From assembly GCA_030789695.1 (NCBI GenBank), contig CM061136.1:136164448-136228447 (forward strand): 64,000 nucleotides of DNA, in the 5' to 3' direction. Positions 1 through 64,000 of this stretch are shown piece after piece. This DNA is from Scilla litardierei (lineage: Eukaryota > Streptophyta > Magnoliopsida > Asparagales > Asparagaceae). Position 1 is the stretch's first letter. Each line of letters begins with the position of its first letter. Below the pieces are notes generated by a model that was not told the DNA's origin, made no database searches, and saw nothing but the letters and a program-made list of their open reading frames with translations. The position numbers and the translations under genes were made by a program.

Positions 1-2372
1 AACAACAACTAAGGGAAAGTCACCAGCTGAGACTAAGGGTAGGACCGGTATCCTCGATCAGGACGTCAGCAACCTATCGTACTCAGCAACTAATCAGGCT
101 CAAAACCTGACATGTGACACCCAAAGAGAAAATGGCACATTTCAGCAAAAATCCCCAAAGAGTGAAAAGGAAACTTTTGTGCAAGGAAACGTAAAGCACA
201 TCAGTTATAAGATAAATGCAAGTTAGAAGTTTTAACATGATGATATGGTATGGCATTTAAAGAGTGCAACAATTAAAATGAACATGATGATAACAAGCAT
301 GCACGGCGTAGCAGAAAACTACGAATCACTACTTCACGAATTCACGAACACTAATTTATCACTTCATGCACAAGGTTTACGCCTTTTGACTGAAGTGGCT
401 GTACGGGCACACTTCTACGCTCAAGTGATCTCTTAACCCTACCCCTCCACGTGTATCGAGCGTTGGTTTTACCAACAACACTGAGCTCGCTTCTAGATCA
501 CGACCCAGGAAGTGTATTTGGTTTGGCATAGGGTTGTACCCGACACGCAGGTACCTAGCCTCAACCAATATATAGGAGTCAAAATCCTACTCGTCGCAGC
601 TTACAATTTAAAGTAGCGTATTCTACACAATCATGATAAAGCAAGTTGATGCATGAAATGACATGGCACGATGCATAAACATGGCAATAAGCAGTTTAAA
701 GTGCGTACAGTTAATTTGAAAGTAAACGTGACATGCGGCATGAAATTATAGCATAGTAAAGGTGTCGGATCTAGCTTCGTTGTCAAGCAAAATTAAGTAG
801 GGTGTCGGATCTAGTTTCGTTGTCAAACTAGATCAAATATGGTCGTCTAGGCGACTATCATTTCACCGCCTAGTCTCTTTTACACAATTTTACAAAATGG
901 CCTAAAAAATGACCTAACAAATTACTGTGCAAGTTTCACTTGCCTGAAACGACGTGCTGCAAGTCCCAATTCAACGGAGTCCAGAACTTCCTATGTGTTC
1001 AAACCATCGCATAACCTACAATCCCATATTATTAATCTTCAATTAGTGAGTTACCAAAGCATTTAAAGTTACAATTTTTAGTCTTGATTAACATGCAAGT
1101 GTGTGGGTTCTTGCGGTTCAGAGTTTACCCTTAGCACGATGCGAGAGCTACACTAATGTCGGGTAGCGACATCAGGGGTTGGATTCTGGTAGCGCGAAGG
1201 TACGACGGGACAACGCCAACGAACGACGATCAACCAGGTAGCGGTACGATCACCGAACAGCGACGCGAAGGGGAAGAGCAACCGCACAGCGTTCTACGGC
1301 ATCGGAAAGACACGGACAGAGGCACATGGAGACACGAGAGGCAGTGGACAGCGACTCACGGCATGTGGTGCACAGATCTGAGGTTGCGCGCGTCTAGGGT
1401 TGCGGCCTGAAGTTTGCACGTGCAAGGGGAGAGCTCCAGGGGTTGCTGCGGCCAGGGGAGGTGCTGCATGGTCAGAGGGGGACCTGAGGGGGCGGCCGGG
1501 GGCAGGGGGTGGCCGGCGGCGGCCCAGATGACCTGGCCGTGAGTTAGCTAGGGGAGGACAGTTTTTAGGGTTTTGCAATAGGGAGGAGAAGGTTTGCACG
1601 ATTTTTAAGGAGGAGGGAGAGGTCGACGAGGGAAAGTGGTTGGCCGGAGTGGGGATGCCGGTGGGAGGCCAAGCCGTGAGTTGGGAGGTCGTGCGATGGG
1701 TTAAACGGCGGCTTGCTAGGGTTTCACGTGGAAGAAAAAGAAGCCCAGGTTGCTTCGTTTCTAATAAGGGTAAGTTGCTATAAAGGTTCCAAAATGAGTG
1801 AACTTAAGGAAAATGGAGGAGAGAGAGGAAGGAAGAGAGGGGTTTAGTTAGTGTGGTGAATATCCCAATTGGTGATACGTAAGAGATTTGTTTTGATATT
1901 TGGTTTTGAAAGTGGGGTGCACTTAGATGATTGGAGACAGAAGATGTGAGAGGGAGGGGGTATAGATTAGTTTAATATAGGGTGTCATTAGCCAATGAAA
2001 TATTTCATGATACGTTTTTAGGCCTATAGTTTTAATTAGGTTATTAGAATTTCAAATTAATTAGGCTAAGTATAAGAGAAGTGGATTAGTGGAAAAAGTG
2101 GGTCTAGCGGTGTCCGATAATTATGAGAAAAATACCGAGACGACCGTGTCGACGAGAGGGTCGAGACTAAGGTAATCGATCATGGGCTAGGGTAGAGAAG
2201 AACAGAACTAAAAATAAAAGGTCAAACGACGAAGGTAAGAGTTACGACACCTCTTCAAACAAAGTTGTTTTGTGGGATAACGAGCTGTGAAATGACGTTC
2301 ACGAAAAATCCCACAAATAAGTACTCTCTCAGTCGGTCACAACGACATATCACATCGCACGTTTGGGTTACA
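1..2372 (-). mobile_element. probable minus-strand Ty3/gypsy LTR or LTR-like DNA
   Basis: No convincing coding region is present. The right edge reads GTTTGGGTTACA at about 2361-2372, so the minus strand would begin TGTAACCCAAAC, a start typical of plant gypsy LTRs. Going down the minus strand there is a pyrimidine-rich, gene-leader-like part (about 1860-1300) and then AT-rich DNA, the same order as in the LTR at 3053-6548. A short tandem duplication (GGTGTCGGATCTAG, at about 762 and 801) lies inside. I could not match a target-site duplication or fix the left edge, so the assignment is tentative. Confidence 0.35.
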
Positions 2373-2454
2373 AGAAAAGGCAACTAAAAATACGGGTACG
2401 AAAGAAAGTACGCGCACGAAAGACGCACGATCGAAAAGCGACCGTGACAGGCAC

Positions 2455-2718
2455 CACTACAACGTCCAGTGTATCACCATTGTGGTAAGTCTGGACATAT
2501 GAAATCAGAGTACGGATGGTACCTGAATCTCTGCCTGATTTGTGGGTCGGAGGATCATCTTGCTAGAGATTGCCCAGATGCAAGAGTATGAGTTACTACC
2601 ACATCCACTGTTGCTGGCCCTGCTGGAGACGCTTCTCATCGACCCCCACCTCCTCCGCAACGACTAGCCTACACAATGATCGCAGAAGATGTTGAAGCCA
2701 TCAACCAGGTGATTGGAG
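2455..2718 (+). pseudogene. gypsy gag C-terminus relic with two zinc knuckles
   Basis: One reading frame holds a decayed first CCHC knuckle (HCGKSGHMKSE, about 2478-2511) and a good second knuckle, CLICGSEDHLARDCP (2532-2576). It then runs through a TGA at about 2589 into a short segment with AYTMIAEDVEAINQ (about 2667-2710). Tandem knuckles of this kind end the gag of plant chromovirus-like Ty3/gypsy elements, where they bind genomic RNA. The protease, RT and integrase that should follow are missing: only about 330 nt separate this relic from the polypurine tract. It is therefore the tail of an internally deleted element whose 3' LTR follows. Confidence 0.65.
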
Positions 2719-3039
2719 GTATGCATTATTGCTTTTGATATTATACTCATTCATTTGCAATACCATCATATCACCGTAATTTCGGCTACTTGGGAAATCA
2801 AGATAGCTATTATGATAATACTAGTCTTGAGACTAGTTACGGAAGCTATGGTGATGTCAATAGTATGTATTTATACATAACATCATCTCTTGTTTTCTTG
2901 ATGCTGTGATATCACATTATATTTCATGCTATTAACAACTTATTTTCCTATATATTTATCGTTCGTCAAGCCTTCCTTTCGATCGTTTAGTTGCTTAGGC
3001 AATTATCGGTCTTCTAAATTCCGAGGATGGAATTATTTT

Positions 3040-3052
3040 AAGGAGGGTAGGA
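3040..3052 (+). other. polypurine tract of gypsy element
   Basis: AAGGAGGGTAGGA directly precedes the TG of the LTR at 3053, the usual priming site for plus-strand DNA. Upstream is AT-rich DNA left by the pol deletion. Confidence 0.7.
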
Positions 3053-6000
3053 TGAAACGACCCGTATTTTTCAATACATGTATTTACGTATTTGATGTAT
3101 TTTAATATTTTAAAAGTATTTTATTGTGGTTGATCAGGAGTTTTAAATCAAAAGTGATTTCAAAATTTCTTGTAAAAATGTTTTGATGTATTAAACTACT
3201 TATGGTGTATTTCAGTATGTTCGGATTTCATTAAATACCTCTAAATAATTTTGATAAAAATTCATTTTCAATTATTACTGTTTTGGCTTAATTGATTAAT
3301 CTTCTATACGAAAATCATCAAAACGTTTTCAAACTTCTACAGTGTCATCATATGATCATTTAGTGCTCCCATTTTAATTTCGTGATGTTCTAATATCAAA
3401 TCGACGTAGAACCCGCAAACCCGCTTCCTAAATGTTTTGGTCCAAAACTAGTATCTCCGTAGCTCAAACACCAAAATGGATTTCGTATTCGCTATCCTCA
3501 CGACGATACGATCCCATGGGTATGTTTGCGTAATTTTTCGGAGTCGTATGCAAAAACGGGGTTGTATTCCTCCTTTTTCACTAATTACTATCACTAATGA
3601 CTTTTTTCTCTTACCCTAACCCATAGATCTACCCCTAATTACTCTCCTAACCCCCCACCTTATTTAACCCACCGTATTAGTTGGTTAAATCTGAATCAAT
3701 TCAGATCCAACCCCCAAATTCATTTCCATATTAACAATTGTTATTATTATATTTTTTTCACTTAAAATTTCTATCCTTTATAAACTCATCCCCTTCCCCT
3801 CTCATTTCTTATCCCAGGACACACAGCTTCACATCTCTCGTTCGAAAACCCATCTCCTACGAAATCAACCCATCTCTCAACTCTCTCTCTCTCTCTCTCT
3901 TCCGCCCATTTTCGATCTCTCTCTCCCTCTTTATCTCTCGTTCTCTCCCTTACCCAAGCTCGGATGCCACCGCCGCCTTAAGCCCCGACCCATCCTCCCA
4001 CCACCATCCCTCCACCGCACCTCGGTGATGCCCCTAACACCTCGAACCCTCTCCCGCTCCCTCTCCCCCCGTATCGCTCCCTCTCTTCTCGCCTTCAACC
4101 GTCGGTGGGGTGCTCGCCCTCGCCGTCCCACCTCCGATCCTACTCCTCCATCCGCCTACTTCCCAACTGCTCTGCCGTCGACACCGCCTCGAAAACCCAC
4201 AGCAGCCCTAGCAGCTCCGCCCTCCGATCTCCACGCGACGAAGCCACTCGCCTTCGACAAAGCCACCGGAGCTCCGCCCCAGCTTTCCACCACGTCTCCG
4301 CAGTGCCTTCGTGGTTGAGCAACGTCGACGAAGTGCCCCACCTCCAAGATTTTTCCCTCGCCCCTCCTCTCAGCTCCGACGAGCTTGCATGCCGCCATGC
4401 GACTATTACGTTCGCTGCCGCTTCGAAGAACCTGTCGTGCTTCGCCTAAACTCCTTGCCACGACGTCAATGCCAAAAGAAGCTGTTACTGCTTTCGCTTG
4501 CCGTCACCGAAGGCTGCCTTCGACTGCCACGCCTCTCCGCTGTCAGCTGCTGCCATCGCCGCCTTGCAGCCGCCGCCCGCGACCCCGCTGCTCCGGTCAC
4601 CGCTCACGTCGACATCCCCCCTCACCGCCCATGAACGTACGTGAGCGAGGGTAAGTTTTTAATGAAGCGTATATTCGTATGTATACGCGTATATACGTGC
4701 GTATATGTAATTATAGTATATGGGTTTTCTTTTTTAAATTCATAATAAATCCTACAAGCCTCAGAAAAATACAAGACCAGTCCAAGAAAATCAAAAATGA
4801 CATTCTGGATCCAATGGCACTGGTTTCATCTTAATCAGACGCTTAGTTTTTCCACAGTAAAATTGTAAGCCTAAAACTTAAATACATCGTTTTCACTTGA
4901 AAATCCATAACGTGTTATTTTCACGTAAACTGATACGTGAGGAAAATATATGTTGTATACTCTTCGAGACGGTCGTTTTGACATCTCACTTGAACTATTC
5001 TGAAATGTATTGCTTCCAGAATAAATTGTTGAATAAACACATTACCTAATCAAAATTAATTTTAAATTGATTTTTGAGCTTTTAAAAGTTATAAAAAATA
5101 ACAGAAGCCTCTGAAAAATATTTCCTCTTGCAGTAAAACTATTTTCTTCATGTCTAGCCTATATAAAAATTTAGAACACTTTTCGATACTGTTTCAATCA
5201 GTTTAAAATTAAAACGATCAAGAAAAATAGATAGAAATTAGTGTAGCCATTAACTAATGATTTCTTGTGGTTGCAGGTACCAATTCTCGCGCATCAGCTT
5301 CATTTGAAGCTCTAGCTCCAACCTCGTCTTACTACAAGATCTCGATAGCGTAAGTCACAATGAATTCTAACTTTAGAAATTTAGCTAGTGTACTTAATGG
5401 AAATACCGCATGCTCGAAGCATGTGATCTGTATCTTAGTTGTTGGACTTCAAAACATTGCTCATGATTGACACTCTCTGTTGAGGTTTCTGCCTTGACTT
5501 TTCAACAAGCAAAGCTCTTTGAAGGTTTGTTAATGCATTTGAAAATCTTCACCTTTGGAACAATGGATTGACATACCGTATTGAAACATAATGATTGAAT
5601 GATATACCATGTTGACATCATATTGCTAGAACATCCTATTGAAATTGAATGCTTGAAAGTAGTTAGCACTGAACTGGGTTTTTAGGGTAACTTATATTAG
5701 AGAAAGTGTGGGAGCGACCGCGAGCCATCTACACATTGCACCGTACCAACCGTCTAAATGAAATGTTCCGCCTAAAGTGATTTGAGATCCACCTGGGTGA
5801 GCGCCCCCGTGGCAGAAGATGGGATCAACGGTTGCACACGGTAATTTCCTATATAAGTCATGTAGTTTCTAGTTTTACTATTGCCTGCATGTCCTTTTTA
5901 TTGTTAGTACATCTTCCTGGTTGTCCTACCATTGTCATCACATTGCATGCTGGTTAAAATATTGTTGCTACCATATTACATATGCCATGCCACAGTTGTT

Positions 6001-6548
6001 GCTCTTGCACGTTACTTCTGCACTTACACAGTCATCTTTACTTTACGCATTACATGCACTTTACTTACCACACCTGAGCAGCCACCAGTACTTTACTTAT
6101 TACTCTTACACACATGTCTACTCTTACTTTATTTTTGCACTTGCATGATCATCTTTTGTTTACTATAGCATGTTCCATACTTGTGCACTACTTCTTTTCT
6201 ATTGCTAAAATTGTTGTGACTTACCTATGGTTTCATCTCCGTGGCACCGCAGACGTCGCACAGGTTGACTTAGGCACTCCTGAGTTCGCAGAGCCGTAGC
6301 ACGATCCTGGGATTGCCGACTTTTATATTTAGAGTGTATGTATGATGTACTTTTGATGTATTTCCTTTTCGCTATACTTTTCATGTATTTGTACTTGGTG
6401 TTGTATCTTAATTATAGACGGTAATAATGTACGCTGGTTTGAGTATTATTGTACGTCTCTGCATCGTGGCTATATTGATTTCACTGGTTATCTGCAGACC
6501 TGCAAATAAATCAAACAAGCAACTGGCCCCCGAGAGCGGGTTGTTACA
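3053..6548 (+). mobile_element. 3' LTR of a chromovirus-like Ty3/gypsy element (about 3.5 kb)
   Basis: The LTR begins TGAAACGACCCG right after the polypurine tract and ends GGGTTGTTACA at 6548, giving TG...CA ends. The length suits the long LTRs of Tekay/Del-type elements. It contains a (CT)n-rich, proline/serine-coding-looking stretch (about 3740-4640) followed by GTAAGTTT at 4651 and TTGCAGGTACC at about 5271, which look like an untranslated leader with an intron. Several open frames in the pyrimidine-rich part have no recognisable domain and are best read as leader DNA. The matching 5' LTR is outside the window or lost. Confidence 0.75.
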
Positions 6549-7056
6549 ACGATTCATGCTCTTTAACACACCGATGTGTTAAAAGACTTGACCTGAGAGA
6601 AAAATCTCATTTTCTTTTAGTTACGCAATAACTACACTGCTATGTATTCGACTCTTCGATCTGATCGAATCAGTTCAAATACTTCTATCATTATGTTCTC
6701 TATTTTTGTCAGACTTGTGTTTCATCAAGAACACATGACGTAATAAGAATACCTTATCTTGGCTTATTTAGACTTGGGTCCGGGTACATTTGTATGTATA
6801 AGACTATGAGTTCACTAACTTATTCTCCCACTATCTTACAGAGGGAATTTTGGCCATCATACATTTGAAACAAGATTCATAAGTGTCTTTCGACTCATAA
6901 TACAAGAGGTCAGACCCCTCTTTCTGTGACTTGTGAAGCTTAATCTCTTCTGTACGACCTAGTCTATTTTTCCATATAAGATTTGCTACTAACTTGCGTA
7001 TACATTTGTTAACTCTTAATACAACATTGTTATATATTATAATCATATCATAACAT
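6549..7056 (-). pseudogene. Ty1/copia pol scrap (pre-integrase and integrase core)
   Basis: On the minus strand a broken frame shows a GAG-pre-integrase-like part ending DTYESCFKCMMAKIPS (about 6840-6900), the equivalent of the HHCC zinc-finger end of copia integrase. Further on, through stops, is IRSDRRVEYIAV, recalling the catalytic LRSDRGGEY block with its first glycine lost. It lies between a gypsy LTR and a SIRE-type LTR and carries no LTR of its own. It is a host-side relic of an older insertion and cannot encode protein. Confidence 0.6.
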
Positions 7057-7735
7057 TATAAGGACCCTGGCTATGGAGAAACCACTAGAAGGGGGGTTGA
7101 ATAGTGTTTATGCAATTTAAAAAGATAGTTACACCAATTTAAATTCCTAGCCAACAAATAGTGCGGAATAGAAATAAACCCGAAATGAAACAAATGCAAA
7201 CGCAATGATGTTTCAAGGGTTCGGATTTCCCAAGTCACTTCCCGTCTTGTTCCCGGTAACCCTACGTCCCTTCTACCCGGTTAACAACCGGATACTCAAG
7301 TTAGAACCCTAACTTGAGGTTTCCTTAAAACCCACTTGTAGCAACCCTACAAGTGAAATCGAAATACAATCGATTGACCTTGGCTCCCACAACTTGGGAG
7401 CAAGCAAACCACTCTCACAAACCGAGAGTAAATCAAATAACGAAATTTATGAAATATGAAATTAAGCAACACTTACAATCACCTATGCCTTGAAGTAGAA
7501 ATTGAAGGAGAAGTGTGTTGTGTGTTGAAAGACTCTCTTGGAAGAGAGGAAAGCCCTTTCTCTTAACTGCACCAAATGCCTAGAAGATATCTCTTTGGTT
7601 CTAGGTTGGAGAGCAAGAGATTGAAGATTGGAATTCTTAGGGCTTTAGGATTTGAGAGCTTTGATCTTTGAAAGAATAAAAGCTTGAATTAATGAGTGAG
7701 TAACTAAGTAACCCCTCAATGGAATAGTAGAGGCT

Positions 7736-7747
7736 CCTTATATAGGT
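7736..7747 (-). promoter_or_regulatory. TATA box of G LTR
   Basis: The minus strand reads CCTATATAAGGA. It lies about 85 bp downstream (minus-strand sense) of the inverted-motif array and upstream of the leader, the layout of an LTR promoter. Confidence 0.55.
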
Positions 7748-7830
7748 TTCTCAAATCCTTCAAACGAATTCAGCAAAAACCCCTTTGAAATCCGTGAGGA
7801 AAAACACAACGGATAGAATCTGGGCCCTTG

Positions 7831-8482
7831 ACAGTCGACTGTTGAAGAGTTCACAGTCGACTGTTGTACAGTCAGAGAGAGTAGGTGAGAATTCATAATG
7901 GTAACTTACCACGTGGATAGTCGACTGATGACGCATAGACAGTCGACTGTTGAACCAATAGGCGACTGTAAATACTACTACAGGCGACTGGCCGTAAGTT
8001 GGATAAGTTGATGAAATCTGGAAAACGTCTGGGAGAACAGGACAGACGACTGATAAAGAGAAGACAGTCGACTGTTAATCAGAACAGGCGACTGTAATTC
8101 CTTCTACAGATGACTGTCAAAACCCTAAGTTTTTTCAGAGAGTCGAGTCAACAAATAGGCTCAAGGACATGCGACTGTTGTAGCATTGATAGTCGACTGT
8201 TCCATTGGACAGTCGACTGTAAATTCAACAATAGTCGACTGGCCAGATTAATCAGAGAAATTGATTTTGGGCTATAGATAGATAGGCGACTGATTAACAA
8301 AACACAGTCAACTGTCACTTGGACATGCGCCTGTGAATCATTCATAAGGCGCCTGTAAAAGTTAAAACAGAGAAGCCCAAAACTAGACTATAAAAGTTTG
8401 TGCATAACAGGCGACTGTAGAACAAAACAAAGTCGACTGTTTTTGAGACAGGTGACTGTAAAGCGTTCAGCAGTCAACTGTT
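7831..8482 (-). repeat. array of CAGTCGACTG-type motifs in G LTR, modules of four
   Basis: About six modules follow one another. A full module has four copies of a 10-mer close to CAGTCGACTG or CAGGCGACTG, separated by 12, 9-10 and 12 nt, so motif starts are 22, 19-20 and 22 nt apart. The clearest modules begin near 7921, 8041, 8169, 8282 and 8409. The first one (7831) is cut short. Individual motifs have diverged while spacing has been kept. Confidence 0.85.
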
Positions 8483-8792
8483 ATAAACATGACATGCCCA
8501 ATCTAGATTGAAATGAATTGTAGTCCAAGGAAGGTATGTTTACTGATATCCTAAGACTGAAATGAAGATGTGTGTGTGCTCCAACAATGTTCTACTTCTA
8601 AGCTACATACTAGAAGAGATATAAGAAAGTTACATTTGATGAACTCTCTCTTCTATCCAAAGCATGCGCTTGAAGTCTTCCAGGAGCTTCAATCACTGTC
8701 TACGATCATCCAATCCATTTCATTTGCTTTCAATGATCTTTAAGTGTCATCCATTGCAAGTAGATCTTCATAATAAGCTTAGGCAATGGATT

Positions 8793-8892
8793 TACTGTAA
8801 AATAGAGGATTAGTCACAAGTATTTATGTTTGCTCATCATTAACTGCAAAATAGAGGATTAGTCACAAGTATTTATGTTTGCTCATCATTAA
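8793..8892. repeat. 50-bp direct tandem duplication in G LTR
   Basis: A unit of about 50 bp running from ACTGTAAAATAGAGGATTAG to CATCATTAA occurs twice with almost no change (about 8793-8842 and 8843-8892), indicating a recent slippage duplication near the LTR start. Confidence 0.85.
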
Positions 8893-8923
8893 CACCAAGT
8901 AGGGAAGAGTCCAATACTCAATA

Positions 8924-9529
8924 TTCTCCCCCTTTTTGATGATGACAAACAAACATAAACAAAAAGATAAATAATTGTACTTAAAGGAAAACTTACTCCT
9001 CATACATAGATGCCAATCAAGTTAGTCAATAAATATTAGGGCATCTATATATCAATTGAACAAATGAGTAAGATATGCATGAATGAAATGAAATCATGAA
9101 ATCTAGGATTTAAAATCCATATTCATTGTATCTTACTCCCCCTGAATCTAAGGCAACTTCAATCTTATATTCAAATGTTGTTAGTATATACTTAGCACAT
9201 TCTTTATGAATCTATATGTTTATTTCTCTCCTCCTATGGCATTATCCAAAAGGTGGGAGTAAAAATAACAACAAAAATTGTGCTACATAAGTGATATCAA
9301 CAATTACAAGAGTTTAAAGATGAATAAATCAAAACTCATACAACCAAACATAAACTTTGGTGATCCGATGAATGGAAGTCCAATATCAACATTGAAATAC
9401 ACGAAGAAAACCTATTGTCTCAAATCACATCATATGAAGAATACAGCATATATGGAGACCAAATATCAAAGTTCACACAGATATGATAAGCAATTACTCA
9501 ATGTGTGAAACAGACGAAGAAACTATAAC

Positions 9530-9570
<41 letters not shown>

Positions 9571-9696
9571 GATCACATGAGTACAAGACATATGGACATC
9601 ACCATGTCCATAAAAAATGATCAAAATACATCATGATACTCCATATAACATCAGTACACAAAATAAATCCATCATACATACACCACTAAAAAAAAT
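8924..9696 (-). mobile_element. 3' noncoding region and polypurine tract of element G
   Basis: The minus strand ends in ATCAAAAAGGGGGAGAA (8924-8940), the polypurine tract next to the LTR. The rest is AT-rich, without a supported gene. An (AC)n microsatellite lies at 9530-9567. It corresponds to the noncoding region after ORF3 in element F (22308-23299). Confidence 0.65.
9530..9567. repeat. (AC)n microsatellite
   Basis: A run of about 19 AC units, visible directly. Confidence 0.95.
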
Positions 9697-11131
9697 CTAC
9701 GAGTGAGTGTGTCCAGGTGCAACAGAGGGGGAAGCTGTCTCTGGTCCAACAGGTACATCCTCTGGAGAAGGAGCAGCAGCAGCAACACCCTGAGTGGCAG
9801 ACACACCATGATGCACAACGAGACCAGTGATGATAGGAGGAGGAGGCTCACGAGGCTGGGGAGGAACAAATCGTCTAAGGTGCTGAGGGAAGGGCATACC
9901 CTGATACTGGAATGACAAAAATGCCAACTCATACAGACCAAAAACCATCTCAAACAGAATGTCATGAGAGGATGGAGCACAGGTAGATGGCTGGTCTGCA
10001 GGAGGAACCGTGGAGGAAGACGGAGCAGATGTGGATTTCCTCTTCTTAGATGCAGACTGCAGAGCCGAAGAGGACTTCGACTTTACAGAAGCATCGAGAA
10101 GATGACCAAAAGGCATGGGCTCGTAGGGAGTCAAATCAATCCCAAAATGATGAAAGACGAGTGTAAGAAGACCACCGTAGTGAATGTGAGAGGAGGAAGT
10201 AGTAAACTCGACCTTGTCCATCCTATCGAGGAGGACACCGGCCCAGTTTACGGACATGCAGGAAAAGATCACATACATACACCGAAGTATCTCATGGGAA
10301 GGCTAGTCAGAAGATCCGTACTTCGGCAGGATATTGGACTTCACCACAAGGTGAACAGCCCAACCCCTAGCCAAGAACATGGACGACCTAACACCAGAAG
10401 ATAGAGCAGAGGGTATCTTACGAAACATGTCACGGAGGACAGACTAATCAAGCTCATTAACATCAGAAATGGAAATGTCTGCAGGAAGGGATCCAGCGGA
10501 GGGAATCCTAAGAATGGTACCTAAAAGAGTGGGATCAATGCAAATGGGGGTCCCCTGGACAACAGTGTCAATAACTCCATTGGTAGCATACTCACCTCGA
10601 ATGCGATTAGCATAGAAAAGCTTAACCAAAAATGGATAAGCCCGAGGAGATTCACTCTGAGAGAAGCGAAAGAGGTTAGCCAATCGGGTAGCAGATAGGA
10701 TCTCAGATAATCTCTCAGCTGTGAAAGCGGGATAGACAATGAATCGCTCTCTAAGAAGTTTGATCCCGAGGAGAGAGAGAAATTTTGCCCAAGCACAAAT
10801 CATCTCGACAAATGGGAATGTAGGGATCAGAGGGTGGCATGACAAGGGTTTCTTCTTCGGAGCTCGACACGGATGGTGAAGGAGGAGCCTCAGCGCAAGG
10901 CTCATTGATGCGAACACCAATGGGCTTGCGCTGACACTTGACGAGGGGCTCAGCTTCAGATGAAGAAGACCCAGAAGAAGGAGAATAACCCCACAAAGAG
11001 GAGCGAGAGGGAGAATCAGCTTTCTTGGTTTGGGCCTTATAGGGTTGTTTGTTTTTGGCAGTGATAGGCTTGGGAACCCTAGGGCGCTTAGAAACAATAG
11101 TCTTTCCCTTGTTCTTGGTCTTGGGAGACAT
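9697..11131 (-). pseudogene. element G ORF3 (plant transposon third-ORF family), frameshifted
   Basis: The minus strand starts at ATG 11129-11131 (MSPKTKNKGK), with a basic, serine-rich N-terminus up to CRDDLCLG near 10800. The reading then shifts frame to a central domain with YPFLVKLFYANRIRGEY (about 10650-10600) and ends that frame at 10444. It shifts again to a final part with NWAGVLLDRMD and LTLVFHHFGI (10278 onward), finishing in an alanine/proline/serine tail. Order and motifs match the intact ORF3 of element F (20646-22307), which has YPRLVKLFYANRVRGQY and LTLVFRHFRV. The central part resembles the 'putative plant transposon protein' domain (recalled as Pfam PF20167); function unknown. 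At least two frameshifts make it a pseudogene. Confidence 0.75.
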
Positions 11132-11462
11132 TGCACAATCAAACGACGATTTTGAAAGAAAACACACGAGAGAGACAATGAGCGAAAGAACCAATGAGAG
11201 GAAATCAAACCTAGTCGAAAGGCACAAAGAGTCAATCGAGATCCGAGCAACGCAATCGACAGACGAGATGACAGAAAATCACTGGAGGAGCGATCGACTG
11301 AGGGTTTGAATCGGGGAGACGAGGAGGTTTCTATCGGAGGAGAGAGAAACTTTCGATCGAAATGAGGTGTCTCAAAGATATAACGAAGGGGCGAACAAAT
11401 CTGGGCCTTTGGATCAAAGAATCGACGGCTCAGATCAAATGAGTAAACCGCCACAATACGAG

Positions 11463-11500
11463 ACAGTCGACTGATGAACATTATTCAGTCGACTGATTGA
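11463..11500 (-). repeat. remnant of motif array upstream of G ORF3
   Basis: Two sites (ACAGTCGACTGA and TCAGTCGACTGA), 22-23 nt apart, lie about 330 bp upstream of the ORF3 start on the minus strand, with a TATATC sequence between (about 11376-11384). They are the same motif as in the G LTR. The array is cut off by the junction near 11503. Confidence 0.65.
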
Positions 11501-11502
11501 AT

Positions 11503-12524
11503 TGATAAGAGAAAAGCTGCCACTTGACCGAGCTGCAAAGCCACTCGATCGAGCTGATCATATACTCGACCCAAGTCACAACCAAATAGAGCAGCGTTCT
11601 GGAGAGAGTTCGGACCTAAAGTAGCTCGACTGAGTGGAGGGGCTACTCGACCGAGTAGCCTGTATCAGCCAAAGCCAAAGAAGCAGCAAAATAGTAGCCG
11701 CATGCAGCTCGGCCGAGCGACGCCCTACTCGACCGAGTAGGGCGACGCGGTCAGACAAGTTTGCAGGCCCAAGTGCACAGATTTTCTGAGATTTTTTGGG
11801 GTCCATACCCCTTGTATATAAGCACAATTTTTACCCTTTCTTAGGTAGCTTGCATATTTTCCTTAGTTTAATTTTAGTTTAAGTTTTTAGAGAAAATTTC
11901 TAGCCGTCGCTATTTTGTAGAGACCAAATTTGATATTTTTATTGGATATTTTTGCGTGGAATCTTGTTTTTCTTAATTATCTGCGATTGGCTATCATCCT
12001 ACGACATGTTGGTAACAATTCTCTAATCATTCTATGCTTTACTTGATGTTTCTATTATTATGATGAATTCTCTTGCCTTTATTGAATCTTTCATGTCTCT
12101 TGCTATGATCCATGAGTAGTTCTATTTAGGGCTAATGAATTAGCCCCATGATCTTAGGATTTAGATGTAAAGGTAGGATTTTTAGGTTGCGTTGGTATAA
12201 AAGGGACGTGTTTTGGTTGATCCAACCAAGTTTGTAGGATATCTCGAACTGGGATCATGTCCTCGGTCGGTGTCACACATGCATTTAAGGAGTATCATAT
12301 GATTTAATTAGGAGGTTAGTGGATTCAATCAGGGTTTGTGACCATACCCGACGCGCTCCTTGATGTGATCCACCGACATCCTATATCACTAGTTGATGAC
12401 TATCGCCTTTGTGTCAATGAGAGCCACCAAAATACACATCGAAATTCTATCCACGAGAGTGGCATAAATAGTTGTCGATCCTAATGCACAGATCATATGT
12501 GAGGCCACCCACCAGAGTGGGGGT
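11503..12524 (+). mobile_element. element E: gypsy-type LTR, left part
   Basis: This non-coding stretch continues at 25058 after the F insertion (the joined sequence reads smoothly across GGGGT). It has palindromes of the ACTCGACCGAGT type (about 11523-11745), a TATA box GTATATAAG (11814-11822) and a leader. The joined right part carries GGGATCGATATC and TGTACGCTTGTGG, which look like the end of an Athila/Tat-type LTR. No internal region flanks it, so it may be a solo LTR. I could not match a TSD, so the outer edges are approximate. Confidence 0.5.
11813..11822 (+). promoter_or_regulatory. TATA box of LTR E
   Basis: TGTATATAAG lies about 70 bp after the last ACTCGACCGAGTAG-type palindrome of LTR E. 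Confidence 0.5.
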
Positions 12525-12925
12525 TGTTGAATATTGGACTCCCCGGATTTGGTTTTGATGATGAGCAAACATAAATAATCCATGAACTAACAATTTGTGA
12601 GCGCAGTATTGGAGATCGTCGCCAAATTCTCGAGAACATTCAAAGCGACATCTCAACACTTCCCAAAGCTCGTATTCATGCCTAAAGCTTCGTTGAAGCT
12701 CTTGCGCCGTTTTGGAAGTTATGAAGAATCAATCGAAGCTCTCGAAGACCGTTTATTAAGGTTTTATTTATAGTCTTTTTAGCTTCGATATATAGAATGT
12801 TAAGCCTTGAGTATATCTTACCATTCTAACTTCATAACGCTCATATCGTAGCTCTAGGATCTTAGTACAAGTTCATTCTAACTTCCTCGAAGCGTCGCGC
12901 TTCGATTCGGACTTGTTTGTGCATG

Positions 12926-13464
12926 TTAGTTGGTACAAGAACAAGTACTGACCGACTAGATGGTGATCTAGTCGGTCAGCAACTCTTCTTGGACCGACTA
13001 GTTTGATTCCTTAATTTCTTGGACTTTACTGTTTACAGTTAGTCGGTCTACGTTGACTCACCGACCGACTAGTTTGTGAACTAGTCGGTCTGTGATGCTT
13101 CTTTGACCGACTAGTTGTGACTTACTGTTCATGCTAAATTTCTCCTAAGCTACTGTTTATCGTTAGTCGGTCTAAGAACGTTTGGTGACCGACTAGTTGA
13201 CAATCTAGTCGGTCAACTTTTGTTCTTGGACCGACTAAGTCAATGTGTATTCAGACTATTTCATTTTGCCTCTTAGTCGGTCTACGTTCACTGACTGACC
13301 GACTAGTTGTGAAACTAGTCGGTCAGAAAGTCTTCTTGGACCGACTAGATTTCTAGGTCTGAAATTCTCTTTCTTCTCATTTCCTTTCTTAGTCGGTCCA
13401 TGCTGTTTGACTGACCGACTAGTTGATGAACTAGTCGGTCAGTGATTATTCTTTGACCGACTAA
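12926..13464 (+). repeat. five 76-nt inverted-motif modules in F 5' LTR
   Basis: Modules begin at 12926, 13039, 13163, 13273 and 13389. Each is a 10-mer close to TTAGTCGGTC, 14 nt, GACCGACTAG, 8 nt, CTAGTCGGTC, 14 nt, GACCGACTAR: exactly 76 nt. The two central 10-mers form a hairpin with an 8-nt loop, and the outer pair can close a longer stem. The 14-nt spacers vary between modules while lengths do not. Unit-to-unit distance is 110-124 bp. The same array is in the 3' LTR at about 23701-24239 and in solo LTR D. Confidence 0.92.
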
Positions 13465-13517
13465 TTCTCCCAGATTTCTATCCGTTGGAGAATGACCTAA
13501 GTTGTTTTTATGGGACC

Positions 13518-13526
13518 CTATAAATA
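13518..13526 (+). promoter_or_regulatory. TATA box of F LTR
   Basis: CTATAAATA lies 54 bp after the last motif of the array and is followed by a leader. A copy is in the 3' LTR near 24293. Confidence 0.65.
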
Positions 13527-14279
13527 CAAACCTAGGTCATTTCTATCTAGGTTAGAGCTTCCATTCAGAGATTCATTTGAGATCAAAAGAGATAGCCATT
13601 CTCACTCAAATCTAAAGCTCTCTTCCTCACAAGAAACCCATTCTCTCTCATTTCTAGATCTAGAATCCATCTAGAGAGAAGCTTGTTCTTGGTGAGCTCT
13701 TCAAGCTATTGCTTGATCCAAGTCTCCAAATCATCCCTAGGCACCTATTGCTGGTCATTTCCTTGGTGCTAGGTCTTGGTGACTTCATCTTCCTCAAATC
13801 CTCCATTTCACCTATTGGGTAAGAAAAACTCAAGGTATAGGATTTTGTGGTAAGTTTGCTTATTTCAATATAACTCATTTATATTGCTTGTTGATTCTCT
13901 CGGTTGTGAGAGAAGGTTGTGATCCCGGGTTGTGGGATTCACTATTGCCGTTGTTGTATGATTTGATCTTGTGAAGGTTTTTCACAAGATATTCATAGTG
14001 GAAATCTTGAGTTAGGGTTTCTAACTCAAGTATCCGGAGGGGATCCGGGTGGTTGGGACGTAGGATCACCGGGAACAAGTCGGGGAGACTTGGGTGGATC
14101 CGAACCCATTAACATCATTTGTTTGCATTGTTAATTTTGTTGTTGTCATTCAATTTAAGCTTCCGCAAATTGATTTGGTAGTTGTTTGCAATTTAATTTG
14201 GAATTATACTCCTTATTATTTTAAAGTACTATTCACCCCCCCTCTAGTACTTGTGCAGTAGCTGGTAGGGCATTACATT

Positions 14280-14297
14280 TGGTATCAGAGCCAGGTA
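14280..14297 (+). other. primer-binding site (initiator tRNA-Met) of element F
   Basis: TGGTATCAGAGCCAGGTA begins two bases after the LTR end. TGGTATCAGAGC is the standard complement of the 3' end of plant initiator tRNA-Met used by copia elements. Confidence 0.9.
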
Positions 14298-14304
14298 CTT
14301 AGCT

Positions 14305-16545
14305 ATGTCTGCCAACGACAACAAGACCGTGCGTCCACCTTCCAACTATGACACCTTCAGGAACCGAGAAGGAGCATCTTCGGTGATGGAAGGACATTCC
14401 TCTACGAGGCCTCCATTCTTCAACGGTACCAACTACGTGTACTGGAAATGCCGGATGGAAACCTTCCTCCGGAGTGCATCCTTATGGAGGACCACATTGA
14501 AGGAATACATAGAGCCCGAAGAAGAAGACTTTGAGAAATGGACTACCGCGGAGATCGCCGCGGAGGTAAGCAATGCCAAGGCAATGAACGCCTTGCAATG
14601 CGCATTGGAGCCCGAGGATTTCAATAAGATATGCACATGTAAGAGTGCATATCAAATTTGGAACTCCCTCCTCATTCTTCATGAAGGGACGAGTAGGGTA
14701 AGAGACTCTAAACTCGTAGTCGTAAACAAAGATTACGAAATGTTTCATATGCAACAAGGCGAGAAGATGAAAGAATATTACGCTCGCTTTGTTGACATAA
14801 TAAACGAGTTAGAGGCCCTCGGCAAGTCCTACACTCAAAAGGAGAAGTGCTCAAAGCTTATTGAAGGACTTCCCTCTTCTTGGGAAAAACGTACCTTCGC
14901 CATCGAGGAAGGTAATGACATGAACAAATATACCGTAGTTCAACTAATGGGTACTTTGATGTCATACGAGGTACGCAAAGATAGCAAGGTGAAGTTACAA
15001 GAAAAGATGAAGTCCTATTTGAACCAAGATGCGCCTAAGAAAAAGGCGATTGCATTCAAGGCGGCTTCATCCACCTCTACCGATGATGAGGACTCGGAAG
15101 AAGAAATGGACATGGAATCCATTGCTCTCATGGCAAAGAAGTTCAATCGCTTCTTCCGAAAGGGTAACTTCAAACAAAAATCTAAATTTACTTCTACTAA
15201 CGCCTCTCCACCTTTGTGCTTTAAATGCAATAAGCCAGGACACATCAAAGCGGATTGTCCTCAAAACAAGCAAAAGGAGAAGTGGAAGGCACCGAAGTTC
15301 GACAAGTCAAAGAAGTACAAAAAGGGGTACAAAAAGGGACTTGTCGGAGCAACATTCACCGACTCCGAGGATTCCTCAAGCGGAGAGTCGGATGATGAGA
15401 AAGTGGAGCAAGCGCACATGTGCTTCATGGCAAGAGAGGAGCATGATCAAGGATCTTCCTCTTCCGATGATAGCGACGACGAAGGCGATGAGGTAACTAT
15501 GGATGATCTTAGGGATGCTAACTCTCATTTATGGTCTAAATACACTAAGTTAGTAAATAGATATACTAAAGTAAAAGATGACCTAGCTAGCATTCAAACC
15601 TCGCATAAGACTATCATCACCAACAACGACACCGTTGTTGAAGAGTTAAGAAATGAGATTGTTAATCTCAAATCTAAACTTGAACATGTTAGCATTGATG
15701 ATCCGAAAGAACATAGGATAGCGGATTTAACTTCTCAAAACTCGACCTTGAGTATTGAGAACGAGAATCTTAAATCTCGTGTTTATGTGCTCACATCGCA
15801 AGTATCCACATTAGATACTTCTATGCGTTCTCTCAAAGAGAAATATGAGAACACATTAGGCCGAATCAATAGATTCAATAAGGGTAAGGACCATTTGGAT
15901 AAAATCCTAAGTGACTTACTTCCGGCCAATCACCACATTGGTTTGGGGTATACGATGGGATGTCCATCCAAAGCGGCCACTACTTTTGTTAGGCCAACTT
16001 CCGGTGACTCTACGAGTGGTAGCAAACACTCTATTGGTAGTTCATCTACCAATGGTGCTTCCACCTCGTCCACACCCTCTTTTGGAAAGAACCCCACTTT
16101 GGGTGGACCTCCAAAGAAGGGGCATGCTTATATGTACACAAATACCATGCCACGTAGGAACACACGTCCTACTCCACCATCTCACACATATGATGATTTC
16201 TATGCTACACGTTCACGGGCACGTGCACACCATGTGAGACACCCTCACACACGTGTTCCCACACATGCATATGTTCACCCACCTCATCATATGAATAATT
16301 CTCGTCGTGCACCATTCCATCATGTTCCGTATGCCTATCCACAACATGCATCACGTAGAAACCAACAACGCATGCATGCACCCAATAGGATGATGGCTCC
16401 CAAAATTTTCACTATTTGGAGCCCAAAGGACACAAGCATGGATGAAAAACAAGTATATATGAATGCTTATTTTTCGGATGTTGTGCATAGTAGAAATTAT
16501 GTGGGGAAGTCAAAGTCCAATTGGACTTGGCTTCCAAAGGTCTAA
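14305..16545 (+). CDS. gag: element F Gag polyprotein
   Basis: 746 residues starting at the first ATG after the PBS. The N-terminal half is the copia capsid-type domain (FFNGTNYVYWKCRMETFLRS near residue 40). A CCHC zinc knuckle CFKCNKPGHIKADC lies near residue 305 and should bind genomic RNA. Then come an acidic serine/aspartate-rich stretch, a coiled-coil-like region (about 400-530) and an unusual histidine/arginine/proline-rich tail (about 625-710). The protein assembles cytoplasmic virus-like particles in this family. The frame ends at TAA 16543-16545, but pol lies in the same frame after four stops, all inside the intron-like segment 16540-16599. The frame itself is undamaged, fitting a young copy. 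Confidence 0.92.
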   Translation: MSANDNKTVRPPSNYDTFRNREGASSVMEGHSSTRPPFFNGTNYVYWKCRMETFLRSASLWRTTLKEYIEPEEEDFEKWTTAEIAAEVSNAKAMNALQCALEPEDFNKICTCKSAYQIWNSLLILHEGTSRVRDSKLVVVNKDYEMFHMQQGEKMKEYYARFVDIINELEALGKSYTQKEKCSKLIEGLPSSWEKRTFAIEEGNDMNKYTVVQLMGTLMSYEVRKDSKVKLQEKMKSYLNQDAPKKKAIAFKAASSTSTDDEDSEEEMDMESIALMAKKFNRFFRKGNFKQKSKFTSTNASPPLCFKCNKPGHIKADCPQNKQKEKWKAPKFDKSKKYKKGYKKGLVGATFTDSEDSSSGESDDEKVEQAHMCFMAREEHDQGSSSSDDSDDEGDEVTMDDLRDANSHLWSKYTKLVNRYTKVKDDLASIQTSHKTIITNNDTVVEELRNEIVNLKSKLEHVSIDDPKEHRIADLTSQNSTLSIENENLKSRVYVLTSQVSTLDTSMRSLKEKYENTLGRINRFNKGKDHLDKILSDLLPANHHIGLGYTMGCPSKAATTFVRPTSGDSTSGSKHSIGSSSTNGASTSSTPSFGKNPTLGGPPKKGHAYMYTNTMPRRNTRPTPPSHTYDDFYATRSRARAHHVRHPHTRVPTHAYVHPPHHMNNSRRAPFHHVPYAYPQHASRRNQQRMHAPNRMMAPKIFTIWSPKDTSMDEKQVYMNAYFSDVVHSRNYVGKSKSNWTWLPKV

Positions 16546-16599
16546 CTTTTGAGGACCCAATGACCTTGGGTACCATGATATGAAAGTTTCTATCTTTAG
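16540..16599 (+). other. 60-nt stop-filled segment with GT...AG ends between gag and pol
   Basis: The segment begins AAAG/GTCTAAC and ends TTTCTATCTTTAG/GT, good matches to plant 5' and 3' splice sites. It has length 60 (a multiple of three), starts at a codon boundary of gag and ends at a codon boundary of pol. All four in-frame stops between gag and the protease motif lie inside it. It is shorter than most plant introns, and I see no strong branch site. Splicing is an inference from sequence only. Confidence 0.5.
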
Positions 16600-19500
16600 G
16601 TACTCAAGGAAAAGAAAAAGAAGAGGAGCAACAAATTTAAATTTAGCTCCAAAGGGAATTGGATACTCGATAGCGGGTGTTCAAAACACATGACGGGTGA
16701 CGCTCAATTTCTCTCCGGAGTGGTTCCCATTGCAAATGGAAATCGCGTCGTATTTGGAGGCAACGAGAGCGGAACCATCGTCGGTGTTGGTAAAGTGGGT
16801 AACCCTTCTAAACCCTTAATTAGTGATGTCTATCTAGTTAATGGTTTAAATCATAATCTTATTTCAATAAGCCAACTTTGTGACAAAGGTTACAAAGTTA
16901 GCTTTGCGAAAGGATTGTGTCATATTTCAAATGATAATAATAAATTATTATTTTCCGGCAAACGCCATAAAGATATTTATATTTTGGATCTTCCTAAGTC
17001 ATATGAACAATGTCTCGTTGCCAACACAAGTGAACAACACTTATGGCATCGACGCTTTGGACATGTGAACTTTGGAACACTTTATAAGCTTTCGAAATTA
17101 AATTCCATTAAAGGTTTTCCGAAGCTCGTTTTTGAAAAGAAAGGTTTTTGTGATTCTTGTCAACGTGGCAAGCTTCCTAAATCTTCATTTAAACCTAAGA
17201 AAAGCATTTCTACGAAACGGCCACTAGAGCTATTACATCTAGATTTATTTGGGCTAACTAGAGTTGCTTCCTTTGGAAATGCAAGATATGGACTAGTCAT
17301 CGTTGATGATTATTCAAGATTTACATGGGTATTTTTCTTATGTAATAAAAATGAAGCTTTTGAAAACTTCACAATATTTGTGAAGAAAGTACAAAATCTC
17401 ATCGGAACCACCATTGTCACTATTTGTAGTGATCATAGGGGTGAATTTGAGAATGAGTCTTTCTCAAATTTTTGTGATGATCTTGGAATTACTCACACGT
17501 TTTCTTTCCCTCGCGCACCTCCTCAAAATGGTGTTGTTGAGAGGAAGAATAGAACGCTTGTGGAGTGTGCTCGCACTATGCTCGAAGATAGTCAACTTGG
17601 TTATCAATTTTGGGCGGAAGCGGTACACACCGCTTGTTATGTGTTTAATAGAATACTTTTGAGGCCCGGCACCAAACAAACTTGCTATGAATTGTTGTTT
17701 GGTAGATTGCCTCAAGTTAAACATTTTCGTGTTTTCGGCGCAAAGTGTTTTATTAAAAACACATATGATAATTTGGACAAGTTTGATCCGAGATCGGATG
17801 AGGGGATATTTGTTGGGTATTCCTCACGTAGCAAAGCCTACCGGATATACAACAAAAGATCCTCTACGATCGAGGAATCACTTCATGTCTCTTTTAATGA
17901 GAATTTTACTACTTCTAGAATTTCAAATGATAAGGACTCTATGGATGTTTTATGTGATTCGTTTGAAAATTCTAAGTCTATTGATTCAATTGATTCTATT
18001 GATACTAACCCGACTAATGAAGTTGTTGAGAATGTGCCTAGTGATCAAGGTATTCCCAAGCGGCTTCATACCGTTCGCGACCATCCCCATGAGCAAGTCA
18101 TTGGCAATATTAATGATAGTGTCAAGACGAGATCTCAAGTCCACCACTTCGCCAATTGTTCCTTTGCCTCATCGATAGAGCCAAAGAATATAGTTGAAGC
18201 TTGCGAAGATAGTGCTTGGATCCTTGCCATGGAGGAGGAACTCATTCAATTCGAGAGGAATGAGGTATGGGAGCTTGTTCCTTTGCCATCGAAGAACCAC
18301 ACCGTCATAGGGACAAAGTGGATCTTCAAGAACAAAACCGACGAAAATCAAGTCGTCGTCCGGAACAAAGCTCGGTTAGTTGCTCAAGGCTATCGCCAAG
18401 AGGAAGGTATCGATTTCGAAGAATCCTTCGCTCCGGTAGCTAGATTAGAATCAATTAGACTTTTATTGTCTTATGCATGCCATAAAAATTTTAAGTTATT
18501 TCAAATGGATGTTAAAAGTGCATTTTTAAACGGAGATGTTGTTGCGGAAGTTTACGTTTCTCAACCTCCGGTCTTCATAAATGAAAAATTTCCAAATCAT
18601 GTTTTTAAACTAAAGAAAGCTCTTTATGGTTTGAGACAAGCTCCTCGAGCTTGGTATGATCGCCTAAAGAATTTTCTTTTGGATTTGAATTTTAAAATGG
18701 GCGAAGCCGATTCTACACTTTTTGTTAAGCATACGAATAATGATATTTTATTAGTTCAAATTTATGTTGATGATATCATTTTCGGTGCTACTAACTTCAC
18801 TCTTTGCGAAGAGTTTTCTAATGTTATGAAGGACCAATTTGAGATGAGCCACATGGGCGAACTCAAATATTTCTTAGGTCTCCAAATTCGCCAATTGAAC
18901 GGTGCAATCTTCATCCACCAAACGAAGTATACGGTGGAGTTGCTTAAGCGATTTGGAATGGAAAGTGCTTCCGGGAAAAAGACTCCAATGAGCACGACTA
19001 CGCATCTTGACAAGGATACGGGCGGTAAGGATGTAGACATTCGTCTATATCGAGGTATGATAGGTAGTTTACTTTATCTTACCGCAAGTAGGCCCGATAT
19101 TATGTTTGCCGTATGCATATGTGCTCGTTATCAGTCTCAACCTAATGAGTCTCACTTAGTAGCGGTAAAGCGTATTTTCCGTTATCTAAGTTACACTTTA
19201 GATTTTGGATTACTTTATCCGAAATCTAGCACGTATGAGTTAGTCTCATACAGTGATGCCGATTATGCGGGATGCAAATCCGACAGGAAAAGTACTAGTG
19301 GCACTTGCCATTTTCTAGGAAATTCTCTTGTCTCTTGGTTTTCCAAGAAGCAAAATTCCATATCACTTTCAACCACCGAGGCGGAATATATTGCCGCCGG
19401 TGCCGCTTGTGCCCAGGTTCTTTGGATGAGACACACTTTGAAGGATTTTGGTATTCATTGTGATACTAGCCCTATCATGGTGGATAACCAAAGTGCTATC

Positions 19501-19701
19501 TGTCTTTCAAAGAATCTGGTGCACCATTCCCGATCAAAACACATAGATGTCCGACACCATTTCTTAGATGATCATGTTGCTAAAAAGGACATCATTTTAG
19601 TGTACGTTGAAACCCAAAAGCAAATCGCCGATATTTTCACGAAACCCCTAAAGGAGGACTCCTTTGTGCGGTTGCGTCGAGAATTGGGGATTATGGGGTG
19701 A
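16600..19701 (+). CDS. pol: element F Pol: protease, integrase, reverse transcriptase, RNase H
   Basis: The open frame follows the stop at 16597-16599. The first ATG is at 16690, but the protease site [10 protein letters not shown] straddles it (about 16666-16695), so translation must enter from upstream. Then come the pre-integrase zinc-binding block ([11 protein letters not shown]), the integrase core with D, D and E in [14 protein letters not shown] and NGVVERKN, and copia RT with [12 protein letters not shown] and the catalytic YVDD (about 18762). RNase H follows with [25 protein letters not shown] and [11 protein letters not shown]. All visible catalytic residues are present, and the 1003 residues from the first ATG are full length. 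It copies element RNA into DNA and integrates it. Its link to gag is discussed at the 60-nt segment. Confidence 0.92.
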
Positions 19702-20645
19702 ATCCGAGATATAGGATTCATGTTTCATTCAATTATCTTGCATGCTATTATATTTTGCGATATTTCATTCATGCTAGATTTGAATTTTTGGGAATTTTAT
19801 GTGATATGTTTGAATTTATGATCGAATTCATATTTCAATGTCGTATTTAAGATTTCGACGTTTATGGGGTAATTTAGATGACTAATGAGAGTGTTAAATG
19901 TTTCATCCAAGTGGTTTGTGAAGAGAAATCAATTATCATTTTTTGGACTCTTCTAGTCGGTTTCAGTTCATTTGTCAACCGACTAGATGCTCATCTAGTC
20001 GGTCAGCAAGTGAACTCAGACCGACTAGATCAAGCTTTTATCTTACTCTTATCATTTTCTTTCTTTAGTCGGTCTCAGTACACTTACCGACCGACTAGAT
20101 TGAAAACTAGTCGGTCAGTGTGTATACTGCGACCGACTAAATCTAGCCCTAAAAATCCCTGTTTGCCTCTGTTTCGACTTAGTCGGTTCAAGCTTATTGA
20201 CCGACCGACTAGATCATAATCTAGTCGGTCAGTGCTTGAACTGTGACCGACTAAGTGGGTTAGGGCAAATGCGTCTTTTCGATTTCCAGACCGACTTAAA
20301 CTCATTTCGTCTGACTAAAAATCATTTTAGTCGGTATTCCCTTCAGCTCCAGCCCGAAAAATCCCAAACCCCTCTCGAGCCCCTTCGTATTCCCGTCGAC
20401 TCCGGCCAGATCTCCAGCCATCCCCGCCGTCCGCCGCCGTCGACTCTTCCTCCTAGGTAAAACCCCCTCTCCTAGGTCTCGATTCATACTCTAGGGTTTG
20501 TTTTATATCTCATCTAGGGTTCTAGGTTGTTGTAATTCTTGTGTTAGGGCTTGTGCTTCTAGGGTTTGTGTTTTCCGATTTCTTTTGATCTCTAGGGTTT
20601 GTGTAGCTAGTAGTTTCAGTTGCTTGTGCTCGTCGTGCCACGAAC
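19702..20645 (+). promoter_or_regulatory. pol-ORF3 spacer of F: second motif array and gene-like leader
   Basis: Three full 76-nt modules of the LTR type begin at 19953, 20065 and 20179 (same 10-14-10-8-10-14-10 geometry), with a decayed fourth to 20336. In these copies the outer arms pair more extensively than in the LTR, for example CTAGTCGGTTTCAGTTCA with TGAACTCAGACCGACTAG. After the array comes a C-rich, leader-like stretch with CCTAG/GTAAAACC near 20457 (possible splice donor) and several TCTAGGGTTTG repeats before the ORF3 ATG. No clear TATA box is seen. The layout suggests a separate ORF3 promoter (inference). Confidence 0.6.
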
Positions 20646-22307
20646 ATGGCAAAGACGAGGATTCCTATCGCCTCTTCTGGGGCTTCTCCTATGTCTATAG
20701 GGCCTTCCGACCCTAGGAATCCACCTAAGCCTAAACGTCGTTCCAAATCTACCCAAGCTTCTCCGTCTTCGCCTCCTCTGAAGAAGCAGAGGACGGCGAC
20801 CGTCAAACCCCGTAAATCTAAGACTAAAAAGGCCATACTCCACTCACCCTCTACTCCTCCCGATTCCGACACTGAGTTTATCCCTGAGGATGAGCCTAGC
20901 CATAGGGAACCCTCTCCTCCACTTCGTCCTAGGACTCGCCAGCCAAAGGGAAAGGGCCCAATGCCAGCGGGTGGTGTTGACATATCGTTGTGTCGCGACG
21001 ACCCTATGTGTCTCGCGGCCTACAACCGTATTGAACACTGCCCGATGCTATTGGAGCACTACGTTCAGTTTTCAGATTTCCTTGGCTTAGCTGATCTCCT
21101 CTCCTATAGTGGTCTCCTTGATTATCTCCGATACGATCTTAAGGCCAATCCTAAACCATATCCTCGCCTAGTGAAATTGTTCTATGCCAATCGTGTCCGA
21201 GGCCAGTACGACGCGAGTCACTCCATCGAGACTACTGTCTTGGGAACTCCTATAGTTCTCACGGAAGAAATCTTGGGGGAGATACTTGGTTGTTCGTCTT
21301 CTGGTCTCCTGCCTTCAGACATTTCTGTCGACGATATATCTTCGTTGGATCAGTCCGTTCTTTCTGACATCTTCCATGTGATCCCTCCTGCCTTTATTGG
21401 AGTTCCTTCAAAGTCATTCAAGCCAAATGCCTGGGTTCTGAATCTCATTCTGAAGTCGTGCTTGCTTCCTAAGTACGGCTCATCTTCACTTCCATCCCAG
21501 CCATTTTTGAAGCTCATATACGCTCTTTTCTTGGGTTGCGAGATTAATTGGGCTCGCGTTATACTCTATAAGATGGACTCTTTCGAGTGTATACGCAAGA
21601 CCAATAAATCTGCGCATATTCCATATCAGTGTCTGCTGACCCTTGTCTTTCGTCATTTCCGAGTCCCTCTCCCTCCTGACGATGAGCGTCCCTTGGGTAC
21701 TCCTCTAAATGCGACGGCCGTTAAGAAATCTCTAGCGGCGCTTCGTCACGTGCAGAGGTCTACCGCATCTGCTTCCCAGTCTACTCCCTCAGCTGCTGCT
21801 GCCCCCGCTCCTCCTGCCACATTAGACGATGTCGTACGCCTTCTTTGTCAGCACGACTCACGTTTGGCTCGTACTGAGGAAGTCGTCTGTCGTATGGCTC
21901 GTATGATGGGGATTGATCTTCCTCCTTCAGTTTCTGAGGCCGAGGAGATGGACGATGAGGAGCTTGACGAGCTTGTCACTTCCTTAGCCCGTGGCGATGA
22001 GGCCACTGCTGCTGCTGCTGCTGCTACCACTTCAGCTCCTGGAGTTGGCACCACTTCCGGTGCTCCAGAGACTTCTGCTTCAGCACTTCAGACTTCTGAG
22101 CCTGCTGCTGAACCTGCTGTCGAGCCTGCACATCTATCACCTGCTGCTGTTGAGACCCCTGCTGTTGCGACCCCTGTTGTTGAGCCAGTTGTTTCCACAC
22201 CTACCCCGACGATCCCGTCTGTTGAGACGCCTCTTCTCCCTGCAGAGCCTGAGTCCACTCCGTCGACTGGACCCACGGAGACTGCAGATCCAGCCACTTC
22301 CTCGTGA
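20646..22307 (+). CDS. element F ORF3 (plant transposon third-ORF protein)
   Basis: 553 residues, intact. The N-terminus (1-115) is basic and rich in serine and proline, with KPKRRSK and KKQRTATVKPRKSKTKK clusters that could act as nuclear signals. The central region (about 120-370) has CRDDPMCLAAYNRIEH, YPRLVKLFYANRVRGQY and NWARVILYKMD, as in the 'putative plant transposon protein' domain (recalled as PF20167). A short stretch near 395-440 is followed by an alanine/proline/threonine-rich tail. It sits where SIRE elements carry an env-like ORF, but I see no signal peptide or membrane segment, so an envelope role is not supported. Function is unknown. The basic N-terminus and the adjacent motif array make a DNA- or RNA-binding role worth testing. 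Confidence 0.85.
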   Translation: MAKTRIPIASSGASPMSIGPSDPRNPPKPKRRSKSTQASPSSPPLKKQRTATVKPRKSKTKKAILHSPSTPPDSDTEFIPEDEPSHREPSPPLRPRTRQPKGKGPMPAGGVDISLCRDDPMCLAAYNRIEHCPMLLEHYVQFSDFLGLADLLSYSGLLDYLRYDLKANPKPYPRLVKLFYANRVRGQYDASHSIETTVLGTPIVLTEEILGEILGCSSSGLLPSDISVDDISSLDQSVLSDIFHVIPPAFIGVPSKSFKPNAWVLNLILKSCLLPKYGSSSLPSQPFLKLIYALFLGCEINWARVILYKMDSFECIRKTNKSAHIPYQCLLTLVFRHFRVPLPPDDERPLGTPLNATAVKKSLAALRHVQRSTASASQSTPSAAAAPAPPATLDDVVRLLCQHDSRLARTEEVVCRMARMMGIDLPPSVSEAEEMDDEELDELVTSLARGDEATAAAAAATTSAPGVGTTSGAPETSASALQTSEPAAEPAVEPAHLSPAAVETPAVATPVVEPVVSTPTPTIPSVETPLLPAEPESTPSTGPTETADPATSS

Positions 22308-23299
22308 TCGTTTGTTCCGAGGACTCTCCACTACTCTTTGGATGACATATCTTTTTTGAGAGTATTTTGGGTTAGGATGGAGATTGATGGTTGATTTGAT
22401 GTATTTCTGAGTTTTCTGGATGTCGGTGTTGGATATTTTGATGTGTTGTATTTGTTGTTGTTAGACGTTGATGATGTTGATGATGATGTTCTCATGATGA
22501 TGTTGTATCAATGCTATATGATGTATTTCTTTTTGATGGGTATGTTGCATTTGTTGTATCGATCTCTTTTTGGGATGTACTCTTGATGTTTCTATCTATA
22601 TATACATCGTTGTTCATGTTGTGATAATTACTTCGTCATGCACATTAATTCTCATTCAATGTCCATGCTATGTAAAATCGTCGCTCGACGATTGAAAAAC
22701 TTGGTTAAATAGATTTTATTTCTATATTTGTGTAGAATTGTTTTCCATGCACAAATTTAACCAAGAATATTGAATATTGGAGAGTATGTTTCATTATTCA
22801 ATAAATGAAAATTTACCAAATATTTTTGATGATTTTGATTATCGTTTTGTTTGATAATGGACAATTTGGCACACCTTGATTTGATTTCATCATTTTTCCC
22901 TTGGTGTCAATTAGTTCCATCGTCATTGTCTACGACTCCCGATGTTGGATTTTCCATTTCCTAGTTGTTGTCGTTGTATGCCCCCCATTTTTGGGATAAT
23001 GCCAAAGGGGGAGAGATAATGATAATAAATAGCGCAAATGAAAATTTAACTCAATTTCCAAGAATCTAGTTTGATATGTTAGATTCAGGGGGAGTTAAGA
23101 TATATATAAGGATTTTCAAAATCCGATATTTCGAAAATCGATTCTCTTTATTAATCTTACTCGTCTGCTTGATGCAATTCATATATATTCATTTTGGAAT
23201 TAACGTGTCATCAATGCAGGGGGAGTAAGTATTTTGCATTTGAATCATTATTTTTGATTATTATTTATGTTGGGTTGTCATCACCAAAAAGGGGGAGAA
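22308..23299 (+). mobile_element. 3' noncoding region of F with repeated purine tracts
   Basis: No gene. The sequence is rich in TTGATG and GATGATG runs and then has four G-rich purine tracts: AAAGGGGGAGAGA (about 23004), CAGGGGGAGTTAAG (about 23087), CAGGGGGAGTAAG (about 23218) and the true polypurine tract AAAAAGGGGGAGAA (23286-23299) abutting the 3' LTR. Confidence 0.75.
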
Positions 23300-25052
23300 T
23301 GTTGAATATTGGACTCCCCGGATTTGGTTTTGATGATGAGCAAACATAAATAATCCATGAACTAACAATTTGTGAGCGCAGTATTGGAGATCGTTGCCAA
23401 ATTCTCGAGAACATTCAAAGCGACATCTCAACACTTCCCAAAGCTCGTATTCATGCCTAAAGCTTCGTTGAAGCTCTTGCGCCGTTTTGGAAGTTATGAA
23501 GAATCAATCGAAGCTCTCGAAGACCGTTTATTAAGGTTTTATTTATAGTCTTTTTAGCTTCGATATATAGAATGTTAAGCCTTGAGTATATCTTACCATT
23601 CTAACTTCATAACGCTCATATCGTAGCTCTAGGATCTTAGTACAAGTTCATTCTAACTTCCTCGAAGCGTCGCGCTTCGATTCGGACTTGTTTGTGCATG
23701 TTAGTTGGTACAAGAACAAGTACTGACCGACTAAATGGTGATCTAGTCGGTCAGCAACTCTTCTTGGACCGACTAGTTTGATTCCTTAATTTCTTGGACT
23801 TTACTGTTTACAGTTAGTCGGTCTACGTTGACTCACCGACCGACTAGTTTGTGAACTAGTCGGTCTGTGATGCTTCTTTGACCGACTAGTTGTGACTTAC
23901 TGTTCATGCTAAATTTCTCCTAAGCTACTGTTTATCGTTAGTCGGTCTAAGAACGTTTGGTGATCGACTAGTTGACAATCTAGTCGGTCAACTTTTGTTC
24001 TTGGACCGACTAAGTCAATATGTATTCAGACTATTTCATTTTGCCTCTTAGTCGGTCTACATTCACTGACTGACCGACTAGTTGTGAAACTAGTCGGTCA
24101 GAAAGTCTTCTTGGACCGACTAGATTTCTAGGTCTGAAATTCTCTTTCTTCTCAGTTCCTTTCTTAGTCAGTCCATGCTGTTTGACTGACCGACTAGTTG
24201 ATGAACTAGTCGGTCAGTGATTGTTCTTTGACCGACTAATTCTCCCAGATTTCTATCCGTTGGAGAATGACCTAAGTTGTTTTTATGGGACCCTATAAAT
24301 ACGAACCTAGGTCATTTCTATCTAGGTTAGAGCTTCCATTCAGAGATTCATTTGAGATCAAAAGAGATAGCCATTCTCACTCAAATCTAAAGCTCTCTTC
24401 CTCACAAGAAACCCATTCTCTCTCATTTCTAGATCTAGAATCCATCTAGAGAGAAGCTTGTTCTTGGTGAGCTCTTCAAGCTATTGCTTGATCCAAGTCT
24501 CCAAATCATCCCTAGGCACCTATTGCTGGTCATTTCCTTGGTGCTAGGTCTTGGTGACTTCATCTTCCTCAAATCCTCCATTTCACCTATTGGGTAAGAA
24601 AAATTCAAGGTATAGGATTTTGTGGTAAGTTTGCTTATTTCAATATAACTCATTTATATTGCTTGTTGATTCTCTCGGTTGTGAGAGAAGGTTGTGATCC
24701 CGAGTTGTGGGATTCACTATTGCCGTTGTTGTATGATTTGATCTTGTGAAGGTTTTTCACAAGATATTCATAGTGGAAATCTTGAGTTAGGGTTTCTAAC
24801 TCAAGTATCCGGAGGGGATCCGGGTGGTTGGGACGTAGGATCACCGGGAACAAGTCGGGGAGACTTGGGTGGATCCGAACCCATTAACATCATTTGTTTG
24901 CATTGTTAATTTTGTTGTTGTCATTCAATTTAAGCTTCCGCAAATTGATTTGGTAGTTGTTTGCAATTTAATTTGGAATTATACTCCTTATTATTTTAAA
25001 GTACTATTCACCCCCCCTCTAGTACTTGTGCAGTAGCTGGTAGGGCATTACA
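23300..25052 (+). mobile_element. 3' LTR of element F
   Basis: 1753 bp, nearly identical to the 5' LTR. Differences seen include the pairs CGTCGCC/CGTTGCC, GACTAGATGG/GACTAAATGG and CCCGGGTTG/CCCGAGTTG, mostly transitions. It is followed by the TSD GGGGT. Confidence 0.95.
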
Positions 25053-25057
25053 GGGGT

Positions 25058-25480
25058 AAGCGTGCGATACATTAGACAAATGGTGCTAATGTTAGCTGGC
25101 CATTGTTCTACATCTTAGATGCGACAACCCCAAATAAAGCCAATGCAATGTAAGAGTTCTAACCTAGCATCGACATTCGACGATCCTAGTGGTGAGTCCT
25201 AACGCCCTAGTCTTTTATTATTGATTAAAACCTTGCTTGAAAGATAACTCTGCAACAAACAATCTTTTGAAAACGACTGCTAGCATTATTCTAGATATTT
25301 ATGGATTACCCAAGACAATAATAGCATTCACCTCCCTGTGGGATCGATATCTTTTATATTATAACTTAACTCTGTACGCTTGTGGTACTCTCCGGGAGTT
25401 ACATTTGGGATACACCTAGCCTTGGCATGTGTGCCATTTCCAGGAGGGTTTTAGGTGTTAGTTCCGGGTGCATCATTTGC
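25058..25480 (+). mobile_element. element E: gypsy-type LTR, right part
   Basis: Continuation of 11503-12524 after the F insertion. It contains TTGATTAAAACC and the CCTGTGGGATCGATATC and TGTACGCTTGTGG stretches that recall Athila/Tat LTR ends. The right boundary is not fixed; GTGCATCA near 25474 is a candidate end. No coding potential. Confidence 0.45.
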
Positions 25481-25499
25481 CCCATAAAAACACTTACAT

Positions 25500-26734
25500 A
25501 GGCCCGATTTCGTCCAGCTGCGTCAATCAGAAGCTTCAGTACTATCAAAACCCTAGCTCCGCCTCTAGATCATCAAGGTATAATCTGCGACCTTTAGATG
25601 TATTCTTATTTAATTTTGTGTAGGTAATCTTGTAGTTCATTTTGTGATAATTACTGAGTTAATTATATTAGTGCACTAATAAAGATAAAATACAGAATTA
25701 GCATTGCAAAAAACTGAAGGCGCCGTAATAATTTTTAAAGAAACAAGCATGGCATATGGCTATTGTTTACAGATTTACAATGCATTCATATCAAGGCCCC
25801 CAATTTTACCGGAACTAGGGCCGTATTTGCAACTATTGCATGGATCTCATATCAAATTGGCATGTAAATAGCATCTTCAATAAAATATGTTCCTTCTCCG
25901 AAATGATTTTTCCATTAAGGATGTGTTTGATATTCAAGAATTCCAGAGGGAATCCAAAATTCACATCCAACATTCGAATTTCAGTGTTTGGAATAAACTA
26001 AATTTTATATTTCTAAAAATAATCACCAAGTCATCGTAATGTCATTCTCGTCCTAGCCATATCTTAGTTTAACCATGCATCCATCTTAGCAATGCTACTA
26101 GATTTATTCCTTGTTCTGTTTGATATGGACATGTTTCCTGACGAACACTCTGCAAACGGTACTTGCCCTGTAGTATAAAGAATCCCCTGATATGACTGAG
26201 GTGGTTTTACGAAAAATGAAGGTTGAGGGATGATTCACGTAAAAAGGAGGGCGAAAGTTCGGATGTAAATATGATTTTTTAAAGTTAACCTTAATTCAAT
26301 TTACGTTAACTACTAGTTGAATAAAATATATGGATACAAAATACCTCAGCAATACATGTTCTTTCATGGAATTATGCAAACGATTAATTGAACTGTACAA
26401 TTAAAGGGAAGGGGGTATATATGTTGAAAACCCATTCATTTATTTTATTTTTAATGCACAATATTCAATTGAGCATCAGGCTTTACTTTGATTTCGTATT
26501 CTTTTCCATTCTTTTTGGAGATGTTGTGGGATATACTAGACACCAAATTTCATGCTGGCACAACTAGTTGATTAGATTCCTTTTACTTTGTTTTTTTACT
26601 CAGTGTGCAATTGTTTTCTTTTAATCCATGCATGCTGCATAATTGTTAAATTCTATGATATACTTGTGGATTGTGAGCTAGGGTAGATTATCACTTAAAC
26701 CGTTTTCTTTGAGTTTGTAGAAATTATATATTCA
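25500..26734 (+). other. probable 5' leader exon and intron of the FRS pseudogene
   Basis: AACCCTAGCTCCGCC and TCATCAAG/GTATAATC near 25545-25580 look like an untranslated exon and splice donor. GAGTTTGTAG/AAATTATA near 26719 looks like the acceptor, 15 bp before the coding start at 26735. The 1.1 kb between is AT-rich and shows no gene. A stretch near 25917 (AAGGATGTGTTTGATATTC) could be an old MITE edge, but I cannot support one. Confidence 0.4.
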
Positions 26735-28916
26735 ATGGATGCATCGAGTTCAATTGCGAATTGTGCATATGGTTGGGAAAATGTTGATGATATGTACAAG
26801 CCAAGAATTGGACAGAGTTTTAACTCGTTGAAAGAAGGAGATGATTTTTACAAACATTATGCAAAATTAGCTGGATTTTCAGTTAGAAAATATGCCACGC
26901 TTGTTGATAAAGTTACATCGAAAAGGTATTCTCAAATGTTTGTTTGCTCAAAGCATGTGCTACCAAGAGAGCAAAAAATTGTAATGGATGGAAAAGAAAA
27001 AAGGACAAGAGCCATAACCCGATAAAATTGTTTGGCCAATATAAGGCTTCAAAAAGACCCTGATGAAAAGTGGTATGTTAGGCGGTTTAATGAATCTCAT
27101 AATCATATGTGTGTCACTCCACGAAAACAACAATTTTTAAGAAGCAACAGAAATGTCACCGAATCACAAAAAAGCCTCATTAACACACTAAAAGAGGCCA
27201 AGTTAAAGACATTGGAATGCATTTCAGTCTTAGCGGTTGAAAGCGGTGGTTTTGAGGACATTGGATGTACAGAAAAAGACATTCAAAATGCTTTGCAAAA
27301 GGAGAGGGATGAGAAGAAAGCATACGATGCTCACTTATTGTTGGAGCATTTGCAAGAGAAGAAAGAGATAAATCAATCTTTTGAGTATGCTTATAAAGTT
27401 GATAATGAAATAAGTTGACACATGCGTGTTGGGCAGATGGTCTAGCTAGAAAGACATACCAATATTTTGGAGATGTGTTAATATTTGACACAACGTATGA
27501 CACCAACCAATACCGTCTAGTATTTGCACCTTTTACCGGGGTTAATCATCATGGTCAAACTACAAATTTCGGTGTCGGATTCTTATGCAATGAAAAGAAA
27601 GAATCTTTTATCTGGTTGTTTGAGACATTTAAAGAAGCCATGTATGGTCATATAAAAAGTGTGATAATAACCGATCAAGATTCTGCCATGGGAGCTGCAA
27701 TTAAACATGTATTTCCTGCATCCATCCATAAGTACTGCATGTGGCATGTACTAAAAAAACTTTCAGATAAACTTGGTGCAACAACATTCAAAACTGAGTT
27801 TTATATTCCATTTCAAGAATGTGTTTGGAATTCTAAGAATCCTGAAGAGTTTGAAAACAAATGGGAGAATGTTTTGGATAATAATGATTTGAATAATCAT
27901 GAATGGCTCACAGATCTATATTCTTTTCGTGAAAAGTGGATACCGGCATATTCTAAAGATATCATCACGGCTGGAATTTGAACAACACAAAGATCAGAGA
28001 GTATGAATGCTTTCATTGATAAGTATGTGAATAACATGAATACTGTAATAGAGTTTGTTGCGAGATTTGAAAGAGCTATAAGGAAGCAAAGGAAAAGTGA
28101 GTTGGCAGCGGATTGTGAGAGTCTACATTCAAAACCCAAATTGGTTACAGATCTAAAAATGGAGGGGCAAATGGCAGAGATCTATACCAAGAAATTTTTT
28201 AATGTTTTTCAGGAAGAAGCTTTTCAAAGCTTGAGCTATGCCTCTCAGATGAGAGGGTGTGAAGGAAATGTGTGCCAACACTGTGTTAGAAGGACGTGCA
28301 AAATGAAGAGTGAAGATAGATCTAGAGAAGTAGTTTATAAAGGTCCAGAAGAAGCCGCAATATACAGTTGTAAGAATCTTGAAACTGATGGTATCCCTTG
28401 GCGGCATATTCTTGTAGTTTTGCGTAATGAATTTGTTGATATATTGCCCCAGTGCTATATTTTAAAAAGATGGACATTATTGGTAACAAAAGGAATAGTT
28501 CGAGATAATAATGATGTGGAAATTCAAGGAAGCTACAGAAAAGAACAAGATTTAAAGTTCATCAAGTTTTCAAATGATGTTCACAAGTTTATGAAAATTG
28601 CTCGCTTTTCAGTTGAACGGCTTGAACTGGGACTTAATGTGATTAAAATGCCATTAAAGATGTTCAGTAACTTACTTAACTTACTTCTCAAAATCTACTA
28701 ACTTTACAAATAGAGAAAAGGAAAGCATTACCGGAAACAATTCACATTCATCCACCTTTCATTGCAAAGACCAAAGGTAGCTGAAAACAGATCAAAGGAG
28801 GAGGAGAAAAGGCAAGAGAAATAGCATCGAAACCTCTGCGATTATGTCGATGTTATAAAAAGCTACTGCATCATGATAGTCGTAAATTGCCCAATGAGAG
28901 AAAGGTACTTTTGTCA
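26735..28916 (+). pseudogene. FAR1-related sequence (FRS) gene, MULE-derived, broken
   Basis: Collinear with FAR1/FRS transcription factors, which descend from MULE transposases. An N-terminal FAR1 DNA-binding zinc region (FNSLKEGDDFYKHYAKLAGF to FNESHNHMC, 26815-27108) is followed by the MULE transposase core (DVLIFDTTYDTNQYRLVFAP onward, 27470-27770). Then come QRSESMNAF, a SWIM zinc finger (about 28358-28428) and a C-terminal basic/zinc-knuckle tail to about 28916, ending AGAAAG/GTACTT like a splice donor. Lesions: in-frame TAA 27023-27025, a frameshift near 27415, TGA 27979-27981 where family members have a sense codon, and further breaks after 28600. Two SWIM cysteines are lost (YSCKN; IPWRHI for IPCRHI). 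Element A is inserted 69 bp downstream. It cannot make a working FRS protein. Confidence 0.85.
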
Positions 28917-29350
28917 TATTAAACTTTTGATTCTTTTTTTGGCATTATATTTCATAAATTTTATTCTCTATATTTTTAATGTTTTGATCGCGCCTGGATA
29001 TACACTCGGAAAACGACTGTAGTCTTACCGCAAGCGCACGGTGAATTGGCGAGCGGGTATCGAACACAGGGAGGACAAATGACAGTACTCTATCTTGATC
29101 ACCTAGCTATTGATGATAGAATGGAATGGTTTGGATAATAATGTCACTGTCGTTCAAATAACAAGTAGAATTCTATATAATAAAAGCGTCTAGGGCTAGG
29201 GAATCCCCACTACGGGTCGTCACTTATCCTTGTGGATCATGAATCTCAATGTTGCGAAGCTTGAATTAAGGTGAACTAGTCATAACTGAATATAGAACCA
29301 AGCTTACGCTCTCGCGCTATTGCCGGTCTATAGCAACCTAGATTAGTGTC

Positions 29351-29627
29351 CACTCTCGTGTAAACCCTAACCTAAGCCATTAGCATGAAGATCGACATCA
29401 TCGTCCAATCGAACCTCGAGCCCACTCTCATGCAAACTCGAGCTACGATCTAGGTTATGATAGTTCGTATTCGTCCAATCTCTTGCAAACAAATATGAGT
29501 ATAGATTTATAATGAAAATCCTAGCTTTGGTCCAATCTCTTGCAAACCAAGTCTAAAGAATCTCGATTATAAACCTAAATCGAATATCTAGGCCTTCCCA
29601 TCGGTTGAAATCCAATCTTTTGCAAAC
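29351..29627 (-). repeat. five dispersed copies of a CAATCTCTTGCAAAC motif in Athila LTR
   Basis: Copies near 29351, 29423, 29474, 29531 and 29611 read CACTCTCGTGTAAAC, CACTCTCATGCAAAC, CAATCTCTTGCAAAC (twice) and CAATCTTTTGCAAAC. The same five positions recur in the other three LTRs of A and B. They are downstream of the TATA region on the minus strand, so in the R/U5 part. Confidence 0.75.
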
Positions 29628-30072
29628 CCCAATCAATGGAAATTCCTAGCTATTCGTAGTAAATTAATCATAACCTAAACGTTTATCAATCATAGAAACA
29701 ATTCAATTCATTCATCAAAATTCTAAGATCGAATCCATAGGGTTCATCCTCATGCCCTAGAACGACAGAACTACTCACAATTAATCATAGCAATCTCAGA
29801 AATAACGAATAAGATCATTGCGTAATTCATTGTAGAGAGAAAAAATTCATAAAAACTAGAAATTTAAATAGAATGAACAAACCAAATTGTTCGTCTTTGA
29901 TCTCCAGCTGAGAATTACAATAAGAATAACCGTCAAAATTAACTTCAAGTCCCTCCTAAAACTAGGAATAAAACATGCCTGAAATACAAGTCAAAATTAT
30001 CCGGAAATTCCTGACAGATTTGCCCCTGGCGCAGTCCAAAACCCTAATTCACGACATAGTCGGACTGCGCCA

Positions 30073-30421
30073 CTCGACCGAGTGGAACATGTCACTCGGC
30101 CGAGTGACAGACCCAAAGAAAAACTGAGAAATGGGGGGTTTCGGGGGTCTTTCACCCGGTTCCACTCGGGCGAGTGGTCTTCTTCACTCGGCCGAGTGAG
30201 CTTTCTTACTCGGCCGAGTGGGTCTTCTCAAAATTCCAGTAATTCAGATGATTTTTGGGAGAAAACCCCTGTCATACTCGGGCAAGTGGGCTTCTTCACT
30301 CGGTCGAGTGAGATTTCTCCCTCGTCCGAGTGGACTTTGACTCAACGTGCTCCACTATCTGTTTCACTCGGTCGAGCACGTTCCTTCACGCGGCCGAGTG
30401 AACTATCTGTTCGACCGAGTG
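30073..30421 (-). repeat. ACTCGGCCGAGT palindrome array in A 3' LTR
   Basis: About eleven palindromes of the ACTCGGCCGAGT type in groups of two or three. Within a group the starts are usually 22 nt apart (a 12-bp motif plus a 10-nt spacer). Counterparts are at 35940-36292 (B 3' LTR), 46567-46890 (B 5' LTR) and 60968-61320 (A 5' LTR). Each array lies upstream (minus strand) of a TATTTAA box. Confidence 0.88.
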
Positions 30422-30632
30422 GGCTGCTTCTATGGCTCTTTCTTCTCATCCTTGCCTCCTCGTTGATTCTATCAAACTTCTTCCTCTTCTGCTCATCCTC
30501 TAGCGCTGCTAGCTCCTCAATAAGGCCGTGGGCGATGCTCCGTTGCGCGTGAAAGTCCCTTGAAAAACGCAATATGGACGATCGAAACAACATGAAAACA
30601 TGCAGAAAAAGGTGTAAAATAAGGAGCGATCA

Positions 30633-32747
30633 AAATCCCCCAAGCTTACCTCTTACTCGTCCTCAAGGAAGATGAGTAAAAAGGTGAACCCGGTAGGTAA
30701 AAATAAGGAAAAAGGGAAAAGAAGATAGAAAAGAAAACGAGAGTGAGGTGCTAGATCATTTTCTCAGGACGTGGAGCTGCTTACTCAAATAGCATACGAC
30801 AAATAATAACATGCCAAAGATTTTTATCTCGATATCATGATTATATATAAATGCATTCGATATAGAAACCTAAGAATATCAAAATGATATGAAACATGAA
30901 ATCATTCTAGAATTAGCATCGTCTGAGGCATCTAAAGTAATATACATAATCATAGGTCGCATACTTTTCAATTGATCGCTTTCTATTTGGAGCATAAGAG
31001 GCATCACATAATATGGAGCAATAAGAATAGAAAGAAGAGGTATCCATGAAATGCATGCCAAATTTCAATTCGTGGACTTCGTAATACTACTAGTAATCTC
31101 TCTGAGTATAGAAAATTACCTAGCTTAGGTCGTCATGCACAGACAAGTAGTCACACTCTCACACATCATTGGATCCTCTCCCCCAAGCTTATCTATAAGC
31201 GTGGTGGCATAAAATAGAACAATACAACTTTTCCCCATTTTTGAAGCTCCAAGAAAAATAAAAATAATAGAGGGAAGAAAGAAAGAAAGAAATGAGATCA
31301 TGTATGAACTTCTCTTCTTTTTTTCTTTTTTTTTCTTTTTTTTCTTTTTTAGACTCATATACACAATAACAATCCCAAATCAAAAGATAGAGAGATATGC
31401 ATGTATTTTTTTCTTTGTGATTTTGGGGTATTGGAGCTTGGAATTTATAGCAAGGGGAAAATGCCAATATAAGAATCACTAAAGAGAGATTCACCAATGA
31501 TTTTAAGTATACAAATGATGTTCAAGATATGTGGAGAAAGAAAAATATCCACTCTTTAGAATGTGCATGATAACTTTCAGCAGAGTAACGTAATCTACTA
31601 AGTTCGATTTCAGAAAGTAAACTAATCCAGTTATATCAAAATGGCATACATTCAATCAACCTGAAAGTCAAGCGTACAATTTTCATACAAAAAGAAGTGA
31701 TAGCAGACAACAAAGCAGTACTCCAAATATAGGCAATCAATGCGTGAAGCTTGGTGTGTTTTCTATGAAAAGTATATAAAATAAATCATCAGACTCAGCT
31801 AATAGTAGAATTTCATTCACATTCATATAATGAAGGTGCAGGTTACTATTCTTGAATGCACAGCAAAGTATAACAAATGATATCTGAAATAAAAACGATG
31901 GCATGACAAGAGAATATGTATATAAAAGTAAACTAGCTCCAGGTCATCGTCATCACATAAAATTCATCTCTATCCAAAAAGGATAAAAGAAATAAGGATA
32001 AAGGAAAAATAAGAACTACTATGCATGAGAAAAAAAATGAAAAAATGGGTGAAAATAAGTGAAAAATAAAGAAAGGTGGAAAAATGAAAATAAAAATGAA
32101 GAAAATGAACAATGCATAAGGCACTCACTCCCCCAAGCTAAACTGCACAGTGTCCTCAATGTGTTAAGTGTGGCACAAGGAGAGATATGATATGGGTAGG
32201 GTGGGTGAGGGTGCATGCATGATAAAGTATGAAAATAAAAGAAAATGAGATGGAAATGCAAATGATGCGTGCATAGATCAAGATGGTGTAATATAACGGT
32301 CCCAGAAATACCTCCTCTCTCCCAAGATGATATAGACAAATATGAACAAAAAGTGGTCAAAATGTGTGGGGGAGAGGTGCGCAAAATCGGCAGAAAAAAT
32401 GATATCAATCACAGCAGCGGAAAAAATATGGGAGGCATCTAGTGTGTGCCTAAGCAGGTGGTGGAGCACAGCACCGTCCTGTGGTGGGGGAGGAGGTGGT
32501 GGTGGGTGCTACTGTGAAATGGGACGGATAACGGCAGGCTGAGGCTGTGGCAGTCGCGTAAGAATCTGGTTCAGTGTAACCTGAATACCAGTGAGTAGAA
32601 CGACGCGAGAATGCACAGAACTAATGGTAGTGGAGAGAGCCTGAAAATCTCCTCTAAGCCCACTAAGGCCCCTTCTAGAGCACGCAGGTGCTGAACTAGG
32701 GTGTCAGGGGGAGGAGGGGCAGAGGGTCGAACATGTGGGGATCGGGG
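30633..32747 (-). mobile_element. PPT and 3' noncoding region of element A
   Basis: The minus strand ends AGGTAAGCTTGGGGGATTT just before the LTR at 30632, the polypurine tract. The rest has purine-rich runs such as AAAGAAAAAAAGAAAAAAAAAG near 31315-31350 and no supported gene. It aligns by eye with 36597-38739 in element B, including CTCCCCCAAGCTTATCTATAAGCGTGGTGG in part. Confidence 0.7.
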
Positions 32748-34455
32748 CTACCGAGCACGGCTACCGTAGACAAGTGGGGCCACTACAGGGTGAGGGTGTG
32801 GTGTTGTGCTCACTAAAAGATGCTTAGCCTCTGTGGAAGGCTGAGACGCAGAAATACTCTCAGAAGTGTGATCAGCGGCAGAATCAGAAGCAGAGACAGA
32901 GGGCGAGAAGGGTGGAGATGTCGCTGACACAGAAATGGGGACAGACGTCACGACACTCTTGGTGAAGACAGCGGTAGCGGAGATGAAAGTGTCAAAAACT
33001 GGGGAGGTCGTGAGATCTACAGAAAATGACTTCCCAGCGGTTGAGAAATCTGGTGAGGATAGGGTCTCGGCTGCTGAAACAAAGGAAGGCTCGCCTCTCT
33101 CAAGAATAGTGGTGGGGGCGCTATCAAAACTCACATATGAGATGGGATCAATGGCCAGCGACACAGAGGTGGTGGTGGTGGTGGTGGACTCAGCTAGTGA
33201 GCTCCTAACACTGACAGAAGTGTGGACAGAGGTATCGGGAGGAGCGGTCAAATCAGGTGCAGGCTGAGGGATCGGGATCTCGGGGTCCAGAGGGCGGATA
33301 AGGGGCTCCTGCTGAGCGCCCTCAGGCTCTAGCACGTATGCAGCTAGGATGAGGAGGTCAATCTATGGTCTCCATACCCCTCCTGCATGTCTAATGTGGG
33401 TCTGAGCGGGGCTCGGAAGCACCATGTAATCTGCGCCAAATGGACCATGCAGCCAAACCCAGTGGTGCTGACCATGTGGACGCAACATCCTCATACGGGC
33501 CATGACATCAATGGAAAGGGAAGTGGGGCCCGGGGGTCATAGCAAACCAGCTGGGAGGTCAACCCCACACATGGGAGCCAGAAGGGTAATCAGACCGCAA
33601 CAACAAATAGGCGTCCTGGCGTCGACGGAGATAACAATGCGGTCTAGATACCAACTAGCTATATCGATCTGAACGACGGGGAGTAAAACGTCTCCACCTA
33701 CCTCAAAGGCTCTCGATCTACTCATCGCATAGAGCATGTAAAGCTCCGACGTAGACATCGTCCCAGGCTCATACCTCGCAAGAAAAGTGGTCGCCATAAA
33801 GCAATGAGCAATGCAGAGGCATGGGTGGACGATAGCGGAGGCCTTGGCTTGGCTAGGGTTAAAGGCGAGAGGTGATCCCGTGATGCGTGTTCAGAAGGCA
33901 TGAGTATCAAATGACGGTGAGGGGATGTGCATGGGTCAATAAGCTAGGTCGGGGTTTGGGATGTGGGCCACTGAAAATAGGCTCAGAGCATATCGAGGGT
34001 GATCTCCACTCACAATCCATCAGTCGAAATGAGCAACCCCCAGGAGTCCTACGGATAGAACTAAGAACCTCGAGTGTCAGCCGGACGTAGGTGTCCGCCG
34101 ACACAGACAGAAAATCACGCCACCCCACGTTGTCATACAACTGGAGTAGGCCCTCAAATACCCCTAGGCGCTCAAAATCTGCAATGTGTGCAAACCTTGA
34201 GGGGACAATCGAACGATGGGAGATTCTTTCAAATCTGGCGCGATGTGCGTCATCTCTGAAAGTGATCTCCATCATGTCGAAAGCGGGGGTGGGCTGTGCT
34301 AGTGGGGGTGGAATGGGTGCGGTAGGTGGCAGAAGTGTGGGTGGAGGTGGGCTAGGTGGCAGGGACTCCGCTCTAGCAGAGGAAGAGCCAGGCTCGCTAG
34401 TCTTCCTCCGCTTGGAGGCGGGCGCCCGCGAACATGATCTAGTCCGTGGAGGCAT
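32748..34455 (-). pseudogene. element A ATHILA ORF-1-like gene, frameshifted
   Basis: Starts at ATG 34455 (MPPRTRSCSR) with a basic, serine/proline-rich N-terminus. It continues into the conserved block RARFERISHRSIVPSRF and LLQLYDNVGWRDFLSV, which I recognise as ATHILA ORF-1 family (recalled as PF03078). A frameshift near 34000 breaks it. The same gene resumes with TTFLARYEPGTMS (33797-33537) and a serine/threonine-rich C-terminal half (33335-32748). It lies where Athila elements have their env-like ORF, but no membrane segment is evident. Element B was inserted 396 bp upstream of its start. Function unknown. Confidence 0.75.
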
Positions 34456-34856
34456 GTGTGCTGTGAGACGTGCCTACCAATGCGAAGTGCAATAGAAAAG
34501 GAGCGAATGTACCCAAGCACGACGCGAATGCAAGCAATGGATGTGAGCGGAGAAACGCCTCCTCCAAGAAGCTCCGAATCTGCCCCTGATTCTCTCCCAA
34601 GCTATCCTGAAACACAAATTGACAAATTAGCAATAAATATCAATAAATTTGGGGTAAAATCAAGAGTAATAGATGTGTATAAAGTTTAATTTCAATTCGG
34701 GGCAGAATAGGGCTTATGAAATGGAGATTGGGAGAAAAGAGGAGAAATTGGGCTAAATGGGGGACGGACGGCGGTGAGAGGAGCGGCGCCGGCGGCGGCT
34801 GGGAGGCGGCGTCGGCGGCGTGGGGTGTGCCGCTCGGGCACGGGGGTGGTGCGGCT
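34456..34856 (-). mobile_element. spacer upstream of A ATHILA ORF-1-like gene
   Basis: Non-coding. It joins across element B to 47206-47467 and matches 41629-41830 of element B. It serves as the empty site for the MITE pair in B: TAGATGTGTATAAAGTTTAA near 34669 corresponds to the point where B carries the (GA)n, (TA)n and MITE insertion. Confidence 0.6.
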
Positions 34857-36596
34857 TGGTCGCGCCCGGATATACACCCAGAAAATGACTTTAGTTTTAC
34901 CGCAAGTGCATGGCGTAGTGGCGAGCGGGTATCGAACTCAGGGAGGACAATTGATAGTATCCTACTTTGATCACCTAGCTATTGATGGAATAAGAATATT
35001 TTTTATGGTAATATCACAATCGTACAAATATCAAATAGAATTCAATATAACAAAGCATCTAGGGATATGAAATCCCCACTACGGGCCATCACTCATCCTT
35101 GTGGATCATGAATATCAATGTTACTAAGCTTGAATGTAGGTGAACTAGTCGCAACTTAATGTAGAACCAAGCTCACGCTCTCGTGCTATTACCGGTCTAT
35201 AGCAACCTAGATTGGGGCCCACTCTCATGCAAACCCTAACCTAAGCTACTAGCGTGAAGATCGACATCATCGTCCAATCGCAACTTGAGCCAACTCTCGT
35301 GCAAACTCGAGCTACGACCTAGGTTATGATAGTTCGTATTCGTCTAATCTCTTGCAAAAGAATATTAGTATAGATTTATAATTAAAATATTAGCTTTGGT
35401 CCAATCTCTTACAAACCAAATCTAGAGAATTTCAATTATAAACCTAAATCGAATATCTAGGCCTTCCCATCGATTTGGATCCAATCTCTTGCAAATCCTA
35501 ATTGATGGAAATTCATAGCTACTCGTAATAAATCAATCACAACCTAAACTTTCTTCAATACTAGCAACAATTCTATTTATTCATCACAATTCAAAGATTG
35601 GGTCCATAGGGGTCATCCACATGCCCTAGAACGACGAAACTATTCACAAATCATCATGGAAATCTCAGAAATAAAGAAAAGGATCATAGCACAATTCATT
35701 GTAGAGAAGAGACAATTCATAAAAATAAGATTTTTAGCAAGAAAGAACAAACCAAAATTGTCGCTTATGATCTCCAGCTAAGATTTACAAAAGGAATAGC
35801 CATCAAAAAATAATAGAAGTCTCTCCTAAAACTAGGGATAAAACTAGGTTTAAATACAAGCCAAATTCATCCAAAAAATCCTGACAGATTTGCCCCTGCG
35901 CAGCCTAGAAATCCCAATTTGCGTAGAGTCGGACTGCGTCACTCGGCCGAGTGACCTATGTCACTCGGCCGAGTGACAGACCCAATAAAAGATATAAAGT
36001 CTGGGAGTTTCGGGGGTCTGTCGCTCTGACTGACTCGGGCGAGTGGGCTTCTTCACTCGGCCGAGTGAGCAATCTTGCTCGGCCGAGTGGGTCTTCTCAG
36101 AATTTCCAGTAACTTGGCCGCTTCTCGGAAGAAAATCCATGTTCTACTCGGACGAGTGAGCTTTCTCACTCAGTCGAGCAAAATTCCTTGTTCGGGCCGA
36201 GTGAACTCTGAAAATTGGCTGTGTGCATCCGTTTCACTCGGCCGAGTACATCTCTTCACTCAGCCGAGTGAACTGGCTATTCGGCCGAATGAGCTGTATC
36301 TGGGCTCTTTTCTTCTCCTCCTCTCCTCCTCGTCGATTCCATCGAATTTCTTCCTCTTCTGCCCATCCTCTAGCGCTGCTAACTCCTCAAATAAGCTGTG
36401 GACGATTCTCCGATGTGCATAAAAGTCCTTTGATCTCATTTTCGATCCAAATCGCTCCATATCTCCTGAAATACGACAAAAACAAGAAATAGTGAAAAGC
36501 AATGCGATATCGTCGAATAATCGTGGAAAACACAATATGGACGATCGAAATGACATGAAAACATGCAGTAAAAAGGTGTAAAATAAGGAGCGATCA
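34857..36596 (-). mobile_element. 3' LTR of element B
   Basis: 1740 bp, TGGTCGCGCCCGG...GGAGCGATCA on the plus strand. Palindrome array 35940-36292, TATTTAA box near 35850. Confidence 0.92.
35846..35862 (-). promoter_or_regulatory. TATA-like box of Athila LTR
   Basis: The minus strand reads GGCTTGTATTTAAACCT, about 80 bp past the palindrome array. An equivalent is present in the other Athila LTRs. Confidence 0.45.
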
Positions 36597-38739
36597 AAAT
36601 CCCCCAAGCTTACCTGTTACTCGTCCTCGAGGAAGATGAGTAAGGCGAGCCTGGCGGGTAAAAATATGGAAAAAGGAAAAAGAAGATAGAAAAGAAAAAC
36701 GAAGAGGGAGGTGCTCGATCATTTTCTCAGGACATGGACTTGCTTACTCAAATAGCATACGGCGAATAAAAACATGCCAAAGATTTTTATCTCGATATCA
36801 TGATCATATAAGGATGCATTCAATATAGAAACCCAAGAATATCAAAACAATATGAAATATGAAATCATCCTAGAATTAGCATCGTCTGAAGCATTTAAAG
36901 TAATATACATAATCATAGACCACACACTTTTCAATTGATCGCTTTCTATTTGGAGTATAAGAGGTATCACACAATATGAAGCAATAAGAATATAAAGGAG
37001 TGGTTTTCATGAAATGCATGCTAAATTTCAATTCTTGGACTTCGTATTACTTTAGTAATCTCCCTGAGTATAGAAAATTAGCTAGCTTAGGTTGTCATGC
37101 ACAGAAAAGTAGCCACTCTCTCACACATCATTGGATCCTCTCCCCCAAGCTTATCTATAAGCGTGGTGGCATCAAATTTAACAATAAGACTTTTCCCATT
37201 TTTGAAGCTCCAATAATTAAAAGAAAAAGAGGGAAGAAAGAAAATGAAATGAAATGGGATCATATATGTACTTCCTTTCTCTCTCTCTTTTTCTTTTTTT
37301 CAAATCAATATGTACAATAAGGATCCCAAATCAAAAGATAGAGAGATATACATGTATTCTTTTTTTCTTTTTGATTTTGGGGTGTTGGAGCATGGACTTT
37401 TTTAGCAAGGGGGATATGCCAATATAAGATTCGCTAAAGGGAGATTCACCAATGATTTTAAATATAGAAATAATGCTCAAGATATGTGGAGAAAGAAAAG
37501 TATGCAACGCTAGTTCACTCTATAGAATGTGCACGACAACTTTCAGCAGAGTAATGTAATCTACTCAGTTTGATCTTAGAAAGTAAACTAATCCAGTTAT
37601 ATCAACATAACATACATTCAATCAACCTGAAAGTGAAGCGTACAATTTTCATGCAATAAGAAGTGACATCAGACAAAAAAACAGTACTCCAAATATAGGC
37701 AATCAATGCATGAAGCTTGGTGTGTTTTCTATGAAGAGTATACAATATAAATCATCAGACTCAGCTAATAGAAGAATTTCATTCACATTCATATAACAAA
37801 GGTGTGGGTTACTATCTCGAATGCATAGCCAGCATGGCATATAATATCTGAAATAAAAACGATGGCATGACAAGATAATATGCATACAGAGATAAGCTAA
37901 TTCCATGTCATCGTCATCACAGAAAATTCATCTCTAGCCAAAAGGATAAAGGAAGAAAAAAGATAAAAGGAAAATAAGAGCTACTGTACATATGCAGCAC
38001 ACAAAAAAGTAAGAAAACGTGATGCATGAGAAAAAAATGAAAAAGTGGGTGAAAATTGGTGTAAAAACAAAGAAAGGTGGGAAAAATAAAAGTAGAAGTA
38101 AAGAAAATGAAAAGTGCGTGAGACACTCACTCCCTCAAGCTAAACGGCACAGTGTCCTTAATATGCAAAGTGTGGCACACATAGAAATATGATATGGGTG
38201 GGGTGGGTGAGGATGCATGCATGATGGAAATAAAAGAAAAATGAGATGGATATGCAAGTGATGCATACAGAGATCAAGATGGTGCAATATAAGTGTCCCC
38301 AAAATACCTCCTCTCTCCCAAAATGATATGGACAGATATGAGCAAAAGTGAACAAAATGTGTGTGGAGGAGGGGTGCAAAATCAGCAGGCAGAAGATATC
38401 TAGAATAGCAGCATTAAAAGTGTGTGAGGCATCCAGTGTGTGCCTAAATGGGTGGTGGAGTGCCAGCACCGTCCTATGGTGGAGGTGGTGGTGGCCCGGG
38501 CTGCTGGGTAGGGGTAGGTGCAGTGGCAGGTGGCGGATGTGACAGTCGCGCAAGAATATGGTTTAGGTAAGCCTAAATGCCAGGAAGTAAAGCGACACGA
38601 GATTGTACAGCACTGACGGTAGCGTAGAGAGCCCGGAAGTCTCCTCTGAGACCACTACTGCCCCTTCTAGAGCACACAGGTGCTGAACTAGGGTGTCGGG
38701 GGGAGGTGGAGTAGCGGGTCGAACAGGTGAGGAACGGGG
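36597..38739 (-). mobile_element. PPT and 3' noncoding region of element B
   Basis: The minus strand carries AGCTTGGGGGATTT next to the LTR. The remaining 2.1 kb is noncoding and collinear with the same region of element A. No gene seen. Confidence 0.7.
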
Positions 38740-40434
38740 CTACCTCGCACGGCTACCGTAAATAACTGGTGTGACTACCTGGTGGGGCTGTGGTGCTGTG
38801 CTCACAAAAAGATGCTCAGCCTCTTTGGGAGGCTGAGACGTTAGAATGGTCGAAGAAGGAGCAGCAGCAGAGGCTGAAACGGTGACAGAGGGCAAGTAGG
38901 ACAGAGAGCTCGCTGACACAGAAATGGGGACAGACGTCACGATACTCTCGGTGAAGACATCTGCAGTGGAGATAGAAGTGTCGACCGCTGGGGAGGCCGT
39001 GAAGTGTGCAGAAAATGACTCCCCAGGGGTCGAGAATAAGAAAGTGGAAAGGGTCTCCACTACAGAGGCAAAAGAGGGCTCATCGCTCTCAATAATGGTG
39101 GTGGGACGCTCAGGGCTCACAACAGAAATGGGGTCGATGGTCATCCGCACAGAGGTGGTGGTGGTGGTGGTGGACTCAGCAAGTGTGCTCCCGACACTGA
39201 CAGAAGTGTGGACAGAGGTGTCGGAAGGTGCAGACAAATCTGGTGCAGGATAAGGTATCTCTAGGTCCAGAGGTGGAAGGAGGGGCTCTTGCTGAGCACC
39301 CTCAGGCTCTAGCATGTATGAGGCTGGGATGAGGAGATCCATTGCTGGAATCCACTCCCCACCTGCGGGTCCAATATGGGTTTGAGCGGGGCTCGGGAGA
39401 ACCATGTAATCAGCGCCAGAAGGACCGTATAGCCATACCCAGTGGTGCTGACCATGAGGACGCATCATCCTCATCCGGGCCATAACGTCTATAGAAAGGG
39501 AAGTGGGGCCCGGCGGTCTAAGTAAACCAGCTGGAAGGTCTACTCCGCACATGAGAGCCAGAAGGGTAATCAGACCGCCGCAACAGATAGGCGTCCTAGC
39601 ACCGACGGAGATAATGATGCAGTCTAAGTACCAACTAGCTATATCAATCTCAATGGTAGGGAGTAAAATGTCTCCACCCCTCTCGAAGGCCCTCGATCGA
39701 GTCATCGCATAGAGCATGTAGAGCTCCGGTGTCGACATCGTCCCTGGCTCATACCTTGCTAAGAAAGTGGTCGCCAAAAGGTGCTATGCAATGCGGAGGC
39801 ATGGGTGGAGGATATCGGAGGCCTTGGCCTGGCTAGGGTCAAAGGTGAGAGGAGATTCCGTGATATGTGTCCAGAAGGCGTGTGTGTCAAATGACAGCGG
39901 TGGGATGTGAGTGGGACTATAGGCTCGGTCTGGGTCCGGAACTGGGGGCCACTGAAAGCAGGCTCGGAGCATGTCGAGAGTGATCTCGCACTCATGTTCC
40001 ATCATTCGGAAAGAGCAACCCCCAGGAGTCCTAGTAATAGAGCTTAGAACCTCTAGTGTCAGACGGATATAGGTGACCGCCGACACCGACAAAAAGTCAC
40101 ACCACCCCACGTTGTCATACAACTGGAGCAGCCCCTCAAATACCCCTAGGCGCTCAAAGTCTGATATGTGCACGAACCTAGAGGGTACAATCGAGCGATG
40201 GGAGATACGCTCAACTCTGGCGCGATGTGCGTCATTGCTGAACGTAATCCCCATTGAATCGAAAGCGGGGGCGGGCTATGCCGGTGGTGGAATAGGTGCG
40301 GTAGGAGACGAAAGTGTGGGTGGCGGCGGGCTAGGTGGAGGGGAGTCCGCCCTAGCGGAAGAGGAGCCAGGACCGTTGGACCTCTTTCGCTTGGAAGCGG
40401 GCACCCGCGTACGCGACCTAGTACGTGGGGGTAT
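38740..40434 (-). pseudogene. element B ATHILA ORF-1-like gene with stops
   Basis: Homologous to the gene at 32748-34455 but with the frame largely kept. The start codon is ATA (40432-40434) where A has ATG. A TAG replaces a probable CAG near 40275, and another TAG sits at 39784-39786. Between these lie HRARVERISHRSIVPSRF, LLQLYDNVGWCDFLSV and FQWPPVPDPDR. After the second stop 345 residues are open, with FLARYEPGTMS, IDIASWYLDC, HHWVWLYGPSGADYM and a serine/threonine-rich tail. The conserved core probably defines the ATHILA ORF-1 family fold; its role is unknown. The lesions look like simple transitions. Confidence 0.8.
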
Positions 40435-40651
40435 GTGACCCGTGAATCGTGCCTACCTGATATGCGAAGTGATGTAAATAAGGAACGAGTGTATCTGAGC
40501 AAGACACGAGAGCAAGCGGTGGGTGAGTGTGGAGAATCGCCTCCTCCGAGAAGCTCCAAATTCGCCCTGAATCTCCTCCAAGCTAGCATGAAACATTAAT
40601 TCACAAATTAGCAATGTATATCAATAAGTATGGGGGTAAGATCAGAGATAA

Positions 40652-40694
40652 TAGAGAGAGAGCGAGAGAGAGCGAGAGAGAGAGAGAGAGAGAG

Positions 40695-40698
<4 letters not shown>
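40652..40698. repeat. (GA)n tract
   Basis: GAGAGA with a few GCGA interruptions, running directly into (TA)n. Confidence 0.95.
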
Positions 40699-40729
<31 letters not shown>

Positions 40730-40734
<5 letters not shown>

Positions 40735-41110
40735 TGATCTTCGGTTGCGAAAAAAGGGGTTTTCGCACGGTGCGAAAATTTTTTTTTTATTTTTTTGAAA
40801 TTTTTTTTTTCAAAAATTTTTTTTTGATGTTTAATCCATACAAATATATACCCCAGGGAAAATAATGGGTGAACCCGTTGGGCATTAGAGCACCCATCCA
40901 CCCGTTACAAATTTAACGGTCTCAAAACGTGCAAATTTGATGAAATGCCTTGATCGAAGGCCAAATGACATTATTTCTCAACCATTATTTTTTGAGGGGG
41001 GTATAACAACATATAATGAGGGTGGAAAAAAGAATTTTTGAAAAAAAAAATTTCAAAAAAAAGATAAAAACATTTTCGCACGGTGCGAAATGTTCTCATT
41101 TGAAAATTTT

Positions 41111-41113
<3 letters not shown>
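40730..41113. mobile_element. (TA)n-flanked foldback MITE, copy 1
   Basis: About 384 bp. Long terminal inverted arms: the left CGCACGGTGCGAAAAT, T-run, GAAATTTTTTTTTTC, AAAAATT has its reverse complement at the right end, AATTTTTG, A-run, TTTCAAAAAA, CATTTTCGCACGGTGCG. No ORF. It sits in a (TA)n tract on both sides, so a TA target is likely. Superfamily not assignable. Confidence 0.75.
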
Positions 41114-41160
<47 letters not shown>

Positions 41161-41165
<5 letters not shown>

Positions 41166-41541
41166 CAATCTTCGGGTGCGAAAAATCCCGTGCGAAAGCC
41201 GTGCGAAAACTTTTTTTTTATTTTTTTGAAATTTTTTTTTTCAAAAATTTTTTTTTGATGTTTAATCCATACAATTATATACCCCAGGGAAAATAATGGG
41301 TGAACCCGTTGGGCATTAGAGCACCCATCCACCCGTTACAAATTTAACGGTCTCAAAACGTGCGAATTTGATGAAATGGCTTGATCGAAGGCCAAATGAC
41401 ATTATTTCTCAACCATTATTTTTTGAGGGGGGTATAACAACATATAATGAGGGTGGAAAAAAGAATTTTTGAAAAAAAAAATTTCAAAAAAAAGATAAAA
41501 ACATTTTCACACGGTGCGAAATGTTCTCATTTGAAAATTTT

Positions 41542-41543
<2 letters not shown>
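41161..41543. mobile_element. (TA)n-flanked foldback MITE, copy 2
   Basis: Nearly identical to copy 1 over its length and in the same orientation, separated by a (TA)n run (41114-41160) and followed by a longer one (41544-41628). The outermost left 40 bp differ from copy 1. The layout fits tandem duplication through the TA runs rather than two independent insertions. Confidence 0.75.
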
Positions 41544-41630
<87 letters not shown>

Positions 41631-41915
41631 AGTTTGATTTGGGGCGGGGTTGGGCTAACGAATTGGAGAAATGGAGAAAAATAGTGATTTTGGGTGAAAT
41701 TGGGGGACGTACGGCAGAGGGGGAGTGGCGCCGGGGACGGGAGTCGGTGGCGACGGTGGGCGATGGGTGGTGTGGCTCGGGCGAGGGCGGTGCGGCTCGG
41801 GTGAGGGCGGTGCTTGCTCGGGCAAAGCTTGGGGAAGTCGAAGAGCGCTCGGGAAAAATTGGGAAATTTTGGGTTTTGGAATTTGAGCCCGCGGTGTTTG
41901 GGTTATACAGCTTAA

Positions 41916-42260
41916 GTCACTCGGCCGAGTGGCGAGTTCACTCGGCCGAATGGCACAGTTAAAATTTTTTTCGAAATTTATTCTACAGAGGTCGCGACTC
42001 GGCTAAGCAGCTATCTCACTTGGCCGAGTAGACAATGGCCACTCGGCCGAGTGGAAAGGCCACTCAGCCGAGTGGAAAGGCCACTCAGTACTTTTCAGGT
42101 GCAGAAAGTGTCAGATTCACTCGGTCGAGTGACAAAGTCACTCGGCCGAGTGGCATATAAATTACAGAGAGTATTTTTTAGGATCTTTCCTAATCAGTAC
42201 CCTACTCGACCGAGTAGGTTCTTTGCTCGACTGTGTGAGAATTTCACTCCATCGAGTGGC
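41916..42260 (-). repeat. palindrome array in element B spacer
   Basis: About eleven ACTCGGCCGAGT-type motifs, with starts mostly 21-23 nt apart, upstream (minus strand) of the ATHILA ORF-1-like gene. Same motif as in the LTR arrays of A and B. The counterpart in A is split by copia C into 47323-47465 and 56504-56645. Confidence 0.82.
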
Positions 42261-42596
42261 CTGCTGTTTTCAGCTCCAACCCTCTGTTTTTGCTCCACTT
42301 TCTGTTTTTCGTCTCCCCGTCAGTTCCTTCCTCCTCCTGAGGCCTGAGCATGTTCCTGGAGTGCTCTCCTTTTCCATGATCATCGTCCATTCAAATTATT
42401 CCTTGTTCTCCATCTCCTGTCATGACAAATAGAGCCAGTTGTCAAGATTTTCATCGACTCTTGACTCTAAACACTAACAAAGACATAAAACAAGAATAAA
42501 TTGAAAAAATTCGACTAGAAATAAAATAGAACCGTCGGGTTGCCTCCCGACAAGCGCTCGTTTAAGGTCTTGAGCTCGACCCCTTAAGATACGCGT

Positions 42597-43597
42597 TTAA
42601 TGGTCGATGTTCGGTGCATGTAAGATGCGCGCGTCAAATTTGCCGGGAAGGCCACTTGGATTTAATTGTTGATGTTCATAGGCATTCCTCGGCTCCCCCT
42701 CATCATGGGTAGTAATGGGAGATGAGTCCCCCAAGCTTGAGCTTTTACCGTTCTTTTTCTTTGCCGACGGTGACGATTTCTTGTCCGGCGGAGCTTTCTC
42801 CGAATTCTTTGCCGCGGAGAGCTTACATAGCTCTCTAATTCTTGTGACATCAGCGTCGTCTTTGTCATCAACCATAGAATGATCCGGTGGGTCTTTCAAC
42901 ATTTCTCCATCTCTAGAAGATTGGCCTTCTTCGAAGCCGTCATTGTGCAAGGCACCGATAGCATATGACATAGCATCATCAATGACCTCATCGAGAGGTC
43001 CACATAATTAACGTCCTCCATCCAAGGCATGTGCTTCATTGCCTTAGGAATATGAAGATCGACCTCTATGTTTCTGACGTTCAAAGACAAGGTGTCGTCT
43101 CTCACGTCAACTATCACGCTGGCGGTGGCCAAGAAGGGGCGTCCAAGAATTAGTGACGTATCGCCCTCCTCCTTGATATCCATTACCACGAAGTCGCACG
43201 GTAAGCAAATTCCTCCCGGTACTTGATGCGGTATGTTCTCCGCAATTCCCACCGGCCTAGTTACCCGACCGCCCGCGAGTTATATTCTCATATCCGTTGG
43301 CTTTAGGTCGGTCCCCGTATTTAATTTCTTAAACATTGTTAGGGGCATTAGGCTGACGCTTGCTTCCAAATCTACCAAAGCTTTTTGTAGCGAGACTCCT
43401 CCAAGCATGCAAGGGATGCGGAAGCTTCCGGGATCTTTAAATTTTGTAGGCTCCTTCTCTTTTCGGATGAACCATGTACCTTGCTCGGCGAGCATTATCT
43501 TCTCCTTTCGCTTCTTTTTCGAAATCAAGTCTTTTAGGAACTTGGCGTAAGACGGGATCTCTATAATAGCGTCCAAGAAAGGGATATTTAGGCTCAC
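42597..43597 (-). pseudogene. element B aspartic protease region
   Basis: Minus-strand frame with the retropepsin site ALVDLEASVSLMPLTMF (about 43380-43335), where the usual DLGAS glycine is glutamate, so activity is doubtful. A TAA at 43280-43282 interrupts it. The frame resumes with the flap and C-terminal part, including DTSLILGRPFLATAS, which matches the conserved ILGRPFL of Athila and other gypsy proteases. A low-complexity, charged tail with SSLGDSSP follows to 42597. RT should come next but is absent. The enzyme would process Gag. Confidence 0.78.
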
Positions 43598-43603
43598 TCC
43601 CTG

Positions 43604-45351
43604 CTAGTACTCAACAAATTTGGTGAGCCGCTTCTCAATCTTTGTCCTTGCCAACCTTTGTGGGAAGGGTACCGGTGGCATATAGTTGCGCTCCTCACGT
43701 GGCTTCACAATTTCAGAATTTTCACAGTCTTTTGGCTCTTTTAGGCACTCCTCCTCATTAACCAGCTCCTTGTCATCCAAAATTTCTTCCCCCGGCTCCT
43801 TGGTTTGAATAATGGCGGGAGTAGTGTCCTTCCTGCCCCTAGTAGTTACCGCCACCACTGCATTGATGTAGCTGGTATTGCTCCGTGGGTTTGGCTCCGG
43901 TTGAGCCGGTAATTGTTGAGTATTTTTATTGAGCACTGCTAGTTGCTCCGATAATGTGCCACGTCGGTGTTGAGAGAGTCTTGTTGAGCCGTCATTCTAG
44001 CATTTACCTTCTTTTGTTCGGCCATCAATTCATCAACCCTTGCTTCATGGTCCGACCTCGGTGGTGTTTGTGGTGGCTTAGGTGCTCTCCACCCTTGATT
44101 GTACGCCAGAGGTCTATATGGTCCCGCTTGTTGCCTCGGTTGGAAGTTTTGTTGTTGAGGCCCTCTCGGTTGATATTGCGGTTCTTGTGAAGGCCGAGCT
44201 TGAGGTTATTGCTGTGGTGGATTCAAATCCCCATCATTATTAGCATATGAAAATCTCGGGTGATTTCTCGTAGCCGGGTTTGCCCAATAACTGGTGTTTT
44301 ACGTAACATATTGGACTTGCTCTATTGCTCCCTCTCCTTGCTCTCCTCCAACATACATAACATGAGCTTGGTCTTGCCAATCGCTCATGCTTCCTCCCGG
44401 TGTAGAAATGGTAGGGGCTCCATGCGGATCACTAATCAACTTCTCCAATCTCTCCACGACCTTGTGGAGGGAATCAAACTTCTTAGATAGCTCCGCTACG
44501 GCCTTTGCCTCATAAATACTTGTCGGCTTCAAGGATGACGAAGAATGTTCTCTCTCGTCGCCCCATTATTGGTTATTTGAGGCCAACTCCTCGAGTAGGG
44601 CCGTAGCATCATCCGGTGTCTTAGATAATATGGCTCCATTAGCGGTTGCATCGATTATTTGCTTGGTGCCCGATTGAAATCCATTGTAAAAGCTATACAC
44701 AAGCTCCCATGCTTCAATACTATGATGGGAGCATTGGTGTTGGAGATCTTTGAAACGCTCCCATGCCTCAAATAGAGTTTCCTGAGGTCCTTGCTTGAAG
44801 GACATAAGCGCGCTTCTTATCTTGAAGGTCTTGGATGGTGGGTAGAATTTGTTAACAAACATGCTTGCCAACTCATCCCATGTGGTAAAGATCCCCTCCG
44901 CCTGCGTCCTCAACCAATACAATGCTTTTTCCTGAAGAGTAAATGGAAAGACGCGCAGTCGAATAGCGTCGGCCGGCACACCGGGCAACTGAAAAGTAGC
45001 ACATTTGGATAGGAACAACTGTAGATGGTAGTGTGGTTTCTCTTGGGAGTTCCCATGAAATGGGTCTTGTTGCATCAAAACCACAAGTCCCATTTTAAGC
45101 TCGAAGTTCTTGTCCGTCGCCAACTCCGTCATCACAATGGACGAGGTAGTAGAAGTAGTCTTAGGCCGTAGCCTATCTCGGATAGAGACAAGCCTAGCCA
45201 TGCATGCCGCTAACTCCTCTAGTGTCTCCAGAGCGGTCATATGATCTTCCCCTATAGCAAGTCTCCTTTTGGCTCTAAGCCTCCTTGCCGTACGCTCGAT
45301 CTCAGGATCAAATAATATATCTTCTTGATGTGCCTTTGATCTCGTGTACAT
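43604..45351 (-). pseudogene. gag: element B Athila-type gag
   Basis: Starts with MYTRSKAHQEDILFDPEIER. It contains the retrotransposon gag domain (FPFTLQEKALYWLRTQAEG, FVNKFYPPSKTFKIRS, ETLFEAWERFKDLQHQCSHH) within residues 105-235. A TAA at 44566-44568 stands where A has CAA. The frame continues to 44299, breaks again, and resumes as a proline/glutamate-rich C-terminal part (43936-43604) with RKDTTPAII and MPPVPFPQRL. No zinc knuckle is seen, as is usual for Athila gag. The lesions are mostly C-to-T type changes on the coding strand. Confidence 0.82.
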
Positions 45352-45463
45352 GCACAGAAAAAGAGAGTTTTGATAGAATTGTTAGCACGATAGAGGAATA
45401 AAAAGGAAAAAATGATAAAAATAAAAAGAAATAACTAAGTAAAGAAAATAAAATACCGTCGCC

Positions 45464-45481
45464 TCCCTGGCAACGGCGCCA
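45464..45481 (-). other. primer-binding site (tRNA-Asp) of element B
   Basis: The minus strand reads TGGCGCCGTTGCCAGGGA. TGGCGCCGTTGCCGGGGA is the complement of the 3' end of plant tRNA-Asp, used by Athila elements, so there is one mismatch. It lies six bases from the LTR end. Confidence 0.85.
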
Positions 45482-45487
45482 AAAACT

Positions 45488-47200
45488 TGGTCACGCCCGG
45501 ATACACACCCGGAAAACAACTGTAGTTTTACCGCAAGCGCACGGCATAGTGGCAAGCGGGTATCGAACTCAGGGAGGACAACTGACAGTATCCTACTTTG
45601 ATCACCTAGCTATTGATGGAATAAGAATAGTTTTGATGGTAATGTCACAATCGTTCAAATAGCAAATAGAATTCAATATAATAAAGCGTCTAGGGATAGG
45701 AAATCCCCACTACAGGCTGTCACTCATCCTTGTGGATCATGAATATCAATGTTGAAAAGCTTGAATGTAGGTGAACTAGTCGCAACTTAATGTAGAACCA
45801 AGCTCACGCTCTCGCGCTATTTCCGGTCTATAGAAACCTAGATTGGGGCCCACTCTCGTGCAAACCCTAACCTAAGCCACTAGCGTGAAGATCAACATCA
45901 TCGTCCAATCGCAACTCGAACCCACTCTCGTGCAAACTCGAGCTACGACCTAGGTTATGATAGTTCGTATTCGTCCAATCTCTTGCAAACGAATATTAGT
46001 ATAGATTTATAATAAAAATCTTAGCTTTGGTCCAATATCTTGCAAACCAAATCTAGAGAATTTCAATTATAAACCTAAATCGAATATCTAGGCCTTCCCA
46101 TCGATTTGGATCCAATCTCTTGCAAATCCCAATCGATGGAAATTCCTAGCCACTCGTAATAAATCAATCACAACCTAACCTTTTTTCAATCCTAGCAACA
46201 ATTCTATTTATTCATCACAATTCAAAGATCGGGTCCGTAGGGTTCATCCCCATGCCCTACAACGACGAAACTACTCACAAATCATCATGGAAATCTCAGA
46301 AATAAAGAATAGGATCATAGCACAATTCATTGTAGAGAAGAGACAATTCATAAAAAAAAGAGTTTTAGCACGAAAGAACAAACCAAAATTATCGCCTATG
46401 ATCTCCAGCATTTACAAAAGGAATAGCCGTCAAAAAATAATAGAAGTCTCTCCTAAAACTAGGGATAAAACTAGGTTTAAATACAAGCCAAATTTGTCCA
46501 AAAAATCCTTACAGATTTGCCCCTACGCAGCCCAGAAGTCCCAATTTGCGTAGCAGTCGGACTGCATCGCTCGGCCGAGTGACCTATGTCACTCGGTCGA
46601 GTGACAGACCCAATAAAAGACAGAAAGTCTGGGAGTTTTGGGGGCTGTCACTCTGACTGACTTGGGCGAGTGGGCTTCTTCACTTGGTCGAGTGAGCAAT
46701 CTTGCTCGGCCGAGTGGGTCTTCTCAGAATTTCCAGTAACTTGGCCACTTCTCGGAAGAAAATCCATGTTCTACTCGGGCGAGTGAGCTTTCTCACTCGA
46801 CCGAGGGAACTTCCTTGTTCGGCCGAGTGAACTCTGAAAATTGGCTGTGCATATCCGTTTCACTCGGTCGAGTACATCTCTTCACTCGGCCGAGTGAGCT
46901 GTATCTGGGCTCTTTTCTTCTCCTCCTCGCCTCCTCGTCGATTCCATCGAGTTTCTTCCTCTTCCATCCATCCTCTAGCTCTGCTAACTCCTCAAATAAG
47001 CTATGGGCGATGCTCCGATGTGCGTAAAAGTCCTTTGATCTGATTTTCGCTCTAAATCGCTCCATATCTCGTGAAATACGACAAAAACAAGAAATAGTGA
47101 AAAGCAACACGATATCGTCAAATAATCGTGGAAAACACAATATGGGCGATCGAAATGACATGAAAACATGCAGAAAAAGGTGTAAAATAAGGAGAGATCA
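45488..47200 (-). mobile_element. 5' LTR of element B
   Basis: 1713 bp, TGGTCACGCCCGG...GGAGAGATCA on the plus strand, followed by TSD CGGCT. Palindrome array 46567-46890. Confidence 0.92.
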
Positions 47201-47205
47201 CGGCT

Positions 47206-47467
47206 CGGGCGAATGGTAGAAGCGTTCGGGCGAATGTGGGAATAGTCAAAGGCTCGGGCTGAAAAATTGGGAATTTTGGGAATTTGGGGATTTGGGCTGC
47301 GAGTTTTCGAATATATAAGATTATTCACTCGGCCGAGTAGCGTGTTCACTCGGCCGAGTGGCTCAGTTTATTAAGTATTCGAAATTTTTCGTGAAAGTAC
47401 TGACTCGGCCGAGCAGCACTTCCTACTCGGGCGAGTAGACAATGGTCAATTGGTCGAGTGGCATGGC
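47206..47467 (-). mobile_element. element A spacer fragment between B and C
   Basis: Non-coding, with ACTCGGCCGAGT palindromes (47323-47465) and a TATA-like TTATATATTCG on the minus strand near 47312-47322. Corresponds to 41830-42060 of element B. Confidence 0.6.
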
Positions 47468-48848
47468 TGTTCGAAGCAACGATCTAAGATCTTGGTTTGA
47501 TGATGACAAACGCGTCGTTATATCTGACGTGTGTGCTTAGTGTGTTTCAGGATTGGCGAAACGATACATCTTTCGCTATTTGAGAAACTGCTATTCATAT
47601 AGCTATTTGGGTGGGATAGAGAGCTTTGGCTAAAGCAAAGTGGACTTGGTCCAATATGGAGCAAAGTGGACTTGGTCCAATAGTGGAGAGATGGAATCAA
47701 ATCAATGTGGGATGTGATCGAATCAATTATCAAAGTGTTGGTTCTACCCAATTCCTACTCAAATATATTACACAATATATTTCCTTCTGAAAGATGGATT
47801 CAAATCTACCACTCCTATTTATATAGGATTCTTCTTTACCCTAACCGAAGACTAGGATGCGGCTACACAAGATTCTCCCCAGGCTATATCCAAACCCTAG
47901 CACAAAATATATATAAGGCATCATCCTAGGGTTGAAGAGTGCGGCAATAAAAAATTGAGAGGGGCTACAAAAAGGAAGCGGCTACACAAAAAAATGCGGC
48001 TGATAATCAATTGAATAAACCCTGTTGGCCATCAAAAAGCTCAAAGAGTCAGCCAGCATACATTTCTCCAAAGCACAAACCAACATCATCTTCATCACCA
48101 AGCGAAGGGTCATCCTCAAGCGTCAAAATCCTCCACCTATCCAACTATATCGTCAAGAGTCCACGTAAAGTATCATCTAGTTGCTGTTGCCGACGATGAC
48201 AAGAGACCGACGCATCTATTGTTCGAGTCGGAGACAAGCCGCTGATCACCTTTGCCGTCAAAAGGTCGACGATCACCACTGCTGCGAGGCGTTCGAATCT
48301 GCAGGGAAGCCTGCCGTCCGCTGACGAAGATCCACGCCAATAGCCTTGTCGATGTCGAAGTCAGAGACATCTTCGTCGCCGTCGACCCATCACACCGGAG
48401 AACGCCAAAAGCTCACCGCCATCTCATTGCCGTAAAGAAGAAGAGGTCGGAGATCGTTAGCGACCGTACACGTCGAATTCCTCGTGCCAAAGATCCTCCT
48501 GAAGACATCACCGTCGTCACGAGGAGTCGACGTCGTAGCCCTCCCGCTGGTCGTCGTCATGAAGAGCTCGTCACCGCTGCCGAGAAGGAGTCGCCGCCAT
48601 TGGCAGAGAGCTCGCCGTCGCTGAGAGCCTGCCGTCGTCGAGGAGTTGCCACCGTTCAAAGTTGCCAAAGAAGCCGCTCGAAGCAGCTGCCATCGCCTCT
48701 GTCATCTGTATAACGCCGTCGTCCACCATTGTAGAACTCGAGTACAGCAAGTCACATCCACGAAGGAGCGCCGTTGATCGCGAAGAGCTTAACGCCTTTG
48801 TTGCTGCTGAATGTTGCTAGTCGCCTTCGAAGACGGAGAAGACGACGT

Positions 48849-50562
48849 TGTTGAGTATTGATTCCCCGGATTTGGTTTTGGATGATGAGCAACCATAAAT
48901 ATATCATGAACTAACACTTTGTAAGCGCAGTTATGGAGATCGTCGCCAAATCTATATGAACATCAAAAGGGACGTCTCAAGACTTCTCAATACGCGTGAT
49001 TGTATGAGTTTTATTGAAGTCAAGAATGAAGATTGAAGCTTTGAAGATGGTTCGTAAGGTTTATTTTATAGTTTTCTAGCTTCATAGAATAGAATGTTAA
49101 GCCTTGAGTAGGACTTACTTTATAATCTTCATTTCGCTCATATCTTAGAGCTAGGATCTTAGTAGAAGTCCATACGATCTTTCCCAAAGCTTCGCGCTTC
49201 GATTCGCAACTTCTAGTGCATGTTAGTTGGTTCAAGTAGAAGAGCCAAACGACTAGATGACGATCTAGTCGGTCGGCAACTCTACATGAACCGACTAGTT
49301 TGCCTTTTCAATTTGAGCCTGAGCTACTGTTTATACTTAGTCGGTCTGTGTTCATTGATCGACCGAATATTTGATGAACTGGTCGATCAACTTTCCTTCT
49401 TAGACCGACTAGTTGAGCTTTACTGTACATGCCAATTTTCACCTGACTTACTGTTTATCGTTAGTCGGTCTATGCACATTTGGCGACCGACTAGTTGATG
49501 AACTAGTCGGTCAACATTTGTTCTTGGACCGACTAAATCAATTTGTTCTCAGACTTTCAGTTTTATCTCTTAGTCGGTCTCAGTTGAGTAACCGACCGAC
49601 TAGTTGTGAAACTAGTCGGTCAGCTACTCTTCTTGGACCGACTAGTTCCTTTTATCTGAACTTCGACCTATTCCCTGTTCACTCATTAGTCGGTCTACGT
49701 TGATTGACCGACCGACTAGTTGATGAACTAGTCGGTCGGTGGTTATTCTTTGACCGACTAGTTGGGTTCAGAATAGAGCCGTTGGAGCCTTTCTTCAAAC
49801 GTTTTTCTCTCCATCCCTCCTCTATCCTATATATAGTTGGAGGGGCTCGTTCATAAGTTTCAAGGCTGCCATTTTAGAGATTTGGAGAAATCTAAGAGAA
49901 GCTATTCAACTCCATTCTAAAGCTTTCTCTTCCTCACAAGAATCTCTCCCTCAACTCTTTGAGCCATTTCCTCAAGAGAGATTCTCTCCATTGTGAGCCT
50001 TCCAAGCCAAGAGCTTGATCCAAAGTCACCATCCTCCATCCTAGCCTTCGATCGCTGATCTTATTGGTGGAGATTCGGTTTGGTGACATTCTCTCCTCAA
50101 AATCCATCATTGCCCTAATTTGGTAAGATTTACTCAAGGCATAGGATTTTGTAGGTAAGTGTTTATTTCATTTCATTGAATTGAATTGTTGTATACTCTC
50201 GGTTGTGAGAGTTTGCGTGATCCCGGGTTGTGGGATTCATGGACATCGATTGTAGGTCGATTACACTTGTGGAGTTTCCGCAAGTGGGTTAGTGGAAATC
50301 TTGAGTTAGGGTTTCTAACTCAAGTATCCGGAGGGGATCCGGGTGGTTGGGACGTAGGATCACCGGGAATAAGTCGGGGAGACTTGGGTGGATCCGAACC
50401 CGTTACATGTTTTGTTTGCGTTTGACTATCTCTTGTTAATTGTTGTTTATTCCGCATTGTCGTTTGTTTCTTGCACAATAATTAGGAATAACTATCTTGA
50501 TTATTTTAAAGTACTATTCACCCCCCTCTAGTACATGTGCAGTAGCTTCACAGGGCACTACA
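48849..50562 (+). mobile_element. solo LTR D of the SIRE-type F family
   Basis: 1714 bp from TGTTGAGTATTG to GGGCACTACA, with a perfect duplication GACGT at 48844-48848 and 50563-50567. Nothing but the LTR is present, so the internal part was lost by LTR-LTR recombination. It is clearly related to the F LTRs over the whole length. It carries five 76-nt modules (starts 49223, 49337, 49461, 49570, 49686) and a TATA box CCTATATATAG near 49827. Confidence 0.93.
49223..49761 (+). repeat. five 76-nt inverted-motif modules in solo LTR D
   Basis: All five keep the 10-14-10-8-10-14-10 spacing of element F even where motifs are mutated (for example CTGGTCGATC in the second module), while the 14-nt spacers have diverged. 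Confidence 0.9.
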
Positions 50563-51362
50563 GACGTCTCTCTGTTGTGCTGCATGCCCTAGGACGAGGA
50601 GAGATCAGAGCTAGCTGACGTGGCGGCCGCATCACGTGAAAACGAGAAACCGTAATCAACAGTTGTGATTGAACCGAAGCGGAGCCATTCGAACGCAAAA
50701 CACGCTGACTTGGAAATTCTTTAAGTGGATTGCTCTGTGCACCGACAGCCTATATTTGGGTTTCGAACTAAACTTTCTTTATGCACAGACCAGTGCACAA
50801 CTTGACATCCAGGAGTCGGATTGAGACACCATTTGCGTCAGATTGGAGCTGACGACGTGCTGATTGATAGAGACGTCTACACAGACACGAACTGAGCATT
50901 TCTAAACTCTTTACTCCTTTTTATTCGTGTATTAGTGTAACGTTCTCTGTAGGAGAAACTTTACCATCTTTGGACTATTTTGGGACTTGTCTAGTTGGGC
51001 TAGACAAGTAGGACCCAGCTAGTTTGGGACTAGCTGGTAGAAAGCGTTACTAGGATTGATAGTGAGAGAAAACACAGTGAGTGGGGTACTGAGAGCCTGG
51101 AGAGTGTAGAGACGTAGAGGGTGCTCTGAGCATGCTCTAACTTGTGGTTTTGTACCTATTGCACTATTCAATACTAGTATCTTCTTTGGGGGCGACGTAG
51201 GTCGTTGGGGCGACCGAACCAGGGTAAATCTGCTGTGTACTCTGTGTCTGCATTTTATTTACCTTGCTGCTGCTGCTATAACTGCGTGAGTTTGTTCCTG
51301 AGTTGTACGAATTATTTTATAAGCCTATTCACCCCCCTTTAGGCTAGGATCCAGATCCAACA

Positions 51363-51531
51363 AAGGCCACTCAGAGCTTTTCAAGTGCTGAAAGTGTCTG
51401 ATTCACTCGGTCGAGTGACTAAATCACTCGGCCGAGTGGCAAATAAATGACAAAGAGGGGTATCACTCGGCGGAGTGTCTGATTCAAGAGCTTTTCAAGT
51501 GCTGAAAGTGTCTGATTCACCAGATCCAACA
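51363..51531 (+). repeat. flank-derived insert between C 5' LTR and PBS
   Basis: After the LTR end CCAGATCCAACA (51351-51362) come 157 bp of Athila spacer DNA, then a second CCAGATCCAACA (51520-51531), then the PBS. The first 90-100 bp match the DNA just outside the 3' LTR (56463 onward), including AAGGCCACTCAGAGC and two palindromes. A 34-bp piece (AGAGCTTTTCAAGTGCTGAA...ATTCAC) occurs at 51373-51406 and again at 51487-51520. Confidence 0.85.
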
Positions 51532-51533
51532 AG

Positions 51534-51551
51534 TGGTATCAGAGCAGGTTA
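51534..51551 (+). other. primer-binding site (initiator tRNA-Met) of element C
   Basis: TGGTATCAGAGCAGGTTA. Normally this would abut the LTR, but here it is 169 bp further in than the first LTR end. Confidence 0.85.
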
Positions 51552-51576
51552 GAGGATCTAGTCTAGTCTGGCTATC

Positions 51577-52890
51577 ATGAAAACCCCAAAGTTAGTTTTT
51601 CCCCATGTCATGCCTATTGATCGTCATCCTTTATTTAGTGGCCATGATTATATATACTGGAAGGCTAGGATGAAAACTTATTTTCTATTTGTTGATGTTG
51701 ATAGTTGGTACATTATTGATAATGGATATTCTATGCATGAAAGTAATCTGAATTTAAATGATAAAAAAGCGTGTGCTATAAATGCTAAAGCAATGAATAT
51801 CTTATTGTGTGGGTTGAGTAGAATAATATTTGATCGTATTTCACATTGCTCTTCTGCGCAGGATATATGGAGGACCTTGGAAATTGCATATGGAAGTGAG
51901 AAATCCCTCAGCTGCAATGAAAAGAATCAAAAGGGAAGAGACGTTGTCTTAAATAATTAAGATGCTTCTCTTTGTGACAATACTAAGCGTAACGTTATTT
52001 GTTTTAAATGCAAGAAGCAGGGACACTTCGCTAAACATTGCCCACAAGAAACAGGTGGTGTTGTAGAGAAGAAAGGAAAAGGTGTAGTGCGAATGTGGGA
52101 CATGGATAATGGAGATGAGCTCAAGGAAAATGAAGCACACGCATCCCTCTGCTTGGTGGCAAAATATAACGAGGTAAAATCTGGTAGTAAAGCTGAACTC
52201 CTTACTCTTTGTAAAGAAATGCAAGATAAAATAGTAGAGCGTGAATCCACTGTAGATGATTATTAAAATGAGAACTTTGAAATGCAACAATCTGAATATG
52301 ATATGTCTAAAGAGATTGAAAAATTAAAATTGTTGCTCGTAACTCTACTATTGACATATTGAAAAAGGAAAAATCAAGCTTTAATGATGAAGCACCTTGT
52401 CTTTCTTGTCCTTCATTAATGAACAATATTAGCATGCTAAAACAAGATCTTTTGAAGCTTGAAGGTGAAAAAGATTATGAAATAAGAGAGCTTAAGGATA
52501 AATTTTGCATGCTAGATAATGATCTTAAGAGAAAAAAAATTTAGTTTGAAAAGAAGGAAAAGGAAAACAAGTTAGCTTTTATAAGTAAATGTACTTTGCT
52601 TGTGGATGAGAATAAACTACTAAAATTCAAAGTATCTCATCTTGAATTGTCCATTAAGAAATTCTCTATAGGAAAACAATCGTTGGATAATATTTTAGAG
52701 AATCAATTATATGCAATAATAGAAGAGGACTTGGATTTGGTTTGAAAAATAATGAAAAGCCAAAATTCAAGAAATTCCACAATATGCCTTCAATTGTGAA
52801 AAACAAAAATGCAAAATGCTTTACTTGTGATAGTGTAGGCCACACATCATATTATTGTAAATTTAGGAACACAAATATCAAGTTTAAATA
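51577..52890 (+). pseudogene. gag: element C copia gag, decayed
   Basis: Starts MKTPKLVFPHVMPIDRHP with the copia capsid pattern FSGHDYIYWKARMKTYF and INAKAMNILLCGLS. A TAA at 51958-51960 stops it. The same frame then shows a CCHC knuckle CFKCKKQGHFAKHC (52000-52041). After more stops there is a coiled-coil-like part with KDKFCMLDNDLK and a second knuckle CFTCDSVGHTSYYC (52817-52858), followed by VWVPKSLMANTNG, the usual link to protease. The protease and everything after it are missing. It would have packaged element RNA when intact. Confidence 0.75.
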
Positions 52891-54281
52891 AGTGTGGGTT
52901 CCTAAATCTTTAATGGCAAACACTAATGGACCTTGTTGGATTCCAAGGTCACACTTAACACCTTTCATGTATGTAAGGTGGAAACTTGGCGAGGAGCGAT
53001 AAACTCAATGTCTCATTCTTTTAGCTCCTTCATCAAATAGCGACGAGAAGGTATAATTTTTATCCCTCTTTGCATTTCATTGCATACCTTCATAAATTGT
53101 TTTGTGTGCTTGATTTATTTTTGTTTGCATGCTTGTTTGCATGATTTTTAATGTTTTTTATTTCTGAAAAATTTTTAAAATAATTGAGCTTAAACGAATA
53201 CCCTTTATTATTTATGTTAAGTGGTATTGTATGAATGTTCAAAAATATCCCTTGTAGAAGTCAATTCATTACTGTTGTAGCTACATGAACATGATGTTAT
53301 CCTTTTTGTAGCCATGACATGTCTCAAAATTTCAAATTTGATTTCTACACCTACATTTGCACTTTCACGATAATTGACCTTTTAGTGCTTTTGGAGATTC
53401 TTTTGAAGAATAATGGAAAGTGAATGTAGGAATGATTAATTTCTGAATTTTCTAAGGGATATGAAGTGTTTTAGCCATGAATTAAAATTGAGCACCAAAG
53501 AAATAATAATAATAAAATATATTTGCTCCGTATGAAAAATGGATACACTTCATGGCTAAAACACAACCCACGAGTATCCAACTTGTGCTATGGGTAATCA
53601 TTAGTGTTGGTGTATATAACTCGTCAAGCAATGCCACCCCACATTTAAAAGTCCTTTTAGGCTATGTTTTGGGGTTTGGTATCTTGAACTCATCTTTGAT
53701 GAGGTGGAAAAAATCAATCCTAGTGATATTCATGAAAATTGGAAAATGTGGATTGATTTGGTTGATTTTCTGAAATTGAATATCCTTTAGTACTTTATTG
53801 TCTATATCACTACACTTACACAAAGGTGGAGAAGTCTTATTATGAAATTCTACGAGCTTGGATTGTCTATTTTTTGGAAAACTCATGCAAATTGCACGCT
53901 ACATTTAATAATGGTTTACTTTTGCATGGAATATTTTTGTGACTTCATTAATCCACTTTTGGTGATTACAAAGGGGGAGAAAGCAAAGAAAGATTTGACA
54001 GACTGGATGTCGGTATTAAGAAGTGGACTTGATGGGACTTGATGACGGTATTAATTGTTGAAGGGGGAGCATGAAAAATTCTTGAATATATGTTGAAGGG
54101 GGGAGCTTGAGAGAAGGGGGAGCATGCTTTTATATTTGTTATAATGTTGTGCATGCTATGTTGTAATACTTGAATATCTCATTTCACGATTCATATTGCA
54201 TTACACCCTTCACCACACTTCACACACACATACTTATTGCTCAAATCTTTTATGTGTTTGTCATCACCAAAAGGGGGAGAT
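52891..54281 (+). mobile_element. 3' internal region of element C, non-coding
   Basis: AT-rich, no supported gene and no pol motifs. It ends with several purine-rich patches (AAGGGGGAG near 54060, GAAGGGGGGAGC near 54095 and 54115) and the polypurine tract AAAAGGGGGAGAT (54269-54281) next to the 3' LTR. Confidence 0.65.
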
Positions 54282-56462
54282 TGTTGAAAGCAACGAACTA
54301 GGATCTTGGTTTGATGATGACAAACGTGTCATTATATCTGACGTGTGTCTTAGTGTGTTTCAGGATTGGCGAAACGATACATCTTTCGCTATTTGAGAAA
54401 CTGCTATTCATATAGCTATTTGGGTAAGATAGAGAGCTTTGGCTAAAGCAAAGTGGACTTGGTCCAATATGGAGCAAAGTGGACTTGGTCTAATAGTGGA
54501 GAGATGGTATCAAATCAATGTGGGATGTGATCGAATCAATTATCAAAGTGTTGGTTCTACCCAATTCCTACTCAAATATATTATCACAATATATTTTCCT
54601 TCTAAAAGATGGATTCAAATCTACCACTCCTATTTATATAGGATTCTTCTTTACCCTAACCGAAGACTAGGATGCGGCTACACAAGATTCTCCCCAGGCT
54701 ATATCAAAACCCTAGCACAAAATATAAATAAGGCATCATCCCTAGGGTTAAAGAGTGTGGCAATAAAAAATTGAGAGGGGCTACAAAAAGGAAGCGGCTA
54801 CACAAAAAAAGTGCGGCTGATAATCAATTGAATAAACCCTGTTGGCCATCAAAAAGCTCAAATAGTCAACCGGCATACATTTCTCCAAAGCACAAACCAA
54901 CATCATCTTCATCACCAAGTGAAGGGTCATCCTCAAGCGTCAAAATCCTCCACCTATCCAACTACATCGTCAAGAGTCCACGCAAAGTATCATCTAGTTG
55001 CTGTTGCCGACGATGACGAGAAACCACCGCATCTATTGTTCTAGTCTGAGACAAGCCGCTGATCGCCTTCGCCGTCAAAAGGTCGACGATCGTCGCTGCT
55101 GTGAGGCGTTCGAATTTGCAGGGAAGCTCGCTGTCCACTGACGAAGATCCATGCCAATAGCCTCATCGCCGTCGAAGGCGTAGACATCTTCGTCGCCGTC
55201 GACCCATCACACCGGAGAACGCCAAAAGCTCACCGCCCATCTCGCCACCGTAAAGAAGAAGAGGTCAGAGATCGTTACCGACCGTCTTCGTCGAATTCCT
55301 CATGCCAAAGATCCTCCTGAAGACATTGTCGTCGTCACGAGGAGTCGACGTCGTTGCCCTCCCCGCTGGTCATTGTCACGAAGAGCTCGTCGCTGCTACC
55401 GAGAAGGAGTTGCCGCCATTGGCAGAGAGCTCGCCGTCGCTGAGAGCCTGTCTTTGCTGAGGAGTTGCCACCATTCGAAGTTGCCAAAGAAGCCACTCGG
55501 AGCAGCTGCCATCCCCTCTGCATCTGCACAACGCCGTCGTCCACCATTGTAGAACTCGAATGCAGCAAGTCGCATCCACGAAGGAGCGCCGTTGATCGCG
55601 TAGAGCTTGATGCCTTTGTTGCTGCTGAATGTCACTAGTCGCTTTTGAAGACAGAGAAGACGACGTCTCTCTACTGTGCTGCATGCCCTAGGACGAGGAG
55701 AGATCGGAGCTAGCTGACGTGACGGTCGCATCACGTGAAAACGAGAAACCGTAATCAACGGTTGTGATTGAACCGAAGCGGTGCCATTCGAACGCAAAAC
55801 ACGCTGACTTGGAAATTCTTTAAGTGGATTGCTCTGTGCACCGACAGCCTATATTTGGGTTTCGAACTGAACTTTCTTTACGCACAGACCAGTGCATAAC
55901 TTGACATCCAGGAGTCGGATTGAGACACCATTTGCGTCAGATTGGAGCTGACGACGTGCTGATTGACAGAGACGTCTACACAGACACGAACTGAGCATTT
56001 CTAAACTCTTTACTCCTTTTTATTCGTGTATTAGTGTAACGTTCTCTGTAGGAGAAACTTTACCACCTTTGGACTATTTTGGGACTTGTCTGGTTGGGGC
56101 TAGACAAGTAGGACCCAGCTAATTTGGGACTAGTTGGTAGAAAGCGTTACTAGGACTGATATTGAGAGAAAACATAGTGAGTGGGGGTATTGAGAGCCTG
56201 GCGAGTGTAGAGACGTAGAGGGTGCTCTGAGCATGCTCTAACTTGTGGTTTTGTACCTATTGCACTATTCAATACTAGTATCTGATTTAGAGGCTAGACA
56301 TAGGTCAATGGGGCGACCGAACCCGGGTAAATCTGCTGTGTACTCTGTGTTTACATTTTATTTACCTTGCTGCTGCTATAACTGCGTGAGTTTGTTTATG
56401 AGTTGCACGAATTATTTTATAAGCCTATTCACCCCCCTTTAGGCTAGGATCCAGATCCAACA
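54282..56462 (+). mobile_element. 3' LTR of element C
   Basis: 2181 bp, TGTTGAAAGCAACGA to CCAGATCCAACA, with an uninterrupted GACGTCTCTC at the site where D entered the 5' LTR (about 55663). Confidence 0.93.
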
Positions 56463-57050
56463 AAGGCCACTCAGAGCTTTTCAAGTGCTGAAAGTGTCTG
56501 ATTCACTCGGTCGAGTGACTAAATCACTCGGCCGAGTGGAAAATAAATGGCAGAGAGGGGTTTTTCGAATCTTCCCTGATCAGTTCCCTACTCGACCAAG
56601 TAGGGTTTTCACTCGGCCGAGTGAAAATTTCACTCGGCCGAGTGGGATGCTATTTTCAGCTCTAACTCTCTATTTTGCTCCACTTTTTGATTTTCTTCTC
56701 CCCGTCAGTTTCTTTCTTCTCTTGATGCCTGAGCGCATCCCTGGAGCGCTCTCCTTTGCCATGGTCGTCCTCCATTCATATGGTTCCTATTCTCCATCTC
56801 CTGAAATGAAAAATATTGCCCGTTGTCAGGTTTTTCTTCGACACTTGACTCTAAACACTAATAAAGATCTAAAACAAAAATAAAAGGAAAAATTTAACTA
56901 AAATAAGATAAAACCGTCGGGTTGCCTCCCGACAAGCACTCATTTAAGGTCTTAAGCTTGACCCCTTAAGATACGCGTTTAAAGCTCGATGTTTGGCGCA
57001 TGTGAGATGCGCGCGTCAAACTTGCCGGGAAGGCCGCTTAGGTTTAGTTG
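56463..57050 (-). mobile_element. element A spacer with palindromes, right of C
   Basis: Palindromes at 56504-56645. Further right (earlier on the minus strand) is the GACCTTAAATGAGTGCTTGT and GGGAGGCAACCCGAC mark near 56950-56915, as in B. No RT or integrase. Confidence 0.65.
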
Positions 57051-58000
57051 TTAATTTTCATCGGCTTTCCTCGGCTCCCCTTCATCATGGGTAGTAGTGG
57101 GGAATGAGTCCCCCAAGCTTGAGCTTTTAACTTCCTTTTTCTTGACCGGCGGTGAAGATTTGTTGTCCGGTTGAGCTTCCTTCATGTGTTTCGCCGTATA
57201 GAGCTTGCATAGCTCTCTAATCTTGACGACATTAGTTTCGTCATTCTCCTCATCCATAAGAGGATCCGTCGGGTCTCCCATCATCTCGCCATCTTTAGTA
57301 AGTTGGCCCTCTTCGAGGCCGTCATCGTGCTTGGCTCCGATGGCAAATGGCATGGCATCGTTAATCACCTCGTCGAGGAGGTCCACATAGTCCACGTCAT
57401 CTGGCCAAGACATATGCTTCATCGCCTTCGAAATGTGGAGTTCAACTTCAATATTTCCGACGTTCTAGGACAATGTTCCTTCCCTCGCATCCACAATCAC
57501 TCCGACGGTGGCCAAGAAAGGGCGTCCAAGAATCAGCGACGTATTACCTTCCTCCTTAATATCCATCACCACGAAGTCGCATGGCAAGAAAAGTCCGCCC
57601 GATACTTGTAGCGGTATGTTTTCTGCAATCCCCACCGGCCTAGTGATTCGCCCATCGGCGAGTTATATCTTCATGTCCGTCGCCTTTAGGTCGGTCCCCG
57701 TATTCAATTTCTTAAACATCGTGAGGGGCATGAGGCTCACGCTTGCTCCCAAATCTACCAAAGCTTTCTGAAGTGGGACTCCTCTAAGCGTGCAAGCAAT
57801 TCAAAAACTACAAGGATCTTTGAACTTGGTCGGCGCTTTCTCCTTCCTAGTAAACCACGTACTTTGCTCGGTGAGCATGATCCTTTCTTTTCGCTTCTTT
57901 CCCGCGATCAAATTCTTTAGAAACTTAGCATATGACGGGATTTCGATGATGGCATCCAAGAATGGAATATTCAAGCTCACACCTCATAAATACTCTAGAA
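57051..58000 (-). pseudogene. element A aspartic protease region
   Basis: The minus strand keeps the retropepsin site VDLGASVSLMPLTMF (about 57755-57710) with the glycine intact. A TAA at 57663-57665 falls at the same codon as in element B, after M-K-I. Further breaks follow (for example near 57467). The charged tail (57422-57051) has KHMSWPDDVDYVDLLDEV and ends without RT. Broken. Confidence 0.72.
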
Positions 58001-58155
58001 ATTTGACGAGCCTTTTCTCAATCCTTGCCTTTGTCAACCGTTGTGGGAATGGTACCGGTGGCATATAAGTGCGCTCCTCTTATGGCTTATCTACTTCAGA
58101 TTTTTCACCGTCTTTTGGTGCCTTTGGGCCCTCCTCTTCATTGACCGGTTCCTTA

Positions 58156-59735
58156 TCAACCGAAATTTCTTCCCCCCGGCTCGTTAGTTTGAATCATGGC
58201 AGGGGTAGTGTCCTTTCTGCCTCTTGTAATTACCGCCACAACTGCATTGGTGTGGCCGGTATTGCTCCGTGGGTTTTGTTCCGGTTGAGACGACAATTGT
58301 TGATTGTTCTTATTGAGCAATGCTAGTTGCTCCGATAATTGTGCCAAAAAATGTGTTGAGGAAATCTTGTTGGACCGTCAGTCTTGCATTGATCTTCTTT
58401 TGTTCGGCCATGAACTCTTCAACCCTTGCTTCATGATCCGACCTTGGCGGTGCTTGCGGTGGATTGGGTGCCATCCATCCTTGATTGTACCCCGAGGATC
58501 TACAGCGCCCCGCTTATTGCCTCGATGGGTAGTTTTGTTGTTTGGATGCTCTTTGTTGATATTGCGGTTGTTGTGGAGGCTGGGCTTGTAGTTGTTACGG
58601 TGGTGGATTCAAGCCTCCATCATTGTTGGCGTATGAAAATCCGGGGTGCCCCCTTGTAGCCGGGTTCACCCAATAACCGGTACTACCCGCAACATATTGA
58701 GCTTGCTCCATGGCTCCATCTCCTTGCTCCCCTCTAACAAACATAACATGAGCTTGATCTTGCCAAGCGCTCATGCTTCCTCCCGGTGTAGAAACGGTGG
58801 GGGCTCCATGCGGTTCACTAACCAACTTTTCTAGTCTCTCCACGACCTTGTGAAGAGAATCAAATTTTGTAGAGAGCTCCGCCATGGCCTTTGCCTAATA
58901 AATACTTGCCGGTTTCAAGGATGATGAAGAATTTCCCCTCTCATCGGCCCATTGTTGATTTTTCGATGCCATCTCCTCAAGTAAAGTCGTAGCGCCATCC
59001 GGTGTCTTGACAAGATAGCTCCATTGGCGGTTGCATCAATTATTTGCTTTGTGCTCGGTTGCAATCCGTTATAAAAGCTATGCACAAGCTCCCATGGCTC
59101 AATACTGTGATGGGGGCATTAGTGTTGGAGATCCTTGAAACGCTCCCATGCCTCATATAGAGTTTCTTGAGGGACTTGCTTGAAGGACATGAGTGCGCTT
59201 CTTATCTTGATAGTCTTGGATGGCGGGTAAAACTTGTTGACAAATGCGCTCACCTGCTCATCCCAAGTAGTGAAGATCCCCTCGGCTTGCGTCCTCAACC
59301 AATACAATGCATTGTCTCGAAGAGTAAACGGAAAGAGGCGCAGTCGAATAGCGTCAACCGGCACGCCAGGCATCTGGAAAGGGCGCATTTAGCCAAGAAC
59401 GATTGCAGATGGTAGTGAGGGTTTTCTTGTGAGTTTCTATGAAATGGGTCTTGTTGCATCAACACTACAAGTCCTGTATTTAGCTCAAAGTTCTTGTCGG
59501 CCGCCAACTCCGGCATCACTATAGAAGAGGTGGTAGACGTGGTCTTAGGCTGTAAACTATCTCGGATGGAGACAAGCCTAGCCATACGTGCTGCTAGCTC
59601 CCCTGGTGTTTTCGGCACGGCCATATGATCTTCCTCTGTAGCAAATCTCCTCTCAGCTCTAAGCCTCCTTGCCGTACGCTCGATCTTAGGATCAAATAAT
59701 ATATCTTCTTGCGATGCCTTCGATCTCGTGTACAT
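58156..59735 (-). pseudogene. gag: element A Athila-type gag, several breaks
   Basis: Starts MYTRSKASQEDILFDPKIER at 59735. The gag domain continues after a frameshift near 59390 (PFTLRDNALYWLRTQAEG, FVNKFYPPSKTIKIRS). A TAA lies just after FKDLQH near 59119, and another break near 58980. Further parts: AELSTKFDSLHKVVERLEK, YWVNPATRGHPGFSY (58885-58595) and a C-terminal piece with RKDTTPAMI (58347-58156). Homologous to B gag along its length but more degraded. Confidence 0.8.
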
Positions 59736-59847
59736 GCACAGAAAAAGAGAGTCAAGATAGAATTGTTAGCACAATAGAGGAATAAAAGATTGAAAAAAAT
59801 GAAAATAAAAAGAAATAGCTAAGTAAAGAAAATAAAATACCGTCGCC

Positions 59848-59865
59848 TCCCCAGCAACAATACCA
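59848..59865 (-). other. decayed primer-binding site of element A
   Basis: The minus strand reads TGGTATTGTTGCTGGGGA, against TGGCGCCGTTGCCGGGGA for tRNA-Asp. All four changes are C-to-T or G-to-A, three of them within the CG-rich core, as expected of deaminated methylcytosine. Confidence 0.7.
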
Positions 59866-59871
59866 AAAACT

Positions 59872-61622
59872 TGATCGCGCCCGGATGTACACCCGAAAAA
59901 CGACTGTAGTCTTACCGCAAGCGCACGGTGAAGTGGCGAGCGGGTATCGAACACATGGATGACAAATGACAACACTCTATCTTGATCACCTAGCTATTGA
60001 TGGTAGAATGGAATGGTTTGGATAATAATGTCACTGTCGTTCAAATAACAAATAGAATTCTATATAATAAAAGCGTCTAGGGCTAGAGAATCCCCACTAC
60101 GGGTCATCACTTATCCTTGTGGATCATGAATCTCAATGTTACGAAGCTTGAATTGAGGTGAACTAGTCGTAACTGAATATAGAACCAAGCTCATGCTCTC
60201 GCGATATTGCTGGTCTATAGCAACCTAGATTAGGGCCCACTCTCATGCAAATCCTAACCTAAGCCACTAGCATGAAGATCGACATCATCGTCTAATCGCA
60301 TCTCGAGCCCACTCTCGTGCAAACTCGAGCTGTGATCTAGGTTATGATAGTTCGTATTCGTCCAATCTCTTGCAAACAAATATGAGTATAGATTTATAAT
60401 AAAAATCCTAGCTTTCGTCCAATTCTTGCAAACCAAGTCTAGAGAATCTCGATTATAAACCTAAATCGAATATCTTGGCCTTCCCATCGATTGAAATCCA
60501 ATCTCTTGCAAACCCCAATCAATGGAAATTCCTAGATATTCGTAGTAAATCAATCATAACCTAACCATTTATCAATCCTAGCAACAATTTAATTCATTCA
60601 TCACAATTCTAAGATCGGATCCATAGGGTTCATCCCCATGCCCTAGAACGACGGAACTACTCATAATTAATCATAGCAATCTCAGAAATAACGAATGAGA
60701 TCATAGCGCAATTCATTATAGAGAGAAAACAATTCATAAAAACTAGAAATTTAAATAGAAAGAACAAACCAAATTGCTCGTATTTGATCTCCAGCTGAGA
60801 ATTACAATAACAATATCCGTCAAAATTAACTTCAAGTCCCTCCTAAAACTAGGAATAAAACTAGCCTATAAAACTATCCTTAAATACAAGTAATCATCCA
60901 GAAATTCCTGACAGATTTGCCCCTGGCGCAGTCCAAAACCCTAATTCGCGACACAGTTGGACTGCGCCACTCGGCCGAGTGGAACATATCACTCGGCCGA
61001 GTGACAAACCCAACGAAAAACAGAGAAATGGGGGGTTTCGGGGGTCTGTCACCCTGTTCCAATCGGGCGAGTGGTCTTCTTCACTCGGTCGAGTGAGCTT
61101 TATTGCTCGGCCGAGTGGGTCTTCTCCAAATTCCAGTAAGTCAGATGATTTTCGGGAGAAAAACCTTGTCATACTCGGGCGAGTGGGCTTCTTCACTCGA
61201 CCGAGTGAGATTTCTCACTCGTCCGAGTGGACTTTGACTCAATGTGCTCCAGTATCCGTTTCACTCTGTCGAGCACGTGCCTTCACGTGGCCGAGTGAAC
61301 TGTCTGTTCGGCCGAGTGGGCTGCTTCTGTGGCTCTTTCTTCTCCTCCTCGCCTCCTCGTCGATTCTATCGAACTTCTTCCTCTTCCGCTCATCCTTTAG
61401 CGCTGCTAGCTCCTTAATAAGGCCATCGGTAATGCTCCGGTGCACGTGAAAGTTCCTTGATCTCATTTTTTCTCCAAATCGTTCCATATTTCATGAAATA
61501 CGACAAAAACAAGAAATAGTGAAAAGCAATGCGATATCGTCGAATAATTGTGAAAACACAATATGGGCAATTGAAATGACATGAAAACATGCAGAAAAAA
61601 GGTGTAAAATAAGGAGTGATCA
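59872..61622 (-). mobile_element. 5' LTR of element A
   Basis: 1751 bp, TGATCGCGCCCGG...GGAGTGATCA on the plus strand, followed by TSD TGTTT. Palindrome array 60968-61320. Confidence 0.93.
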
Positions 61623-62518
61623 TGTTTCAACACAAGAACTTGAGAGTGATTTCACTGCGATGCAATCGTCCATCAATTTGCCGTCGATATGACCAAATCT
61701 TCCATCAATTCTAAATACTTTGATTTAGCTGCATAAATGTAAAATCTTGACACTGACAGGGTTTTCACCAAACTGCATGTATGACACGAGTCTCCATTAT
61801 TGTATCATTTTCAGTTAGTGGAATACCTCTTTATGAATATAACTTATATTGAAGATGCTATTGCCAAGGGAACAAGTAAGATTCATATAAGCTCCTTTGT
61901 ATTCTAATGTATTTATTCGATATTTTTCAATATTATGGCTGTTTATGGTGACACAATTGTGTGGTACATTTATGCCAGTTTGTTGAATATTGCAAAAATT
62001 GCCTTTGTGATCTTCAGTTAACCAAGCATATAAGCAGACACTTGGATTCAGCATGTGAGGGTTTGTTGGATCTGCAGGCTTACTTTGTGAAGGAACGGCT
62101 ATGAGATGATGGACTGAAAAACTATGTCCACTGGTTAGTTTATTTCTACAAAGTATTGTAATTAATTTCACGTATTGTAATTGTTTTTTTCAGATAATAT
62201 CATCTCTATTGCGTGAGGAGCGACGATTCTTTTGTCCTACGTAGTTGCCATGTTGGTCCTTCGTGGCCGAAAGGTATTATGAATGGATGAATGAAACAAA
62301 CTGGAGGGTTATACATAATAACTTCAAGCAACTTGTTTATCCAGTTTAATTATCTAGTTTCATATCCAAATTGAATACTATTGATACTATTGTAGTTGAC
62401 TGTCAAAGTAAGTATTTTATTTGAAGAAATCTGTTGGGATGATGAGCAAATAGGACTTGAATATTTTCTCATGCAGTCATATTCCCCTTGTGTTGGTGTA
62501 TTTTGATAAAATATTCAG
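61623..62518. other. locus resumed after element A, no gene recognised
   Basis: AT-rich DNA downstream of the second TGTTT. It continues the FRS-side sequence interrupted at 28984. Open stretches are short and show no family I recognise. Confidence 0.5.
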
Positions 62519-62584
62519 CTTATTACAGAGGGGCCATGGGTATCATGCTTGTCTATGATGTCATTGTCGAGTCATCATTTAACA
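62519..62584 (+). pseudogene. isolated Rab GTPase exon (RabE/Rab8-like)
   Basis: A 66-nt segment bounded by AATATTCAG on the left and GTAAGC on the right encodes AYYRGAMGIMLVYDV and a further ESSFN. This is the switch-II-following stretch and beta strand 4 of Rab small GTPases of the RabE/Rab8 type (family consensus AYYRGAMGILLVYDVT). Splice sites are plausible on both sides. No P-loop exon, WDTAGQE exon or NKAD exon was found nearby, so it is a single-exon fragment, either captured by a transposon or left from a decayed gene. Confidence 0.75.
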
Positions 62585-62707
62585 GTAAGCATTCTGTTGC
62601 TTTAGCTTATATATTTTTCAACATATACATTATATTTTTTTTGCTGCTGAGTGCAAAGACAAATCTAAACGTGTTGACATGAAATTTCTTTGCTGCAGAT
62701 TGCTGGA

Positions 62708-62865
62708 CTGCTGGATTGCTGGTTGGTCTTGATATAGGTGGAGGCTGGATTGCTAGATTTGGTCTTAACATAAGTGGAGGCTGGAGTACTGGTCGGTCTT
62801 GACATGGGTGGATGCTAGATTGCTGGTTGGACTTAACATATGTAGATGTTGGATTGATGGATTTG
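62708..62865 (+). repeat. minisatellite, about 35-bp unit, four to five copies
   Basis: The unit reads close to GGATTGCTGGTTGGTCTTGA followed by CATAGGTGGAGGCT. Copies begin near 62711, 62746, 62783, 62817 and (partial) 62851, each with several differences. Confidence 0.75.
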
Positions 62866-64000
62866 GAAAGCTGGTGCAAATACTAATGTAAGCTGATTAC
62901 TATGTTGTTCTCTGATCCATCAACTTAGTATCAATGTTTCCTTACTACATGTGTTCTCTGATGCAGGTAAGTGAGAAAGATGTATCTGGACTAGATGCAG
63001 AGAAAGAATTATGAAGCTGTAGAGGCAGAGAAAGAAAGGCTGGATGGAATATTTCAGTACTGCTTCTCTTAGCAAGCTTCAAACTTGGAATGTGTGTTTG
63101 ATCAAGGAAGTTGGCAACCATATCAGCTGACAATACATATAGTTTTGGAATTGATACTATTGTAGTTAACTGTCAACTGATGTCAAATTGATTATATACA
63201 TGTACGAATACAAGTAATACAACAAAATGGATTATATTGTTTGCATACGTTGTTACATATCTTAAAAAGGTAAGTAGTTCAGTTTGATTGACTTGGATTA
63301 ACTTAATTTATATCTTGAGTTTGGGTGCTTGTCAAAGTTGAAACCTTGCAGCTGGGTTGATTTCATACTTAACTTATAAATTAAGGTTGGGTGCTTGTTA
63401 ATGCTGAAACCTTACTAGCTTCCATAAGCTGTGAAAATTTCATCTAATGCGCCTCCAAGTTGTATGCCAGTTTGGACAGAAATGTTGTTGGCAATTTCCG
63501 TTTTTTAATCTTGGTTGTGATGAATGCAAGGACGCCCAATGAGAATTGGCCGAGCATTCGAATGCATCTGAGCTGGTCCTGTGGTTGTAGTATTCTTCAA
63601 AAGTGTCATTGTTGAGCAACTGATTCTATTTACTTCAATCAAATCCTTGCTGCAACAAAATCATGGCTACCATTTAGACATTGATTTCAATTGTGCAGAA
63701 ATCTGAACTTATGAGCATATAGGATGAAAAAATAGCTGTTTATGTTGGAAAGTCAAGTAGAAATAGGTTCACTGCCATAACGAGACATGGGATCAGCTGG
63801 GCAATCTGAGACTAAAGAATATATTTGTTTGCTTTAGCTTATTTCCAAATGCTGATAGCTTTGCACCGATGGATTCTGTTTCTGTTTCCAAATGCTGAGT
63901 TTGACAGGGGTTTTTAAGAAACAGAAATTGTTATATGAGTTTAACAGTGTTTTTGTGATTCTTGTGATTCTGTTTTTGTTGTAAAATTCTTGTGAAACAG
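62866..64000. other. no recognised gene
   Basis: AT-rich plant-like DNA. A short frame with NYEAVEAEKERLDGIF near 62998-63050 and another with KIAVYVGKSSRNRF near 63728-63768 look exon-like, but I cannot assign either. Confidence 0.4.

Follow-up and report, generated by a model that had tools for sequence, protein, structure and literature searches.

Elements of the window and their two arrays

To examine distantly related copia and gypsy retrotransposons with clustered palindromic motifs in their LTRs and the same motifs again before an extra 3' ORF, we analyzed a window of 64,000 nt of Scilla litardierei (assembly GCA_030789695.1, contig CM061136.1, positions 136,164,448-136,228,447; feature coordinates are those of the window). 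Dense family-specific palindrome arrays were present in the LTRs of elements F, D, G, A and B, where a preliminary description had placed them, and the same motif recurred upstream of the extra ORF in F, G, A and B. This layout, with two places and one motif per family, was confirmed and recurs in other families; it is partly known, its Sirevirus half having been published in 2010, and partly new.

Element F (plus strand) is a Ty1/copia element according to its profile matches (PF14223 gag and RVT_2 pol), and its layout suggests that it is a Sirevirus. Its LTRs (12525..14277 and 23300..25052) are 99.4% identical, and the half-site scan found 19 half-sites in the 5' LTR array (12950-13464) and 18 in that of the 3' LTR (23725-24239). 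A copia-type gag with a zinc knuckle (14269..16545; PF14223, E 1.2e-26) and a pol of RVT_2 type (16600..19701; PF07727, E 2.5e-78) precede the internal array (19953..20254), whose 11 half-sites alternate in orientation almost throughout. The leader of ORF3 (20262..20645) has a splice-donor-like CTAG/GTA followed by a hypervariable stretch and TAGGGTTT boxes, and is predicted to be a 5' UTR with an intron. ORF3 itself (20646..22307) encodes 553 aa, with a basic NLS-like cluster at residue 46 and a PF20167 domain at residues 169-341. Element D (48847..50562, plus strand) is a solo LTR related to F (about 75%) with 16 half-sites at 49265-49761.

Element G lies on the minus strand. Its LTR (7057..8915) has 19 ACAGTCGACTGT-like sites (7831-8481), and its ORF3 (9697..11133), broken by two stops, is homologous to that of F (33-51% identity between G pieces and F ORF3). 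The motif scan found only two sites of a truncated internal array (11463..11496). In relatives of G from the same genome, on the other hand, the full internal array was present in 9/9 and the LTR array in 6/9 of the fetched pieces; in the other three an LTR array was looked for and not found.

Elements A and B, both on the minus strand, are gypsy elements of Athila type, as judged from their Retrotrans_gag and ATHILA ORF-1 pieces. A (34855..47200) has LTRs at 45486-47200 and 34855-36596 that are 92.1% identical, and motif scans located CACTCGGCCGAGTG arrays in the 5' LTR (46568..46896), in the 3' LTR (35940..36270) and internally (41916..42260). Its ORF-1 is in broken pieces (38740..40275) with PF03078 matches below cut-off (E 0.011 and 0.16), the first piece aligning to the ORF-1 of family H described below; no RT, RNase H or integrase was detected among the frames examined. 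B (28984..61622), into which A and C are inserted, has LTRs at 59871-61622 and 28984-30563, ORF-1 pieces at 34473-32748 (one with PF03078 E 1.6e-6, the other below cut-off) and internal array pieces at 56504-56644 and 47326-47435 (motif scan). A third Athila motif family, H, was found elsewhere in the same genome. Both of its copies (H1 and H2) have both arrays, on a backbone of ATHILA ORF-1, aspartyl protease and short matches to the A/B LTR ends that is not Ty1/copia.

Two further elements call for correction. Element C, described as having neither extra ORF nor array, has two to three A-type motifs at its LTR edges, where it sits inside the B array, and it is no fair negative control because its internal part, with gag-like frames judged by eye without a family search, is only about 2.7 kb, too short for a missing ORF to count; we therefore rejected it as such. 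The E fragment (11544..11737, plus strand) does contain four exact CTCGNNCGAG sites with a TATA-like box, in keeping with the array reported for it, but it failed a motif-blind hexamer test (best count 6, null maximum 6) and has no visible ORF partner.

Each family has its own motif

The effect of base composition on motif counts was assessed with shuffled sequences. The F half-site GACCGACTAG (one mismatch or fewer) matched 68 times against 1.8 expected (10 shuffles, maximum 4), the G motif ACAGTCGACTGT (two mismatches or fewer) 21 times against 1.4 (maximum 5) and the A/B motif CACTCGGCCGAGTG (two or fewer) 49 times against 0.2 (maximum 1). For CTCGNNCGAG there were 50 matches against 0.5 expected, a count reached in 0/100 shuffles.

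At the thresholds used, F, G, A, B, H1, H2 and the nine G relatives had, wherever an array was found, their own motif alone and zero of the other three. The internal array was present in 30/30 F loci and 30/30 H loci, with the family's own motif upstream of the ORF 7-9 times in F and 6-9 times in H (shuffle maxima 1 and 3) and four stray foreign matches in all 60 loci together. A looser scan, allowing one mismatch, also found F half-sites in E (two) and A (one). A CGG-CCG core is present in the motifs of F, A/B and H, and G has GTCGAC instead. In L063, a locus of the PF20167 family whose ORF 5' side falls outside the piece, the presumed LTR showed no palindromic array.

The arrays had been placed 50-90 bp before a TATA-like box. 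This distance holds for F (54 bp beyond the last array site), D (66), the B 5' LTR (82), E (77), A (84-86, a TATTTAA-type box) and G (TATATAA at 87), but not for the B 3' LTR, where no such box lies nearer than 202 bp. Among the LTRs of G relatives the box was at 86-87 bp in 4/6; none was found in the other two (G78 and G57), whose arrays reach nearly to the end of the piece. In family H it is just 12 bp from the array.

Spacing and constraint of the arrays

Gaps of 20-22 bp between palindromes accounted for 118/212 in G, 37/57 in A/B/E and 11/34 in H, counts that 0/1000 random placements equalled in each case, and half-sites of F were 18 or 24 bp apart in 31/42 gaps. Read from these sequences, the array spacing is two helical turns (18/24 bp between half-sites in F). 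The spacers of G are 29-42% identical, compared with 26-27% from base composition, and being barely alike they suggest that spacing has been kept without recent tandem copying. The A/B LTRs hold 22-bp tandem units, and the similarity among A/B spacers is about 50%.

Internal and LTR arrays of A, H1, G60 and G63 had nothing in common once the motif was masked, so that neither was simply copied from the other, and a copied LTR array was rejected as the source of the internal one in these elements. F is the exception, its two arrays aligning at 72% over about 300 bp.

In 30 copies of the F internal array the minor-base rate was 0.0061 in the motif and 0.0307 in the spacer, making half-sites 5-fold less variable (P 0.0011 for sites with more than one minority base). 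In G, motif identity was 95.0% against 78.0% for spacers, exceeding 25/25 control hexamers (mean 86.8, maximum 93.0). In H the constraint was not significant with a 12-mer mask (P 0.81) and marginal with a half-site mask picked afterwards (P 0.055). CpGs of the F internal array vary at half the rate of non-CpG positions, whereas in 7/7 other F regions they are 1.6-3.2 times more variable; the same contrast was looked for in H and none was seen.

The extra ORFs look homologous

F ORF3 and H ORF-1 are clear members of Transposase_32 (PF20167, E 6e-15) and ATHILA ORF-1 (PF03078, E 1.9e-30 for H1), respectively, both over the Pfam cut-off, families whose descriptions, in the text available, give no tested function. 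H ORF-1 also matches PF20167 below the Pfam cut-off (E 0.001-0.002). When the two profiles were aligned with hhalign, E was 4e-4 in one direction and 0.002 in the reverse, and 0/100 column shuffles reached the real score, although hhalign probabilities for the homology were just 14-52%. Copia ORF3 and Athila ORF-1 thus look homologous over a shared domain, which makes it doubtful that the system arose by convergence, as had been proposed.

Estimates of pN/pS were 0.167 for F ORF3 overall, 0.044 for its residues 130-345 and 0.271 for H ORF-1, indicating purifying selection on the domain; pN is biased downward here, the copies having been selected on protein or family score. No relatives were found in a large protein database at E 0.001 (7995 candidates scored), the Athila ORF alignment found no match among viral contigs, and a sequence search of the PDB returned nothing for Athila ORF-1 and, for ORF3, no match better than E 0.28. 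An AlphaFold2 model of the F domain, built from sequences of the window alone, had a pLDDT of 40 and was not used; neither it nor the PDB search revealed a DNA-binding fold.

Co-divergence of motif and ORF3 had been suggested as a check. Across clades each ORF type does pair with its own motif, but within the G clade the motif is fixed although ORF3 identity drops to 54%. A conserved host factor would explain that fixity equally well.

What may read the motifs

That a product of the ORF reads the motif is the best explanation of the layout. More specifically, we give nearly even credence to the proposal that in F, G, A/B and H, with their own palindromes in two arrays, the extra ORF encodes the family's own putative DNA-binding activator. 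The protein would bind the palindromes as paired dimers and turn on both the LTR and an internal promoter, the array before the ORF acting as the latter, so that transcription of the element would yield reader and the reader more transcription in a feed-forward loop. Less surely, it may work not as a plain activator but by shielding the sites, which contain CpGs, from methylation by the host, in the manner of VANC in VANDAL elements. If enzymes can be borrowed in trans but a reader must match its own motif, this might account for the retention of ORF-1, of both arrays and of frames for gag or protease in A, B and H, in which no RT or integrase was found. Neither ORF3 nor ORF-1 is known to bind or demethylate DNA. 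Against such a reader count the Sireviruses that have just one of array and ORF, the L063 family with no palindromic array in its presumed LTR, and the failure to detect kinship to the DUF1985 of VANC. A broader version, less probable than not, is that a swappable PF20167/PF03078 gene and a two-turn palindrome array spread between copia and gypsy elements, giving each family a private switch that acts on transcription or against silencing and that arose independently of VANC.

The copia part of the layout agrees with the palindromic, family-specific repeated motif (RM) boxes of Sireviruses, described in LTRs and 5' of ENV by Bousios et al. (PMC2829016). As in F, D and G, these lie upstream of the TATA box in the LTR and, as in F and the G relatives, extra boxes precede the ENV-like ORF. 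F fits the published CGG-CCG core; G, without it, resembles the Tnd-1 exception, ACAGTCGACTGT being two transitions away from the tobacco Tnd-1 box ACAATCGATTGT. The motif was called Sirevirus-specific among the copia elements compared there, whereas here arrays also occur in the gypsy Athila elements A/B and H. A term search of the accessible text of PMC2829016 found no box-to-box spacing analysis, and no element-encoded reader is proposed in it; we found no published account of this layout for Athila elements of gypsy type, or of a spacing rule common to the families.

The parallel drawn earlier with VANC stands in its clustered, short, family-specific motifs in non-coding DNA and its element-encoded extra protein (PMC5735166). 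VANDAL elements are, however, MULE DNA transposons with DUF1985 and DUF287, not LTR retrotransposons, and kinship of ORF3/ORF-1 to DUF1985 was not detected by hhalign (31/100 and 65/100 shuffles reached the real score), the profiles being thin enough to leave room for a distant link. The extra 3' genes near repeat arrays in Retand (TRP28, predicted to bind DNA; PMC11963269) and Grande (gene23, which has its own promoter and a nuclear product; PMC7264820) are also similar, but they are antisense ORFs of another family, and the available accounts describe no matching LTR array.

Alternatively, the arrays could be enhancers for host transcription factors, one per family, the ORF being envelope-like or a movement or gag accessory gene, a reading we rate as rather unlikely but not negligible. 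The fixed motif of the G clade agrees with it, and so does the finding of Bousios et al. that Sirevirus motifs chiefly match sites of plant factors related to stress (PMC2829016, section 9). The preliminary description had held that arrays without the ORF, or the reverse, should not be common; in part they are, since ENV is missing from 4/13 motif-bearing Sireviruses and the motif from six that have ENV (PMC2829016), and the LTR arrays of Env-less Sireviruses favor host factors. On the other hand, four unmixed two-place motifs with near-common spacing would need four host factors of similar architecture, and the homologous ORF is common to copia and gypsy array families.

It is improbable that the internal array is no more than the promoter of an envelope-like gene encoding a membrane envelope, with the LTR array an ordinary enhancer, even though the Sirevirus ORF is named ENV and an internal promoter was suggested for it (PMC2829016). 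A single hydrophobic stretch occurs in the broken pieces of G (19-residue average 2.71) and another in those of A (1.92), that of G lying upstream of the domain, where the frame may be wrong. F ORF3, H1 ORF-1 and the L063 ORF part, in contrast, have 19-residue maxima of 1.39, 1.55 and 1.19, none above 1.6, and NLS-like K[KR]x[KR] clusters, which also occur in B and one G piece; an NLS is likewise predicted in a sunflower Athila ORF(+) with PF20167 (PMC11728184, section 2.5). That the arrays are functionless by-products of tandem duplication or LTR-to-internal copying is very improbable and already disfavored: the A/B tandem units and similar spacers and the F alignment fit it, but the dissimilar G spacers at fixed spacing, the motifs evolving more slowly than the spacers in F and G, the less variable CpGs of the F array and the unlike arrays of A, H1, G60 and G63 do not.

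Significance

In the portions of the published sources examined, the 'envelope-like' ORF of Sireviruses and Athila has no experimentally proven function, and because motif and ORF come in pairs the idea of an element-encoded reader can be put to a direct test. If that idea is true, a private switch would be encoded by many of these abundant plant retrotransposons themselves, in the form of an activator or anti-silencer. This would be relevant to the bursting of families one at a time, and the ORFs would supply new DNA-binding domains with sequence specificity, the target sites of which are evident directly from the element.

Elements and arrays in the window

The Ty1/copia element F (12525-25052) is young (LTR identity 99.4%); its copia gag and pol are followed by an extra 3' ORF, ORF3, of 553 aa, matching PF20167 (E 6e-15). 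G, on the minus strand, is a fragment with a single LTR and a broken ORF3 homologous to that of F; D is an F-like solo LTR and E a short fragment. A (34855-47200) and B, nested on the minus strand, both contain pieces of another extra ORF, ATHILA ORF-1, with a gypsy gag in A. The LTRs of C enclose about 2.7 kb, in which gag-like frames were assigned by eye. C is inserted in the array upstream of ORF-1 (internal array) of B, and a 'gtgctgaaagtgtctgattc' stretch with A-type motifs, common to the C LTR ends and the B internal array (51380-51534 and 56480-56561), may represent either a boundary or gene conversion. Between the internal array and ORF-1 of A lie two direct copies (40699-41593; 95.7%) of a 431-bp AT-rich repeat, self-complementary at about 68%.

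Scans of the window for the family-specific palindromic motifs revealed 68 F half-sites (1.8 expected), 21 G sites (1.4 expected), 49 A/B sites (0.2 expected) and 50 CTCGNNCGAG sites in all (0.5 expected), four of these in E. The F scan, made at one mismatch, also gave matches in E (two), A (one) and at 62789 (one). In a motif-blind hexamer test the LTRs of F, D, G, A and B and the internal regions of F and A far exceeded shuffled sequences; C LTR2 was marginal (7 against a shuffle maximum of 6) and E was not significant (6 against 6).

Arrays had been described as lying 50-90 bp before a TATA-like box. This was confirmed for the LTRs of F (54 bp), D (66 bp), A (84-86 bp), E (77 bp) and G (87 bp) and for the 5' LTR of B (82 bp), but not for the 3' LTR of B (202 bp) or for copies H1 and H2 of H, a third Athila motif family found elsewhere in the genome (12 bp). 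Four of six G relatives had the box 86-87 bp from the LTR array.

Paired arrays across the genome

The genome comprises 3.68 Gb, with chromosome-sized contigs C1-C13, the largest of 825 Mb. A PF03078 search scored 92 places, from which 30 loci were cut out; all 30 carried 6-9 H-type sites (AACCGATCGGTT, up to 2 mismatches) within 1.5 kb upstream of the match (shuffle maximum 3; foreign motifs zero). All of 30 F copies, which had been selected on ORF3 protein score rather than motif, showed 7-9 half-sites in the same upstream interval (shuffle maximum 1; 4 stray foreign matches in total). The G ORF3 search gave at least 151 matches, from 100% down to 54% identity; for nine of these, spread over 78-54%, the analysis covered two pieces, the first from upstream of ORF3 and the second from the LTR offset. 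An internal array of 6-12 sites was present in all nine (at most 1 in 200 shuffles) and an LTR array of 9-17 sites in six (shuffles at most 2); none was found in the 1-kb LTR pieces of G75, G71 and G66. Two H copies examined at greater length (L061 and L062) had an array upstream of ORF-1 and another in the 3' LTR. At the thresholds of this comparison, foreign-motif counts were zero in F, G, A, B, H1, H2 and the nine G relatives. These results show that the paired-array layout noted in the preliminary description is real and extends beyond the window, with internal arrays in all the F and H loci and G relatives sampled from the genome.

In addition to ORF-1, the Athila-type elements A, B, L061 and L062 have frames of gag or protease-like type. 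Among the open frames listed and scanned in A, B and H, the interval from the protease-like frames to the internal array yielded no reverse transcriptase, RNase H or integrase, and elements of this type are apparently non-autonomous though numerous.

L063, another PF20167 family, has a 923-aa frame, many equal-scoring copies and polypurine tracts AAGGGGAG. The motif-blind hexamer test found no palindromic array in its presumed LTR (2709-3690); TGTTGGA direct repeats were seen by eye in the linker and LTR start.

Spacing and variation of the arrays

Neighbouring palindromes were separated by 20-22 bp in 118 of 212 gaps in G (random placement mean 10, maximum 23, n=1000), 37 of 57 in A/B/E (mean 2.6, maximum 9) and 11 of 34 in H (mean 1.4, maximum 6). 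F half-sites were spaced mainly at 18 bp (11 gaps) and 24 bp (20 gaps), with 31 of 42 gaps at 18-24 bp and none at 20-22 bp. Spacers of 14 G arrays were 29-42% identical, compared with 26-27% from base composition. A/B spacers showed about 50% likeness, owing in part to extension of the palindrome into the spacer and in part to tandem copies.

In the F internal array (30 copies) variation was 0.0061 in half-sites and 0.0307 in spacers; polymorphic sites numbered 12/110 and 42/200 (P 0.028), and those with more than one minority base 2/110 and 24/200 (P 0.0011). Nine G copies showed 95.0% identity in the motif and 78.0% in the remainder of the array; 25 control hexamers, several of them motif variants, reached at most 93.0%. 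In H, motif and spacer variation did not differ with the first mask (P 0.81), and a half-site mask chosen post hoc gave 0.022 versus 0.056 (P 0.055). CpG sites of F were 1.6-3.2 times more variable than others in all seven regions outside the array, but varied at half the rate of other sites within the internal array; H showed no clear CpG contrast.

The pN/pS of F ORF3 was 0.167 overall, 0.044 in residues 130-345 and 0.605 in the C-terminus (shifted-frame controls, 1.29 and 1.88), and that of H ORF-1 was 0.271. Selection of copies on score lowers pN, but is not expected on its own to create the contrast between domain and C-terminus in F ORF3. Synonymous difference among the 30 F copies was uneven, 0.123 in residues 130-345 and 0.026 in the C-terminal part. 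The ORF3 leader (20262-20640) differed by a mean of 17% between these copies, against 2-4% in neighbouring regions. A splice-donor-like CTAG|GTA is conserved in the leader, and each of six copies displayed has 1-3 TAGGGTTT boxes.

Kinship of the extra ORFs and described systems

Profiles of copia ORF3 and Athila ORF-1 aligned over 172-190 columns, and none of 100 column-shuffled decoys did as well. H ORF-1 cross-matched PF20167 (E 0.001-0.002, short of the curated cut-off), and PF20167 is stated to be related to PF03078 (PMC11728184). The same source reports a predicted NLS in a sunflower Athila ORF; F, H1, B, L063 and one G piece have NLS-like clusters, which a second G piece and the piece from A lack.

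The VANC proteins of VANDAL elements had been proposed as the closest parallel. The likeness holds for short family-specific motifs, but did not extend detectably to the proteins: DUF1985, named a VANC domain in PMC5735166, is present in the genome (150 places scored) and showed no detectable relation to ORF3 or ORF-1 in profile comparison with column shuffles. Its 289-aa frames, in many equal-scoring copies genome-wide, look like a young transposon family. In PMC12844716, VANC-like action in LTR elements generally is raised as an untested idea. DNA binding is predicted for the Retand TRP28 ORF, which differs from ORF3 and ORF-1 and is antisense (PMC11963269).

PMC2829016 describes the motif in 13 Sireviruses and its absence from the classic copia elements compared. 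Nine of the 13 have ENV and extra linker copies, 77 of 79 of these before ENV. Four have the LTR array alone, without ENV, and six further Sireviruses have ENV without boxes. The Sirevirus part of the layout is a rediscovery. A term search of that paper found nothing on box spacing. In open-access literature, judged mostly by titles and abstract openings, we recognised no description of paired arrays in Athila/gypsy, nor, judged likewise, of the layout in related or more recent papers on anti-silencing and extra ORFs. The additions are the Athila part, the spacing rule, ORF homology across superfamilies in families with matched arrays, and the finding that elements in which no reverse transcriptase or integrase was found have kept ORF-1 together with the two arrays. 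Since ORF-less families with arrays exist and binding is a prediction, support for an element-encoded reader is modest; within that measure, the additions favour a putative reader of each family's own motif, encoded by the element, more than they favour several host factors unrelated to one another.
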